50,857 bases of DNA, taken from the NCBI GenBank assembly GCA_000767215.1, contig AXCX01000004.1:1-50857 (forward strand), in the 5' to 3' direction. This document shows, piece after piece, positions 1-50,857 of the stretch. A model generated the notes under the pieces. That model saw nothing but the letters and a program-made list of their open reading frames with translations. It had not been told where the DNA came from and ran no database searches. The stretch comes from Actinotalea fermentans ATCC 43279 = JCM 9966 = DSM 3133 (lineage in GTDB: Bacteria > Actinomycetota > Actinomycetes > Actinomycetales > Cellulomonadaceae). Made by a program: the position numbers and the translations under genes. Each line of letters starts with the position of its first letter. Position 1 is the first letter of the stretch.

Positions 1-807
1 AGCTTCCGTAACGTCGCCGGGCACGGTGCCACCGCCACCGTGGACGGTCACACCGTGCTCGTCGGCAACCTGCGCCTCATGGCCGCCGAGAAGGTCGATC
101 TCGGCACCCTCGCCGCCGTCCGAGACCGCCTGGCCGACGCCGGCCGCACGGCCGTCCTTGCTGCCGTGGACGGGCGCGCCGTCGCCGTCGTCGCGATGGC
201 GGACGCCGCCCGCGAGACCGCCGCGGCTGCCGTCGAGGCGCTGCACGCGCTGGGCGTCGAGGTGGTCATGCTCACCGGCGACAACGAGGCCACCGCGCGC
301 CGGATCGCCGGGCAGCTCGGGATCGACACCGTCATCGCCGAGGTCCTCCCCGGCGACAAGGCAGAGAAGGTCGCCGAGCTCCAGCGGTCGGGCAGGCGCG
401 TCGCGATGGTCGGCGACGGCGTGAACGACGCGCCCGCCCTGGCCACCGCTGACATCGGGATCGCGATCGGAGCCGGCACCGACGTGGCGATCGAGACGGC
501 CGACGTCGTGCTCATGCGCTCCGACCCGCTCGACGTCCCGGTGGCGCTGCGGATCGGCCGGGGAACACTGCGCAAGATGCGGCAGAACCTCGGCTGGGCG
601 ATCGGCTACAACGCGATCGCGCTACCGATCGCCGCGGGCGTCTTCGAGCCGTCCTTCGGGATCTCGCTGAGCCCGGAGATCGCCGCCCTGTCCATGTCGG
701 GCTCGTCGGTGATCGTGGCGGTCAACGCCCTGCTCCTGAAGCGCCTGCGGCTGCCCGCGCCACCCGACTCGCCCCGACCGGCGGTGCCGGCGGAGACCCT
801 GGCCTGA
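1..807 (+). CDS. copB: Copper-translocating P-type ATPase, CopB-like, C-terminal part (5' end outside window)
   Basis: This is the C-terminal 268 residues of a P1B-type ATPase that exports copper across the membrane using ATP. The reading frame is open from base 1, so the phosphorylation site and the CPC/CPH membrane motif lie outside the window. Visible are the end of the nucleotide-binding domain (GHG near residue 8, VLVGN near 20), the hinge motifs TGDN (near 92) and GDGVNDAPAL (near 138), and the run AIGAGTDVAIETADVVLM. The last two membrane helices contain YNAIALP and MSGSSV. The SDPLDV stretch and this ending resemble CopB rather than the CopA at 5032-7338. A repeat like those before other copper genes follows directly at 811. 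CopB versus another P1B subtype cannot be settled without the missing transmembrane motif. Confidence 0.9.
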   Translation, partial: SFRNVAGHGATATVDGHTVLVGNLRLMAAEKVDLGTLAAVRDRLADAGRTAVLAAVDGRAVAVVAMADAARETAAAAVEALHALGVEVVMLTGDNEATARRIAGQLGIDTVIAEVLPGDKAEKVAELQRSGRRVAMVGDGVNDAPALATADIGIAIGAGTDVAIETADVVLMRSDPLDVPVALRIGRGTLRKMRQNLGWAIGYNAIALPIAAGVFEPSFGISLSPEIAALSMSGSSVIVAVNALLLKRLRLPAPPDSPRPAVPAETLA

Positions 808-810
808 CGT

Positions 811-826
811 CTTCGTCGGATCTTCA
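811..826 (+). promoter_or_regulatory. Putative CopR box (CTTCG-N6-CTTCA)
   Basis: Two half-sites start at 811 and 822, an 11-bp period typical of tandem sites for OmpR-family regulators. The same layout occurs at six other places in the copper module. It lies just after the CopB stop and 73 bp before the next gene, so it could drive the 899-1701 pair. Confidence 0.5.
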
Positions 827-898
827 CCGGCCATGAACGCGACGTGAGTCTGGGTCGACCACGCTGAGGGTGATGGGCACGGCGTCGAAGGGACCGGC

Positions 899-1201
899 AT
901 GGCTCACAGCAGGCGACTGATGGTGGAAGGGCTGATGAGCGCCGCATGCCTCGCCGAGGTGCTCGAGCGGGTCCGTGCGGTCGACGGCGTCACCCGGGTG
1001 GGGCTGAGCCTCAACCGAGCAGGGCGCTCACGGATGACGGTGCACTGCGCCCGCTGGGTGGAGACCGGCGAGCTGCGGCGGGCGGTGTCCTCCGCGGGCT
1101 CGTTCCACGTCGCCGAGCCAGCGCGGACCGACGGCGCTGCGCCCGTCCCGGGCCGGGTGGTCTACGCGGCGGAGCGCTTCAGCACGGGGAGCATCCAGTG
1201 A
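899..1201 (+). CDS. Small HMA-like protein without a CxxC motif
   Basis: This is a 100-residue soluble protein with no firm family. Its N-terminal half follows the pattern of a heavy-metal-associated (HMA) ferredoxin-like domain: a helix-like EVLERVRAVDGV, then strand-like stretches. The usual GMTCxxC loop is replaced by GLMSAACLAEV with one Cys, and a second Cys lies further on (TVHCAR). It may be a degenerate metallochaperone. The ATG at 899 follows a purine-rich GAAGGGA. Its stop overlaps the next start (TGATG at 1199-1203), which implies translational coupling to the membrane protein downstream. The family call is inference; the gene is supported by that coupling and by the CopR-like box upstream. 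Confidence 0.6.
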   Translation: MAHSRRLMVEGLMSAACLAEVLERVRAVDGVTRVGLSLNRAGRSRMTVHCARWVETGELRRAVSSAGSFHVAEPARTDGAAPVPGRVVYAAERFSTGSIQ

Positions 1202-1701
1202 TGGAGCCCGCATCGAGGCTGGCGGCCGACCTGATGCCGGTCGGCCGAGTGGTCCCTTCAACCGACGAGCCCGCGCCGGGACGCGAGACCGAAACGACCG
1301 CGGCTCCGCCAGGGGGCGTCCGGCCCGCTGTCGGCGGCGCGCCTCAGCGCCGGGGCCGCACGCGCACCGCGGGCAGCATCGTGACAGGCACGCTCGGTGC
1401 GGTCGGTGGCGTCGCGCCACACGTCCTCCACCACGTGGGGCCACTGGTCGGGACGGCGCTCGTCTCAGGGGCGGGCGGGACGGCGCTCTTCGGGCTCCTC
1501 GGCCTCGGGGCGTCCGGACCGATGCTCATCCGCCTGAAGCGCCGCGTCGGGAGCTGGTGGGCACCCGTCGTCGCGCTCGCGGTCTTCGCCCTCATGTTCG
1601 TGATCTCCTCGCTCGTCGTCGGGCCGTGGATCAGCGGGACGTCCGACCGGGCCCCCGACGAGGTGACCACCGTCGTGCACGACGACAGCCACCACGACTG
1701 A
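1201..1701 (+). CDS. Small membrane protein with His/Asp tail
   Basis: This 166-residue protein has a polar, Arg- and Pro-rich N-terminal third and then two hydrophobic segments. The first is a Gly/Leu-rich stretch around residues 80-105 and the second is VALAVFALMFVISSLVV around 125-142. The C-terminal tail VVHDDSHHD could bind metal. Frame and start are supported by the TGATG overlap with the preceding gene. I do not recognise a named family. Its position in a copper cluster suggests an accessory membrane protein. Confidence 0.6.
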   Translation: MEPASRLAADLMPVGRVVPSTDEPAPGRETETTAAPPGGVRPAVGGAPQRRGRTRTAGSIVTGTLGAVGGVAPHVLHHVGPLVGTALVSGAGGTALFGLLGLGASGPMLIRLKRRVGSWWAPVVALAVFALMFVISSLVVGPWISGTSDRAPDEVTTVVHDDSHHD

Positions 1702-1786
1702 CGGGCGCCCGCGCGCGACCAGGTGCGGAGCGGGTCCGATCGACGCATGATCGACCCGTGTCCCTGCCCTGTCGACGAAGGGGTGT

Positions 1787-2485
1787 GTGGTGACGTCGAG
1801 CTCGAAGAACTCCCGTGAGGCCAGGAGGGCGGAAGCAGCGGCCCTCAAGGCCGCGCAGGAGCAGGCGGAGCGCAGGCGGCGCCGGCTGACCATCCTGATA
1901 ACGGCGGTCGTCGCTGCTGCGCTGATCGTCCCGGTCGCGATCGTCGTCGCCAACCGCGCCCAGGAGAACGCGCGACGGGACGCCGCCGCGGAGCAACCGA
2001 TCGTCGGGGAGAAGGACGTCGACGTCCCCTCCGCCGGGCACGTCTCCGGCGATGTCGCCTATCCGGCGACCACGCCGACCCCCACTCCAGGAGGTGCGGA
2101 GGCCGTGGGAAGCGCGCTCCCGCCCGTGGGCGGTGACCACGACCCGACGCCGCAGAACTGCGGGTTCTACGACCAGCCCGTCCGCGACGAGAACGCCGTG
2201 CACTCGCTCGAGCACGGCGCCGTCTGGCTGACCTACCGGACGGACCTCGACGAGGCTGACGTGAGCCGGCTCAGGGAGATCGCGCAGGGCGAGCCGTACG
2301 TGCTCGTCAGCCCGTACGAGGACCTGGCGGCACCCGTCGTCGCGACGGCGTGGGGCGTGCAGCTCGAGCTGGACTCCGTCGACGACGAACGGCTCGACGC
2401 CTTCCTCACCCGCTACGTCCAGGGTGAGCAGACGCCTGAACCCGGAGCCCCCTGCAGCGGCGGCGTGGGCACGCCCGCCAGCTGA
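1787..2485 (+). CDS. DUF3105 domain membrane-anchored protein
   Basis: The protein has 232 residues. An Arg/Ala-rich cytoplasmic N-terminus is followed by one membrane helix (around residues 30-55). The extracytoplasmic domain carries the DUF3105 hallmarks: NCGFYDQPV, the His-containing HSLEHGAVWLTY, and VLVSPYEDL. The domain's function is unknown, but DUF3105 genes often sit beside copper genes in actinobacteria. Translation may start at GTG 1787 or GTG 1790; GAAGGGG at 1778-1784 is the likely ribosome site. The gene converges on the DUF305 gene, with two strong hairpins between them. Confidence 0.85.
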   Translation: MVTSSSKNSREARRAEAAALKAAQEQAERRRRRLTILITAVVAAALIVPVAIVVANRAQENARRDAAAEQPIVGEKDVDVPSAGHVSGDVAYPATTPTPTPGGAEAVGSALPPVGGDHDPTPQNCGFYDQPVRDENAVHSLEHGAVWLTYRTDLDEADVSRLREIAQGEPYVLVSPYEDLAAPVVATAWGVQLELDSVDDERLDAFLTRYVQGEQTPEPGAPCSGGVGTPAS

Positions 2486-2529
2486 GCGGCCGTCTGAGCC
2501 CGCTCAGCGGGAGCGGCCGACGACGACAC

Positions 2530-2570
2530 GAGGGCGGGTGTCCCGGAGCTCCGCCGGGCCACCCGCCCTC
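2530..2570. terminator. Hairpin terminator, probably bidirectional
   Basis: The 11-bp arms GAGGGCGGGTG and CACCCGCCCTC are perfect complements, and a second GC-rich stem (CCCGG...CCGGG) nests inside. It lies between convergent genes. There is no U-tract, as is common in high-GC genomes. Confidence 0.7.
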
Positions 2571-2580
2571 GCGCCATCTT

Positions 2581-2617
2581 CCTCGTCCGACGGCATGGGC
2601 AGGGCCGTCGGACGAGG
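2581..2617 (-). terminator. Hairpin terminator of the DUF305 operon
   Basis: A 13-bp perfect stem (CCTCGTCCGACGG and its complement) closes an 11-nt loop, starting three bases past the DUF305 stop codon. Confidence 0.75.
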
Positions 2618-2619
2618 CG

Positions 2620-3249
2620 TCACAGCGAGTTCAGGAGATTGGTCATCTCGGTGATCTCGGCGGTCTGGTCGTCGATGATCTTCTGAGCGAGGCCCGTCGC
2701 CTCGGCGTTCTCGCCCTCGCCCCGCTCGGACTCGGCCATGACGATCGCGCCCTTGTGGTGCTCGATCATGAGCTCGAGGAACCGGCGGTCGAACTCCGCG
2801 CCGCTGAGGCCGCCGAGTTCGGCCATGACGGCCGTCTGGTCCATGCCGTCCATGTCCATGCCCTCGTGACCCATGCCACCCATCTCGGCCTCGTCGGGCT
2901 GCTCCTCGCCCCACGTGTCGAGCCACCCCGACATCAGGTCGATCTCGGGCCCCTGCGCGGCGGCGATGCGTTGGCCGAGCGCTCGAACCTCCTCCGTCGT
3001 GGCCTGCTCCACCGCCAGCTCTGCCATCTCGATGGCGCCCTGGTGGTGGATGATCATCATCTGCGCGAACTCGGTGTCGGCCCCGTTGTGCGCAGCCGGG
3101 TCGTCGGCGCCGGCGGCGCTGTCGTCCTCGGTGGTGGCCTGGCTCTCGGGCGTGGCCGGGGCCTCGTCGGCGTCCGCCGAGCAGGCGGCGAGGGTGAGCG
3201 CGAGCGCGAGGGCCGCGGCGGGTGCTGCGAAGCGGCGGGTGGTCGTCAT
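2620..3249 (-). CDS. DUF305 family lipoprotein
   Basis: The protein has 209 residues. It begins with a lipoprotein signal peptide whose lipobox is LAAC (Cys about 23). Two copies of the DUF305 four-helix signature follow, MMIIHHQGAIEMAEL and MIEHHKGAIVMAES. A Met-rich linker (MGGMGHEGMDMDGMD) between them could bind Cu(I). DUF305 proteins are surface or periplasmic proteins common in copper loci, with no settled biochemical role. The start was set at the ATG preceded by GGGAG; a longer reading to 3330 has no leader-like sequence. It is the second gene of an operon behind the Cys-rich peptide. As a lipoprotein it is a natural substrate for the Lgt and Lnt encoded nearby. Confidence 0.9.
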   Translation of the reverse strand: MTTTRRFAAPAAALALALTLAACSADADEAPATPESQATTEDDSAAGADDPAAHNGADTEFAQMMIIHHQGAIEMAELAVEQATTEEVRALGQRIAAAQGPEIDLMSGWLDTWGEEQPDEAEMGGMGHEGMDMDGMDQTAVMAELGGLSGAEFDRRFLELMIEHHKGAIVMAESERGEGENAEATGLAQKIIDDQTAEITEMTNLLNSL

Positions 3250-3289
3250 CGTGATCTCCCAGGAGTCGGTGGTGGTCTGTGGACCGGGA

Positions 3290-3397
3290 TCAGGCGTGCT
3301 GGGTCGCGCAGCACCCGTCACCGGCGGCACCGGAGGCGGACTCCCCTCCGCAGCAGCCGCCAGCGTCGGTCGTCTCGCTCTTGCAGCAGTCGGTCAC
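3290..3397 (-). CDS. 35-residue Cys-rich peptide, metallothionein-like
   Basis: A short frame starts at GTG 3397, with GGAGG a few bases upstream, and ends 40 bp before the DUF305 start. Of its 35 residues six are Cys, arranged as three CC pairs (TDCCK, GGCCGG, DGCCAT), plus a His near the C-terminus. Such paired Cys could bind soft metals such as Cu(I). No family is recognised. It is supported by the ribosome site, by co-orientation with DUF305 and by a CopR-like box at 3491-3506 about 95 bp upstream. It is either a copper-buffering peptide or a very small regulator; the function is inference. Confidence 0.65.
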   Translation of the reverse strand: MTDCCKSETTDAGGCCGGESASGAAGDGCCATQHA

Positions 3398-3487
3398 GGA
3401 CCCTCCTGGATCGTCAGGGGCGCCCGATGGTCGCCGGCACCCGGTCATCCCAGCCTCGGCCATGCGCCCTGAGGATTGCCTTACCTT

Positions 3488-4978
3488 CTATGAAGGTTCG
3501 CTGAAGCCGGGGCCGTTCTGGGGCGGGGCCACGGCGGTGATCGTCCCCGCGAACATGCCCATCGCGCAGGTGTAGACGTAGACGCCCGGCTCGTCGAGCG
3601 TGAAGGACAGCGTGGTGACGCCGGGCTCCAGCCCCATGTAGTCGATGCCGAGGTCCGGCGCGTAGAGAGAAGCGGCACAGCTCAGCGCCTGTGAGTCGAT
3701 CTCCCACTGGACGGGCACCCCGGCAAGGACCCGGGCGTCGGCCGGCTCGTAGCTCTCCGCGAGCTGGGTGGTCCGCAGGACCTGGATCCCGTCGCTGATG
3801 GTGACGTTGTCTGAGACGTCAGGAGCCGGCGCCTCACGCTCCACCGAACGACCGACCGGGGGGGAGCGGTCGTCGTCGGCTGTCCGCGCAGTGCCGTCCG
3901 TCCCCGCGCCGGCCGAGGCGGGCGGGGGCCCGGATGCCGCGGGGGCGGGGCTCGCGATCGGGTTCAGCAGGCGCACCGCGCCGGTGAGGTTCACGACCGC
4001 GAGGGCCACGACCGCCACGCCGGCGAAGCGGAAGAACGCCGTCGCGGCACCTCCGCGAACCACGGCGGTCAGCCCGCCGACGCCGAGCAGGCCCGGCATC
4101 GTGCCCAGCGCGAACAGCCCCGTGATCGTCCCGGCCCGCCACGGGCTGCCGGTCGACATCGCATACACCTGGACGGCCTGGGTGAAACCGCAGGGCAGCA
4201 GGAAGGTCGCCGCGCCGAGGAGCGCCGTCCGGCGGTCGCTGTACCTGCGGGGAGCGTCCGTGCGGACCAAGCGCGACAGGTGGGTCGGCAGGGTGAGCGC
4301 AGCGCCCGCCGACAGGCGCGGGGACACCTGGCTCAGGCGCAGGCCGACCAGGCCCATCACCACCGACACGGTGATGAGCAGCACGGCGAGAACGCGTCCG
4401 TCCAGGGCGGCGAAGGACCCGAAGGCACCGAGCACCGCGCCGAGCACCGCGAAGCCGAGCACCCGGCCCGCGTTGAAGGCCAGCTGCGGGCGGAGCCGCT
4501 GCCGCGCGGTCAGGTGCCGGTGCTGCTCGGCGTACCGGGCGGACACGGCGAGGACCACGCCACCCACCAGCGCCATGCACGTCGAGAACCCGGCCGCCAC
4601 ACCGACGAGGACGATCACCGCCAGGCCACCCGAGCCCGCCAGCGCGCCGGCCTGGTTCGCCAGCGAGGTCGCACCGGTCGCGCGGAGCATCACGGCGAGC
4701 AGGGCGAGGACCGCACAGGCGATCGCGACGTCCCGCCACACGCGCGGCTCGCGGCTGAGCCACGGCCGGTCCTCGCGCCCGATGTCGTACCCGGCCCGGC
4801 GGACGGCCTCGTGCAGGCGCTCGTGGGGAACCGCACCTCGTGTGCGTAACGAGACGCGCCCCCGGCGCACTGACACGGCGACACCGACGACGCCCGGGAC
4901 CTTGTCCAGCGCCCGGGAGACGCGACGTTCGCAGGCCGCGCACGTCATCCCGCGCACGTCGAGCTGGACCCGCGCCAT
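3488..4978 (-). CDS. HMA - TauE/SafE-type membrane - cupredoxin fusion protein
   Basis: This 496-residue protein has three parts. Residues 1-65 are an HMA domain with the metal site GMTCAACERR. Residues about 85-350 hold six to seven membrane helices of the sulfite exporter TauE/SafE (DsbD-2/UreH-like) type, with TCMALVGG and LLPCGFTQ motifs. After a Pro/Ala-rich linker, residues about 395-490 form a cupredoxin-like domain with SCAASLYAP and YTCAMGMFAG. The layout suggests copper is taken from the cytosol and passed to or sensed at the outer face; that is inference. It follows copA by 53 bp on the same strand. The final codons (FSEPS, stop) overlap the CopR-like box that serves the next operon. 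Confidence 0.85.
   Translation of the reverse strand: MARVQLDVRGMTCAACERRVSRALDKVPGVVGVAVSVRRGRVSLRTRGAVPHERLHEAVRRAGYDIGREDRPWLSREPRVWRDVAIACAVLALLAVMLRATGATSLANQAGALAGSGGLAVIVLVGVAAGFSTCMALVGGVVLAVSARYAEQHRHLTARQRLRPQLAFNAGRVLGFAVLGAVLGAFGSFAALDGRVLAVLLITVSVVMGLVGLRLSQVSPRLSAGAALTLPTHLSRLVRTDAPRRYSDRRTALLGAATFLLPCGFTQAVQVYAMSTGSPWRAGTITGLFALGTMPGLLGVGGLTAVVRGGAATAFFRFAGVAVVALAVVNLTGAVRLLNPIASPAPAASGPPPASAGAGTDGTARTADDDRSPPVGRSVEREAPAPDVSDNVTISDGIQVLRTTQLAESYEPADARVLAGVPVQWEIDSQALSCAASLYAPDLGIDYMGLEPGVTTLSFTLDEPGVYVYTCAMGMFAGTITAVAPPQNGPGFSEPS
3491..3506 (-). promoter_or_regulatory. Putative CopR box (CTTCA-N6-CTTCA, minus strand)
   Basis: Half-sites are TGAAG at 3491 and 3502 on the plus strand, an 11-bp period; the spacer reads GCGAAC on the minus strand, as it does at 18278. 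It lies about 95 bp before the Cys-rich peptide gene and inside the end of the upstream coding region. Confidence 0.55.
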
Positions 4979-5031
4979 TCAGGCGCCCTCTGCCGGCGTG
5001 CGCGGTCTCGACGCCCAGGTGCGGCCGGATG

Positions 5032-7338
5032 TCACGCGTCCTGCTCGGTCACCTGCGACCAGGCACGGAACCGGCGCAGCCGCAGCGAGTTCGACACGAC
5101 GAACACGCTCGAGAACGCCATCGCCGCCCCGGCGACCAGCGGGTTGAGCCGCCCGGACGCCGCAAGGGGGATCGCGGCCACGTTGTACGCCAGCGCCCAG
5201 AAGAGGTTGCCCTTGATCGTGCCGAGCGTCCGCCGGGCGAGGCGGATCGCGTCGGCCGCAGAGCGCAGGTCGCCGCGCACGAGGGTGAGGTCGGACGCCT
5301 CGATGGCGGCATCGGTCCCCGTGCCCATCGACAGCCCGAGGTCTGCCTGGGCGAGCGCCGCGGCGTCGTTGACGCCGTCACCGACCATGGCGACCGTCTT
5401 GCCCTCGGCCTGCAGCCGGCTCACGACGGCGACCTTCTCCTCCGGCAGGACCTCGGCGATCACCTCGTCGATGCCGAGCTGTCGGGCGACGGCCGAGGCC
5501 GCGCGGGCGTTGTCGCCCGTCAGCAGCACGGGGGTCAGGCCGAGGCTGCGGATCTGGGAGATCGCCTCCGCCGAGGTCGGCTTGACCGTGTCGGCGACCA
5601 CGATGACGGCACGTGCCGACCCGTCCCACCCGACCACGACGGCCGTCCGCCCGGCCTCTTCCGCCTCGTCCAGCGCACCGGCGAGCTCGCCAGGGAGCAC
5701 GAGACCGCTCTCCGCCAACCACGTGGCGCGCCCGGCAAGGACGTGCTCCCCGTCGACGTCACCCTGGACGCCCCGGCCCGGGGTGTTCTGGAACTCCGCG
5801 ACGGTCCCGAGCGCGATCCCGCGCTCGACCGCGCCGTCGGCCACGGCCGCGGCGATGGGGTGCTCGGAGGCGTTCTCCAGGGTCGCCGCGAGGAAGAGTG
5901 CCCGCGTCGCGTCGACCCCGGCCGCGGGGACGACGTGCTGCAGTGCCATCTGACCGGTCGTCACGGTGCCCGTCTTGTCGAGCACGATCGTGTCGACCTT
6001 GCGGGTGGACTCGAGCACCTCCGGGCCCTTGATGAGGATGCCCAGCTGGGCGCCGCGGCCGGTGCCGACGAGCAGGGCCGTGGGCGTCGCGAGGCCGAGC
6101 GCGCACGGGCAGGCGATGATCAGCACCGCGACGGCCGCGGTGAACGCCGAGACCGCGTCGCCGGACAGGCCGAGCCAGAAGCCGAGCGTGCCGACGGACA
6201 GGGCGATGACGATCGGCACGAACACGGCGGACAGCCGGTCCGCGAGCCGCTGGACCGCGGCCTTGCCCGACTGTGCCGCCAGGACGAGGGCGGCGATCTG
6301 CGCCAGCTTGGTGTCCGCGCCCACGCGCGTCGCCTCGACGACGAGCCGACCGCCCGCGTTGATCGTCGCGCCCGTGACGGTGTCACCGGGGCCGACCTCG
6401 ACCGGGACCGGCTCGCCGGTGAGCAGGGCGGCGTCGATCGCCGACGTGCCCTCGAGCACGACGCCATCGGTGGCGACCTTCTCGCCGGGCCGGACGACGA
6501 ACCGGTCACCCACGGCCAGCTGGTCGATCGGGACACGTGCTTCGACCGGCCCGTCCGGGCCGTCGCGCAGGAGGGCGACCTCCTTGGCCCCGAGGTCCAG
6601 GAGCGCCTTCAGGGCGGCGCCGGACCGGCGCTTGGCGTGCGCCTCGAAGTACCGGCCGAGCAGGATGAACATCGTCAGTGCCGCGGCGATCTCCAGGTAG
6701 ATCTCGTCGCTGCCCGCCCCGGGCTCGGGGAAGAGAGTGAAGCCCATCCGCATCCCCGGCATCCCGGCGTCGCCGAGGAAGAGCGCGTACACCGACCAGG
6801 CGTAAGCCGCGATCACGCCGACCGAGATGAGGGTGTCCATCGTGGCCGTCGCGTGCCGCAGGTTCTTCCACGCGGCCCGGTGGAACGGCAGCGCGCCCCA
6901 CACGACCACGGGCGATGCGAGCGTGAGCGACAGCCACTGCCAGTGGTCGAACTGCGCCGCGGGGATCATGGCCATGGCCAGCGTCGGCAGCGTCAGCACG
7001 GTGGTGATCACGAGCCGCCGACGGAGTTCGGCGACCGGGTCCACCTCCGCGCTCATGTGGCGCTCACCGTCGGACGCGTCGGTGGGCGCCGGCGGCTCGG
7101 GCAGGGCGGCGGTGTAGCCGGCGTCTTCCACGGCCGCAATGAGGTCGGCGACCGTCACCGGCTCCGCGAAACGGACCGACGCCGACTCGAGCGCGAAGTT
7201 CACGCTCGCCGTGACGCCGCCGATGCGGTTGAGCTTCTTCTCGATGCGCGCCGCGCAGGAGCTGCATGTCATGCCGCCGACGACGAGGTCGACGGTCGTC
7301 TCGTCGGTGCTGGGTGCCGAGGTGGTCTCAGTGGTCAC
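5032..7338 (-). CDS. copA: Cu(I)-exporting P-type ATPase CopA
   Basis: This 768-residue P1B-1 ATPase pumps Cu(I) out of the cytosol. One N-terminal HMA domain holds GMTCSSCAARI (near residue 22). The core has TGEP (about 305), the membrane ion site CPC (about 410), the phosphorylated Asp in DKTGT (about 452), the SEHP motif, TGDN and GDGVNDAAALAQADLG (about 650). The last helices carry YNVAAIP and MAFSSVFVVSNSL, the conserved Cu-binding helix. The start is GTG 7338, just after GTGGGGGC. It is the third gene of a minus-strand run copZ-like, membrane peptide, copA. All catalytic motifs are present, so it should be active. Confidence 0.97.
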   Translation of the reverse strand: MTTETTSAPSTDETTVDLVVGGMTCSSCAARIEKKLNRIGGVTASVNFALESASVRFAEPVTVADLIAAVEDAGYTAALPEPPAPTDASDGERHMSAEVDPVAELRRRLVITTVLTLPTLAMAMIPAAQFDHWQWLSLTLASPVVVWGALPFHRAAWKNLRHATATMDTLISVGVIAAYAWSVYALFLGDAGMPGMRMGFTLFPEPGAGSDEIYLEIAAALTMFILLGRYFEAHAKRRSGAALKALLDLGAKEVALLRDGPDGPVEARVPIDQLAVGDRFVVRPGEKVATDGVVLEGTSAIDAALLTGEPVPVEVGPGDTVTGATINAGGRLVVEATRVGADTKLAQIAALVLAAQSGKAAVQRLADRLSAVFVPIVIALSVGTLGFWLGLSGDAVSAFTAAVAVLIIACPCALGLATPTALLVGTGRGAQLGILIKGPEVLESTRKVDTIVLDKTGTVTTGQMALQHVVPAAGVDATRALFLAATLENASEHPIAAAVADGAVERGIALGTVAEFQNTPGRGVQGDVDGEHVLAGRATWLAESGLVLPGELAGALDEAEEAGRTAVVVGWDGSARAVIVVADTVKPTSAEAISQIRSLGLTPVLLTGDNARAASAVARQLGIDEVIAEVLPEEKVAVVSRLQAEGKTVAMVGDGVNDAAALAQADLGLSMGTGTDAAIEASDLTLVRGDLRSAADAIRLARRTLGTIKGNLFWALAYNVAAIPLAASGRLNPLVAGAAMAFSSVFVVSNSLRLRRFRAWSQVTEQDA

Positions 7339-7341
7339 GGC

Positions 7342-7437
7342 TCATGCCCCCACAACGGTGCCGAGCCCGAGGGCTGCGGCGAAGACCACGACGAGGACCA
7401 GGGCGTACCCCGCCAGTCGCAGGACCGGGTTGTTCAT
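7342..7437 (-). CDS. 31-residue single-helix membrane peptide between CopZ-like and CopA
   Basis: A small frame starts at ATG 7437, overlapping the stop of the copZ-like gene (ATGA), and ends 3 bp before copA. The peptide is almost one membrane helix (GYALVLVVVFAAALGLG) with a short Asn/Arg-containing N-terminus. The 4-bp overlap and tight spacing on both sides support real translation. Short proteins of similar pattern are found in actinobacterial copper loci, usually with a longer tail. It may be a subunit of CopA or a remnant of such a protein; the role is inference. Confidence 0.6.
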   Translation of the reverse strand: MNNPVLRLAGYALVLVVVFAAALGLGTVVGA

Positions 7438-7649
7438 CGCACGGCTCCCATCAGTTCGTAGCCCGCCTGGGCGACCGCGGCCCGCAGGTCCGCGAGGGCC
7501 GGCTGCTCATGGCCGCGAACATCCACCTGGCCCATCGCCAGACGAACGTTCACGTCCTCGACGCCAGGGAGAGCCGCGATCGCGGTCGCGACAGCAGCGA
7601 CGGCCCGGGCACAGGACATGCCGCTCACCGCGTACGTCTGCTGAGTCAT
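7434..7649 (-). CDS. CopZ-like HMA protein with a single-Cys metal loop
   Basis: This 71-residue protein has the size and fold pattern of a copper chaperone (CopZ/Atx1 type), which hands Cu(I) to the HMA domain of CopA. The metal loop reads GMSCARAVAAV, so the second Cys of the usual CxxC is replaced by Ala. The rest is typical: ALPGVEDVNVRLAMGQVDV and a C-terminal AGYEL. With one Cys it could still bind Cu(I) with a partner Cys, glutathione-like thiol or in a dimer, or it could be non-functional. It is the first gene of the operon running into copA, about 100 bp from a CopR-like box. Confidence 0.85.
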   Translation of the reverse strand: MTQQTYAVSGMSCARAVAAVATAIAALPGVEDVNVRLAMGQVDVRGHEQPALADLRAAVAQAGYELMGAVR

Positions 7650-7750
7650 CTCTTCCCCGTTCGCCGGAAGGCGCGCGTCGACGCGCCCTGCCGCACCGTA
7701 GGCCGCAGCGGCGGGGCGGCATCAGGGCCCGAGGGCCTTTCGGCACAGGT

Positions 7751-7787
7751 CTTCAGCGACTCTTCATGGTGGGCGATGGGTTCTTCA
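7751..7787. promoter_or_regulatory. Putative CopR box with extra half-site, upstream of copZ-like/copA
   Basis: CTTCA occurs at 7751 and 7762 (11-bp period) and again at 7783 (21 bp on). It lies in the divergent intergenic region, about 100 bp before the copZ-like start. Confidence 0.5.
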
Positions 7788-7843
7788 TCGACCGGCGGGC
7801 CGCGCCGGGCGGTCCGGGACACCCCCGGCCCGCCGGGGATCAC

Positions 7844-7859
7844 CTTCAGCGGATCTTCA
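7844..7859 (+). promoter_or_regulatory. Putative CopR box upstream of the SHOCT gene
   Basis: Half-sites CTTCA start at 7844 and 7855 with an 11-bp period. It is about 98 bp before the plus-strand gene at 7957. Confidence 0.55.
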
Positions 7860-7956
7860 TCGTTCCGGCGTCGGTTCTTGACCCCGCCGATGCACCGTGG
7901 CTACTGGCGCCGAACAACGGCGCGGCGTCGAGGTGTCGAGCGGTGAGGAGATCGCC

Positions 7957-8196
7957 ATGGGTCCCTGGTGCGGCCAGATGGGCGTTGGCGGGTGGGTCGG
8001 GATGGTGGCGTTCTGGCTGGTGATCGTGGCCCTGGCCATCTGGGCGATCTCCCGACTGTTCCCGGTCCAGTCGGGTGGGAGTGCTCGCGCCACGCTCGAC
8101 GCCCGCCTCGCGCGCGGCGACATCGACCCGGAGACGTACCGACTCATCCGTGAAGAGCTCGACGGCCTGGAGGCCGCAGGAAGGGGACCCCGATGA
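7957..8196 (+). CDS. SHOCT domain membrane protein
   Basis: This 79-residue protein has one membrane helix (GWVGMVAFWLVIVALAIW) and then the short SHOCT helix pair ARATLDARLARGDIDPETYR. SHOCT is a short domain linked to membrane or oligomer roles; no enzymatic function is known. A WCGQM stretch near the N-terminus holds one Cys. The ATG at 7957 has GAGGAG seven bases upstream. The stop overlaps the next start (ATGA), so the two genes are coupled. Confidence 0.85.
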   Translation: MGPWCGQMGVGGWVGMVAFWLVIVALAIWAISRLFPVQSGGSARATLDARLARGDIDPETYRLIREELDGLEAAGRGPR

Positions 8197-8477
8197 ACGG
8201 TCACATGAAGGCCCACGGGAAGCACATGCTCGTCGGAGGCGTGGGCGTCGCGCTGCTGGCCATCGCCTTCGGCGTCGGCTGGCAGCAGGCCGTCACGTGG
8301 GGCCTGCTCCTGGCGTGCCCGCTGGGCATGATGGGCATGATGTGGTTCATGGGCCGCCAGTCGTCCGGTGGCCACCAGCACGGCGGACAGCCGGCCGACA
8401 CCGCGGCGAGCTGCCACGGGCAGGGCACGGACGTCCCGACGCAGCGGGTCAGCGAGCCGTTCGTTCCGGAGCGCTGA
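8193..8477 (+). CDS. Small His/Met-rich membrane protein (DUF2933-like)
   Basis: This 94-residue protein starts at ATG 8193 inside the stop of the SHOCT gene. Its N-terminus is rich in His and Met (NGHMKAHGKHM), followed by two hydrophobic helices ending in LGMMGMMWFMG, then SGGHQHGG and one CHG. The Met and His clusters on both sides of the membrane suggest Cu(I) binding. The layout resembles DUF2933 proteins of metal loci. Its last 29 bp overlap the 3' end of the convergent sensor kinase gene. Confidence 0.7.
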   Translation: MNGHMKAHGKHMLVGGVGVALLAIAFGVGWQQAVTWGLLLACPLGMMGMMWFMGRQSSGGHQHGGQPADTAASCHGQGTDVPTQRVSEPFVPER

Positions 8478-9576
8478 CCGGCAACGTCACGACGAAGCGC
8501 GAGCCGCGTCCGCGACCCCGGGACTCCGCGCGGACACTCCCTCCGTGCGCCTCGACGATCGCCTTGGTGATCGCCAGCCCGATCCCGGAACCACCGCTGT
8601 GACGGTCCCGCGCCGTGTCGGCCCGGTAGAAGCGCTCGAAGAGGTGGGGAAGGTGCTCGGCTGCGATCCCCTCGCCGGTGTCCGCCACCATCAGGGCCAC
8701 CCCGTCCCGCACCCGAGCCGCGGCCAAGGTGACACGACCGCCCGCGGGGGTGTGCCGCAGCGCGTTGTCCACCAGGTTCCCCAGCACCTGGGCGATGCGA
8801 TCGGGATCGACGGCGATCGGGGGCAGCGCCGAGGGCGGCTTGTCCAGGCAGAGATCGACCCCCGCCGCGGCGGCGCGGTCGCGGGCGGCGAGATGCGCCA
8901 GGCCGAGCACCTCGACCGGTGGCGTCTCGACCATCGCGAGCTGCAGCTCGCCGCTCTCGGCCTTCGTGACCGCCGCGAGATCCTCCGAGAGCCTCGTGAG
9001 ACGCGTGCCCTGCGCGCGCAGGAGCGCGACGGTCTCTGGAGTCAGCTCCGTGATGCCGTCCTCGAGCCCCTCGAGGTAGGCGGTGAGCGTGGCGACAGGA
9101 GTCCGGACCTCGTGCGCCACATCGGCGAGGAGCCTGTGCCGCAGGCGCTCACTCGACTCGAGCCGGGCTGCCATCTGGTTGAACGCGTCCACCAGCTCCT
9201 CGAACTCGTGGCCCATGTTCGGCGTGGGGACGCGCGCCTCGTAGCGGCCACCGGCGACCTGCCGCGCCGCGGCCGTCAGGGCCGCCAGCGACGTACCGAT
9301 ACGCCGCGTCAGGACGAGGCTCACGGTGAGCGCGGCCACGACCGCGGTCCCGAGCGCGATCGAGAGCGCGAGCCCGCTGGCCGTCCGGAACGCGGCCTCG
9401 GCGTGCGCCACGGCCTCCTCCGCGGTTCGGGTGCCCTCGTATATGAGGTGGTCGTGGAAGATGTACGGACCCACGGCGCCCGCAACGAGCCACGCCGTCA
9501 GCGCGGCGGTGGCCAGGACCAGGGCGAGCGCGGCCAGCAGCCGACGGGCGAGCCCCCCGCCCCGCACCACGCTCAC
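8449..9576 (-). CDS. copS: Sensor histidine kinase, CopS-like
   Basis: This 375-residue membrane kinase presumably senses extracytoplasmic copper and phosphorylates the regulator encoded upstream. Two helices (about 11-36 and 68-90) flank a short sensor loop that begins FHDHLIYEG, whose His pair is a candidate metal site. A HAMP domain, the HisKA box (DVAHEVRTP, His about 155) and HATPase motifs (LGNLVDNAL, DTGEGI, FERFYRAD) follow. The start GTG 9576 overlaps the regulator's stop (GTGA). Copper as signal is inferred from context. Confidence 0.88.
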   Translation of the reverse strand: MSVVRGGGLARRLLAALALVLATAALTAWLVAGAVGPYIFHDHLIYEGTRTAEEAVAHAEAAFRTASGLALSIALGTAVVAALTVSLVLTRRIGTSLAALTAAARQVAGGRYEARVPTPNMGHEFEELVDAFNQMAARLESSERLRHRLLADVAHEVRTPVATLTAYLEGLEDGITELTPETVALLRAQGTRLTRLSEDLAAVTKAESGELQLAMVETPPVEVLGLAHLAARDRAAAAGVDLCLDKPPSALPPIAVDPDRIAQVLGNLVDNALRHTPAGGRVTLAAARVRDGVALMVADTGEGIAAEHLPHLFERFYRADTARDRHSGGSGIGLAITKAIVEAHGGSVRAESRGRGRGSRFVVTLPVSAPERTAR

Positions 9577-10313
9577 GCGCCTGTCCCGATGCGATAGCCC
9601 ACCCCTCGCACCGTGCGCACGTACCGCTGCTGGTCGGCCGTGTCACCGAGCTTCTGCCGCACGTGCAGCACGTGCACATCGACGAGGTGCTCGTCCCCGA
9701 CCCAGGCCCCTCCCCACACCGCCTCGATGAGCGCCGCCCGGCTCATCACGGCGTTCGGCCGGCTCGCCAGAGATGCGAGCACGTCGAACTCGGTGCGGGT
9801 CAGCGGCACGAGGTCGCCGCCGACACGCGCCTCGCGCGCGGCGACGTCGACCGTCAGGTCGCCGACCGCGATCGCCGGAGCGGCGTCGTGCGAGCGGGGC
9901 GTCGCGGCGGCGCGTGGCCGGCGGAGCATGGCGCGGATCCGCGCGACGAGCTCCCGCGGACTGAACGGCTTGGTGACGTAGTCGTCAGCACCGACGGACA
10001 GGCCGACGAGCTTGTCGATCTCCTCGGTCCGCGCCGTGAGCATGACCACGTAGCAGTCGGAGAAGGTGCGCAGCTGGCGGCACACCTCGATGCCGTCGAT
10101 GCCCGGCAGACCGAGGTCGAGGACGACGACGTCCGGGTCCAGCAGGCGCGCGTGCGCCAACGCATCCTCACCGGTCAGGGCGACCTCCACCTCGAACCCG
10201 TCACGGACCAGGTAGCTCGTCACGACGTCGGCGAGCGCGGGCTCGTCGTCGACGACCAACGCGCGCGGTGCGAGGGGACCAGTCGATGTGCTCACGGCGC
10301 CATTGTCGGCCAT
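9573..10313 (-). CDS. copR: OmpR-family response regulator, CopR-like
   Basis: This DNA-binding regulator has an N-terminal receiver domain (VDDEP acidic pocket, phospho-acceptor Asp in VVLDLGLPG about residue 66, the conserved Thr in MLTART and Lys in YVTKPFSP). A winged-helix domain follows (LTRTEFDVLASLA, VDVHVLHVRQKLG, VRTVRGVGYRIG). It is expected to bind tandem half-sites and switch on the copper genes. The start is uncertain: ATG 10313 was chosen; GTG 10295 is possible, and ATG 10361 would overlap the CopR-like box at 10356. It is co-transcribed with copS. Confidence 0.9.
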   Translation of the reverse strand: MADNGAVSTSTGPLAPRALVVDDEPALADVVTSYLVRDGFEVEVALTGEDALAHARLLDPDVVVLDLGLPGIDGIEVCRQLRTFSDCYVVMLTARTEEIDKLVGLSVGADDYVTKPFSPRELVARIRAMLRRPRAAATPRSHDAAPAIAVGDLTVDVAAREARVGGDLVPLTRTEFDVLASLASRPNAVMSRAALIEAVWGGAWVGDEHLVDVHVLHVRQKLGDTADQQRYVRTVRGVGYRIGTGA

Positions 10314-10355
10314 CCGGACGGGCCGGGGACCGCCACGACCGCCGCGCGGAGCGCT

Positions 10356-10371
10356 CTTCATCGAACCTCAA
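10356..10371 (+). promoter_or_regulatory. Putative CopR box (CTTCA-N6-CTCAA)
   Basis: The first half-site is exact and the second has two mismatches; period and the CGAAC spacer match the other boxes. It lies between divergent copR and the thiol-relay operon, suggesting autoregulation as well as control of 10441-12365. Confidence 0.45.
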
Positions 10372-10440
10372 TCAAAGGGAGATCAACCGCGCGGGGCGGA
10401 TGCCCGACAGTGCTGGTGTGAGCATCTCGAAGGAGTCCTC

Positions 10441-10740
10441 GTGAGCACAGACGCGACCCCGCAGCCGATTGCGGTGACCCTCGTGCACAGCCCGGCCTGC
10501 CACTTCTGCGACGACGCCGAGGAGGCGCTGCACGAGCTGAGCGCGGAGTACGCGATCGACGTCTCGGTGGTGTACATCGACTCACCGCTCGGCCGGACCC
10601 TCGTGGCCGTTCACCGCCCGGCGATGAACCCCCTCGTCCTGGTCGACGGCGCGTTCTTCAGCTCGGGCCGGCTGCCGCGCAAGAAGCTCATCAAGCTCCT
10701 TGAGTCGCGCGGCGCGCGGCTGGCGACGGCGGGCCGCTGA
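10441..10740 (+). CDS. Glutaredoxin-like thiol protein
   Basis: This 99-residue protein has a thioredoxin-fold pattern. A strand (VTLVHSPA) leads into the redox pair CHFCDDAEEAL, then VSVVYIDSPLG and the loop NPLVLVDG near the usual cis-Pro position. It probably shuttles electrons or handles metal-exposed thiols in the cytosol. The start is GTG 10441, with AAGGAG at 10430. The next gene begins one base after its stop. Together with the CcdA-like and thioredoxin-like genes it forms a plausible disulfide relay. Confidence 0.8.
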   Translation: MSTDATPQPIAVTLVHSPACHFCDDAEEALHELSAEYAIDVSVVYIDSPLGRTLVAVHRPAMNPLVLVDGAFFSSGRLPRKKLIKLLESRGARLATAGR

Positions 10741-10741
10741 C

Positions 10742-11737
10742 ATGGGATCTGAGCTCCTGACGACGGGCAGCATCCTCGCGGCCTTCTTCGCCGGCGGGGT
10801 CGCGCTCTTCGCGCCCTGCTGCATCGTGTTCCTCGCGCCGAGCTACCTGGCCGGTGCCGTGAAGAACAGCCGCTGGCGGCTGCTGCCCCTGACGTTCGTC
10901 TTCGCCGCGGGCCTCGGCCTGGTCCTGGTCCCCATCACGCTCGGGATGAGCCTGCTTTCGGGCGCTATCGCCAAGTACCACCAGCCTCTGTACTGGGCCG
11001 GCGGCATCCTCATGTTCGCCCTCGCGGCCCTCGCGCTGTCCGGACGCATGTGGTCGATGCCGTCGATGCTCCGCGCGCCGGACACGACCCGCGGGGACAG
11101 TGCGAGCTTCTTCGCCCTGGGTGTCTTCTCGGGCATCGCGTCGAGCTGCTGCGCCCCCGTGCTGGCGGGCGTCATGACGTTGTCCGTGCTCTCCGGTTCA
11201 CCCATCGGCGGGTTCGCCCTCGGCGTGGCCTACGTCTTCGGCATGGTGTTCCCGCTGTTCGTGATGGCGCTGGTCTGGGACAAGGCGAAGCTCGGGGAGA
11301 AGCGCTTCCTGCGCGCCAAGCCCGTCCGGTTCCACGTCGCCGGACGGCTCGTCGCCACGAACACGGTCAACGTCGCCGTGGCCGCCGCCTTCGTGATCAT
11401 GGGGACCTTCGTCATCGCCCTCGCCGGGTCCAAGGACATGACGGGCGGGACGGCCGCCCAGGCCTGGGCGAGCGAACGCCTCACCGACGTCTTCGCCGGC
11501 GTCCAGGACTTCCTCAGCCCGGTACCGGAGTGGATCCAGGGAACCGGCATCCTCGCGATCGCCGCCGTCTTCGTCTGGGCCACGCTCGCCGAGCGACGCC
11601 TTCCCTGGCGCCGTTCCGCCCGCGAGGCAGCCGACCCCACCGCCGCCGCAACCACGGCAACCGCCGAGGAGCCGAGCTGCCACGCCACCTCGACCACCGG
11701 CCCGGCCACGGCCGCCGGCCCCGACCACAAGGACTGA
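10742..11737 (+). CDS. CcdA/DsbD-type transmembrane thiol carrier
   Basis: This 331-residue membrane protein resembles the cytochrome c biogenesis protein CcdA, which moves electrons from cytosolic thioredoxin to outside thiol proteins. The two Cys sites sit in FAPCCIVFLAPSY (about residue 24) and SSCCAPVLAGV (about 138), in symmetry-related helices as expected. At least six helices are visible. A polar Thr/Ala-rich C-terminal tail with one Cys is extra. There is no cytochrome c gene near, so reduction of copper-oxidised thiols or electron supply to the next gene's product is the likelier role (inference). Confidence 0.85.
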   Translation: MGSELLTTGSILAAFFAGGVALFAPCCIVFLAPSYLAGAVKNSRWRLLPLTFVFAAGLGLVLVPITLGMSLLSGAIAKYHQPLYWAGGILMFALAALALSGRMWSMPSMLRAPDTTRGDSASFFALGVFSGIASSCCAPVLAGVMTLSVLSGSPIGGFALGVAYVFGMVFPLFVMALVWDKAKLGEKRFLRAKPVRFHVAGRLVATNTVNVAVAAAFVIMGTFVIALAGSKDMTGGTAAQAWASERLTDVFAGVQDFLSPVPEWIQGTGILAIAAVFVWATLAERRLPWRRSAREAADPTAAATTATAEEPSCHATSTTGPATAAGPDHKD

Positions 11738-11738
11738 C

Positions 11739-12365
11739 ATGACTTCCGGAACCGCGATCAGGCGCCAGGCCGAGCGCCAGGAGCAGCTCGAGCAGGTGCG
11801 CAAGGAGCAGCAGGCGGCGCAGCGCAAACGGACCCTGATCCTGCGAATCGCCTCGCTGTCCGCCGTCCTCGTACTGATCGGCGTCGTCGTGGCCGCCCTG
11901 CTGTCAGCCCGCCCCGAGACGAGCAGCGAGGCGATCGACGCGACGCCGTTCACCCTCCCGATGAGCGACGGCTCCACCGTCTCGCTCTCCGACTACGCCG
12001 GCAGCCCCGTGATCCTGTACTTCAACGAGGGCGCCGGCTGCGACTCCTGCCTGGTCCAGATGGCGAAGATCGAGCAGGAGCCGGGCTTCGCCGAGGCCGG
12101 CATCGCGGTGCTGCCGATCGTGATGAACTCGGCCGACCAGATCAACGACGAACGGGAGCGGTTGGGCGTCGAGGCTCCGTTCGCCCTGGACGACGGCACC
12201 GTCTCCGAGGCGTACGGGACGTTGGGCACCGGCATGCACGAGGGCCTGCCAGGTCACGGCTTCATCCTGATCGACGCCGACGGCGTCCAGCGCTGGTACG
12301 GCAACTACCCGTCGATGTGGCTGGACCCGACCGAGCTGCTGGACATCGCGCTCGACAAGCTCTGA
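11739..12365 (+). CDS. Membrane-anchored thioredoxin/TlpA-like protein
   Basis: The 208-residue protein has a charged N-terminus, one membrane helix (IASLSAVLVLIGVVVAALL) and an extracytoplasmic thioredoxin-fold domain. The active-site pair is CDSC (EGAGCDSCLVQM); the domain ends GHGFILIDADGVQRW, typical of AhpC/TlpA proteins. It is the likely outer partner of the CcdA-like carrier, whose stop lies one base upstream. The substrate is unknown. Confidence 0.85.
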   Translation: MTSGTAIRRQAERQEQLEQVRKEQQAAQRKRTLILRIASLSAVLVLIGVVVAALLSARPETSSEAIDATPFTLPMSDGSTVSLSDYAGSPVILYFNEGAGCDSCLVQMAKIEQEPGFAEAGIAVLPIVMNSADQINDERERLGVEAPFALDDGTVSEAYGTLGTGMHEGLPGHGFILIDADGVQRWYGNYPSMWLDPTELLDIALDKL

Positions 12366-12474
12366 CCTTCCCGCGGCGGCGCGGTGCCCGGGCATGCCCG
12401 GCGCCGCGCCGTCGTCGTCTCCATGGCTCTGCGACCCCTTCATTCCCGTTCCGAGGCAGCACGAGGAGGCAGCG

Positions 12475-12666
12475 ATGGCGATTTTCACCACCAGGACCGC
12501 GACGGATCCCGTGTGCGGAACGGTGGTGCGCGTGGCGCGGGCGGCCGGTGCCGCGTACTACCGAGGTCAGGAGCTCTTCTTCTGCGCCAACCACTGCGGC
12601 GCCACGTTCGCCGCCGATCCCGACCGGTACGTGGCCGCGCCCTCCGCCCCGTCATGTCGCCCCTGA
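12475..12666 (+). CDS. YHS domain metal-binding protein 1
   Basis: This 63-residue protein consists of a YHS-type domain: DPVCGTVV near the start and FFCANHCGATFAADPDRY near the end. The spaced Cys residues bind metal in related proteins and in domains fused to metal ATPases. The ATG follows ACGAGGAGG. It is a paralogue of the gene that follows, and may be a copper scavenger or chaperone. Confidence 0.85.
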   Translation: MAIFTTRTATDPVCGTVVRVARAAGAAYYRGQELFFCANHCGATFAADPDRYVAAPSAPSCRP

Positions 12667-12775
12667 GCCGGCTCGGGAGCCCCACCGCGGCGTCGCCCGG
12701 CGGCGGCGCGCCCCAGGTCCCGGCCACCACCCCGGTGGCCGAGGTCGAAGCGACCATCACGAGAAGGAGTGCCCC

Positions 12776-12961
12776 ATGCACCACGACCACGACCACGACA
12801 GCGCGGCGACGGCCGTCGACCCCGTCTGCGGCATGACCGTCGACCCAGCGACCGCGGCGGCGACGCGCGAGCACGACGGGGTCACGTTCTTCTTCTGCTC
12901 GCTTGGTTGCGCGAAGGCGTTCGACGCCGACCCGCACCGGTACGGGCACCCGACGGCCTGA
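12776..12961 (+). CDS. YHS domain metal-binding protein 2 with His-rich start
   Basis: This 61-residue protein opens with MHHDHDHD, a likely metal-binding tag. It continues with the YHS pattern DPVCGMTVDP and FFFCSLGCAKAFDADPHRY. The ATG at 12776 has GAGAAGGAG upstream. A strong hairpin follows its stop, so it closes the operon. Confidence 0.88.
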   Translation: MHHDHDHDSAATAVDPVCGMTVDPATAAATREHDGVTFFFCSLGCAKAFDADPHRYGHPTA

Positions 12962-13008
12962 CGCCAGGAACGGCTGAAGGGACGACTCGTCAGGAGCTGA
13001 AGCTCGCC

Positions 13009-13043
13009 ATGCCCGGCCGCGGCGGTACTGCGCGGCCGGGCAT
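13009..13043. terminator. Strong hairpin terminator
   Basis: A 13-bp perfect stem (ATGCCCGGCCGCG and its complement) closes a 9-nt loop, between the YHS gene and the convergent yibE/F gene. It likely serves both. Confidence 0.75.
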
Positions 13044-13087
13044 AGTCGCCTACGGCCGCGCCTCCGCCGCGTCGGCCTTCGTCCTCC

Positions 13088-14335
13088 CTACCCGGCGTGT
13101 GCGTGGGAGTGCCCGTGCGGCTCCACGTCGCGGTGCCTGTGCCGTGCACGCACGGCCGGCTGCGCCGTGACGACCAGGACCGAGATGAGCGTCGTCAGAG
13201 GGATCGCGAGGACGAGGCCGATCGACCCGACTGCGGTCCGCGCGATCTCCTCGGCGAACTCACCCGACGTGATCGTCGGGATGAGCGGGCGCTGGTACAC
13301 CTGCAGCAGCAGCATCACCGGCAGCGCGGCACCCGCGTACGCGAAGGCCATCGTGTACACCGTTGACGCGATGTGGTCCCGGCCGATGCGCATCCCTCGC
13401 GAGAACAGCGTGCGGCGCGACGCCCCCGGGTCGGACTCCCGCAGCTCCCACACTGCGGAGGCCTGGGTGATCGTGACGTCGTTGAGGACTCCGAGCCCGG
13501 CGAGGATGACGCCGGCGAGGAAGATGCCCCTCAGGCCACCCTCGGTGAGGTGTCCGGTCAGAAGGGCCAGCTGGTATGTGTCCTCTCCGTTGATCCCGTC
13601 GAGGTGGGCCATCCGCGCGGCGACGGTGCCGAGTCCGGCGGTCACCCCGAGCCCGACGAGAGTCCCCAGCAGCGCCGTCGTCGTGCGGTGCGAGAAGCCG
13701 TGGGCGAGGTAGAGCACCACGAACATGATCGCCGACGACGCGACCAGACCGACCAGCGCGGGATCGCCTCCTTCCAAGAGCGCCGGGAGCATGAACGGCC
13801 CGATGATCGCGAATGCGAAGCCCAGCCCGAGGAGCGAGCGCAGCCCCCGCATCCCGGCGACGGCGATCACGACGATGGCGTACGCACCGGAGAGGGCGCC
13901 GAGCGGCAGTGCCCGGTTGAAGTCCTGCCACACCCAGATCGCAGGCTCGGTCTCCGTCGCCGGGTAGCGGACCAGGACGATGGGCGTGCCCGGAGACAGC
14001 TCGCCGACGGGCACCGTCGTGGGCGAGTAGACCTGCACCTCGAGCCCTCGTTCCGCGCCCTCGGTGACGCGCGCCACCACGTCGCCGCAGGGCACGGTCG
14101 GCGGGATCGTCCCGTCCGGTCGCCTGTCCTCGTTGGCGCCCTCGCAGTCCACCGGGCGCGCGGAGACCACCTCCGCATCACGGAACTCGGCCCCGACGTC
14201 GACGATCCCCGCGTCAGGGATCTCTCCGTCGGGCCAGAGGGCGATGAGGCCGACCCCGGTCGCGATCGCGAGCGGGACGAGCACGAGGGCGAGGATCACG
14301 CCCGGACTGCGGAACGATGTGCGGCTTCCGGTCAC
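13088..14335 (-). CDS. YibE/F family membrane protein
   Basis: This 415-residue protein has one N-terminal helix, an extracytoplasmic domain of about 120 residues, and seven or so helices with the YibE/F hallmarks LGVLNDVTITQASAVWEL and AFAYAGAALPVMLLL. The function of the family is unknown. The tail is His-rich (RHRHRDVEPHGHSHAHAG), pointing to metal binding. The GTG at 14335 was chosen because family similarity begins there; the frame continues far upstream with no family-like sequence. An operator-like inverted repeat at 14392-14408 lies before it. Confidence 0.85.
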   Translation of the reverse strand: MTGSRTSFRSPGVILALVLVPLAIATGVGLIALWPDGEIPDAGIVDVGAEFRDAEVVSARPVDCEGANEDRRPDGTIPPTVPCGDVVARVTEGAERGLEVQVYSPTTVPVGELSPGTPIVLVRYPATETEPAIWVWQDFNRALPLGALSGAYAIVVIAVAGMRGLRSLLGLGFAFAIIGPFMLPALLEGGDPALVGLVASSAIMFVVLYLAHGFSHRTTTALLGTLVGLGVTAGLGTVAARMAHLDGINGEDTYQLALLTGHLTEGGLRGIFLAGVILAGLGVLNDVTITQASAVWELRESDPGASRRTLFSRGMRIGRDHIASTVYTMAFAYAGAALPVMLLLQVYQRPLIPTITSGEFAEEIARTAVGSIGLVLAIPLTTLISVLVVTAQPAVRARHRHRDVEPHGHSHAHAG

Positions 14336-14383
14336 GCTCCATGGTCCCTGGCCAGGAGGCGGCGAACGCCTCCCAGGCGGCCC

Positions 14384-14408
14384 CTGCGGTGAACCTTCAT
14401 CGAAGGTT
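14384..14408. promoter_or_regulatory. Putative CopR box plus inverted repeat between yibE/F and lnt
   Basis: Half-sites CTGCG (14384) and CTTCA (14395) have the 11-bp period. The inverted repeat AACCTTC-ATC-GAAGGTT spans 14392-14408. It is placed to serve both divergent genes. Confidence 0.45.
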
Positions 14409-14482
14409 GACCGACTCTCACCCATTCGTGCCGGGAAACGCCCGCAGCATCGACAGACCGGACAACAAGCGGGAGCCGCCAG

Positions 14483-16075
14483 ATGGTCGTCAGCACCCTC
14501 GTCACGGCGACCACACGCCTGCCCGCGGGTGACTGTCAGGGGTTCATCCACCGCCACCAGCCGGTGATCGTCGCGGCGGCCGGCGGTGCCGTCACGGAGC
14601 TGGCGTTCTCCGAGCTCTCCCTGTGGCCGGCCGCGGTCCTCGGCGTCGCGCTCCTCGTACACGGACTCGACCCGCGCCAACGGGTCCGCCACGGCGCGCT
14701 CCTCGGGCTTGTCTGGGGGCTGGCGTTCTTCCTGCCGCACCTGTGGTGGGCGAACGAGGCGGTCGGTCCCCTGCCATGGTTCGCGCTCGCGACACTGGAG
14801 GCGGCCCTCGTGGCTTCCGGTGCAGCGGCCGCGACGGTGGTCCTGACGCTGCGCCACGTCCGGAGGCATGTCGCACTCGGTGCAGCGGCGTTCGGAGCGG
14901 TCTGGGCGGCGTCGGAGCAGCTGCGCCAGGTCTGGCCGTTCGGCGGCTTCCCATGGGGGCGGCTGGCGTTCTCGCAGGTGGACGGACCACTGCTGCCGCT
15001 GGCTCCCGTCGGCGGGGCACCGTTGGTCTCCTTCGTGGTGGCCGGACTCGGGTACGCGATGAGCGCGGCGTTCACGTCGTTGCGTGCGAGCGACCGAGCC
15101 GCCTTCGCCCGCGTCGTCGCGGCGGCGACGGTGACCGTGGCGGCCAGCGCCCTGGTTCCCCTGCCGACCGCACCGGAGACCGGCACCCTGCAGGTGGCTG
15201 CGGTCCAGGGAAACGTCTCGACACCTGGGCTCGACGCCTTCGCTCAGGCCCGCGAGGTGCTCGACAACCATGTCGTCGCCACGCGAGCCCTGGCCACTGA
15301 CGGGCTCGCGGACGGCCTTGACGTGGTCCTATGGCCGGAGAACGCCACGGACATCAACCCGCGCGTTGACCCTGATGCCGCCCGAGCCATCGACGACGTC
15401 GCCTCTGCCCTGGGGGCCCCGATACTGCTGGGCACCGATCGGCACACGGACGGCGCCCGGTACAACGAGATGGTGCTCTGGGAGCCGGGCACAGGTGCGA
15501 CGTTCGCCTACGCGAAGCAGGTCCCTGCCCCCTTCGGCGAGTACATCCCGTTCCGGCCGTTCTTCCGGCTGTTCTCGGCCGATGTCGATCGGGTCCGCGT
15601 CGACATGGCACGAGGCGGCGAGCCGGCCGTGGTTCCGGTCCCCGTCGCACGTCTGGGGCGCACCGTCGTGGCAGCGACCCCGATCTGCTTCGAGGTCGCC
15701 TACGACGCGGTCGTTCGAGCAGCGGTCCTCGAGGGCGCAGAGGTGCTCGTCGTGCCGACGAACAACGCCTCTTTCGGGTTCACCGCCGAGTCCGTGCAGC
15801 AGCTCGGCATGTCCCGGTTCCGTGCGGCAGAGCACGGCCGTGCCACCATCCAGATCTCCACGGTCGGCGTCAGTGCGGTGATCGCGCCCGACGGGGCACT
15901 CATCGAGCGCACGTCACTGTTCACGCAGGACCGCCTGGTGGCGGCCCTTCCGCTGCGCGGCACGTTGACGTTGAGCGACCGCATCGGCGACGCCCCCGCC
16001 ACGGCTGCTGTGGTCGCCGCCCTCCTGCTCACCGTGCTCGGCCTCCGCGCCCACCGACGCGGCCACTCCGAATGA
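14483..16075 (+). CDS. lnt: Apolipoprotein N-acyltransferase
   Basis: The 530-residue membrane enzyme transfers a fatty acid to the free amino group of diacylglyceryl-Cys lipoproteins. Several N-terminal helices are followed by a nitrilase-like domain. The triad is visible: Glu in LWPENATD (about 286), Lys in AKQVPAPFGEY (about 345) and Cys in TPICFEV (about 401), at spacing close to E. coli Lnt. The length is also normal (E. coli 512). The gene sits in the copper module with a CopR-like box upstream, so this is probably a metal-linked extra copy; whether a housekeeping copy exists cannot be seen. Confidence 0.93.
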   Translation: MVVSTLVTATTRLPAGDCQGFIHRHQPVIVAAAGGAVTELAFSELSLWPAAVLGVALLVHGLDPRQRVRHGALLGLVWGLAFFLPHLWWANEAVGPLPWFALATLEAALVASGAAAATVVLTLRHVRRHVALGAAAFGAVWAASEQLRQVWPFGGFPWGRLAFSQVDGPLLPLAPVGGAPLVSFVVAGLGYAMSAAFTSLRASDRAAFARVVAAATVTVAASALVPLPTAPETGTLQVAAVQGNVSTPGLDAFAQAREVLDNHVVATRALATDGLADGLDVVLWPENATDINPRVDPDAARAIDDVASALGAPILLGTDRHTDGARYNEMVLWEPGTGATFAYAKQVPAPFGEYIPFRPFFRLFSADVDRVRVDMARGGEPAVVPVPVARLGRTVVAATPICFEVAYDAVVRAAVLEGAEVLVVPTNNASFGFTAESVQQLGMSRFRAAEHGRATIQISTVGVSAVIAPDGALIERTSLFTQDRLVAALPLRGTLTLSDRIGDAPATAAVVAALLLTVLGLRAHRRGHSE

Positions 16076-16091
16076 CCGCGCGGAGGAGCCA

Positions 16092-16113
16092 CGCGCGAGC
16101 GACACGTCGCGCG
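16092..16113. terminator. Small hairpin between convergent lnt and M23 genes
   Basis: The arms CGCGCGA and TCGCGCG (7 bp) flank an 8-nt loop. It may be a bidirectional terminator; the run is low complexity, so support is modest. Confidence 0.4.
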
Positions 16114-16126
16114 CGCGCCGTGGTGC

Positions 16127-17425
16127 CTAGAGGAAGGTCTCCGGGTCGACGGTTCGCCCGTCCACATAGACCTCGAAGTGCAGATGACACGCGGTCGACG
16201 TCCCCGTGGTCCCGGAGTAACCGATCACCTGCCCGCGGCTCACGCTGTCGCCACTTCGAACTGCGAACTTCGACAGGTGGTTGTAGCTCGTCAGGAGCGA
16301 CGCGCCGTCGCGGTACCCGTGGTTGAGCATCACCTGGTTGCCGAAGCCGCCCATCGGCTTGGCCCACTGCACCGTCCCGGACTCGGCGGCGATGATCGGG
16401 TTGCCGCAATAGGCACGAAAGTCGGTCCCCGCGTGCAGCTTGCGGTAGCCGTAGATGGGGTGGATCCGCCAACCGTACGGAGAGGTGATGACCGGAGGGT
16501 CCGACGGAACCGGCGGGCCCAGCATGCCTCCACTGGCAGGCCATCCGGACGAGGGCGTGCTCGGCGGGGCCGCCGGGGGGCGGTTGGCCGCCTGCTCCCG
16601 GAGAACTGCAGCGATCTCGGCCGCGAGTGCTGCCTGCTGCGCTTCGTACTGGGCCTTGCGGGCCAGCTGGGCGTCGCGTTGAGCCTCGATCGCGTCAGCG
16701 CGGGTGCGTTGGTCGACGAGGAGCCGTTCCAGCTCGACGCGCCTCTCTTCCGCCCGCGCAGCCTCTTCCGCAGCCCGCTCGACGAGCACGTCCATCGCGG
16801 CGTCGAGGTCGGCGATCTCGGCACGCACCGCCGCCAGCCGGCGACCTTGGTTCCGCTCCACGGCCGCTAGCTGCTCCGCTTCGCGAAGGGCGGTCGACTG
16901 AAGGCGGCCCGCGAGCTTCGCCGCCTCGGCGCGCGCGAGGAAGTCGGATCGCGAGTCGGCCTCGACCACGACGCGGACGGGAGTGAGCGACAGCTCTCCT
17001 CGGTAGGCCTGCCGCGCCGTCTCCCCGAGCGCTGCGCGAACCTCGGCGGTCCGCGCAGCGTTGGCCTCGAGGGCATCCGCGACGCGGCGCTCCTCGGCCC
17101 CGGCGGCGTCCAGCCGCTGCTGGAGGATCGCTGACTCGGCGGTCAGTCGGGCGAGCTCTCCGGCCGCGCGCTCGTAGGCGGCCTGCGCCTCGGGGAGCTG
17201 AGCCTCGATCGCCGTCAGCTCGGCGAAGGCCTGGACGAGCGCTGCATCCGTGTCCTCGAGCAGCTCGTCGATGTCGCCCAGAGCGTCGGTCACAGCGTCC
17301 TGCTCCGCCTCGGCCTGAGCGCGACGATCGTCGTACTCGTCCGCCGATGCAGGGCCGACCAGCGCAAGGCCGGCGACTAGGGCGACCGCGATCCCGAGCG
17401 GGACGCATCGGCGCGATGTGATCAC
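16127..17425 (-). CDS. Secreted M23 family metallopeptidase with coiled coil
   Basis: The protein has 432 residues: a signal peptide (VALVAGLALVGPASADE), a long heptad-rich coiled coil of about 220 residues with Ala/Glu/Arg bias, a Pro-rich linker, and a LytM/M23 domain. The zinc ligands are in HAGTDF (about 330) and HLHFEV (about 412). M23 enzymes cut peptidoglycan cross-bridges; coiled-coil types often also act as amidase regulators (NlpD/EnvC style). The start GTG 17425 overlaps the lgt stop (GTGA), so the two are coupled. Confidence 0.9.
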   Translation of the reverse strand: MITSRRCVPLGIAVALVAGLALVGPASADEYDDRRAQAEAEQDAVTDALGDIDELLEDTDAALVQAFAELTAIEAQLPEAQAAYERAAGELARLTAESAILQQRLDAAGAEERRVADALEANAARTAEVRAALGETARQAYRGELSLTPVRVVVEADSRSDFLARAEAAKLAGRLQSTALREAEQLAAVERNQGRRLAAVRAEIADLDAAMDVLVERAAEEAARAEERRVELERLLVDQRTRADAIEAQRDAQLARKAQYEAQQAALAAEIAAVLREQAANRPPAAPPSTPSSGWPASGGMLGPPVPSDPPVITSPYGWRIHPIYGYRKLHAGTDFRAYCGNPIIAAESGTVQWAKPMGGFGNQVMLNHGYRDGASLLTSYNHLSKFAVRSGDSVSRGQVIGYSGTTGTSTACHLHFEVYVDGRTVDPETFL

Positions 17426-18204
17426 CGCGAGAGGACCTCGGCGGTCTCGCGAGGCGTCGTCGGTGCGCTCTCGGTCGCCGGCCGACGGCCGGCGGCGGCC
17501 CAGAGACCGACTCCGGCGAGCATGCTCGCCACCGCCCACAGCTGCGGCTGGGTCAGGCCGAGCAGCACCGGGTCGTTGATGCGCAGGAACTCGACGACGA
17601 ACCGGGAGAGGCCGCTGCCCAGGAGGTAGAGGGCGAACGTCCGGGTGGGGTCGGCGCGGCGCCAGTACTGCCAGAGCACGACCGCGAGCAGGGCCGCAGC
17701 GATCGCCTCGTAGAGGGGCGTGGGATGGACGGGGACGTCGGTCGCGACCACGCCGCTCGGGAACGCCATGCCCCACGGCAGGTCGGTCGGCCTGCCGTAC
17801 GTTCCGTCGCCCGAGATGAGGCAGCCGAGGCGTCCGACGGCGTAGGCCGCGCTCAGGGGAGCCGCCATCGCGCCGGCAACCTGCGCCAGTGGGAGCCCGT
17901 GCCTGCGAACGATCACGAGTGCGGCGGCGACCCCACCGATGAGCCCCCCGTACCAGGTGAAGCCCATCCCGCCGAGGTGGTGCATCGTGATGTTCGGCGC
18001 CTGCTCGAGCAGGTAGTAGATCTTGCCGCCCACGAACCCCCACACGGTCGCCCACATCGCCAGGGAGTACGCCGAGTCGCGCGGCAGGTTCCGCTGCTCG
18101 AATGCCCAAGCGAGGAGGAGTCCCCCGATCACTGCGGCGAGCACCTTGCTGACGCCGTAGGTCTGGACGTCGAAGCCGAGGATGCTGAAGAGGACGGGTC
18201 GCAC
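17422..18204 (-). CDS. lgt: Prolipoprotein diacylglyceryl transferase
   Basis: The 260-residue membrane enzyme attaches diacylglycerol to the lipobox Cys of prolipoproteins. Typical features are the seven-helix pattern, GRPTDLPWGMAFPSG, HPTPLYEA and RFVVEFLR. The signature loop reads GRLGCLISGDGTYG where most Lgt proteins have GRIGNFING, so both conserved Asn are changed. This is a divergent branch. The start GTG 18204 is preceded by GGAGG; a TTG at 18252 has no such site. A CopR-like box lies 74 bp upstream. Confidence 0.92.
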   Translation of the reverse strand: MRPVLFSILGFDVQTYGVSKVLAAVIGGLLLAWAFEQRNLPRDSAYSLAMWATVWGFVGGKIYYLLEQAPNITMHHLGGMGFTWYGGLIGGVAAALVIVRRHGLPLAQVAGAMAAPLSAAYAVGRLGCLISGDGTYGRPTDLPWGMAFPSGVVATDVPVHPTPLYEAIAAALLAVVLWQYWRRADPTRTFALYLLGSGLSRFVVEFLRINDPVLLGLTQPQLWAVASMLAGVGLWAAAGRRPATESAPTTPRETAEVLSR

Positions 18205-18277
18205 GGTGCCTCCGAGGACGAGCTTTGCGTGGTCTCGACTCTCGGGCGCCAAGGCTGAGAACTGGCGTCACGTTTCA

Positions 18278-18293
18278 TGAAGGTTCGCTCAAG
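18278..18293 (-). promoter_or_regulatory. Putative CopR box upstream of lgt
   Basis: On the minus strand it reads CTTGA-GCGAAC-CTTCA, with the same spacer as at 3491. The period is 11 bp. Confidence 0.55.
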
Positions 18294-18371
18294 GAACCGC
18301 TCCGGGGCTTCCGCTGGGGGCGGTGCCTCTGCTTACCGTGGTCCAGCCCCGCCGCTCGGTGGGGCGCCGAG

Positions 18372-18536
18372 GCGGTACGCCGAGTCCTGCCGCCCGCCCC
18401 GGCCCACGACCACGAGGCGGCAGGAGCGGGGGACCCATCCTCGGGCGCACCAGCGTCCTCGGGGTGAAGCCGGCGTCCCATGCGGGCCCGGCCGGGTGTT
18501 CTCCCACCCGAACCCGACAGCTCACCTCGCAGGCGG
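18372..18536 (+). ncRNA. c-di-AMP riboswitch (ydaO-yuaA type)
   Basis: The leader of the NlpC/P60 gene holds the conserved blocks of this class in order: GGTACGCCGAGTCC (18374), CGGGGGACCCA (18427), GGGGTGAA (18461), and CCGAACCCGACAGC followed by CACCTCGCAGGC (to about 18534). The stem GCCGCC/GGCGGC joins the first blocks. This class binds cyclic di-AMP and usually turns expression off; in actinobacteria it precedes cell-wall hydrolase genes. The edges are approximate. Confidence 0.85.
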
Positions 18537-18549
18537 CAGGAGGCACCAC

Positions 18550-19314
18550 GTGTCTGAGCCGACCCCTCGTGCGCGCCACCGGGCCGCATCCCGCCCCCAG
18601 ACGGCCCTGGACGACGCGGCACGCACGCTCGTCGTCCGGGCGACAGCTGCGGGACGCCGCTACGGCGTCGCCCTGGCGTCGTCCGGCCTCATCATGTCCG
18701 TCGCCGCACCCGCGACTGCCGCCGTTCCCGCCGACCACCCGGTCGAGGGCGTGCAGTCGGTCGACGTCGCCCAGCTCACCGCGCAGGCTCGTTCGGCACT
18801 GGCGACGTCGGTGGCCGTCTCCGTCCCGACCGAGGCCCAGCCGTGGACGTTCGAGGCGCCGGCGCTCACCGTCACCGCCAACCCGAAGCCCGAGCCGGTC
18901 GCACCGCGCCCGCCGGCTGCTTCCCGCTCCGAGGTGCGCGCACAGGCGCCGTCCGGCGGAGCGATCCCGGCATCGGCGGCAGGGAGCGCCGTCATCGAGA
19001 TCGCCGCGAGGTACGTCGGCGTTGCCTACGTCTACGGCGGGACCACTCCCGACGGCTTCGACTGCTCCGGGTTCACGGCGTACGTCTACGCGCAGCTCGG
19101 GATCACGTTGTCGCGCGTGTCAGGGGATCAGCGGTACGACGGCGTAGAGGTCCCGCGGGATCAGGCACAGCCCGGCGACCTGGTGTGGAGCCCCGGGCAC
19201 GTGGGGATCTACGCGGGAGACAACATGATGATCGACTCCCCGAGGCCCGGGAAGAGCGTCCAGTTCCGGGAGATGTGGCAGACGAACCCGATCTTCATCC
19301 GCGTCACCGGGTGA
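18550..19314 (+). CDS. Secreted NlpC/P60 peptidoglycan endopeptidase
   Basis: This 254-residue protein has a long basic N-terminus, a hydrophobic signal (VALASSGLIMSVAAPATA), a Pro/Ala-rich linker and a C-terminal NlpC/P60 domain. The catalytic Cys is in DGFDCSGFTAYV (about 179) and the His in SPGHVGIY (about 217). It would cut D-Glu-diaminopimelate-type bonds in the wall. The start GTG 18550 has CAGGAGG upstream, directly behind the riboswitch. It faces away from lgt. Confidence 0.92.
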   Translation: MSEPTPRARHRAASRPQTALDDAARTLVVRATAAGRRYGVALASSGLIMSVAAPATAAVPADHPVEGVQSVDVAQLTAQARSALATSVAVSVPTEAQPWTFEAPALTVTANPKPEPVAPRPPAASRSEVRAQAPSGGAIPASAAGSAVIEIAARYVGVAYVYGGTTPDGFDCSGFTAYVYAQLGITLSRVSGDQRYDGVEVPRDQAQPGDLVWSPGHVGIYAGDNMMIDSPRPGKSVQFREMWQTNPIFIRVTG

Positions 19315-19325
19315 CCAGGCGCACC

Positions 19326-21113
19326 TCAGGGGGTGAGGCGCCGTAGGGCGTCGGCGCCGGTGGGGACTTCGCCCTGCCAGGGCACCACGACGGGGCGCCG
19401 GGGGCTCGCGACGGTCATCTCCAGGAGCCAGCGGGCCTCGTCGGCGGCCCGGGCGCGCAGCACGGGGTCGGTGGGCGACGCGGCGGCGAGGGAGGAGTTG
19501 GCGACCCAGGTCCACGGCCGCAGGCCTGAGCGGGCGAGGTCGTCCTGCAGGGCCAGCGCCTCGTGCACCGGCGTCGCTTCGGGCAGGGCCACCAGGACGA
19601 TGCGGGTGCGCCGCTCGTCGGCGAGGGCGGCGAACAGCGAGGTCGCGGCGTCGTCGGCGCGGTCACGGCGGGCGCTGGCCTGGCGGGCAAAGCTCTGCGA
19701 GGACTCCAGCAGGAGCAGCGTGTGCCCTGTGGGGGCGGTGTCGATGACAACGAACCGACCCGCGGCCTCGGCGACGGTGCGGGCGAAGGCGTGGAAGACC
19801 GCGACCTCCTCCGTGCAAGGAGAGCGCAGGTCCTCGGTCAGCAGGTCGCGCGCAGCGTCATCGAGGCCGGAGCCCGCGGTGGACAGCACGTGCTCGGTCC
19901 AGGCCGCGGTCTCGGCCGCCGGGTCCAGGCGCGTCACCTCGAGATTGGCCGGCGGGTCGGGCAGGACGCCGGTGACGTGCGCCGCGGGGTCGGTGGTGGT
20001 GAGCGTGACCGGCAGCCCCTGGTCCGCGAGGGCGAGGGCGATGGCGGCGGCGATCGTCGTCTTGCCGACACCGCCCTTGCCCATCGTCATGACGATGCAG
20101 GGCTCGCCGTCGGCCAGGTCGGCGATGAGGTCGCACAGGCGGTCCAGCTCCGGTGCGGCGACGGTGTCGTCGGCGTCCGGCGCAGGGGTGCCGGCGAGGG
20201 CGGCGCGCAGCGCCTCGACGCCGATCGGGGCGCGTGCGAACAGCGGGACGGTGTCGACGGAGGCCGCGCTGCCGAGGGTGTCCGGCATCGCGGCGAGGGC
20301 GGCGGCCTCCCGGTCGCGGCGGGCAAGGGCGATGGGGTCGCTCAGCACGGGGTCGCTGAGCACCCCGTTGACGATCAGCCGCTGGCTCGTCATGCCGAGG
20401 TCGGCGAGGTCGCGGCTGGCCCGGTCGGCCTCGGCCAGGGACGACGCCTCGGCGCGCGTCACGAGGACGACGGTGGTCCGGTCCGGGTCGCGCAGGGCGG
20501 CGAGGCTGGCGGCGTAGGACTCCTGCGCGTGCCCGAGCGCCGACACCGGGCCGACGCAGGTGACGCCCGCGGTGTTGGTCTCCAGGAACCCGGTCCACGC
20601 GGCGGGCAGCGCGAGGAGGCGCAGGGTGTGCCCCGTGGGCGCGGTGTCGAAGACGACGTGGTCGTAGCTGGCCGCGATCTCAGGGCTGGTGAGCAGCGTG
20701 ACGAACTCGTTGAACGCCGCCACCTCGACCGTGCAGGAACCCGAGAGCTCCTCCTCGATCGACGCGACGGCGTCGGCGGGCAGCACGGCCCGGTACGGGC
20801 CCACCACGCGCTCCCGGTACTCCGCAGCCGCCGCAGCCGGGTCGATGTCCACCACGTCCAGGCCGGAGACCCCGGGCAGCGGTGCGGGCGACCCGACGAC
20901 CTGCTCCGACATGCCGAAGACCTCTGCGAGGTTGCTCGCAGGGTCCGTCGACACGATCAGCACCCGGCGCCCGGCATCCGCCAGGGCGATCGCCGTCGCG
21001 GCGGCGCAGGAGGTCTTCCCGACCCCGCCCTTGCCGGTGAAGAACAGGTACGGCGTCGACGCGCCCAACACCCCGGGGAGAAGCTTGGGCTCGGCCGTGA
21101 CCGGTGCGGTCAT
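19326..21113 (-). CDS. arsA: Arsenite efflux ATPase ArsA, copy 1
   Basis: The 595-residue protein has two ATPase halves, each with a deviant Walker A (GKGGVGKTS about 27-35; GKGGVGKTT about 340) and the DTAPTGHTL signature. ArsA drives As(III)/Sb(III) export through ArsB and receives metalloid from ArsD. It starts one base after the arsD stop. No ArsB or Acr3 lies in this segment; the pumps are in the neighbouring cassette, where a near-duplicate (33056-34840) exists. It converges on the NlpC/P60 gene, with only 11 bp between them. Confidence 0.95.
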   Translation of the reverse strand: MTAPVTAEPKLLPGVLGASTPYLFFTGKGGVGKTSCAAATAIALADAGRRVLIVSTDPASNLAEVFGMSEQVVGSPAPLPGVSGLDVVDIDPAAAAAEYRERVVGPYRAVLPADAVASIEEELSGSCTVEVAAFNEFVTLLTSPEIAASYDHVVFDTAPTGHTLRLLALPAAWTGFLETNTAGVTCVGPVSALGHAQESYAASLAALRDPDRTTVVLVTRAEASSLAEADRASRDLADLGMTSQRLIVNGVLSDPVLSDPIALARRDREAAALAAMPDTLGSAASVDTVPLFARAPIGVEALRAALAGTPAPDADDTVAAPELDRLCDLIADLADGEPCIVMTMGKGGVGKTTIAAAIALALADQGLPVTLTTTDPAAHVTGVLPDPPANLEVTRLDPAAETAAWTEHVLSTAGSGLDDAARDLLTEDLRSPCTEEVAVFHAFARTVAEAAGRFVVIDTAPTGHTLLLLESSQSFARQASARRDRADDAATSLFAALADERRTRIVLVALPEATPVHEALALQDDLARSGLRPWTWVANSSLAAASPTDPVLRARAADEARWLLEMTVASPRRPVVVPWQGEVPTGADALRRLTP

Positions 21114-21114
21114 C

Positions 21115-21501
21115 TCAGCAGCAGCCCGACCCGCCGCAGCACGACTGCGACTGGTCGGCGGTCGCCTGCACCACCGCGCTCAGCGGGATCGCCGTCCGCG
21201 GCACGTCGGCCCACGCGGCGAGCTCGGTGCGGGTCGGGTAGTGCCCCTTCGCCTTGACGGTGCCGTCGACCAGGACCATCGGCAGGGCGGCGGTGCCGTC
21301 GATCTCCAGGGCCTGGCGGACCGGGCCGCTGGCGATGAACCTCGCGGGCTCCTGGGACAGCGTGGCGCGATCCACCTGGACCCCGCGGGCGCTGAGCCAT
21401 GCGACGTCGGCGGCGAAGCGCGACAGCGTCGGGTCCACATCGGTGCCGCACACGCCCGTCGAGCAGCACATCGCCGGGTCGAAGATCTCCACGCGCACCA
21501 T
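21115..21501 (-). CDS. arsD: Arsenic metallochaperone ArsD, copy 1
   Basis: The 128-residue protein has the ArsD As(III) site AMCCSTGVCG (Cys about 12, 13 and 18) and a C-terminal CCGGSGCC. It delivers As(III) to ArsA and can act as a weak repressor. The ATG is preceded by GAGGAGG. It is divergent from arsR across a shared operator and is almost identical to the second copy at 34842-35228. Confidence 0.95.
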   Translation of the reverse strand: MVRVEIFDPAMCCSTGVCGTDVDPTLSRFAADVAWLSARGVQVDRATLSQEPARFIASGPVRQALEIDGTAALPMVLVDGTVKAKGHYPTRTELAAWADVPRTAIPLSAVVQATADQSQSCCGGSGCC

Positions 21502-21550
21502 CAGGTCCTCCTCGGCTCAGGCACTCACGCGTTGCATCACGTCCTGCTGA

Positions 21551-21568
21551 CATCACATCACACTGATG
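21551..21568. promoter_or_regulatory. ArsR operator, copy 1
   Basis: The arms CATCA and TGATG are separated by 8 bp (CATCA-N8-TGATG), in the arsD-arsR divergent promoter. The same layout and downstream bases recur at 35269-35286, upstream of the second copy. Confidence 0.6.
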
Positions 21569-21586
21569 CGTTGTAGCGTATGGGAC

Positions 21587-21931
21587 ATGAGTCCGGTCGC
21601 CGTCCCGCTGCCCAGGGTCCCGACGCCGCCCGTCGCCGGCAGCCAGTTCGCGCTCCTGGCGGACCCCCTGCGGCTGGCGATCATCGAGGCCCTGTCGCGC
21701 GAGCAGCTGTGCACCTGCCACCTGGTCGACATCACCGGCGCCCGCCAGACCACGATCAGCAACCACCTGCGCCTGCTGCGCGAAGCCGGCGTCGTCCTGG
21801 CCGAGCCCGAGGGCCGCTACACCTGGTACCGCCTCGCCCCCGGAGCGTTCGCCGAGGCCCTGCGGGCGCTCGGCGCCGTCGTCGCGGACGGCCCCGACGC
21901 ACCCCGGCTGCGCCCGGCCTGCGTCAGCTGA
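21587..21931 (+). CDS. arsR: ArsR family As(III) repressor, copy 1
   Basis: This 114-residue winged-helix repressor carries the metalloid site QLCTCHLVD at the recognition region, followed by TTISNHLRLLREAGVV and the wing GRYTWYRL. It should repress the divergent arsDA genes and be released by As(III) or Sb(III). The ATG at 21587 lies close to the presumed promoter and lacks a clear ribosome site, so the message may be nearly leaderless. It is nearly identical to the copy at 35305. Confidence 0.93.
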   Translation: MSPVAVPLPRVPTPPVAGSQFALLADPLRLAIIEALSREQLCTCHLVDITGARQTTISNHLRLLREAGVVLAEPEGRYTWYRLAPGAFAEALRALGAVVADGPDAPRLRPACVS

Positions 21932-21964
21932 CCCCGGCGGGCCGCTCGGACCCGGGCACCGCGC

Positions 21965-22885
21965 TCAGGCGTGCTGGCGCAACTCGTGCCCGCCGTGCCC
22001 GACGGGCTCGACCTGGAACGTGCAGTGCTCGGTCTCGAAGTGCTCGCCCAGGCAGGCGCCGAGCTGGTCGAGGACCAGCCCGGTGCGGCCGCCGTCGATG
22101 CAGTCCTGGTCGACGACGACGTGGGCCGACAGGACCGGGACGCCGCTGGTGATGGTCCAGGCGTGCAGGTCGTGCACGTCCACCACGCCTGGCGTCTGGC
22201 GGATGTGCTCGCGCACCACGTCCAGGTCCAGCCCCTTGGGCGTGGCCTCGAGGAGCACGTCCAGGACGTCGCGCAGCAGGCCCCAGGCCCGGGGGAGGAT
22301 GAACAGGCCGATGCCGACCGAGGCGATGACGTCGGCCCGGGCGTACCCCGTGGTGGCGATGATGACGGCGGCGATGATGACGGCGATGGACCCGACCAGG
22401 TCGCCGAGCACCTCCAGGTAGGCGCCCCGGACGTTCAGGCTCTCGTCGCGCGCCCCGCGCAGGGCCAGCAGGCTGACGACGTTGGCCCCGGCGCCGACGA
22501 GCGCCACGAGCAGCATCAGCCCGCTGCCCACCTCGGGCGGGTCGTTCCAGCGGCCGATCGCCTCGACGATGACCCACACGGCCAGCGCGGCGAGCAGGAC
22601 CGCGTTCGCCAGCGCTGCGAGCACCTCGGCGCGCTGTAACCCGAACGTGCGCGCGCTGGTCGCCGGGCGCGCCGCCAGGACGGACGCGATGAGCGCGATC
22701 GCGACCCCCGTCGCATCGGTGAGCATGTGGCCGGCGTCGGCGAGCAGCGCCAGCGACCCCGACACCAGCCCACCGACCACCTGGACACCGACCACCGACA
22801 ACGTCATGGCGAGCACGAGGACCAGGCGGCGCCGGTGCCGCCCGGTGGCAGTGCCGTGGGCGTGCTCGTGCCCGGCGCCCATCAC
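21965..22885 (-). CDS. Cation diffusion facilitator (CzcD/ZitB-like)
   Basis: The 306-residue protein has six helices, with the CDF metal sites DAGHMLTD (helix 2) and EVLGD (helix 5) and a C-terminal domain containing VDVHDLHAWTI. The N-terminus HEHAHG is His-rich. It exports Zn, Cd or similar ions using the proton gradient. The start overlaps the upstream stop (GTG 22885 or ATG 22882). It is the third gene of the CmtR-like operon. Confidence 0.93.
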   Translation of the reverse strand: MMGAGHEHAHGTATGRHRRRLVLVLAMTLSVVGVQVVGGLVSGSLALLADAGHMLTDATGVAIALIASVLAARPATSARTFGLQRAEVLAALANAVLLAALAVWVIVEAIGRWNDPPEVGSGLMLLVALVGAGANVVSLLALRGARDESLNVRGAYLEVLGDLVGSIAVIIAAVIIATTGYARADVIASVGIGLFILPRAWGLLRDVLDVLLEATPKGLDLDVVREHIRQTPGVVDVHDLHAWTITSGVPVLSAHVVVDQDCIDGGRTGLVLDQLGACLGEHFETEHCTFQVEPVGHGGHELRQHA

Positions 22886-23607
22886 CTCACCTCGGCACTC
22901 GTCGGCACGGCCGGCCCAGGTTCGCGGCGGCTGGCAGCGCCGTCATCGTCGTCGTGACCGCCCTCGTCCTCGTCGTCGTCCTCGACGAGCTCGCCTTCCC
23001 AGGCCTCCCTGCCCTCGTGGATCGCGAACGCCGCGATGACGAAGCCCGCGACGGGGTCCAGCCAGGCCGCGCCCGTGAGCTGGAACAGGCCCACCCCGGC
23101 CAGGGTCGACACGCTCAGGAGGACGCAGATCCTGGTCTCGGCGGCGTCGGCGAGGATCAGGTTGTCGCGCAGCGCCAGGCCGACCCGACGCTTCGCGGCC
23201 GCAAGGACGGGCATCACGACGATCGACGCGGCCAGCAGAACGAGGGCCAAGGGCGAGGCGTCCGGCGCCTCGCCGTCGACCAGGCTGCGCACGCCCTCGA
23301 CCGTCACGTACGCCGCGAGGACGAAGAACGTCACGGCCACGGCGCGGAGGACGAGCCGCTCCTTGTCCTCATCCGCGTGGCCGTGCCGCAACCGGGCAGC
23401 GAGCCGCAGACCGACCAGGACGGCGGCGATGGACTCGATGCCGGAGTCGATGCCGAAGCCGATCACCGACACGAGCTCGGCCAGGATGCCGGCGGTGATC
23501 GCGACCACGCCCTCGACGACGTTGTAGGCGACGGTGAACTGCGCCAGACGGAGCCCACGACGCGTGAGCCGCTCGACCTCAGGTGCGGCCAGCTCGGCGT
23601 CGCTCAC
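22882..23607 (-). CDS. Cation transporter of the CDF superfamily, divergent
   Basis: This 241-residue membrane protein has a CDF-like arrangement, with GFGIDSGIES in helix 2 and DNLILADAAET in a later helix as possible metal sites. An acidic/His tail (EDDDEDEGGHDDDD) follows. It lacks the usual cytoplasmic C-terminal domain. GTG 23607 overlaps the regulator's stop (GTGA). It probably works with, or instead of, the neighbouring CDF. Confidence 0.85.
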   Translation of the reverse strand: MSDAELAAPEVERLTRRGLRLAQFTVAYNVVEGVVAITAGILAELVSVIGFGIDSGIESIAAVLVGLRLAARLRHGHADEDKERLVLRAVAVTFFVLAAYVTVEGVRSLVDGEAPDASPLALVLLAASIVVMPVLAAAKRRVGLALRDNLILADAAETRICVLLSVSTLAGVGLFQLTGAAWLDPVAGFVIAAFAIHEGREAWEGELVEDDDEDEGGHDDDDGAASRREPGPAVPTSAEVR

Positions 23608-24005
23608 GACACAGCCCCTTCGGTGTGCGCCGCCGCCGCCCGGCCACCCATGCCGTACACCGGGCACAGCGCGACCGCGTCACCGGTGAGCCCGAGAAGC
23701 CGCTCCGCCGCAGCGAGCACGTCCAGCACCGCCTCGGGATGCGTCAACGAGAACACCGACGCCCGACCCTCCGCCCGGGAGGACACCAGCCCACAGTCAC
23801 GGAGGCACGCCAGGTGCTTGGAGACCGTCGACTGCGCCAGACCGAGGTGCCTGGTGAGGTCCACCACGCGGTGCTCCCCGAGAGCGAGATGGCGGAGGAT
23901 CGCCAACCGTGAAGCATCACTGAAGCCATGGAACAGGCAAGCCGCAGCGGATACGGCGGCCGTCTCGTCCACATGCGGATCGCTCGTGGTCGCTATCATC
24001 GTCAT
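23604..24005 (-). CDS. cmtR: ArsR/SmtB family Cd/Pb sensor, CmtR-like
   Basis: The 133-residue repressor has a winged helix with TVSKHLACLRDCGLV. The two Cys four residues apart in the recognition helix match the CmtR metal site of Mycobacterium, and a C-terminal Cys (ALCPVYG) could be the third ligand. The wing GRASVFSLT follows. It leads the operon with two cation exporters, so cadmium, lead or zinc control is likely. The start may be ATG 24005 or 23999; the promoter overlaps. Confidence 0.88.
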   Translation of the reverse strand: MTMIATTSDPHVDETAAVSAAACLFHGFSDASRLAILRHLALGEHRVVDLTRHLGLAQSTVSKHLACLRDCGLVSSRAEGRASVFSLTHPEAVLDVLAAAERLLGLTGDAVALCPVYGMGGRAAAAHTEGAVS

Positions 24006-24008
24006 ACA

Positions 24009-24042
24009 GCGATGCTACATGCTCGACGGACCCGCATCGCTA
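24009..24042. promoter_or_regulatory. Inverted repeat upstream of the CmtR-like gene
   Basis: AGCGATGC (24009-24016) and GCATCGCT (24035-24042) are perfect complements 18 bp apart, just before the start codon. It is a candidate autoregulatory operator. Confidence 0.5.
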
Positions 24043-24046
24043 TCGC

Positions 24047-24069
24047 AGTCCGCATCTAGTCCGCAACTC
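24047..24069 (+). repeat. att left-arm repeat, copy 1
   Basis: AGTCCGCATCTAGTCCGC is a direct repeat of AGTCCGC. The same element lies exactly 115 bp before the other two tRNA-Lys repeats (35956, 45701). It is a candidate arm-type integrase site. Confidence 0.7.
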
Positions 24070-24161
24070 GGCGAGAACGGGCCCTCACGAACGAGAGAGG
24101 TCGGGAGGCATCACCCCAGGTCAGACCCGCAGAGGGCACCACGACCAGGCGCCGCCTCCCC

Positions 24162-24218
24162 CACCACAAGCGACTTTTAATCCGCGGGTTGTGGGTTCGA
24201 TCCCCACGGGGCCCACGT
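24162..24218 (+). repeat. Attachment site repeat 1 (3' part of tRNA-Lys(TTT))
   Basis: 57 bp shared with 36071-36127 and 45816-45871. It starts CCACCACAAGCG and then carries the anticodon loop CTTTTAA, stem TCCGC, T-arm GTGGG/CCCAC around TTCGATC, and the acceptor strand GGGGCCC. The 5' half of the tRNA is absent, so this is an att scar and not a gene. A gcaggtcag-like motif lies at -45 and an exact one 6 bp after the end. Confidence 0.85.
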
Positions 24219-24402
24219 TTCCGCAGGTCAGAGCGTTGTTGATCTTGCCGAGTCGGCTCGGAAGTCGTGGTCATCTGGTCCGCGGGTTGTGAATGCCAAC
24301 CTCAAGGCGAGTCTGGTATCTGCGCAGGTCAGCGGCCCGGACGTCCTCGCCGCGGTCGAGCCGCGCGGGCCGGGTCCGCATCTAGTCCGCATCTAGTCCG
24401 CA
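24219..24402 (+). repeat. Right-arm repeats with degenerate att unit
   Basis: GCAGGTCAG occurs at 24224 and 24324, 100 bp apart. Between them TCCGCGGGTTGTGAATGCC (about 24279) resembles the tRNA core. At 24374-24402 GTCCGCA occurs three times. The 460 bp between cmtR and arsM hold only these att elements and no gene. Confidence 0.6.
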
Positions 24403-24465
24403 CTTGGTCAGCAGCGGGTGACGCCGGCGAGCCGTCACCCGCCCGCGGATGCTGGCCGGTATTGC

Positions 24466-25233
24466 CTACCCCCGGGGCTTCGTCGCCCGGACGATCGCGC
24501 CGTGGAGGCCGTCGGCAACCTCATGGGTGAAGGTGACGTCGGCGCCCTCGAATCCGGCGCTGGCGAGGATCTCCAGGTACTCGGAGCGGGACAGTGCGCC
24601 GGCGATGCAGCCGACGTAGCTGCCGCGTTCGGCGCGTTGGGCGGGGGAGATGTGGTCCTCGGCGACGACGTCGGACACCCCGAACCGCCCGCCGGGCGCC
24701 AGGACTCGGAAGGCCTCGCGGAGGACGGCGGGCTTGTCGACGGAGAGGTTGATGACGCAGTTGGAGATGATGACGTCGATGTCGCCGTCGGCGAAGGGCA
24801 GGTTCTCGATGGCGCCCTCGCGGAACTCGACGTTCGTGGCTCCGGCCTTTGCGGTGTTGGCGCGGGCGAGGTCGAGCATCTCGGGGGTCATGTCGACGCC
24901 GTAGGCGAACCCGGTCGGTCCGACGCGGCGGGCGGAGAGCAGGACGTCGATCCCGCCGCCGGAGCCGAGGTCGAGGACGACGTCGCCTTCGCGTAGCTCG
25001 GCGACCATCAGGGGGTTGCCGCATCCGAGGGAGGCCAGGACTGCCTCGGCCGGCAGTCCCTCGACGTCGTCGGCGGCATAGAGGCCGGCGCCGAACAGGT
25101 CGGCGTCGGCTCCCACCTCTGCACAGCAGCTGGCCGCCCCGTCGGCCGGCCCGCAGCAGCCGCTGCCGACGGCGGTGGCCGCCAGGGCGTAGCGTTCGCG
25201 GACTTCGTCCCTGAGCGCGTCGGTCTCGGTCAC
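24466..25233 (-). CDS. arsM: Arsenite S-adenosylmethionine methyltransferase
   Basis: The 255-residue enzyme methylates As(III) to mono-, di- and trimethyl arsenicals using SAM. The SAM site is VLDLGSGGGIDVLL. Conserved ArsM Cys are seen in SLGCGNPL, SNCVINLS and YVGCIAG. The N-terminus has two extra Cys pairs (GCCGP, SCCAE). The start GTG 25233 has AGGAGGA upstream. It is divergent from arsR and arsP, with a shared operator. MAs(III) made here is the substrate of ArsP. Confidence 0.95.
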   Translation of the reverse strand: MTETDALRDEVRERYALAATAVGSGCCGPADGAASCCAEVGADADLFGAGLYAADDVEGLPAEAVLASLGCGNPLMVAELREGDVVLDLGSGGGIDVLLSARRVGPTGFAYGVDMTPEMLDLARANTAKAGATNVEFREGAIENLPFADGDIDVIISNCVINLSVDKPAVLREAFRVLAPGGRFGVSDVVAEDHISPAQRAERGSYVGCIAGALSRSEYLEILASAGFEGADVTFTHEVADGLHGAIVRATKPRG

Positions 25234-25275
25234 TGGTCCTCCTCAGCGAGGCGCCGCGATCAGGGCGCCGGTTTG

Positions 25276-25293
25276 CATCGACAGGTGTCAATG
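25276..25293. promoter_or_regulatory. ArsR-type operator between arsM and arsR
   Basis: CATCGACA-GG-TGTCAATG is a near-perfect palindrome (7 of 8 pairs), centred between divergent arsM and arsR. It probably controls both. Confidence 0.65.
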
Positions 25294-25347
25294 TACCGGT
25301 GACGTTGGTCCCTCGTCCGCCCGGATCGGCGGTCGTACGTTTCGAGT

Positions 25348-25659
25348 GTGACTGATTCAAGCGTGGTTGATGTGACGCTGACCCGCGCAGAGCGGATCGA
25401 GCTCCTGCAGGCCGTGGCCGATCCGGTGCGGTGGGCGGTGCTGGAGGAGCTCGCGGACACGACCAAGTGCGTCTGTGACATCCGGAAGCGGGTGCCGGTG
25501 CCGGCGAACCTGCTCAGCTACCACTTGAAGGTGCTGCGCGACACCGGGCTCGTGACGGCCACGCGACGCGGTCGGTGGATCGACTACGCCCTCGCCGACG
25601 ACGCCCGCCGGCTCATGCACGCGGCCCTCCCGGGCGGCCCGGCGGAGGGGCCCGCATGA
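25348..25659 (+). CDS. arsR: ArsR family repressor
   Basis: The 103-residue winged-helix protein has the metalloid motif TTKCVCDIRKRV and LLSYHLKVLRDTGLV. It differs from the arsR copies at 21587 and 35305. It starts at GTG 25348 with no clear ribosome site. Its stop overlaps the arsP start (ATGA), so it likely autoregulates arsR-arsP and divergent arsM. Confidence 0.92.
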   Translation: MTDSSVVDVTLTRAERIELLQAVADPVRWAVLEELADTTKCVCDIRKRVPVPANLLSYHLKVLRDTGLVTATRRGRWIDYALADDARRLMHAALPGGPAEGPA

Positions 25660-26702
25660 GCGTCACCGAGCGGCTGCGCGTCACGACCCCGGTCGGTCGA
25701 TGGGTGGGTCTGGGCCTGGCCGCGGCTGCCTGGGCGGGTCTCTACGCGCTCAACGAGGTCGTCTGGACGTGGCTGGTGGGTGACGTCGTGGGGGCGGACC
25801 TCGAGGACCGCGTGCCCGGCGCCGTGCACTTCTTCCTCTACGACGTCTCCAAGATCTTCCTCCTGCTGTCGGGGCTGATGTTCGTCATCGGACTGGCGCG
25901 CGCGAGCCTGGACGTGGAGCGGGCGCGCGCCTACCTCGAGGGCAGGGGCTTGTTCGTGGGCCTGGTCCTGGCGGTGGTCCTCGGTGCGGTGACGCCGTTC
26001 TGCTCGTGCTCGTCGATCCCGTTGTTCATGGGGTTCGTCGCGGCGGGCATCCCGCTGTCGGTGACCCTGACGTTCCTGGTCGCCTCGCCGCTGATCAGTG
26101 AGATCGCAGCGATCATGATCGGCGACCAGTTCGGCTGGGGGATCGCCGCCGCCTACGTGGCCGCCGGGGCGGTCGTCGCGCTGCTGATCGGGTGGGTGTT
26201 CTCCCGCCTGCGCCTGGACCGCTGGGTCGAGGACATGGTCTTCGCGACGAGGATCGCGACCCTGCGTGCCGACGGCCACGTGCCCACGTGGGCCGAGCGC
26301 ATCGACGCCGCCAAGGCCGAGACCCGCGAGATCTTCGGCAAGGTCTGGAAGTGGGTGCTGGTCGGCGTGGCCATCGGCGCGGCGATCCACGGCTGGGTCC
26401 CGGCGGAGTTCTTCGCCGACGTCGCGGGCGCCGACAACCCGCTAGCGGTCCCGATCGTGACGCTCGCGGGCATGCCGCTGTACGTCAACGGCGCGGGCGT
26501 CGTCCCGATCGCCGAAGCCCTGTGGAGCAAGGGCATGCCGCTGGGCACGGTCATGGCCTTCACGATGAGCGCGATCGCCCTGTCGATCCCCGAGGCCGTG
26601 ATGCTCCGCCGCGTCCTCAAGCCGCCGCTGCTCGCGATCTTCTTCGGCGCGGTCGTCGTCGGAATCGTCGCCGTCGGCTACTTCTTCAACGCCGTCCTGT
26701 GA
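25656..26702 (+). CDS. arsP: Permease ArsP for trivalent organoarsenicals
   Basis: The 348-residue permease (DUF318 type) exports methyl-As(III) and aromatic arsenicals. It has about eight helices, the metal-site loop TPFCSCSSIPLFMGF (about 111), and the second conserved motif GMPLYVNGAG (about 272). It is coupled to arsR by ATGA. With ArsM it forms a methylate-and-export route. Confidence 0.92.
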   Translation: MSVTERLRVTTPVGRWVGLGLAAAAWAGLYALNEVVWTWLVGDVVGADLEDRVPGAVHFFLYDVSKIFLLLSGLMFVIGLARASLDVERARAYLEGRGLFVGLVLAVVLGAVTPFCSCSSIPLFMGFVAAGIPLSVTLTFLVASPLISEIAAIMIGDQFGWGIAAAYVAAGAVVALLIGWVFSRLRLDRWVEDMVFATRIATLRADGHVPTWAERIDAAKAETREIFGKVWKWVLVGVAIGAAIHGWVPAEFFADVAGADNPLAVPIVTLAGMPLYVNGAGVVPIAEALWSKGMPLGTVMAFTMSAIALSIPEAVMLRRVLKPPLLAIFFGAVVVGIVAVGYFFNAVL

Positions 26703-26725
26703 CCCACCCACCGAAGGGAACCACC

Positions 26726-26980
26726 ATGAAGATCAAGGTCCTGGGCCCCGGCTGCGCCAACTGCGTCAACCTCGAGAGGGCGACGCGCGAGGCGGTCGCT
26801 GCGCTCGGCATCGACGCCGAGATCGAGAAGGTCACCGACTACGCCGCCATCGTGGGCTACGGCATCATGCGCACCCCCGGCCTCGTGGTCGACGAGCAGG
26901 TCGTGCTCTCCGGCCGCGTTCCGACGGCAGCGCAGGTGCGAGACATCCTCGCGCCGCTCGTCGCCGGCGCTGCCCGGTGA
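26726..26980 (+). CDS. Small thioredoxin-fold protein 1 (CANC)
   Basis: This 84-residue protein follows the pattern of the small redox-active disulfide family often next to ArsP permeases: MKIKVLGPGCANCVNLE, then DYAAIVGYGIMRTPGLVVD with the cis-Pro. It may reduce or carry As at the membrane. The start ATG 26726 has GAAGGGA upstream. The next gene is its paralogue. Confidence 0.88.
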   Translation: MKIKVLGPGCANCVNLERATREAVAALGIDAEIEKVTDYAAIVGYGIMRTPGLVVDEQVVLSGRVPTAAQVRDILAPLVAGAAR

Positions 26981-27032
26981 GCCTCTGACGTCGCCCGCCC
27001 GCCCACTCTGACCGGCCTGACGAGGGACCGAG

Positions 27033-27278
27033 ATGAAGATCACCGTCCTGGGCCCGGGCTGTCCCAGCTGCCTGAGCCTTGAGCGGGCGATGCGCGAGGC
27101 GGTCGCTGCGCTCGACCTGGACGCCGAGCTGGAGATCGTCTCCGACTACGCGGCGATCCTCAGCTACGGGATCATGAGCACCCCCGCGCTGGCGATCGAC
27201 GGGACCGTGGTGGTCGTGGGCCGCGTCCCCAAGGCCGCGGCGCTCCGCGAGCTGCTCTCCCAGGCGGCCGCGCGGTGA
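27033..27278 (+). CDS. Small thioredoxin-fold protein 2 (CPSC)
   Basis: This 81-residue paralogue of the preceding protein shares the core but has the site GPGCPSCLSLE and STPALAID. The pair probably arose by tandem duplication. Its stop overlaps the acr3 start (GTGA). Confidence 0.88.
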   Translation: MKITVLGPGCPSCLSLERAMREAVAALDLDAELEIVSDYAAILSYGIMSTPALAIDGTVVVVGRVPKAAALRELLSQAAAR

Positions 27279-28390
27279 CGGGGCCGATGAGCACGCCCAC
27301 CGGCGCTCCCTCCGGCGACGCCGGTCGCACCACTGCGGTGGGCCCCGCCCGGCTCCAGGCCCATCTGAGCCGATGGTTGATGCTCTACGCGCTCGGTTCG
27401 ATGCTCGTCGGCGTCCTCGTGGGCTACCCCCTGCGGGACTGGACCTCCCGCCACACCGACGACCTGGGGACGGTCACCACGATCTCGGTGTTCCTGGTGA
27501 TCTACCCGATGATGGTCAACCTCCGCGTGGAGGCCTTGGCCCGTGCCGGGCGCAACGTGCGCGGGCTCGCTCTGGCGCTGGTCTACAACTTCGTGTGGGC
27601 GCCCGCGGTCGGCTTCGTGCTCGCGCGGCTCTTCCTGCACGACCACCTGCTTGCGCTCGGGTTCCTGCTGGTCATGGTGGTGCCGTGCTCGAGCATGAGC
27701 ATCGCCTACACGGGCCTGGCCAAGGGTGACGTCGAGCTGGCGACGGTGGTCGTCGGGACGAGCTTCGTCCTGGCCGTGGTCGTGGTGCCGGCATGGATGG
27801 CGGTCTTCGCCTCCGGGTACGACCTGGACGTGCCGATCGGCTCGATGGTCGTGTCCATCGTCACGGTGCTGATCGGGCCGATGATCGCCGGGTGGCTCAC
27901 GCGGGTGGGCGTCGCCCGGTGGCGGGGCCCGGCCGTCATGGGGCGCCTTCAGCCCGCCTTCTCCGCGGCGTCGATGCTCGCGATGTTCGCCACGATCTTC
28001 GGCATCTTCTTCAGCAAGGCCACGATTATCGTGGACCGCTGGAGCACCGTCCTGCTCCTGCTCGTGCCCAACGCCCTGTTCATGGCGCTGACCTTGGGTG
28101 TGGCGACCTGGGTGAACCGTCGGCTCGGGCTGAGCTACGAGCAGTCGGTCGCGGTCGTGTTCGCCTCCGCGGGCAAGAACAACGCCACCGCCATCGCGAT
28201 CGCCGCGACCGCCTTCTCACCGCTGGTCGCTGTGCCGGCGGCCACGATGCCGATCTTCCAGGTGATCTTGATGGTCGGCTTCCTCCGGCTCGCGCCCCGG
28301 GTTCGCGCGTACTACGCGCCGCGCATCACCCGCCCGACTCCCGGCGCGGCATCGCCGGCCGGTCACCTCGAAGAATTGGAGAAGACATGA
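27275..28390 (+). CDS. acr3: Arsenite exporter Acr3
   Basis: This 371-residue BASS-family protein exports As(III). It has ten helices in outline, with the Acr3 signatures MVVPCSSMSIAYTGLAKGD (Cys in helix 4) and FASAGKNNATAIAIA (helix 9). Acr3 works without ArsA in most hosts. Start GTG 27275 overlaps the previous gene and the stop overlaps the next one, so it lies in a tight operon. Confidence 0.93.
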   Translation: MTGPMSTPTGAPSGDAGRTTAVGPARLQAHLSRWLMLYALGSMLVGVLVGYPLRDWTSRHTDDLGTVTTISVFLVIYPMMVNLRVEALARAGRNVRGLALALVYNFVWAPAVGFVLARLFLHDHLLALGFLLVMVVPCSSMSIAYTGLAKGDVELATVVVGTSFVLAVVVVPAWMAVFASGYDLDVPIGSMVVSIVTVLIGPMIAGWLTRVGVARWRGPAVMGRLQPAFSAASMLAMFATIFGIFFSKATIIVDRWSTVLLLLVPNALFMALTLGVATWVNRRLGLSYEQSVAVVFASAGKNNATAIAIAATAFSPLVAVPAATMPIFQVILMVGFLRLAPRVRAYYAPRITRPTPGAASPAGHLEELEKT

Positions 28391-28722
28391 CCAGCACGGC
28401 CCCCGCCCGCACGCCGATGGACATCCTCGGCGCGGTCTCGCCCGAAGGCGCCAGCACCTACCTGGCGCACCGCGCCGCGATCATGGACAACCCTGCGCTC
28501 AGCGCGCTGCCGACCAAGGACAAGCTCCTCATCGGGATCGGCGTCGCCGCCGCGCTGCAGTCCTCGACGTGCACCCTCATGTGGACCCGGCAGGCCAAGA
28601 ACGCCGGTGCCAGCGACGCCGAGATCGCCGAGGCGGTGCTGGTCGCCCGGTTGATGAAGATGGCCACCGTGAACGACACCGCAGCCGACGCCCTCGCCTG
28701 GCTCGAAGCCCAGCAGCAGTAG
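28387..28722 (+). CDS. Carboxymuconolactone decarboxylase/AhpD-like protein
   Basis: This 111-residue protein has the AhpD-like helix pattern (KDKLLIGIGVAAALQSSTC then LMWTRQAKNAGASDAEIAEAV). The usual CxxC appears as CTLM, with only the first Cys, so disulfide-reductase activity is doubtful. It overlaps the acr3 stop. Some As loci carry such proteins; the role is unknown. Confidence 0.85.
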   Translation: MTSTAPARTPMDILGAVSPEGASTYLAHRAAIMDNPALSALPTKDKLLIGIGVAAALQSSTCTLMWTRQAKNAGASDAEIAEAVLVARLMKMATVNDTAADALAWLEAQQQ

Positions 28723-28750
28723 CCGTCGCACCCGGCAGGAGGAAGAGCCC

Positions 28751-29509
28751 GTGGACACCGGCACGATCATCGTCGTCGCGGTCGGCCTGCTCGCGCTCTC
28801 GGTCGCCTCGGGGATGCTCGGGCTCGGCGTCGCGTTCGCCGCCGTGCCGTTCCTGGGCTTCTTCATGGGCGACCTGGTGCACGAGGTGCAGCCGCTGAGC
28901 CTGTTCCTGAACGGGGTGACCGCGATCTTCGCGGCGGTCGGATTCGCCAAGAGCGGCCTGGTCGCGTGGCGGCCTGCGCTGATGCTCACCGCGGTGACGG
29001 CCGTCGGCGCCCCGCTCGGCTCCTGGCTGGCGCAGGGCACCAGCCAGGCGTGGCTGTGGGGCCTCTACCTGGTCGCCGTGGCGTACCTCGCCTTCCGGAT
29101 GTTCCAGAAGGGAGGGGGCCCGAGGGAGGGTGCCGCCCAGCATCCCCGGCTCGGCCTTGCCCTGATCCTCGCGGTCCCGATCTCGGTCGTGGCGGGCCTG
29201 CTGGGCGTGGGGCCGGGCTTCCTGCTGATGCCTGTGCTGATCCTCGCCGGGTACGAGCCGAAGCTTGCCGCGGGCATCAACGCCGTGGCCGTGACGATGC
29301 CCTCGTTCACCGCGCTGATCCCGCACGTGGACACCGCCGAGGTGGACCTGCGCGTGGCCACCGTCCTGGTGGTCGTCGGCGCCGCAGGTTCCTTCCTCGG
29401 GGCCCGGCTGACCAGCCGGTTCGTCTCCGGCCCCACGCTCAAGCGGGTATTCGGCATCCTCATCGTCGTCATGACGGCCGTGAAGATCGTCACGATGGCG
29501 GTGGGCTGA
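28751..29509 (+). CDS. Sulfite exporter TauE/SafE family protein
   Basis: This 252-residue membrane protein has the duplicated TauE/SafE pattern (SGMLGLGVAFAAVPFLG and GLLGVGPGFLLMPVL) in about eight helices. Members export sulfite or other organosulfur anions. Why it sits in an arsenic operon is unclear; sulfur flux or a thio-arsenic species are possible. The start is GTG 28751. Confidence 0.85.
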   Translation: MDTGTIIVVAVGLLALSVASGMLGLGVAFAAVPFLGFFMGDLVHEVQPLSLFLNGVTAIFAAVGFAKSGLVAWRPALMLTAVTAVGAPLGSWLAQGTSQAWLWGLYLVAVAYLAFRMFQKGGGPREGAAQHPRLGLALILAVPISVVAGLLGVGPGFLLMPVLILAGYEPKLAAGINAVAVTMPSFTALIPHVDTAEVDLRVATVLVVVGAAGSFLGARLTSRFVSGPTLKRVFGILIVVMTAVKIVTMAVG

Positions 29510-29553
29510 CGGGGTGAATGCGGCGAAGCTGGAGTCTTGAAGGGACGCTGAGA

Positions 29554-29904
29554 GTGAAGTCGGAGATCGCCGCGACGCGGACCCCGCGTCCGTCCTGCGC
29601 ATTGGTGGGCAGCTCGATCACGGACGCGGAGGCGGCCGAGCTCGCCCACCGCCTCAGGGCGATCGCCGAGCCGGGCCGGCTCCGCCTGCTCTCGCTGATC
29701 GCAGCGCACGAGAACCACGAGGCATGCGTCGCCGACCTCACAGATCTCGTCGGGCTCAGTCAGCCGACCGTCTCCCATCACCTGAAGGTCCTCGTCGAGG
29801 CCAGGTTCGTGACGCGCTCCAAGCGCGGCGTCTTCGTCTACTACGCGCTCGAGCCGGACGCCCTCGGCATCCTCGGCCGACAGGTGGAGGCCACCTGCTG
29901 CTGA
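29554..29904 (+). CDS. arsR: ArsR family regulator
   Basis: The 116-residue repressor has HEACVADLTDLVGLSQ, PTVSHHLKVLVEARFV, the wing GVFVYYALE and a C-terminal VEATCC. The single Cys near helix 3 and the terminal Cys pair are candidate As(III) ligands. Start GTG 29554 is preferred; ATG 29518 would add 12 residues. It ends the plus-strand operon and converges on arsC. Confidence 0.88.
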   Translation: MKSEIAATRTPRPSCALVGSSITDAEAAELAHRLRAIAEPGRLRLLSLIAAHENHEACVADLTDLVGLSQPTVSHHLKVLVEARFVTRSKRGVFVYYALEPDALGILGRQVEATCC

Positions 29905-29937
29905 CAGCCCGTTCCACGATCGTCCGGACCGTCGTGC

Positions 29938-29955
29938 ACGCACTTCGGCGTGCGT
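29938..29955. terminator. Hairpin between convergent arsR and arsC
   Basis: ACGCAC and GTGCGT (6 bp) flank TTCGGC. It lies in a 63-bp gap between convergent stops. Confidence 0.5.
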
Positions 29956-29967
29956 ATGTGTGACGAC

Positions 29968-30405
29968 TCAGGCGCGCGCCACCGGGACGCCGAGCTCGCC
30001 GAGCAGCGCCTCGACCCGACCGCGGATCTCATCGCGGATGGGGCGGACGGAGTCGATCCCCTGGCCGGCCGGGTCGTCCAGCTTCCAGTCCTCGTAGCGC
30101 TTGCCGGGGAAGATCGGGCAGACATCGCCGCAGCCCATCGTGATCACGACGTCGGAGGCCTGGACCGCCTCTGTGGTGAGCACCTTGGGCTGCTCGGCGC
30201 GGATGTCCACGCCCTCCTCGAGCATCGCCTCGACGGCGACCGGGTTGATCTGGTCGGCGGGCATGGACCCTGCGGACCGGACCTCGACTGCGCCGCCGGA
30301 CAGGTAGGTCAGCCAGCCGGCCGCCATCTGCGATCGTCCGGCGTTGTGCACGCAGACGAACAGCACGCTGGGGCGGGTGGTCTGCGGTGCGGTCTGGTCG
30401 GTCAC
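29968..30405 (-). CDS. arsC: Arsenate reductase, LMW-phosphatase fold, mycothiol type
   Basis: The 145-residue enzyme reduces As(V) to As(III). The P-loop is VCVHNAGRSQMA, and GCGDVCPIFPGKRYEDW follows, as in actinobacterial ArsC enzymes that use mycothiol and mycoredoxin. A catalytic Asp lies in LDDPAGQG. It is 26 bp downstream of the ArsR-ArsC fusion gene on the same strand. Confidence 0.93.
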   Translation of the reverse strand: MTDQTAPQTTRPSVLFVCVHNAGRSQMAAGWLTYLSGGAVEVRSAGSMPADQINPVAVEAMLEEGVDIRAEQPKVLTTEAVQASDVVITMGCGDVCPIFPGKRYEDWKLDDPAGQGIDSVRPIRDEIRGRVEALLGELGVPVARA

Positions 30406-30431
30406 GCTGGGTCCTCCTGGATGGGTGTGGG

Positions 30432-31448
30432 TCAGGTGTCGGTGGAGATCGGCTGGTCGAGCAGCTCGACGGCCAGCGCCCGCACACGGGCGTCGATCTC
30501 GTCGCGGATGGCGCGCACCCCCTCGGGGGACGCGAGGGCGGGGTCCCCGAGCGCCCAGTCCTCGTAGCGCTTACCCGGGAAGACGGGGCAGACGTCGCCG
30601 CAGCCCATCGTGATCACCACGTCCGCGGCACGCACGGCGTCGTCAGTCAAGGGCTTGGGGAACGGGGTCTCGGCGTCGGGGCCCAGGATCTCCTCCAGCA
30701 GGGGCTGGACGGTGGGGTGGATCTCGTCCGCCGGGTGCGAACCGGCGGAGCGGATGACGACGGCGTCGCCGACGTAGTGGCGCAGCAGGGCGGCGGCCAG
30801 CTGGGACCGCCCGGCGTTGGCCACGCACACGAAGAGCACCTGCGGCCGACGGACCGTGGCGCTCTGGCCCTCCACCCGGCGCAGGTCGTCCAGGCGCTGC
30901 TTGGCGAACCGTTCGGCGAGCACCGGGACGTATCTGGTGACGCGCGCGGTGCGCAGGAGCGCCGTGTAGGACTCGCGGACCGTCCGCACGACGACGTCGC
31001 GGGTCAGGTCGCCATAGCGCTCGACCAGCTTCTCGCCGACGCGGTCGATGAGCTCGTCCGCGTGCCGCAACGGGTCGATCCCGCCCAGCCGCTCGGGGAC
31101 GTCGGGACGGCGCTGGGAACCAAGGCGCGCGGCCACTGGGGCGAAGGCCTCGAGCAGCACGGTCACGGCCTGCTGGACGTCCGTGGCCAGCCGGTAGTAG
31201 ACGGCGCTGGCCCGGCGGTCCGAGACGAGCAGGCCCGCCTCCTTGAGCACCCGCAGGTGGTGGGAGACGGTCGGCGCGGTGACTTCCGTCATCGCGGCAA
31301 GCTCACCGGCCGACACCTCACCGGCGTCCGCGGTGGCGATGGCCGAAAGAACGCGCAGGCGGATCGGATCGCCGATGGCGCGCAGTGCCTCGGCGAGCGC
31401 CTCCGCCACCCCCGAGCCGATGGCCCGCTCTCGTGCTCCTGTCGCCAT
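30432..31448 (-). CDS. ArsR - helical domain - ArsC fusion protein
   Basis: The 338-residue protein has three domains. Residues 1-105 are an ArsR winged helix (TAPTVSHHLRVLKEAGLL, YYRL wing) with no Cys. Residues about 120-200 are a helical domain found before phosphatase-like ArsC enzymes (RHADELIDRVGEKLVERYGD). Residues about 205-338 are an arsenate reductase (VCVANAGRSQLA, GCGDVCPVFPGKRYEDW). It may repress its own operon and change state with As(V)/As(III) turnover; that is inference. A large palindrome lies 14 bp upstream. Confidence 0.92.
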   Translation of the reverse strand: MATGARERAIGSGVAEALAEALRAIGDPIRLRVLSAIATADAGEVSAGELAAMTEVTAPTVSHHLRVLKEAGLLVSDRRASAVYYRLATDVQQAVTVLLEAFAPVAARLGSQRRPDVPERLGGIDPLRHADELIDRVGEKLVERYGDLTRDVVVRTVRESYTALLRTARVTRYVPVLAERFAKQRLDDLRRVEGQSATVRRPQVLFVCVANAGRSQLAAALLRHYVGDAVVIRSAGSHPADEIHPTVQPLLEEILGPDAETPFPKPLTDDAVRAADVVITMGCGDVCPVFPGKRYEDWALGDPALASPEGVRAIRDEIDARVRALAVELLDQPISTDT

Positions 31449-31461
31449 CCGGTCCTCCCGT

Positions 31462-31499
31462 GGATTCGAGGCTAGTCTAATTAGACTGGGCTCGAATCC
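31462..31499. promoter_or_regulatory. 38-bp palindromic operator upstream of the ArsR-ArsC fusion
   Basis: Outer arms GGATTCGAG and CTCGAATCC are perfect. The centre AGTCTAATTAGACT is a perfect 14-bp palindrome. Only the three-base GCT/GGG linkers fail to pair. It may be an operator, and could also end the upstream arsB transcript. Confidence 0.7.
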
Positions 31500-31508
31500 G
31501 CAACGAGG

Positions 31509-32978
31509 CTAGGCACCGACCACCATGAGCCAGCCCACCAGTGCAAGGAGCGTCACGGCGAGCACCGGGATGGTCAGGACGATGCCGACCTTGAAGTAGG
31601 TGCCCCAGCCGATGTGCATGCCCTTGCGGTCCAGGACGTGCAGCCACAGCAGGGTCGCAAGGCTGCCGATCGGGGTGATCTTCGGCCCCAGGTCGGCCCC
31701 GATGACGTTCGCGTAGACCATCAGCTCGTGCGTGATCCCGGTCGCGCCGGCCGCGTCGATGCCCAGGGCGGCGACCAGGACGGTGGGCATGTTGTTCATC
31801 ACCGAGGACATGCCTGCGACGAGGAAGCCGGTGCCGCCGGCTGCGGCGAACGGGCCCTGGTCGCCGAACCAGGCGAACACCTCGCCGAGGGAGTCGGTCA
31901 GGCCCTGGTTGCGCAGCCCGTAGACGACCAGGTACATGCCCAGGCTGAACAGGACGACCTGCCACGGCGCCGAGCGCAGCACGGGCGCGATCGGGATGTG
32001 CACGCTCGGCTTGGTCCGCGCTGGCGCCGGCTCGTGATGTCCGGCGCCCGTGTCCAGGGCGTGGTCGTGGATGTCGTCGTGCACCACGCCTGAGCGGGCG
32101 TGGTCGTGGGCCGGTTCGACGACGCCCTCGACGTCGACGGTCAGCAGCGTGGGTGCCAGGCGGGCGAAGGCCCAGGCAGGCTTGCGGGCGGCGATCAGGA
32201 CGATGGCGACAGCCCCGAGCCCGGCGACGGCGGCGATCGGGACGCCGAGCGGGTCGGCGACGAAGTACCCGACCAGCAGCACAGCCAGGACGACCCACCC
32301 CGCGCGGAAGGTCAGGTGGTCGTGGACGACGTCGGCCGGACGGGCCAGGTCGGCGACGTCGTAGCGGCCGGGGATCGCCTTGCGGAAGTACACGCGCAGG
32401 ACGAGCAGGCTGGCGGCGAGTGAGGCGAGGCTGACGGGGATCATCACCAGGGCGTAGCGGCCGAAGCCGATGCCGAAGAAGTCGGCCGAGACGATGTTGA
32501 CCAGGTTCGACACCACCAGCGGCAGGCTCGTGGTGTCGGCGATGAACCCGGTGGCCATCACGAACGCGAAGGCCGCCTTGGGGTCGAACTTCAGCGCCAG
32601 GAGCATCTGGTAGACGATCGGCGTCAGGATCAACGCAGCGCCGTCGTTGGCGAACACCGCGGCGATCGCGGCACCCAGGACCACGATGAGGTTGAACAGC
32701 ATCCGTCCGTTGCCGCGGCCCCACCGGGCCACGTGCAGCGCCGACCACTCGAACGTCCCGGCCTCGTCGAGCACGAGGGAGATGATGATCACCGCGACGA
32801 ACGTGAGCGTCGCGTTCCACACGATCACCCAGACGTCGGGCACGTCGCCGAGCTGAACGACCCCGGTGATCAGGGCGAGGGCGGCACCGCCGAGGGCGCT
32901 CCACCCGATGCCCAGCCCGCGGGGCTGCCAGATGACCAGGGTCAAGGTGAGCACGAAGATGACGACGGCGAGCAGCAC
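31509..32978 (-). CDS. arsB: Arsenite efflux pump ArsB with His-rich loop
   Basis: The 489-residue membrane protein of the ArsB/ion-transporter class has about 12 helices. Typical motifs are [26 protein letters not shown] and [12 protein letters not shown]. It exports As(III), alone or with ArsA. It is about 60 residues longer than standard ArsB; the extra is a central cytoplasmic loop (about 283-322) with [18 protein letters not shown] and GHHEP. Start ATG 32978; the arsA copy 2 stop lies 78 bp upstream. Confidence 0.92.
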
Positions 32979-33055
32979 GGGCGGGTCTCCAAGCGCGGGT
33001 CGGTTGGGGCGCCGCGAGGCGCGGCACTGAGTTCGGTGGACAGGTCAGGCGGGCG

Positions 33056-34840
33056 CTACCCGGTCAGGCGCCGCAGCCCGCCCGCGCCGGCCGGCACCTC
33101 GGCCATCCACGGCACGATGACCGGGCGGCGGGGACTTGCCTCGGTGATCTCGCTGAGCCACCGGGCCTCGTCGGCCGCGCGTGCCCGCAGGACGGGGTCG
33201 GTCGTCCCGGTGGCGGCGAGCGAGGAGTTGGCCACCCACGTCCATGGGCGCAGACCGGAGCGGGCGAGGTCGGCCTGCAGGGCCAGCGCCTCGTGCACCG
33301 GCGTCGCCTCCGGAAGGGCCACGAGGACGATGCGGGTGCGCTCCGGGTCGGCGAGCGAGGCGAACAACGACGTCGCGGCGTCGTCCCTGCCCCCACCGCG
33401 GACCGCTTGTCGGGCGAAGCTCTGGGAGGACTCCAGCAGCAGCAGGGTGTGGCCGGTGGGTGCGGTGTCGATGACGACGAAGCGGTCCGCGGCGTCGGCG
33501 ACGGTCCGCGCGAACGCGTGGAAGACGGCGACCTCCTCCGTGCACGGTGAGCGCAGGTCCTCGGTGAGCAGGTCGCGGGCGGCGTCGTCCAGGCCGGCCC
33601 CGGCGGTCGCGAGCACATGCTCGGTCCACGCGGCGGTTTCGGCGACCGGGTCCAGGCGCGTGATGTCCAGGTTCGCCGGGGGGTCAGGCAGCACGCCGGT
33701 GATGTGGGCAGCAGGGTCGGTGGTGGTGAGCGTGACCGGCAGTCCGCGGTCGGCGAGCGCCAGCGCGATGGCCGCGGCGATCGTGGTCTTGCCGACACCG
33801 CCCTTGCCCATCGTCATGACGATGCAGGGCTCGCCCTCGGCCAGCTCGTCCACTAGCGACCCGAGCGGGTCCAGGTCGGGGGCGGCGACGCGTACGACGT
33901 CGTGGGAGGCGGGCGTGCCGGCGAGCGCGGCACGCAGGGCCGCCACACCGATCGGAGCACGGGCCAGGAGCGGGACGGTGTCGACGGAGGTCGCGGCGCT
34001 CAGCACGGCGGGGAGTTCGTCGAGCGCTGCCGCCTCGCGTGCACGGCGCGCGATGGCGGTGGTGTCGTCGCCGGCCGGTTCGGCGAGGACGCCGTTGATG
34101 ACGAGGCGTTGCTGGGTCATGCCCAGGTCGGCCAGATCGGTCGCGGCGCGCGCGGCCTCGAGCAGCGACGACGCCTCGGCGCGGGCGACCAGGACCACCG
34201 TGGTGCGGTCACGATCGCGCAGGGCGGCCAGGCTGGCGGCGTAGGACTCCTGGGCGTGCCCGAGCGCGGAGACCGGCCCGACGCAGGTGACGCCGGCGGT
34301 GTTGGTCTCCAGGAACCCGGTCCAGGCCGCGGGCAGGGCAAGCAGGCGCAGGGTGTGCCCGGTGGGGGCGGTGTCGAACACCACGTGGTCGTAGGTGGCG
34401 GCGACGTCCTCGCTGGTCAGGAGGGTGACGAACTCGTTGAACGCCGCGACCTCGACCGTGCAGGACCCGGACAGCTCCTCCTCGATCGACGCGACGGCGT
34501 CGGCGGGCAACAGCCCTCGGTAGGGCCCGACGACGCGCTCCCGGTACTCGGCGGCCGCGGCCGCCGGGTCGATGTCGACCACGTCGAGACCCGGCACGCC
34601 GGGCACCGGCTCGGGGGACGACGATGTCGGCTCGGGCATGCCGAAGACCTCGGCGAGGTTGCTCGCCGGGTCGGTGGAGACGATGAGCACCCGGCGGCCG
34701 GCGTCGGCCAGCGCGACCGCTGTCGCCGCCGCGCACGACGTCTTGCCCACGCCCCCCTTGCCCGTGAAGAACAGGTACGGCGTCGGCGCGGCCAGGACGC
34801 CCGTGAGCAGTCGCGTGTCGCCCAGCGCCAGGGAGGTCAT
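33056..34840 (-). CDS. arsA: Arsenite efflux ATPase ArsA, copy 2
   Basis: The 594-residue paralogue of the protein at 19326-21113 has the same two GKGGVGKT loops and DTAPTGHTL motifs. Here arsB lies just downstream on the same strand, so this copy completes a conventional arsR-arsDA-arsB set. The start ATG 34840 follows the arsD stop by one base. The two copies differ at scattered positions along the whole length, so they are not a very recent duplication. Confidence 0.95.
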   Translation of the reverse strand: MTSLALGDTRLLTGVLAAPTPYLFFTGKGGVGKTSCAAATAVALADAGRRVLIVSTDPASNLAEVFGMPEPTSSSPEPVPGVPGLDVVDIDPAAAAAEYRERVVGPYRGLLPADAVASIEEELSGSCTVEVAAFNEFVTLLTSEDVAATYDHVVFDTAPTGHTLRLLALPAAWTGFLETNTAGVTCVGPVSALGHAQESYAASLAALRDRDRTTVVLVARAEASSLLEAARAATDLADLGMTQQRLVINGVLAEPAGDDTTAIARRAREAAALDELPAVLSAATSVDTVPLLARAPIGVAALRAALAGTPASHDVVRVAAPDLDPLGSLVDELAEGEPCIVMTMGKGGVGKTTIAAAIALALADRGLPVTLTTTDPAAHITGVLPDPPANLDITRLDPVAETAAWTEHVLATAGAGLDDAARDLLTEDLRSPCTEEVAVFHAFARTVADAADRFVVIDTAPTGHTLLLLESSQSFARQAVRGGGRDDAATSLFASLADPERTRIVLVALPEATPVHEALALQADLARSGLRPWTWVANSSLAATGTTDPVLRARAADEARWLSEITEASPRRPVIVPWMAEVPAGAGGLRRLTG

Positions 34841-34841
34841 G

Positions 34842-35228
34842 TCAGCAGCAGCCCGTCCCACCGCAGCACCCCTGCGCCGGGGCACTCGCCAGCGCGACGG
34901 CGGCGCTGAGCGGGATCGCGGTGCGCGGCACCTCCGCCCACGTCGCGAGCTCGTTGCGGCTCGGGTAGTGCCCCTTCGCCTTCACGGCCCCGTCGACGAC
35001 CACCATGGGCAGGGCCGCCGCGCCGTCGATCTCCAGCGCCTGCCGCACCGCGGCGTTGGCGACGAACTTCGCAGGCTCCTGGGACAACGTGGCGCGGTCG
35101 ACCTCGACGCCGCGCGACGACAGCCACGCGACGTCAGCGGCGAACCGCGAGAGCGTCGGGTCGACGTCGGTGCCGCACACCCCGGTCGAGCAGCACATCG
35201 CCGGGTCGAAGATCTCCACGCGAGCCAT
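34842..35228 (-). CDS. arsD: Arsenic metallochaperone ArsD, copy 2
   Basis: The 128-residue protein has AMCCSTGVCG and a C-terminal GCCGGTGCC. It differs from copy 1 mainly in the middle and in the C-terminal linker. ATG 35228 with GAGGAGG upstream was chosen over a 10-residue extension. Confidence 0.95.
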   Translation of the reverse strand: MARVEIFDPAMCCSTGVCGTDVDPTLSRFAADVAWLSSRGVEVDRATLSQEPAKFVANAAVRQALEIDGAAALPMVVVDGAVKAKGHYPSRNELATWAEVPRTAIPLSAAVALASAPAQGCCGGTGCC

Positions 35229-35268
35229 CAGGTCCTCCTCGAAGCGAGTGCACATCATCTGCTGCTGA

Positions 35269-35286
35269 CATCAGACCACACTGATG
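35269..35286. promoter_or_regulatory. ArsR operator, copy 2
   Basis: CATCA-N8-TGATG, matching copy 1 at 21551; CACACTGATG and the stretch up to the arsR start are conserved. Confidence 0.6.
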
Positions 35287-35304
35287 AGTTGTAGCGTATG
35301 GGAC

Positions 35305-35649
35305 ATGAGTCCGGTCGCCGTCCCGCTGCCCAGGGTCCCCACGCCCCCTGTGGTCGCCAGCCAGTTCGCGCTCCTCGCCGACCCGCTGCGGCTGCGGATC
35401 GTGGAGGCGCTCTCCCGTGAGCAGCTGTGCACGTGCCACCTCGTCGACATCACCGGCGCCCGCCAGACCACGATCAGCAACCACCTGCGCCTGCTGCGCG
35501 AGGCCGGCGTCGTCGCCAGCGAACCGGAGGGCCGCTACACCTGGTACCGGCTCGCGCCCGGCGCGTTCGCCGACACACTGCGAGCCCTGGGTGCGATCGT
35601 CGCCGACGGGCCCGACGCACCGCGCCTGCGCCCGGCCTGCGTCACCTGA
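35305..35649 (+). CDS. arsR: ArsR family As(III) repressor, copy 2
   Basis: The 114-residue near-duplicate of the protein at 21587 has the same QLCTCHLVD site and recognition helix. It should bind the same operator, so the two loci are probably cross-regulated. A short thioredoxin-like gene follows 15 bp downstream, where copy 1 is followed by other genes. Confidence 0.93.
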   Translation: MSPVAVPLPRVPTPPVVASQFALLADPLRLRIVEALSREQLCTCHLVDITGARQTTISNHLRLLREAGVVASEPEGRYTWYRLAPGAFADTLRALGAIVADGPDAPRLRPACVT

Positions 35650-35664
35650 GTGGAGGATGACGTG

Positions 35665-36054
35665 ATGCGCGCGCAGCTCCTCTACTTCGACGGGTGCCCG
35701 AACTGGCACGTCGCCGACGCCCGCCTACGTGAAGCCCTTCGCATGGTCGGCAGCGACGCCAAGGTGGAGCGGGTTCTGATCACCACCCAGGAGCAGGCCG
35801 AGCACTGGGCCTTTCACGGGTCTCCATCGCTGCTCTTGGACGGCCAGGACCCCTTCGCCCAGCCGGGCGCTCCAGTAGGCCTCTCGTGTCGGCTGTACCG
35901 GACGGCGAACGGCGTTGCCGGCTCGCCGACGATGGAGGAGCTTGTCGCGGCGATCCAGTCCGCATCTAGTCCGCAACTGGCCGAGAATGGGCCCCAACCG
36001 ACGAGAGCCATCCGAAGGTCCCGCCGCAGGTCAGCCCCGCTCTCGCCCCTCTGA
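35665..36054 (+). CDS. Thioredoxin-like protein running into the att arm
   Basis: The first 97 or so residues follow a small thioredoxin-like family often next to ArsR/MerR regulators: LLYFDGCPNWHVADARL, GSPSLLLDGQDPF, LSCRLYRTANG, GSPTMEELVAAI. The last 30 residues (from SASSPQL) are encoded by the att arm repeat and are Arg/Pro-rich, unlike the family. So the native end was probably replaced when the cassette boundary formed. Start ATG 35665 has GGAGG 8 bp upstream. Confidence 0.8.
   Translation: MRAQLLYFDGCPNWHVADARLREALRMVGSDAKVERVLITTQEQAEHWAFHGSPSLLLDGQDPFAQPGAPVGLSCRLYRTANGVAGSPTMEELVAAIQSASSPQLAENGPQPTRAIRRSRRRSAPLSPL
35956..35978 (+). repeat. att left-arm repeat, copy 2
   Basis: Identical in this block to 24047-24069 and again 115 bp before the core. 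It lies inside the reading frame of the thioredoxin-like gene. Confidence 0.7.
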
Positions 36055-36070
36055 CCAGCCACCCAACTCC

Positions 36071-36127
36071 CCACCACAAGCGTCTTTTAATCCGCGGGTT
36101 GTGGGTTCGATCCCCACGGGGCCCACG
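36071..36127 (+). repeat. Attachment site repeat 2 (3' part of tRNA-Lys(TTT))
   Basis: 57 bp matching 24162-24218 except one base (GCGT for GCGA before CTTTTAA). GCAGGTCAG lies 45 bp before and GCAGGTCA 6 bp after. Confidence 0.85.
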
Positions 36128-36404
36128 TCGCCGCAGGTCACGGCGTTGCTGACCATGAGTCTCTTTCGACCGAGGAATCGACAGGCGGCCCCTTCCTCGC
36201 GTACCTGTTCGCACTCTCGGGCGCGTCTGTGCAGGTCAGGCGGCTGTGGACCTTCAACCGGTCGCACGGGAGTACGCGTGGACCTAGGGTCCACGGGTTG
36301 CGCATTCGCACCGACGCCAAACCAGACATCACTGCAGGTCAGCCTGTAGGGCGCGCGTACGCGGCACGACGATGGGCAACGCCTGGTCCGCATTCCGTCC
36401 GCAG
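36128..36404 (+). repeat. Right-arm repeats, three units
   Basis: GCAGGTCA(G) occurs at 36133, 36231 and 36334, about 100 bp apart. A core-like TCCACGGGTTGCGCATTCGC lies near 36289. GTCCGCATTCCGTCCGCAG ends the array at 36386. There is one unit more than next to copy 1. Confidence 0.6.
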
Positions 36405-36892
36405 CCTGCAGGGCAAGCCGCCGGCGGCGACCAGAAGCTGACCAGTTCCCGTCGAGCCCGGGGCTCGTGCCGCAGTCCCGCGCCCCGGTGTGGCAGCGAA
36501 GCCCTCAGCGCGTGACGCGCCGACGCCCTTCCCTTGGGCGAGCCGGAGGCGGACCCATCGGCCTCGCAGGAGACGACCACGGCGTCCGTGTTCATGTTGC
36601 CGTCCGCCTCTGACGTCCGCCCCCGGCTCGCGCCGTTCACCCGAACAGCCCAGGCGCGGTCCCATTCTTCGGGCGGGGCGGGGGTGAAATCCGCGTAGTT
36701 CAGGCGGACCCGGGGAACCGCCGTGCTTGCCGAAAAGGCCCGTTTGGCGCCGTTGTGAGCGTTCGCGTGTCAATAGTCACGGTCATGCGCCTGGCTTTCT
36801 GGAAGTCATCGTCACTCTGACGGCGCATTGCCGCCCGGTTGGGAACGCTGCCAAGGTTCGGCCCACTTGCCGTCCGAGCAGGGGGTCCCCTC
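36405..36892. other. Leader region of the Rhs gene, no gene recognised
   Basis: 488 bp between the att arms and the Rhs start. I see no convincing short gene, RNA or hairpin. The promoter must lie here but no clear -35/-10 pair stands out. Confidence 0.4.
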
Positions 36893-39800
36893 GTGTCCGT
36901 GCACGCCCCGTCCGCCATCGCCGCCCCGAGTCGCCGACTGCGAGGCGCCTGCGCAGCGCTAGCGACCAGCGCGCTCCTCATCACGGGAGCCCTGGTGCAA
37001 CCTGCCGCGGCCGCCGGATCGGCGCCGGTCCTGAAGCCGGCGGAGCCGTTCATGGTGCAGAACGGAGGCGTCACCGCTTCGGTATGGTCCGACGATCCGG
37101 GCGTCGCCGGCGGCACGGCAACGCTGAGGCTCGCGCCGACCACGGGGGATGTCCCGGAGGGCGCCGTCTCCGAGGTTGCGACGTTCGCGGCGACCGACGC
37201 CTCGGGGGCGGCCCTCACCCGGTGGCCGGGCGCGGCCGCCTTGTCGGGCGGCCTAGTCGATGAACCATGGTCCGCGGAGCTGTCGGCGCCCGGTGTGGAG
37301 GTGGCGTTCGCTCGCGAGGCGCTCGAGGTGCGTGACGACGCGCTGACGACGCTCCAGGTCTGGCACCGCACGACCGACGATGCGGAGTGGGCCCCCGTGC
37401 CCTCGGCCTGGCTGCCGGCCCGCGGCGCAGTCGTGGCGCAGGCGGACTCCACAGGGGACTTCGTCGTGGCTCCGTCGGCTCCGCGGGCTGCCCCAGTGGT
37501 GGCGCTGGACCTCGACGACGACGCGGCACGCGCCATGTGGGACGGCGAGGTCGTCGGAGAGCTCCCGACGACCGCGGCCGTGGCGGAGCTGTTCGAGGGG
37601 TACGTCGAGGACGCGTGCATGGCCGACGTCCTCATCACTCGGTCGGCCGAGACCGCCGTCGTGGATCCGGCCATGCGAGCCGCGGCGGTCACCCGCACCC
37701 GCCCGACGCTCGCTCTGACGCTCGGCTTCGACGCTACCGACGGCCTTCCCGGGGGCACTGCCGAGACCGGCGGCGCGCGCGTCTGGAGCACCGACACCGC
37801 ACTAGCCGCCGCGATGACCGACGCCCTCGTGACGTACACGGGTCGGCCGGCGCGAACGGTGGACTCCACAGAGCTTGGGACCGCTCGGCCGGTCGCCGAC
37901 GCGGCCCAGGTCGCCGACGCCACCTACGCCCGAGTCGAGCTCGGTTACCTGGACCACAACTACGACCACGCGGTGATCGCACATCGTCCCGAGCTCTACG
38001 CCCAGGCCCTCGCGCGGGCCGTCGTCAGCACCCTGGATCGATCCGGCGAGTGCTGGCCGAGGCCTTCGGCAGCCGCCGGGACCGTCGTGGCGGGTGGGCA
38101 CGGCTTCTCCAGGGGGACCGACGCGCACGTCCTGCCGATGGCGGAGGGGGACGAGGGCTCCTGGTGGGGCGGGGTGAACCAGCGCTTCGAAGAGGTCGAC
38201 GAGGGCGGCGTCACGGCGACGTACTCGGTCACCGCCTTCCCGGCCGAGGGCGAACCGGGAACCGTGCGGGTGAACGCCTCGTGGGACATCGACCCGCACC
38301 AGGACATGCTCTCGAGGTTCTGGACGGCCATCCGCGAGGTCGGCTGGTGGCTGGACATCGTGGTCGCGAGTCTGGGCGAGGGGTCCGGGGACTTCGAGCT
38401 CTACCCGGCCTTCAGCCCCGTGTTCTCGTACGACCCAGCCACGGGCAACGCTTCGTCGCTCGGCAACATCTCGTCCTGGGTGAGCTACCGCGTCGACGGC
38501 GACTGGGACGGCCACGTCTACGTGCTCAACTCCAGCGACGACCCGATCCTGGCCTGGACCGCGCCGTGGGCCGCTCCCCCGCTGCCGCCGGGGCCGTTCC
38601 TCCCCCTGCCGCCCGACCGGGACGTGCTCGCGCTGCTCGCCGGCTATGGCCTGACGTACGAGCAGATCTACGGCGGCGACCCGGTGAACCTGGCCACCGG
38701 CAACGTGACACAGAGCGAGGAGCTGCTCGCCCTGACCGGCGTCGGCGACCAGATGATCGACCTCACCCTCACGTACAACGGCGGTGACGGGCGCATCACC
38801 CCCGTCGGTCGGGGCTGGAACTTCGCGTACTCGGCCTGGGCGCAGAAGTACGACGGCGGCGGGGTACTCATCACCGGCGCGAACGGCCAGGGCCTGTACT
38901 TCACCCCCGATGGCGGCGGCTACGCGTCCCCGCCCGCCGCTCGGGCGACGCTCGCCAAGACGGCCGACGGCGTCGTCCTGACCCGCATCGACGGCACGCA
39001 GGAGACCTACACGATCGATCCGCTCACCGGCACGGGCGTCCTTACTGGCGTCGTCGACCGCCAGGGCAACGCCTACACGCTCGCCTACGCCAGCCGCGCG
39101 CGCGGCGGGGAGGGAGCGGTTTTCGCCCCCCTGGCTTCGATCACGGACGAGGGTGGCCAGCAGGTCGTCGTCACCACCACGAGCACGGGGCGGATCACCG
39201 GGTTCACCCGCCCCGACGGCGCCGCCTGGACCCTCGGCTACGACGGCGACAACCTGACGTCGATCACCGACGCCGCCGGGCACACCCGGTCCTTCGCCTA
39301 CGACGACGCCGGCTACCTCACCTCCATCACACGCGCCGACGGCGTCGTCGAGGTCACCAATGCCTACGACCTCGACCACCGTGTCGCGGTCCAGGTCGAC
39401 GGCAGAGGCCTGCGGCGCACCTTCGCCTACGACGGCGACGGCACCACCACCCTCACCGACGCCCTGGGCAACAGCAGCACCGTCGTGCACGACGACGCTG
39501 GCCTGCCCGAGCGCACGATCGACGCCGCCGGCGGAGTCACGCGCACGGAGTATGACGATGCGCGTAACCCGGTGACCTCGGTCGACGCCCTGGGCAACGA
39601 GCACCACTCGACCTTCGACGCCACAGGCCGGGTCCTGACCACCACCGATCCTCTCGGCAACACCACTACGTCCGCCTACAACGCCGCCGGCGACCTGACC
39701 TCGAGGACCACCACGGCGCCGGACGGCTCGAACGCGACGACCACCTTCGTTCTCAACGAGGACGGCCGTGCAGTCGAGACGCACCTGCCTGACGGCACCG

Positions 39801-42800
39801 TGATGACGGCGGCGTACGACGCGCACGGCGACGTCACCTCGGTCACGGACGCTGCGGGCAACACCACCCGGCACTCCTACGACGCCCGCGGCAACCGCGT
39901 CCAGACCGTCGACGCGGAGGGCGGCACCAGCACCTTCGAGTTCGACCTAGCCAATCGGCTCACCGCCTCGACCGACCCCACGGGAGCCCGAACCGTCTAC
40001 ACCTACGACGGCGACGACAATGTCGTGTCGGTGACCGACCCGATCGGCGCGGTGACCAAGCACGAGTACGACGCCACCGGGACACGCACGTCCACGACCG
40101 ACCCGCTCGGAAACGTCACCCGGTTCGAGCACAACGCGAACCTCCAGATCACCGCCGAGATCGCGCCCGACGGGGCACGCACCGAGTTGGCCTACGACGA
40201 CGAGCACCACGTCACCACTCGGACCAACCCGGACGGCACGACCGTCACGTTCACCTACGACGCCCTCGGGCGGCAGGTCAGCATCACCGATGAGGCCGAC
40301 GCCACGACCACCACCGAGTACGACGCCGTCGGGAACCCGGTCGCGGTCGTGGACGCCGAGGGCGGAAGGACCACGTCGAGCTTCGACGCCCTCGGTCAGG
40401 TCACCTCGGTGACCGACCCGCTCGGCCACACCACCTCCACCACCTGGCTCCCCGGCGGTCTGGTGGGCCAGCAGACGGACGCCATCGGCGGCGTGACCGC
40501 GCGCACCTACGACGTGATGGGCCGGCTCACCGGCGTGACGACCCCGGACGCCGCGACCACTACCTACACCTACGACCCGGTGGGCAACATCGCCACGATC
40601 ACCGACCCTCGTGGCGGCGTCACAGCCTTCGCCTACGACGCCCTCGGCCGGCAGGTCAGCAGGACAGACGCGACGGGCGCGGTCTGGACCACGGAGTACG
40701 ACGGCGCGGGCCGCATCGTCACAACCACGGACCCCACGGGCGCCACCACGACCAACGCCTACGACGCGGCCGGGCACCTGGTTGCCACCACCGACCCCAC
40801 CGGCGGCACAACGTCCACGACGTACGACGCCGCCGGACGCGTCACCGCGAGCACCGATCCGCTCGGCCGGGTCACCACGCTCACCTACGACGAAGCCGGC
40901 CGCGTCCTCACCGTGACCGACCCCACAGGTGCGGTGACCACGCAGGCCTACGACGAGGCAGGCCGCCTCGCCCAGCTCACCGACGCCCGAGGCCAGGTCA
41001 CCACCTACGGCTACGACCCCACCGGCCGGCGCACCCTCATGGTCGACGCGGCCGGCGGTCACTGGACCACGGAGTACGACCGCCTGGGCCGCGCGTTGGC
41101 CGAGACAGACCCGACGGGTGCCCGCACCGAGTACACCTACGACGCCGCCGGGCGCCGAGTCGAGGTCACCGACCCCACGGGTGCGACGACGACGACCAGC
41201 TACGACACGCGCGGTGTGGCAGCGGTGGTCACCGACCCGGTGGGCGGCCGCACCACCGTCGAGTCCGACCCGATGGGCCGGCCCCTCACGATGACCGATC
41301 CGACCGGCGCCATCACCCGGATCGCCTACGACGCCGCGGGTAACGCGACCACCGTCACGGACGCGAACGGCCACACCACGACGACCGTCTTCGACGCGGC
41401 CAACCGCCCGGTGTCCGTCACCGACGGCACCGGAGCGGCGACCCTGACCGCCTACGACGTGGCAGGTCGGCCCGTCAGCGTCACCGACCCGCTCGGCCAC
41501 GCCACGACCACGGAGTACGACGCCGCAGGGCGCCCCGTCGCCGTCACGGACCCGACCGGCGCCACGACCACGACGGTGTATGACGCCGCAGGCCAGGTGG
41601 TCAAGGTGACCGACCCACTCGGCCGCATCACCCGCTACGCCTACGACGGCACCGGGCGCGTCACCGAGGTGGCGCGACCCGACGGAACGACGATCACCTC
41701 CGCGTACAACCCGACCGGCCAGATGGTGGCCCAGACCAATGGCCGCGGCCACACCATCGAGCTGGTCGTGGACGCCCTTGGTCGGCCCATCGCCATGACC
41801 GACGAGGCGGGCCAGGACTGGGCCACCACCTACGACGCTCGAGGCATGGTCACGGCCACCACCGACCCGCTCGGTGGCACCACGACGACGGAGTACGACG
41901 CCGCTGGCCGACCCGTCGCGGTGACCGACCCGACGGGCGGCATCACCAAGACGACCTACGACGCTCGCGGCCTCGCCGTGGTGACGACCGACGCCGTCGG
42001 CAGCCAGACGACTCTCACGTATGACGGTGCCGGACGGCAGCTCACCATGACGCTCCCCTCCGGTGCGACGTGGACCCAGACGTGGGACGGCGTCGGGAAC
42101 CTCCTGACCTCGACCGACCCGACCGGGGCGACGACGTCGAGCACCTACGACGCCGCCGACCGGCCCGTCACGATCACCGACGCCACCGGCGCGACCACCA
42201 CGACCGCCTACGACGCCGCGGGACGCGTCGTAGCAACCACGGACCCGGTCGGCGCGACGACGGCCACGGCCTACGACGCCGTCGGCCGTCCAACCTCCGT
42301 CACCGACGCCGAGGGCAACACGACCACCTACGCCTACGACTCCGTCGGGAACCTCGTGACCCGGACGACGCCGAGGGGCGGGGTCACCGCGTGGGAGTAC
42401 GACGCGATGGACCGGCCCGTGCAGGTCACGGACGCCGAAGGCGGGGTGACCGCGACCGTGTACGACGGCCAGGGCAACGCCGTGACGGTGACCGACCCCG
42501 TCGGGGTCGTCAGCGCCATGACCTACGACCCGCGCGACCTGCTCACCGCCGTCGTCGAGAACGCCCTCCCGGACACCCCGGCGGGACCGGCGGTGAACGT
42601 CACCACGCAATACGCCTACGACGACGCCGGCCGCCTCTCCTCGGCGACCGACCCCCGCGGGAACACCACCGCTTACGCTCGTGACGCTGCCGGTCGTGTG
42701 ACGGCGACCACGGATGCGGCCGGGCGTGTCAAGGCGACGGCGTACGACGCCGCCGGCCGGCCGGTCACGGCGACCGCGCCGGATGGCCAGGTCACCGCTA

Positions 42801-45301
42801 CGGCGTACACGCCGGACGGGCAGGTGGCCTCGGTTGCCTACCCCGACCACGCCGTCACGTTCGGGTACGACGCCGTTGGTCGACGCACCTCCATGAAGGA
42901 TCCGATGGGGACCAGCTCGTGGGTGTACGACCCGGTGGGCCGGGTCACGAGGGCACAGGACGCCTCCGGTGCTGTCATCGGCTACGTCTACGACGCCGCA
43001 GGCAACCAGGTGCAGGTCTCCTACCCCGACGCGCGACGCCTCACCCGGGAGTTCGATGCCCGCGGCCTCGCGACCACGCAGGCAGACGCCACCGGCACGA
43101 CTCGGTTCTCCTACGACGCTGACGGGAACCTGTCGGTGACATCCCGGCCGACCGGGGTCGTAACCTCGCTGACGCGCGACCTCAACGGACGCGTCACCGG
43201 GATGACGCACACCGGCAGCGGCGCGGCACCCGGGACCTCCCCGGCGGGGAACTCGTCTGCGAACGCGCCGGGCAACGCCTTCGGCCACTGCAAGGACAAC
43301 CCGACGGGCCACCCGAACCAGCAGCCTGCCTGCACCACCTCGACCCTCGTCGTGTCCTACACCTACGACCCGCGCGGCCTGGTGACCACGCGGACCGTGA
43401 CCACGGACGAGGCGATTACGACCACCGAGTACGCGCACGACGCCCTGGGCCGCCTGGTGTCATCCACGACCGGCGGGTACGTCGCCACGTACGGGTGGGA
43501 TGCGGCGTCGAACCTGGTTGCGGAGGTGACGTCGGACGACCCGACCACCCCCATCGACGCGGACGGATGGTCCGCGCTCCGCTCGGTCAACGCGATCAAC
43601 CAAACCACGACGATCGTGACCGACTACGCACACGCCCCGGTCCCGCACACCGAGACGGTCGCGCTCACCTATGACTTGCGGGGGAACCGGACCGGGCAGA
43701 CCACGACGACGACCTCGGGCGGTGCCACGCACACGCAGGCACGCATCGCCTACGCCTACGACGCCGCCGACCGGCTGGTCCGCGAACACGACGCCGGGGC
43801 GAACCTCAACAACGCCCGCGACGACATCATCACCACCTGGGGCCGGGACGGCCTGGGCAGGGCACTGGTCGAGACGCAGAACGGCACCGCCCAACGCCGG
43901 GTGTTTGACGGGTCGCTGGCCGTGGCCGACGGGCCCACGCGGATCACCCGCGGGCCTGCCGGCGAAGCGCTGGTGGAGACCACGGACACCGTCGTGGGTC
44001 ACGGCCGCAACGCCACGACGGTCCCGGTGGCGGTCGACGTGCTCGCCGACCTCCTCGGCACCCCGCTGAGCATTGCCGAGGCCGGGGTGGTTTCCGACGA
44101 CCTGGCCTGGACCGGCGCCTTCGGCAATGTCGTCGCCACACCCGGCTGGGACACCGTCACGGGCTACACCGGGCACCTGGAGGCGGCCGGGCTGGTCGAG
44201 ACGCCCACCCGCACCTACGACCCCGCATCACGGGTGTGGGTGCAGGAGGACACCTGGCCGGGCACCGCTACGGTCGCCGCGACGCAGAACCGGTACACCT
44301 ACGCCCAGGGCGCCCCGGAGACCCTGGTCGACCCGACCGGGCGGATGGCCGCCCAGGCGGCGATCCTGGCCCAACGGCTGCCCGCGGAAGAACTTGCCTA
44401 CGTCCTGGGGCTCATGGCGATGTGCCGGGTGTTCCCCGCGGAGAACCAGTGCCGGCCCTTCGAGGACGACGGCGTGCCGACGTGGACGCAGATGGACCTC
44501 GACACCTACCGCTCCAACCTGCAGGCCGCGATGGTCGGCCTGCAGTACGGCATGGAGCAAGGCACCATCAGCCCCGACCGCGCGACCGCCGTCGCCCAAG
44601 CGATGCGACTGCTCAAGCTCGGCGTGCCCACGGACTTCATGAGCCCCCAGGAAGCGTTCGAGTCCCTTGGAGCCACGGCGGCCGGGGCGCTGGTCGCTGG
44701 TGGGGTCTTCGTGATCTGCGAAGCAGGCACCGGAGGGGCGGGCAGCTACGGCTGCGCCTTCATCGCCGGCGCAGCCGGCGGTGCCACAACGGCGGCGCTT
44801 GGCTACACCACGTCGACCCCGCAGTATCGTTGGGACGGGGGTGATGCCTCCCTGTACATCGGCACGGGCGCTCTCATCGGCGGCACACTCTCGGTGGCCG
44901 GACGGGGCTTCTTCGGACCGGGCACCAGCGGAAGCGCGGCGGGGCCTGGCACGGCTAACACCGCGCCAGCGTTCGGCTCCCTCTCAAATGCGGAGGCCCG
45001 CGCTTGGTATCTTGCTCAAGAGCAGCAAATCGCAGCCCGAAACGCAGAGATGATCGCCGCCGGGGTTCCCGCCGAGGTCCGTGCCCAGATGGCATTTGAG
45101 GCGCGAAACGCAATACGTTCACAGGCGCGTGCCGCAATGTCCGATCGGGAGGCGGCTGCCGCGCTTTCACGGTCGGATCCGAATCTCACCTGGGAACAGG
45201 TGCTCCAGAAGTATGACGGGGACTTCGACGCCATTGCACAGGCTGCATCGAGGTCGCGAACATCCGTGAACCAGCAGTACGGATTGGGGGAGCAGAGGTG
45301 A
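36893..45301 (+). CDS. Giant secreted Rhs/YD-repeat polymorphic toxin
   Basis: About 2,802 residues. GTG 36893 has GGGGG upstream and starts a Sec-type signal peptide (LATSALLITGALVQPAAAA). Residues about 240-380 resemble an Amidase_3 fold end (ARVELGYLDHNYDHAVI). From about 595 there is the DUF6531-like entry (GDPVNLATGNVTQSEE), then several dozen YD repeats (YDAAGRV-type with DPTGATTT), which build a hollow shell. The Rhs core end is near 2445-2484 (NRYTYAQGAPETLVDPTGR). The last 318 residues are a Gly/Ala hydrophobic segment and an unrecognised toxin tip ending ASRSRTSVNQQYG. The tip DNA is visibly less GC-rich than the repeats. Confidence 0.93.
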   Translation: MSVHAPSAIAAPSRRLRGACAALATSALLITGALVQPAAAAGSAPVLKPAEPFMVQNGGVTASVWSDDPGVAGGTATLRLAPTTGDVPEGAVSEVATFAATDASGAALTRWPGAAALSGGLVDEPWSAELSAPGVEVAFAREALEVRDDALTTLQVWHRTTDDAEWAPVPSAWLPARGAVVAQADSTGDFVVAPSAPRAAPVVALDLDDDAARAMWDGEVVGELPTTAAVAELFEGYVEDACMADVLITRSAETAVVDPAMRAAAVTRTRPTLALTLGFDATDGLPGGTAETGGARVWSTDTALAAAMTDALVTYTGRPARTVDSTELGTARPVADAAQVADATYARVELGYLDHNYDHAVIAHRPELYAQALARAVVSTLDRSGECWPRPSAAAGTVVAGGHGFSRGTDAHVLPMAEGDEGSWWGGVNQRFEEVDEGGVTATYSVTAFPAEGEPGTVRVNASWDIDPHQDMLSRFWTAIREVGWWLDIVVASLGEGSGDFELYPAFSPVFSYDPATGNASSLGNISSWVSYRVDGDWDGHVYVLNSSDDPILAWTAPWAAPPLPPGPFLPLPPDRDVLALLAGYGLTYEQIYGGDPVNLATGNVTQSEELLALTGVGDQMIDLTLTYNGGDGRITPVGRGWNFAYSAWAQKYDGGGVLITGANGQGLYFTPDGGGYASPPAARATLAKTADGVVLTRIDGTQETYTIDPLTGTGVLTGVVDRQGNAYTLAYASRARGGEGAVFAPLASITDEGGQQVVVTTTSTGRITGFTRPDGAAWTLGYDGDNLTSITDAAGHTRSFAYDDAGYLTSITRADGVVEVTNAYDLDHRVAVQVDGRGLRRTFAYDGDGTTTLTDALGNSSTVVHDDAGLPERTIDAAGGVTRTEYDDARNPVTSVDALGNEHHSTFDATGRVLTTTDPLGNTTTSAYNAAGDLTSRTTTAPDGSNATTTFVLNEDGRAVETHLPDGTVMTAAYDAHGDVTSVTDAAGNTTRHSYDARGNRVQTVDAEGGTSTFEFDLANRLTASTDPTGARTVYTYDGDDNVVSVTDPIGAVTKHEYDATGTRTSTTDPLGNVTRFEHNANLQITAEIAPDGARTELAYDDEHHVTTRTNPDGTTVTFTYDALGRQVSITDEADATTTTEYDAVGNPVAVVDAEGGRTTSSFDALGQVTSVTDPLGHTTSTTWLPGGLVGQQTDAIGGVTARTYDVMGRLTGVTTPDAATTTYTYDPVGNIATITDPRGGVTAFAYDALGRQVSRTDATGAVWTTEYDGAGRIVTTTDPTGATTTNAYDAAGHLVATTDPTGGTTSTTYDAAGRVTASTDPLGRVTTLTYDEAGRVLTVTDPTGAVTTQAYDEAGRLAQLTDARGQVTTYGYDPTGRRTLMVDAAGGHWTTEYDRLGRALAETDPTGARTEYTYDAAGRRVEVTDPTGATTTTSYDTRGVAAVVTDPVGGRTTVESDPMGRPLTMTDPTGAITRIAYDAAGNATTVTDANGHTTTTVFDAANRPVSVTDGTGAATLTAYDVAGRPVSVTDPLGHATTTEYDAAGRPVAVTDPTGATTTTVYDAAGQVVKVTDPLGRITRYAYDGTGRVTEVARPDGTTITSAYNPTGQMVAQTNGRGHTIELVVDALGRPIAMTDEAGQDWATTYDARGMVTATTDPLGGTTTTEYDAAGRPVAVTDPTGGITKTTYDARGLAVVTTDAVGSQTTLTYDGAGRQLTMTLPSGATWTQTWDGVGNLLTSTDPTGATTSSTYDAADRPVTITDATGATTTTAYDAAGRVVATTDPVGATTATAYDAVGRPTSVTDAEGNTTTYAYDSVGNLVTRTTPRGGVTAWEYDAMDRPVQVTDAEGGVTATVYDGQGNAVTVTDPVGVVSAMTYDPRDLLTAVVENALPDTPAGPAVNVTTQYAYDDAGRLSSATDPRGNTTAYARDAAGRVTATTDAAGRVKATAYDAAGRPVTATAPDGQVTATAYTPDGQVASVAYPDHAVTFGYDAVGRRTSMKDPMGTSSWVYDPVGRVTRAQDASGAVIGYVYDAAGNQVQVSYPDARRLTREFDARGLATTQADATGTTRFSYDADGNLSVTSRPTGVVTSLTRDLNGRVTGMTHTGSGAAPGTSPAGNSSANAPGNAFGHCKDNPTGHPNQQPACTTSTLVVSYTYDPRGLVTTRTVTTDEAITTTEYAHDALGRLVSSTTGGYVATYGWDAASNLVAEVTSDDPTTPIDADGWSALRSVNAINQTTTIVTDYAHAPVPHTETVALTYDLRGNRTGQTTTTTSGGATHTQARIAYAYDAADRLVREHDAGANLNNARDDIITTWGRDGLGRALVETQNGTAQRRVFDGSLAVADGPTRITRGPAGEALVETTDTVVGHGRNATTVPVAVDVLADLLGTPLSIAEAGVVSDDLAWTGAFGNVVATPGWDTVTGYTGHLEAAGLVETPTRTYDPASRVWVQEDTWPGTATVAATQNRYTYAQGAPETLVDPTGRMAAQAAILAQRLPAEELAYVLGLMAMCRVFPAENQCRPFEDDGVPTWTQMDLDTYRSNLQAAMVGLQYGMEQGTISPDRATAVAQAMRLLKLGVPTDFMSPQEAFESLGATAAGALVAGGVFVICEAGTGGAGSYGCAFIAGAAGGATTAALGYTTSTPQYRWDGGDASLYIGTGALIGGTLSVAGRGFFGPGTSGSAAGPGTANTAPAFGSLSNAEARAWYLAQEQQIAARNAEMIAAGVPAEVRAQMAFEARNAIRSQARAAMSDREAAAALSRSDPNLTWEQVLQKYDGDFDAIAQAASRSRTSVNQQYGLGEQR
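39200..43140 (+). repeat. Tandem YD-repeat coding tract
   Basis: Coding units of roughly 60 bp repeat TACGACGCC and ACCGACCC themes along this stretch. It is internal protein-repeat DNA of the Rhs gene and a likely target for recombination and assembly error. Confidence 0.8.
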
Positions 45302-45552
45302 TCGATCTTACGAGTCTGATGCGCATGCCGCTGCACTGGGAACCTGACGCGACTCGCGAGCTCTGGCTGAAGGCTTCAATCGACGATGGCGAAGTCTTCA
45401 TCCGGATGAACCGCTTCCCGGAGGAGCACATGTACAGCCTTGAGCTGGGCGACGGGAAATTCACCGACTTCGATGACTTCCCGCCAACGTGGTCTCGCGG
45501 CGCACTGGCCTGGCCTGAGACGGCCCTACCTCGCTGGAATGCAGACTCGTAG
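45298..45552 (+). CDS. Putative immunity protein to the Rhs toxin
   Basis: The 84-residue acidic protein starts at GTG 45298, overlapping the Rhs stop (GTGA). It has two Trp-rich turns (LHWEPDATRELWLKA, PTWSRGALAW) and FTDFDDF. Immunity genes directly follow Rhs toxin tips, and coupling by overlap fits. No family is recognised. The lower GC matches the toxin tip. Alternative: a toxin-associated chaperone. Confidence 0.7.
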   Translation: MIDLTSLMRMPLHWEPDATRELWLKASIDDGEVFIRMNRFPEEHMYSLELGDGKFTDFDDFPPTWSRGALAWPETALPRWNADS

Positions 45553-45700
45553 GGGTCACGCCGCTCGACGAGGCTATGAAGGCGATCCCTATCGTGACTT
45601 CGTCGGTCGATTGGACGGATGGACCTGGCCGACACAGCGAGCCCAGAGGGCTGAGTGACGGCATCTCGGCCATCTGGCGAACAGCGAGGCGATGCACGGC
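45553..45700. other. Intergenic stretch, possible gene remnant
   Basis: A plus-strand frame here ends GYEGDPYRDFVGRLDGW near 45600-45640, without a good start of its own. It may be the tail of a displaced second tip or immunity gene. Nothing firm. Confidence 0.25.
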
Positions 45701-45723
45701 CAGTCCGCACCTAGTCCGCAACT
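45701..45723 (+). repeat. att left-arm repeat, copy 3
   Basis: One base differs from the other two copies (CAC for CAT). It is again 115 bp before the core, and GCAGCTCAG lies 45 bp before the core (45771). Confidence 0.7.
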
Positions 45724-45815
45724 GACCGAGAAAGGGCCCTCAAAGACAAGAACCGTCGGAAGGCATCGCTGCAGCTCAGGCCGACTTTCGGCCCTCTTGC
45801 CAGCCGCTCGAACTG

Positions 45816-45871
45816 CCACCACAAGCGTCTTTTAATCCGCGGGTTGTGGGTTCGATCCCCACGGGGCCCAC
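45816..45871 (+). repeat. Attachment site repeat 3, island-chromosome junction
   Basis: 56 bp matching the other two copies. Unlike them, no GCAGGTCAG follows at +6, which fits this being the displaced original tRNA 3' end with chromosome to the right. Confidence 0.8.
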
Positions 45872-46013
45872 CCGTGCACACCCGCCGCGCATTCGCGGAG
45901 GTCAGAGGCCCGCGTGGCGCACCGGGGCAAGCCTGATGCGGATCGCCCGCCCGCACACCGTCCCACGCGGCATCATGCCGAGGGTGGGAGCCGACGGGGA
46001 CGGGGGCTGTGCC

Positions 46014-46655
46014 GTGAGAGAGCCGCGGGTTGCTGGCATCCGGGGCCGCACGGGGTCCGGCACCGCACCGAGTCGATCGAGATCTCGCGCGCGACGACGG
46101 CCTGGCAGGGTGCGACCGATGGGGCTGGGCCTCCTGCTACCCGTGCTGGCCGCGTGCAGCTCGGGGGGCCCGGCTGCCGACTACCCCGGCTACGCCACGG
46201 TCGACGAGATGGTCGTCGCGGCGGACGTGATCGTCACGGGACGAGTCCTGAGCACCCGCGTGGAAGACGTCTACGCCGATCAGGATCTGGGGACGGATCC
46301 GAGCCTGAACCCGCAAGCCGGGGCGGCGGCGACCGCCGATCGAGGATCGGCCATCGTGGTGACCGTGGCCGAGGTCGAGGTCACGCGCGCGATGAAGGGC
46401 GACGTGCGCGAGGGCCAGGTCATCGAGGTGAGCCAACTCGGGACGCGGGACCAGCCTGCGGCCGGAACGACTCTTGTCGAGCCAGGCGACGCGGAGTACG
46501 CCTTCGTCCTGAACCGCCACGACGGGGCACCGTACGACCTCGTCAACCCCGCGCAGGGGCTGTACCGGGTCGGCCCCGACGGCGCCCTCGCCACGATCGG
46601 CCGAGGCAATGAGTTGCCGATCGAGCACGTCACCGACCTCGAGGCGCAGCCGTGA
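46014..46655 (+). CDS. Putative lipoprotein of unknown function
   Basis: The lipobox LPVLAACSSG follows a short hydrophobic run. The mature part of about 170 residues has GYATVDEMVVAADVIVTGRVLS, VTRAMKGDVREGQVIEVSQLG and YAFVLNRHDG. No name is recognised. The start is unsure: GTG 46014 gives a long Arg-rich leader, while ATG 46119 gives a very short one. It is the first gene after the island. Confidence 0.75.
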   Translation: MREPRVAGIRGRTGSGTAPSRSRSRARRRPGRVRPMGLGLLLPVLAACSSGGPAADYPGYATVDEMVVAADVIVTGRVLSTRVEDVYADQDLGTDPSLNPQAGAAATADRGSAIVVTVAEVEVTRAMKGDVREGQVIEVSQLGTRDQPAAGTTLVEPGDAEYAFVLNRHDGAPYDLVNPAQGLYRVGPDGALATIGRGNELPIEHVTDLEAQP

Positions 46656-46712
46656 CCCCGGCGCACGCCGGCCAGGTGCCGCCGTCGGCGGTGGAGGACG
46701 CGGGAACGGGAA

Positions 46713-46744
46713 GGGCCGGCCGGCGCTCGCGCACCGACCGGCCC
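46713..46744. terminator. Hairpin between convergent lipoprotein and dps genes
   Basis: GGGCCGG and CCGGCCC arms (7 bp) with an 18-nt loop. Confidence 0.45.
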
Positions 46745-46769
46745 GGGTTCCCCGTCAGGTGGGAACGTC

Positions 46770-47243
46770 TCAGCGCTCGGCCTGGAACATCCACAGGTGC
46801 TTCTCGAGCGCGGCCGTGATGCCGATCAGCAGGTCCTGGCTGACCACGTCGTGCTTCTCGGTCTCGGCGATCGCCTCGCGCAGGCGCCCGATGGCGGTGC
46901 CGAGCGCGGACACGAAGTAGTCGATCACGTCGGTGTCCTGCGCCCACCCGGTCGGGTGCTCGGGCAGGGCCGACTCCGCAGCGACGGTCTTCGCGCGGCC
47001 GTCGGGCGTCACGCCGATGGTGACGGCGCGCTCGGCGACGTCGTCGGCGTGGATGCGGACGGCGTCGACCACCTCGTCCAGCTGGAGGTGCAGGCTGCGG
47101 AAGCCACGGCCGACCAGCGTCCAGTGCGCCTGCTTGCCGACGAGGCTCAGGTCGATCAGGTCCGCGAGCACACGGTTGAGTGCCGCTCCGGTGGCCGCCT
47201 TGTCGGCGTCACCCAGGGGGCTCGTCATGGCGGGTGCAGTCAT
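46770..47243 (-). CDS. dps: Dps family ferritin-like protein
   Basis: The 157-residue protein of the Dps family oxidises and stores iron and shields DNA during stress. The ferroxidase residues are in KQAHWTLVG, LHLQLDEVVD and VRIHADDVAERA. The ATG is preceded by AGAGAGGGAGAG. Length and motifs are normal. It is the first clear housekeeping gene right of the island. Confidence 0.95.
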   Translation of the reverse strand: MTAPAMTSPLGDADKAATGAALNRVLADLIDLSLVGKQAHWTLVGRGFRSLHLQLDEVVDAVRIHADDVAERAVTIGVTPDGRAKTVAAESALPEHPTGWAQDTDVIDYFVSALGTAIGRLREAIAETEKHDVVSQDLLIGITAALEKHLWMFQAER

Positions 47244-47489
47244 CGCTCTCCCTCTCTCTCGTCGCGATCATGCCCTCCCGAGTCTGCCCGGTCCCCGGGC
47301 CGGCCGTCCGGGACTCTGGACTCTCGAAGGACCCCGTCACAGCCGGGTGAAATCCGGCGCCAGCCCCACACGACCAGGGACCAACACGACAGAACACGCA
47401 CCCACCCCCTCCCGGCGGAGCCCTCGCGGGCATGAGGATGGGGCTAGGGCCGCGCACACAGGCCCGTGGTGACACGACAGGGGACCGTG

Positions 47490-48704
47490 ATGGCCATACG
47501 CACCGAGAGCCCGTCGAGGACAGTCGTCCCGACGTCGTGGCTCGACGGCGCGATCCGGCGCGGCGCCGCCTGGCCGTGGTGGGCGACCGCGCTGTGCGTC
47601 GGCATCCTCATCGCCGCCGCGTGGCTGGCGACGTACGCCTCCGGCGGCAGCCAACGGGCGTTCCCTCACCTCTTCTACATCCCGATCATCGGCGCGGCGA
47701 TGCTCTTCGGGTTCCGCGGCGGGATCCCGGCCGCCCTGGTGTCCGCGATCGCCGTCGGGCCGCTGATGCCGCTCAACACGGCGACGGGCGAGGCCCAGCA
47801 GCCCAACGGCTGGCTCCTGCGCGCGGTCATGTTCTGCATCGTCGCGGGCGCAGCCACGCTCGCCATGGAGATCCGCGAGCGCGTCAGCGAGCAGCAGCTC
47901 ACCACCGAGATCCGCGACCGCGTCACTCGCAGCTACGGCGCAGACGAGACCGACGACGCCGTCCTGCCGGCTCTGGAGCGCGTGCTCGCCGAGGGGCTCT
48001 TCCACGTGGTCTACCAGCCCGCCTACTCGCTCGCGGACGGCCGCCTCGTCGCGGTCGAGGCGCTCACGCGGTTCGACGCCGAGCCCCGCCGCACGCCCGA
48101 CGTCTGGTTCCGCGCGGCGGCCATCGCCGGCCTCGGCACGGATCTCGAGATCGCCGCCATCGAGAAGGCCGCCGACGGCGCCCGCGACCTCCCGCGCCAC
48201 GTGTCCCTCGCGGTGAACGCCTCCCCGGCGACTCTCGCGGACCCGCGTCTGCACGCGATCCTCGCCGGCCACCCGGACCGGACGTTCGCCGTCGAGATCA
48301 CCGAGCACGCCGTCGTCGAGGACTACGCCCTGCTGCAGGAGCACCTCAGCGACCTCCGGGCCCTCGGCGTCCGCCTCGCCGTCGACGACACCGGCGCCGG
48401 GTTCTCGAGCCTGCGGCACATCGTCCAGCTGGCCCCGGACATCATCAAGATCGACATCTCGCTCGCGCAGGGCGTCGGCAGCAGCCCGCTCAAGCGCGCG
48501 CTGGCCACCTCGCTGACCGAGTTCGCGCACGCCGCGGGCGCGCGCATGGTCGTCGAGGGCATCGAGGACGTCGACGACCTGGTGGCCTGGTCGGCGCTCG
48601 GCGCCGAGGCGGTCCAGGGCTACCTCACGGGCCGACCGGGGCCGCTGCCGGTCGCCGAGACGAGCGCGATCGTCGCCGCGCTGCGCAGCCGGCTGACGGT
48701 CTGA
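47490..48704 (+). CDS. Membrane EAL domain c-di-GMP phosphodiesterase
   Basis: This 404-residue protein has an N-terminal membrane region with about four hydrophobic helices (to about residue 125) and a C-terminal EAL domain. Key positions are EALTRF, VNASPATL, EITEHAVV, DDTGAGFSSL, IKIDISLA and EGIED, so it should hydrolyse c-di-GMP. ATG 47490 has GGGGACC upstream; GTG 47466 would add eight residues. Confidence 0.92.
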   Translation: MAIRTESPSRTVVPTSWLDGAIRRGAAWPWWATALCVGILIAAAWLATYASGGSQRAFPHLFYIPIIGAAMLFGFRGGIPAALVSAIAVGPLMPLNTATGEAQQPNGWLLRAVMFCIVAGAATLAMEIRERVSEQQLTTEIRDRVTRSYGADETDDAVLPALERVLAEGLFHVVYQPAYSLADGRLVAVEALTRFDAEPRRTPDVWFRAAAIAGLGTDLEIAAIEKAADGARDLPRHVSLAVNASPATLADPRLHAILAGHPDRTFAVEITEHAVVEDYALLQEHLSDLRALGVRLAVDDTGAGFSSLRHIVQLAPDIIKIDISLAQGVGSSPLKRALATSLTEFAHAAGARMVVEGIEDVDDLVAWSALGAEAVQGYLTGRPGPLPVAETSAIVAALRSRLTV

Positions 48705-48705
48705 G

Positions 48706-49020
48706 CTAGCGGGCCACGCCGTCCGCCCCGGCGTCGGGCGCGTCCTGGGGAGCCAGGAGGAAGCCCGTGCCCTCGGGCGACGGGACGGCGTCGAGCTTCT
48801 GGTCGGCGAGGATCTCCGACGTCGTCGGCTCGACGTACACGTGCGCCGACCCGGCGTCGATGATCTCGTCGCCGTCGAGCGGCGCCGCCACCAGGGAGAG
48901 CTCGAAGGCGCCGGTCTGGGCCTCGGACTCGGCGATCCGCAGACCACCCTCCTCCGGGAGCCCGGCGCGCGCGGCGATGTCCTGCACGGCGAAGCGGGCG
49001 TTGTCGGTCAGGGTGAGCAT
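48706..49020 (-). CDS. HesB/IscA-like protein without Cys
   Basis: This 104-residue protein has the A-type Fe-S carrier fold pattern (LTDNARFAVQDIAARAGL, GGLRIAE, FELSLVAAP, VYVEPTTSEIL). The three Cys used by IscA/HesB to hold clusters are absent. Cys-less homologues occur in actinobacteria and may have lost cluster function. It converges on the EAL gene with one base between stops. Confidence 0.85.
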   Translation of the reverse strand: MLTLTDNARFAVQDIAARAGLPEEGGLRIAESEAQTGAFELSLVAAPLDGDEIIDAGSAHVYVEPTTSEILADQKLDAVPSPEGTGFLLAPQDAPDAGADGVAR

Positions 49021-49282
49021 GAGCGCTGTCCTTCCATCGAACGTCGCGGCACCGCAGGGCGGGCCTCGGACCACTCCACCGTCGGGGCGGCACGGCGCTC
49101 CCGCAACCCCTACGCCCCGGTACGTCCACATCTCGGGACGGTTCGTCCGGTACTCGCCCGGGCTCCGGACCGGCCCGCCGCACGACGCGCGAGTGCGAGA
49201 CTGTGCGCACGTCGCCCGGCGCTGGGCGGCGTGGGCACGACCACCCGAAGGACCTCGATCACCCGCACGACGAGGAGTTCCC

Positions 49283-50047
49283 ATGGCCCGCGTGTTCGTC
49301 ACCGGATCGACCGCCGGCATCGGCCGGGAGACCGCCCGGCAGCTGCTCGAGGCGGGTCACGAGGTCGTCGGGCACGCGCGGAGCGCCGAGCGGGCCGACC
49401 AGGTCCGCGCCGTCCTGCCCGGGCTCGCGGACGTCGTCGTCGGCGACCTCTCCTCCCTCGCCCAGACCCGTGCGCTCGCGGAGGCGGCCGCGGCCGCGGG
49501 GCCGTTCGACGCCGTCGTGCACAACGCGGGGATCGGCGGCGGCGCACCGGACAAGGTGCTCACCGCGGACGGGCTCGAGCGCATCTTCCAGGTCGACGCC
49601 GTGGCGCCCTACGTCCTCACCGCGCTCATGCCGCGCCCGCGCCGGCTCGTCTACCTCACCTCGGGCCTGCAGGCCGAGGGGTACGCCGAGCCCGACGAGA
49701 TCGAGTGGGGCTGGGACGGCATGCAGGCCTACGCGGACGCCAAGCTCGTCGACCTGGTCCTCGCCTGCGCGGTGTCCCGCCTGTGGCCCGACGTCGTCAC
49801 GAACGCCGTCGACCCGGGCTGGGTCCGCACCCGGCTGGGCGGGCCGAACGCGACCGACGACCTCGGACCCGGCGCGGAGACGCAGGTCTGGCTCGCGACG
49901 TCGGACGATCCCGAGGCGCTCGTCGGCGGCCGGTTCCTCAAGCACCGCACGCCGCTCGAGCCCAACCCGCAGGCGCTCGACGTCGAGCTCCAGGAGCGCG
50001 TGCTCACCCGGCTCGCCGACGTGACGGGGATCGTCCTGCCGCGCTGA
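49283..50047 (+). CDS. Short-chain dehydrogenase/reductase
   Basis: The 254-residue oxidoreductase has the NAD(P) site TGSTAGIGRE, VHNAGIGGG, a Ser in YLTSG and the Tyr-Lys pair YADAK. The substrate is unknown. The ATG has CGAGGAG upstream. Confidence 0.92.
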   Translation: MARVFVTGSTAGIGRETARQLLEAGHEVVGHARSAERADQVRAVLPGLADVVVGDLSSLAQTRALAEAAAAAGPFDAVVHNAGIGGGAPDKVLTADGLERIFQVDAVAPYVLTALMPRPRRLVYLTSGLQAEGYAEPDEIEWGWDGMQAYADAKLVDLVLACAVSRLWPDVVTNAVDPGWVRTRLGGPNATDDLGPGAETQVWLATSDDPEALVGGRFLKHRTPLEPNPQALDVELQERVLTRLADVTGIVLPR

Positions 50048-50070
50048 GACCCGCGGCGGGGTCGGGTGCC

Positions 50071-50098
50071 GGTCGGCCGGTCGGCCGGTCGGCCGGTC
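50071..50098. repeat. Short tandem repeat GGTCGGCC x3.5
   Basis: 8-bp units in tandem just after the SDR stop. They can fold into stems and may act as a terminator between convergent genes. Confidence 0.5.
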
Positions 50099-50106
50099 AG
50101 CCCGTC

Positions 50107-50857
50107 TCAGGCCTCGGCTGCGGCGTCGCGCTCGGCGAGCACGTCCGCGCCCGGGCCGGTGAACGACTGCGAGCGCTCGACCGCGAAGACGCTCCCGGTG
50201 AACAGCCGCGAGTCCTTGCGCGGGTCGACCGTCATCGTCGTGTCGCCGGAGTGCCGGCCCGTGGGCTGCGGCGGCGCGGCACCCTCGGCCCTGGACGGGC
50301 GCACCCGCACGAGGTGGTCGACCAGGCCCTCCCGGACGTCGCAGCGCAGGTCAGCGAGCTGCGGCGCGTCCGCGGCGCTCACGACGGCCCGCAACCGCAC
50401 CCGACCGCCGGTCGCGTCGGCGACCTGCAGGACGGCGACGCGGCGGTCCCACAGGTCGTTCGCCTCGACGACGCGGAGCAGGGCCGCGCGCACGTCGGCG
50501 ACGGGGACGGCCGGGTCGACGTCGACGTCGACGGTCCCGACCAGGTCGGCGCTGCGGTGCGTCCAGTTCTCGAAGCCCGCCGCCACCAGGCGCCGGGCCG
50601 GCACGACCACGCGGCGGTCGTCCCACGCCTGCACGACGACGGTGGTCGCGGTGATCTCCTCCACGCGACCCCACAGGCGGTCGGTGCCGACGCCGTCGGC
50701 CGCCGTCGGGGCGAGGGGACCGCGGCCGGACGGCGCGCCGTCGGCCCCCAGGCCACCGAGGGCGATGACGTCGTCGAGCCGGAGCGCGTCCGCGGAGGCC
50801 AGCTCGAGGCCCGCGACGACGTCGCGCAGCCAGGGCAGCGCGGCGCCCACCACCGCG
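50107..50857 (-). CDS. MscS-like mechanosensitive channel, C-terminal part (5' end outside window)
   Basis: The reading frame is open to the window edge; 249 codons are visible. The MscS beta domain is seen in LRLDDVIALGG, GRVEEITATTVVVQAWD and VVVPARRLVAAGFENW, followed by the C-terminal mixed domain. An extra tail ends in DPRKDSRLFTGS. It would release solutes during osmotic downshock. Confidence 0.85.
   Translation of the reverse strand, partial: AVVGAALPWLRDVVAGLELASADALRLDDVIALGGLGADGAPSGRGPLAPTAADGVGTDRLWGRVEEITATTVVVQAWDDRRVVVPARRLVAAGFENWTHRSADLVGTVDVDVDPAVPVADVRAALLRVVEANDLWDRRVAVLQVADATGGRVRLRAVVSAADAPQLADLRCDVREGLVDHLVRVRPSRAEGAAPPQPTGRHSGDTTMTVDPRKDSRLFTGSVFAVERSQSFTGPGADVLAERDAAAEA

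Follow-up and report, generated by a model that had tools for sequence, protein, structure and literature searches.

Streptococcus thermophilus ICESt1 is reportedly a case in which an ICE and a CIME stand together by accretion. In the portion of PMC5704250 used here, a CIME is an element without integration and transfer genes that keeps both attL and attR, and CIME-ICE tandems and their transfer are mentioned. The locus described here resembles the accretion composites of that portion, where an ICE and att-keeping, gene-stripped elements lie in tandem in one target gene. We analyzed a stretch of 50,857 bases (the window), which is one whole contig (C313) of the Actinotalea fermentans draft genome (841 contigs, 3.6 Mb). 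It is probable, at roughly 0.8, that the window represents the distal portion of an ICE-CIME-CIME composite at tRNA-Lys(TTT), formed by accretion. A search of open-licence PMC text found no paper describing an array like this in either Cellulomonas or Actinotalea.

Attachment repeats, the probable adjoining ICE, and the chromosomal flank

A repeat search and alignment showed that the window contains three att copies (R1, R2, and R3), each consisting of the 3' part of tRNA-Lys(TTT) from the anticodon loop onward. The tRNA-Lys direct repeats reported in the preliminary description are real. The exact stretch common to all three is 43 bp long; R2 and R3 are identical across 56 bp, and R1 is off by one base within the extra 13. 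When the window and contig C212 were scanned on both strands (181,070 positions), full matches to the 42-base core were found only at R1–R3 and at an intact tRNA-Lys, the next-best match being 26/42. ARAGORN found no tRNA genes in the window.

The sequences before the cores were arranged alike in all three repeats, with paired AGTCCGCA motifs, 11 bp apart, at −127 and −116 from the core start and a GCAGGTCAG-like site at −58. The constant distances of 115 and 45 bp in the preliminary description are these same distances, counted from where its repeats start. The exact paired motif with the spacer left free, AGTCCGCANNNAGTCCGCA, was present five times in the whole draft genome (four times in the window and once on C212, beside the tRNA), whereas its reversed control pattern had no match there. 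Past the cores of R1 and R2, GCAGGTCA begins 6 bp beyond the 43-bp core, at 24223 and 36133, where the preliminary description had also placed a motif, and a weaker GGAGGTCAGAGGC lies 25 bp beyond the core of R3. Post-core offsets given below with a plus sign (+15 and so on) run from the end of a 34-base scan core, which is 9 bases short of the end of the 43-bp core.

Table 1. Features of the window, in order of position.
Feature	Positions	Strand	Remark
ICE, right-hand part	1..24173		Copper, other metal, and arsenic genes; taken to continue from C212
Paired AGTCCGCA arm sites	24047..24065	+	ICE right end (R1)
GCAGGTCAG-like site (CCAGGTCAG)	24116..24124	+	Before R1
R1 att core	24174..24216	+	3' part of tRNA-Lys(TTT)
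ars cassette	24217..36126		About 11.9 kb, without integrase
GCAGGTCAG	24223..24231	+	After R1
Degenerate att core	24272..24313	+	26/42 matches; 98 bp after R1, start to start
GCAGGTCAG	24324..24332	+	After the degenerate core
Three AGTCCGCA-like arm sites	24373..24402	+	Left arm of the ars cassette
Paired AGTCCGCA arm sites	35957..35975	+	Before R2
GCAGGTCAG	36026..36034	+	Before R2
R2 att core	36084..36126	+	
Rhs cassette	36127..45871		About 9.7 kb, without integrase
GCAGGTCA	36133..36140	+	After R2
Possible degenerate att core	36283..36324	+	22/42 matches, not significant alone
Rhs gene	37052..45301	+	2749 aa, 35 RHS repeat stretches
Paired AGTCCGCA arm sites	45702..45720	+	Before R3
GCAGGTCAG-like site (GCAGCTCAG)	45771..45779	+	Before R3
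R3 distal att core	45829..45871	+	Last copy in the window
GGAGGTCAGAGGC	45897..45909	+	After R3; may be left over from a further left arm
EAL-domain gene	47490..48704	+	Chromosomal flank

The preliminary description had advised looking to the left of the window for an intact tRNA-Lys and an integrase, and a search of the draft genome found both on C212. Behind the tRNA-Lys(TTT) at C212:1306-1380 come GCAGGTCAG, at +21, and a AGTCCGCA pair, at +83/+94, and a tyrosine integrase of 377 aa (PF00589) is encoded at C212:4807-5940 (−). The same contig encodes an 85-aa HTH_17 protein, which we read as Xis-like, Prim-Pol, a TraG-type coupling protein (T4CP) above Pfam cut-offs, a MobF/TrwC relaxase and an SCO6880-family protein, both above NCBIfam cut-offs, and VirB4-like and SCO6881-like proteins, both below NCBIfam cut-offs. 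We take these genes to belong to an actinobacterial ICE equipped with a type IV secretion system. The ICE candidate, made up of C212 and window positions 1-24173, contains an integrase, a putative excision protein, a relaxase, a coupling protein, and a mating-pair ATPase; its part in the window also has ArsA and a cation efflux gene and ends at R1.

The ends of C212 and the window have no exact overlap and no common 20-mer. Since there are no overlapping bases, their adjacency, for which the case is strong, is inferred from a split gene. C212 breaks off inside a P-type ATPase gene, of which 516 residues were called, and the window opens with the 268-residue C-terminal half of a Cu P-type ATPase (positions 1-807); the two halves match the solved copper ATPase 3rfu_A at 79-478 and 487-735, respectively, in the same orientation. 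Seven E1-E2 ATPase matches were found in the draft genome, and besides those of C212 and the window, only the one on C544 runs off a contig end by coordinates. The C544 ATPase was rejected as a partner of the window start, as it looks to be of a different type and has no 12-mer in common with the window start.

The layout would accordingly be tRNA-Lys, an ICE of about 62.6 kb, the ars cassette of 11.9 kb, the Rhs cassette of 9.7 kb, and the chromosome, and it is through the C212–window join that the tRNA-Lys and left arm on C212 are paired with the right arm and core at R1 as the two ends of the ICE. Provided that the join holds, what lies to the left of the window is not an intact tRNA-Lys without a second att copy, the finding that would have spoken against the preliminary proposal: on C212, the left end of a member of the same family stands behind the intact gene.

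At the other end of the array, the EAL-domain gene at 47490-48704 has homologues of 53–56% identity in four relatives. In G050, G113, and G125 they lie downstream of tRNA-Lys, and in Actinotalea sp. K2 (G079) the homologue comes after the distal att copy; weaker EAL matches elsewhere (33–37%) were left out of the comparison. In G125, approximately 410 bp separate tRNA-Lys from the EAL homologue and the 20 kb fetched contained no second core, and this locus is a natural empty site in another species. Because the EAL-gene homologues follow tRNA-Lys or a distal att copy in relatives, R3 is most likely the chromosomal end. The called genes in the 1.6 kb between R3 and 47490 had no match in the relatives' loci at E <= 1e-15, and this interval gave three short weak DNA matches. 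The gene at 48706-49020 was set aside as proof of the right flank, as it matches 12 loci, in several of them upstream of tRNA-Lys. The preliminary claim that R3 marks the chromosomal end agrees with the chromosomal genes from 47490 onward, but its companion statement that R3 has no post-core motif has to be amended in view of the weaker GGAGGTCAGAGGC. Since this motif resembles the left arm of the ICE, a further, nearly erased element may once have stood beyond R3.

Right arms and integrase families

Integrases 89–100% identical to that of C212 were present in three of the 221 family genomes, namely the own genome, Actinotalea sp. K2, and Cellulomonas marina (G171). Identity was 95% in C. marina, and the range of the two relatives was 89–95%; nine other matches among the 221 genomes at E <= 1e-60 were 42–44% identical. 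All three genomes with the 89–100% integrase have the exact paired motif at at least one end of a tRNA-Lys element. The exact right-arm pattern GTCCGCAYCTAGTCCGCAAC was found in two stretches of genome_contigs (Actinotalea sp. K2 and C. marina) and in none of viral_contigs. The C. marina element, of approximately 25 kb, is complete and solitary in the 80 kb fetched and consists of tRNA-Lys, left arm, integrase, right arm, and att core; from the integrase onward, 2,265 bp are 92% identical between C. marina and C212.

We compared the 127 bp before the core at 21 right ends at tRNA-Lys without gaps. The results showed that the arms of R1, R2, R3, C. marina, Actinotalea sp. K2, and one site of the relative G099 are mutually 69–83% identical, whereas these six were 19–36% identical to 12 right ends from elements whose integrases differ (11 genomes) and to the three other G099 ends. 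In a gapped local comparison, the six related arms scored 72–153 among themselves, whereas shuffled sequence reaches 25 at the 95% point; against the twelve other-integrase ends and two ends of G048 they scored 17–23, and against the three G099 ends 16–17. The two G048 ends have degenerate cores and were included in the gapped comparison only.

As a separate observation, the ungapped comparison misses the gapped likeness of G099_1 to G099_3/4.

Right-arm likeness of the sites at R2 and R3 was confined to the integrase family of the neighbouring ICE, whose integrase lies beside the tRNA. Since the six arms are alike and the other-integrase ends are at background with and without gaps, the right arm, judged by sequence likeness, tracks the integrase and not the tRNA target. 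By the same measure, both cassettes belong to the C212 integrase family. The co-occurrence of integrase and motifs further suggests that the C212 integrase binds the arm motifs.

Cargo and left ends of the cassettes

No Phage_integrase match (PF00589) was found on the window contig and no Resolvase match (PF00239) in the whole draft genome, and on the latter result a serine recombinase was rejected as a hidden mobilizer. The ICE integrase, Prim-Pol, T4CP, VirB4-like, and SCO6880 proteins had no tblastn match in the window at E <= 1, while Xis gave one 24-residue fragment in the ars cassette (E 0.74) and MobF one fragment in the ICE part (E 0.73), both at chance level. Thus, both cassettes are devoid of conjugation genes at E <= 1 (T4CP, VirB4-like, SCO6880, and MobF) and of an integrase of their own, as an IME would need, and their called genes are cargo. 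Gene calls and searches are in line with the earlier statement that the segments carry only cargo (arsenic genes in one, a single Rhs gene in the other) and no recombinase.

The ars cassette encodes a methyltransferase (ArsM by plasmid match), ArsP, a thioredoxin-like pair, an SBF protein (Acr3-type), TauE, ArsR, two LMWP proteins (ArsC-type), ArsB, ArsA, and ArsD, together with two more ArsR-like frames that were named by eye only. A stretch of 2.6 kb with ArsA, ArsD, and ArsR is 81.7% identical between the ars cassette and the ICE, in the same order and near the right end of each, which suits a descent of the cassette from a sibling element. Megablast found 21 plasmid records matching the ars cassette, none of which covers 80% of it; among the best ten of the 21, 3–7% of the cassette was covered, mostly by single ars genes. 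The Rhs cassette has, besides the Rhs gene, one small frame farther downstream that matched no Pfam family.

The left ends of both cassettes contain extra att-like copies, which corrects the preliminary description. The core-like copy at 24272 is the best imperfect match in the searched sequence and lies above background; the one at 36283 is within background taken alone, and behind it lie GCAGGTCAG, at 36334, and arm-like sites close to 36385 and 36396. The paired sites of the left arm stand at +83/+94 in the ICE, at +165 to +187 in the ars cassette, and at approximately +267/+278 in the Rhs cassette, and in both cassettes these displaced sites are located behind the core-like copies. The cassettes are bounded by an exact 43-bp core on both sides, with conserved right arms and displaced left arms. 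In addition, GCAGGTCAG sites recur at distances near 100 bp (+15/+116 after R1 and +15/+113/+216 after R2), a spacing that we read as decayed att stubs of lost elements. We likewise read the odd left ends as the remains of further elements that entered and were then mostly deleted. Both left ends look decayed, and the function of these sites may have been lost.

Proposed formation of the array and relation to described systems

The composite would have formed when elements of one integrase family entered the 3' end of the tRNA gene in succession, each arrival pushing the older elements away from the tRNA, so that the newest would now lie next to it. The older two would have shed the genes for integration and transfer and retained their cargo and att sites. 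The ICE integrase may still use the sites at R1–R3 and excise single cassettes, and recombination of the tRNA-proximal site with R1, R2, or R3 may move the ICE by itself or together with one cassette or both (cis-mobilization). Apart from the C212–window join, the anatomy of the array was observed directly; the order of arrival, the decay, and the mobility are deduced from it. The preliminary description had proposed cis-mobilizable cassettes stacked by a shared integrase acting in trans; the integrase may act on each cassette in this way, or it may move the entire block in cis. Stacking, the lack of integrases in the cassettes, the common attachment arms, and the integrase on C212 support this in part; the idea of each cassette as an intact mobile unit is weakened, because the left ends look like remains of further elements.

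The possibility exists that the cassettes are fossils of this same origin, with left arms too decayed to serve, and that only the ICE, from the tRNA-proximal site to R1, still moves. Core-like copies followed by displaced arm sites at the two left ends, the small substitutions in motif sites of R1 and R3, and the persistence in G099 of four such segments that all lack a tyrosine integrase would agree with this. The cores, however, are exact over 43 bp, and the right arms keep both motif types at constant spacing in all three repeats; we give fossils a serious chance, if one somewhat short of even. It would be a different matter if the segments had arrived with other tRNA-Lys integrases and the arm likeness were incidental. 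Several unrelated integrases do use tRNA-Lys in this bacterial family, and the left arms beside R1 and R2 resemble a stretch beside tRNA-Gly with a different integrase, but other tRNA-Lys elements have right ends that resemble these arms no more than background in the gapped and the ungapped comparison, and the genome has the exact paired motif nowhere else, making such an origin very unlikely.

Two further explanations dispense with site-specific integration or with the array itself, and both seem hardly credible to us. If the repeats were a segmental duplication of one element end by homologous recombination, the 2.6 kb of ars genes common to the ICE and the ars cassette near their right ends (81.7%) would be accounted for; yet every end stops at the tRNA core, the Rhs cassette has only an arm of 82–106 bp in common with the ICE and ars ends, and this arm also closes an element of another genus that is complete and stands alone. 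Errors of contig joining are conceivable in a draft of 841 contigs in which the window is one whole contig, but R1–R3 differ from one another in their arms and flanks, and a relative assembled as a single contig stacks segments in the same manner. Accretion of an ICE and two CIMEs at tRNA-Lys(TTT) is thus the reading that we prefer.

To place the array among relatives, we examined 16 genomes, consisting of 15 that were picked by eye for spacing from 30 with at least two matches, and G171. A tyrosine integrase was present in the tRNA-proximal segment of 15 of the 16 (that of G171 was counted from the homology search), G099 being the one without, and G134 has another in its second segment. Segments without a tyrosine integrase were the two of the window, four in G099, and two, with degenerate cores, in G048. 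G099 is a single-contig genome with tRNA-Lys at 923017-923091 and att copies at 933667, 949088, 953250, and 955580, which bound segments of 10.6, 15.4, 4.2, and 2.3 kb. None of its 20 Phage_integrase matches lies within 915–970 kb, and its two resolvases, which we read as transposon resolvases, are both inside the first of the four segments. Three of the four right ends are of a second arm type, which only G099 has (1 of 221 genomes, E <= 1e-6). The remaining right end carries the arm type of the window, and G099 has no match to the C212 integrase at E <= 1e-60.

From these G099 segments it might be supposed that integrase-less cassettes of cargo and arms are a lasting way of life at tRNA-Lys in Actinotalea and not products of decay, a view that we consider unlikely. 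If it were true, cassettes would accumulate, wait, and be picked up by any incoming element with a matching integrase. The locus is a clean example of how sequence can link integrase-less islands to their integrase, and the tie between arm and integrase predicts which helper could move which orphan cassette, here with metal-resistance and Rhs cargo in actinobacteria. It also indicates that a repeat at a tRNA is insufficient by itself to infer shared mobility.

The arrangement is of a known kind, an ICE and CIMEs joined by accretion; what is added here is the arm test and the all-orphan array of G099. Unlike the composites in the portion of PMC5704250 used here, ours has an actinobacterial ICE, tRNA-Lys as the target, two CIMEs distal to the ICE, and metal-resistance and Rhs cargo, and whereas transfer of a CIME-ICE tandem is reported there, the present array is known from sequence. 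The toxicogenic region of Streptomyces, in the excerpt of PMC8369830 considered, is similar in that an actinobacterial CIME (TR1) lies beside an ICE (TR2) with an internal att between them; it differs in its target (the aviX1 site), in its cargo, and in that excision and transfer are reported. Accretion at tRNA-Arg of Streptomyces, according to the relevant part of PMC9513070, likewise places several elements and a remnant between direct repeats, but the AICE/DAICE families have different integrases, whereas the units stacked here have one arm type. The ssrA islands of Dehalococcoides are also in tandem at one RNA gene, and the portion of PMC3146451 used describes 15 without an integration module that were proposed to be cis-mobilizable; their target is ssrA, and they are held to be mobilizable but not conjugating. 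The tandem AICEs of Frankia, as given in the corresponding part of PMC3218068, share with our array the tRNA-Lys of an actinobacterium, but there both units encode integrases.

Cargo and flanking genes at tRNA sites

Features in the window and behind a tRNA-Gly gene of G000
Feature	Position	Remark
Gap from R3, the distal att core, to the conserved chromosomal gene	window 45872-47489	1.6 kb
Two tandem thioredoxin-like genes	window 26717-27257	inside the ars cassette
tRNA-Gly(CCC), then CTCCGCAGGTCAGAGCGTTGC and a different tyrosine integrase	G000 C171:20588-22072	

The gap behind R3 contains two called genes (46119-46655 and 46770-47171), neither of which matched the fetched loci of relatives at E <= 1e-15. 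It is possible that this stretch is a remnant of a further element. In the integrase-less ars cassette, the repeat search showed that the thioredoxin-like genes are 76% identical in DNA over 234 bp; the Pfam scan of this pair covered the first gene only.

The cargo of the solitary integrase-bearing element of Cellulomonas marina (G171 C31:37252-53985) looks like a defence cluster. The scan, which covered the first gene in part, gave a DpdE match of 1015 bits, together with DruE-like, DrmMI-like and restriction-like matches.

Element ends and paired arm motifs

A close variant of the sequence that follows tRNA-Gly(CCC) in G000 lies directly after the att core R1, and a more altered variant follows R2. 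GCAGGTCAG could thus serve several integrases as a more general arm or Xis site.

The single-contig relative G099 carries at tRNA-Lys a row of four segments (C1:923048-955613), each devoid of a tyrosine integrase. A second arm type was found at three right ends of this array and was absent from all other genomes when 221 were searched.

A family-wide pattern search for AGTCCGCA pairs, 11 bp apart and with the spacer left free, found them in 39 of the 221 genomes, where AGTCCGCAGAGAGTCCGCA is a frequent form. One such pair in G099 (C1:3352933) adjoins an integrase (C1:3352331-3352855). It may be that a wider set of integrases uses the pairs found across the family as arm sites.
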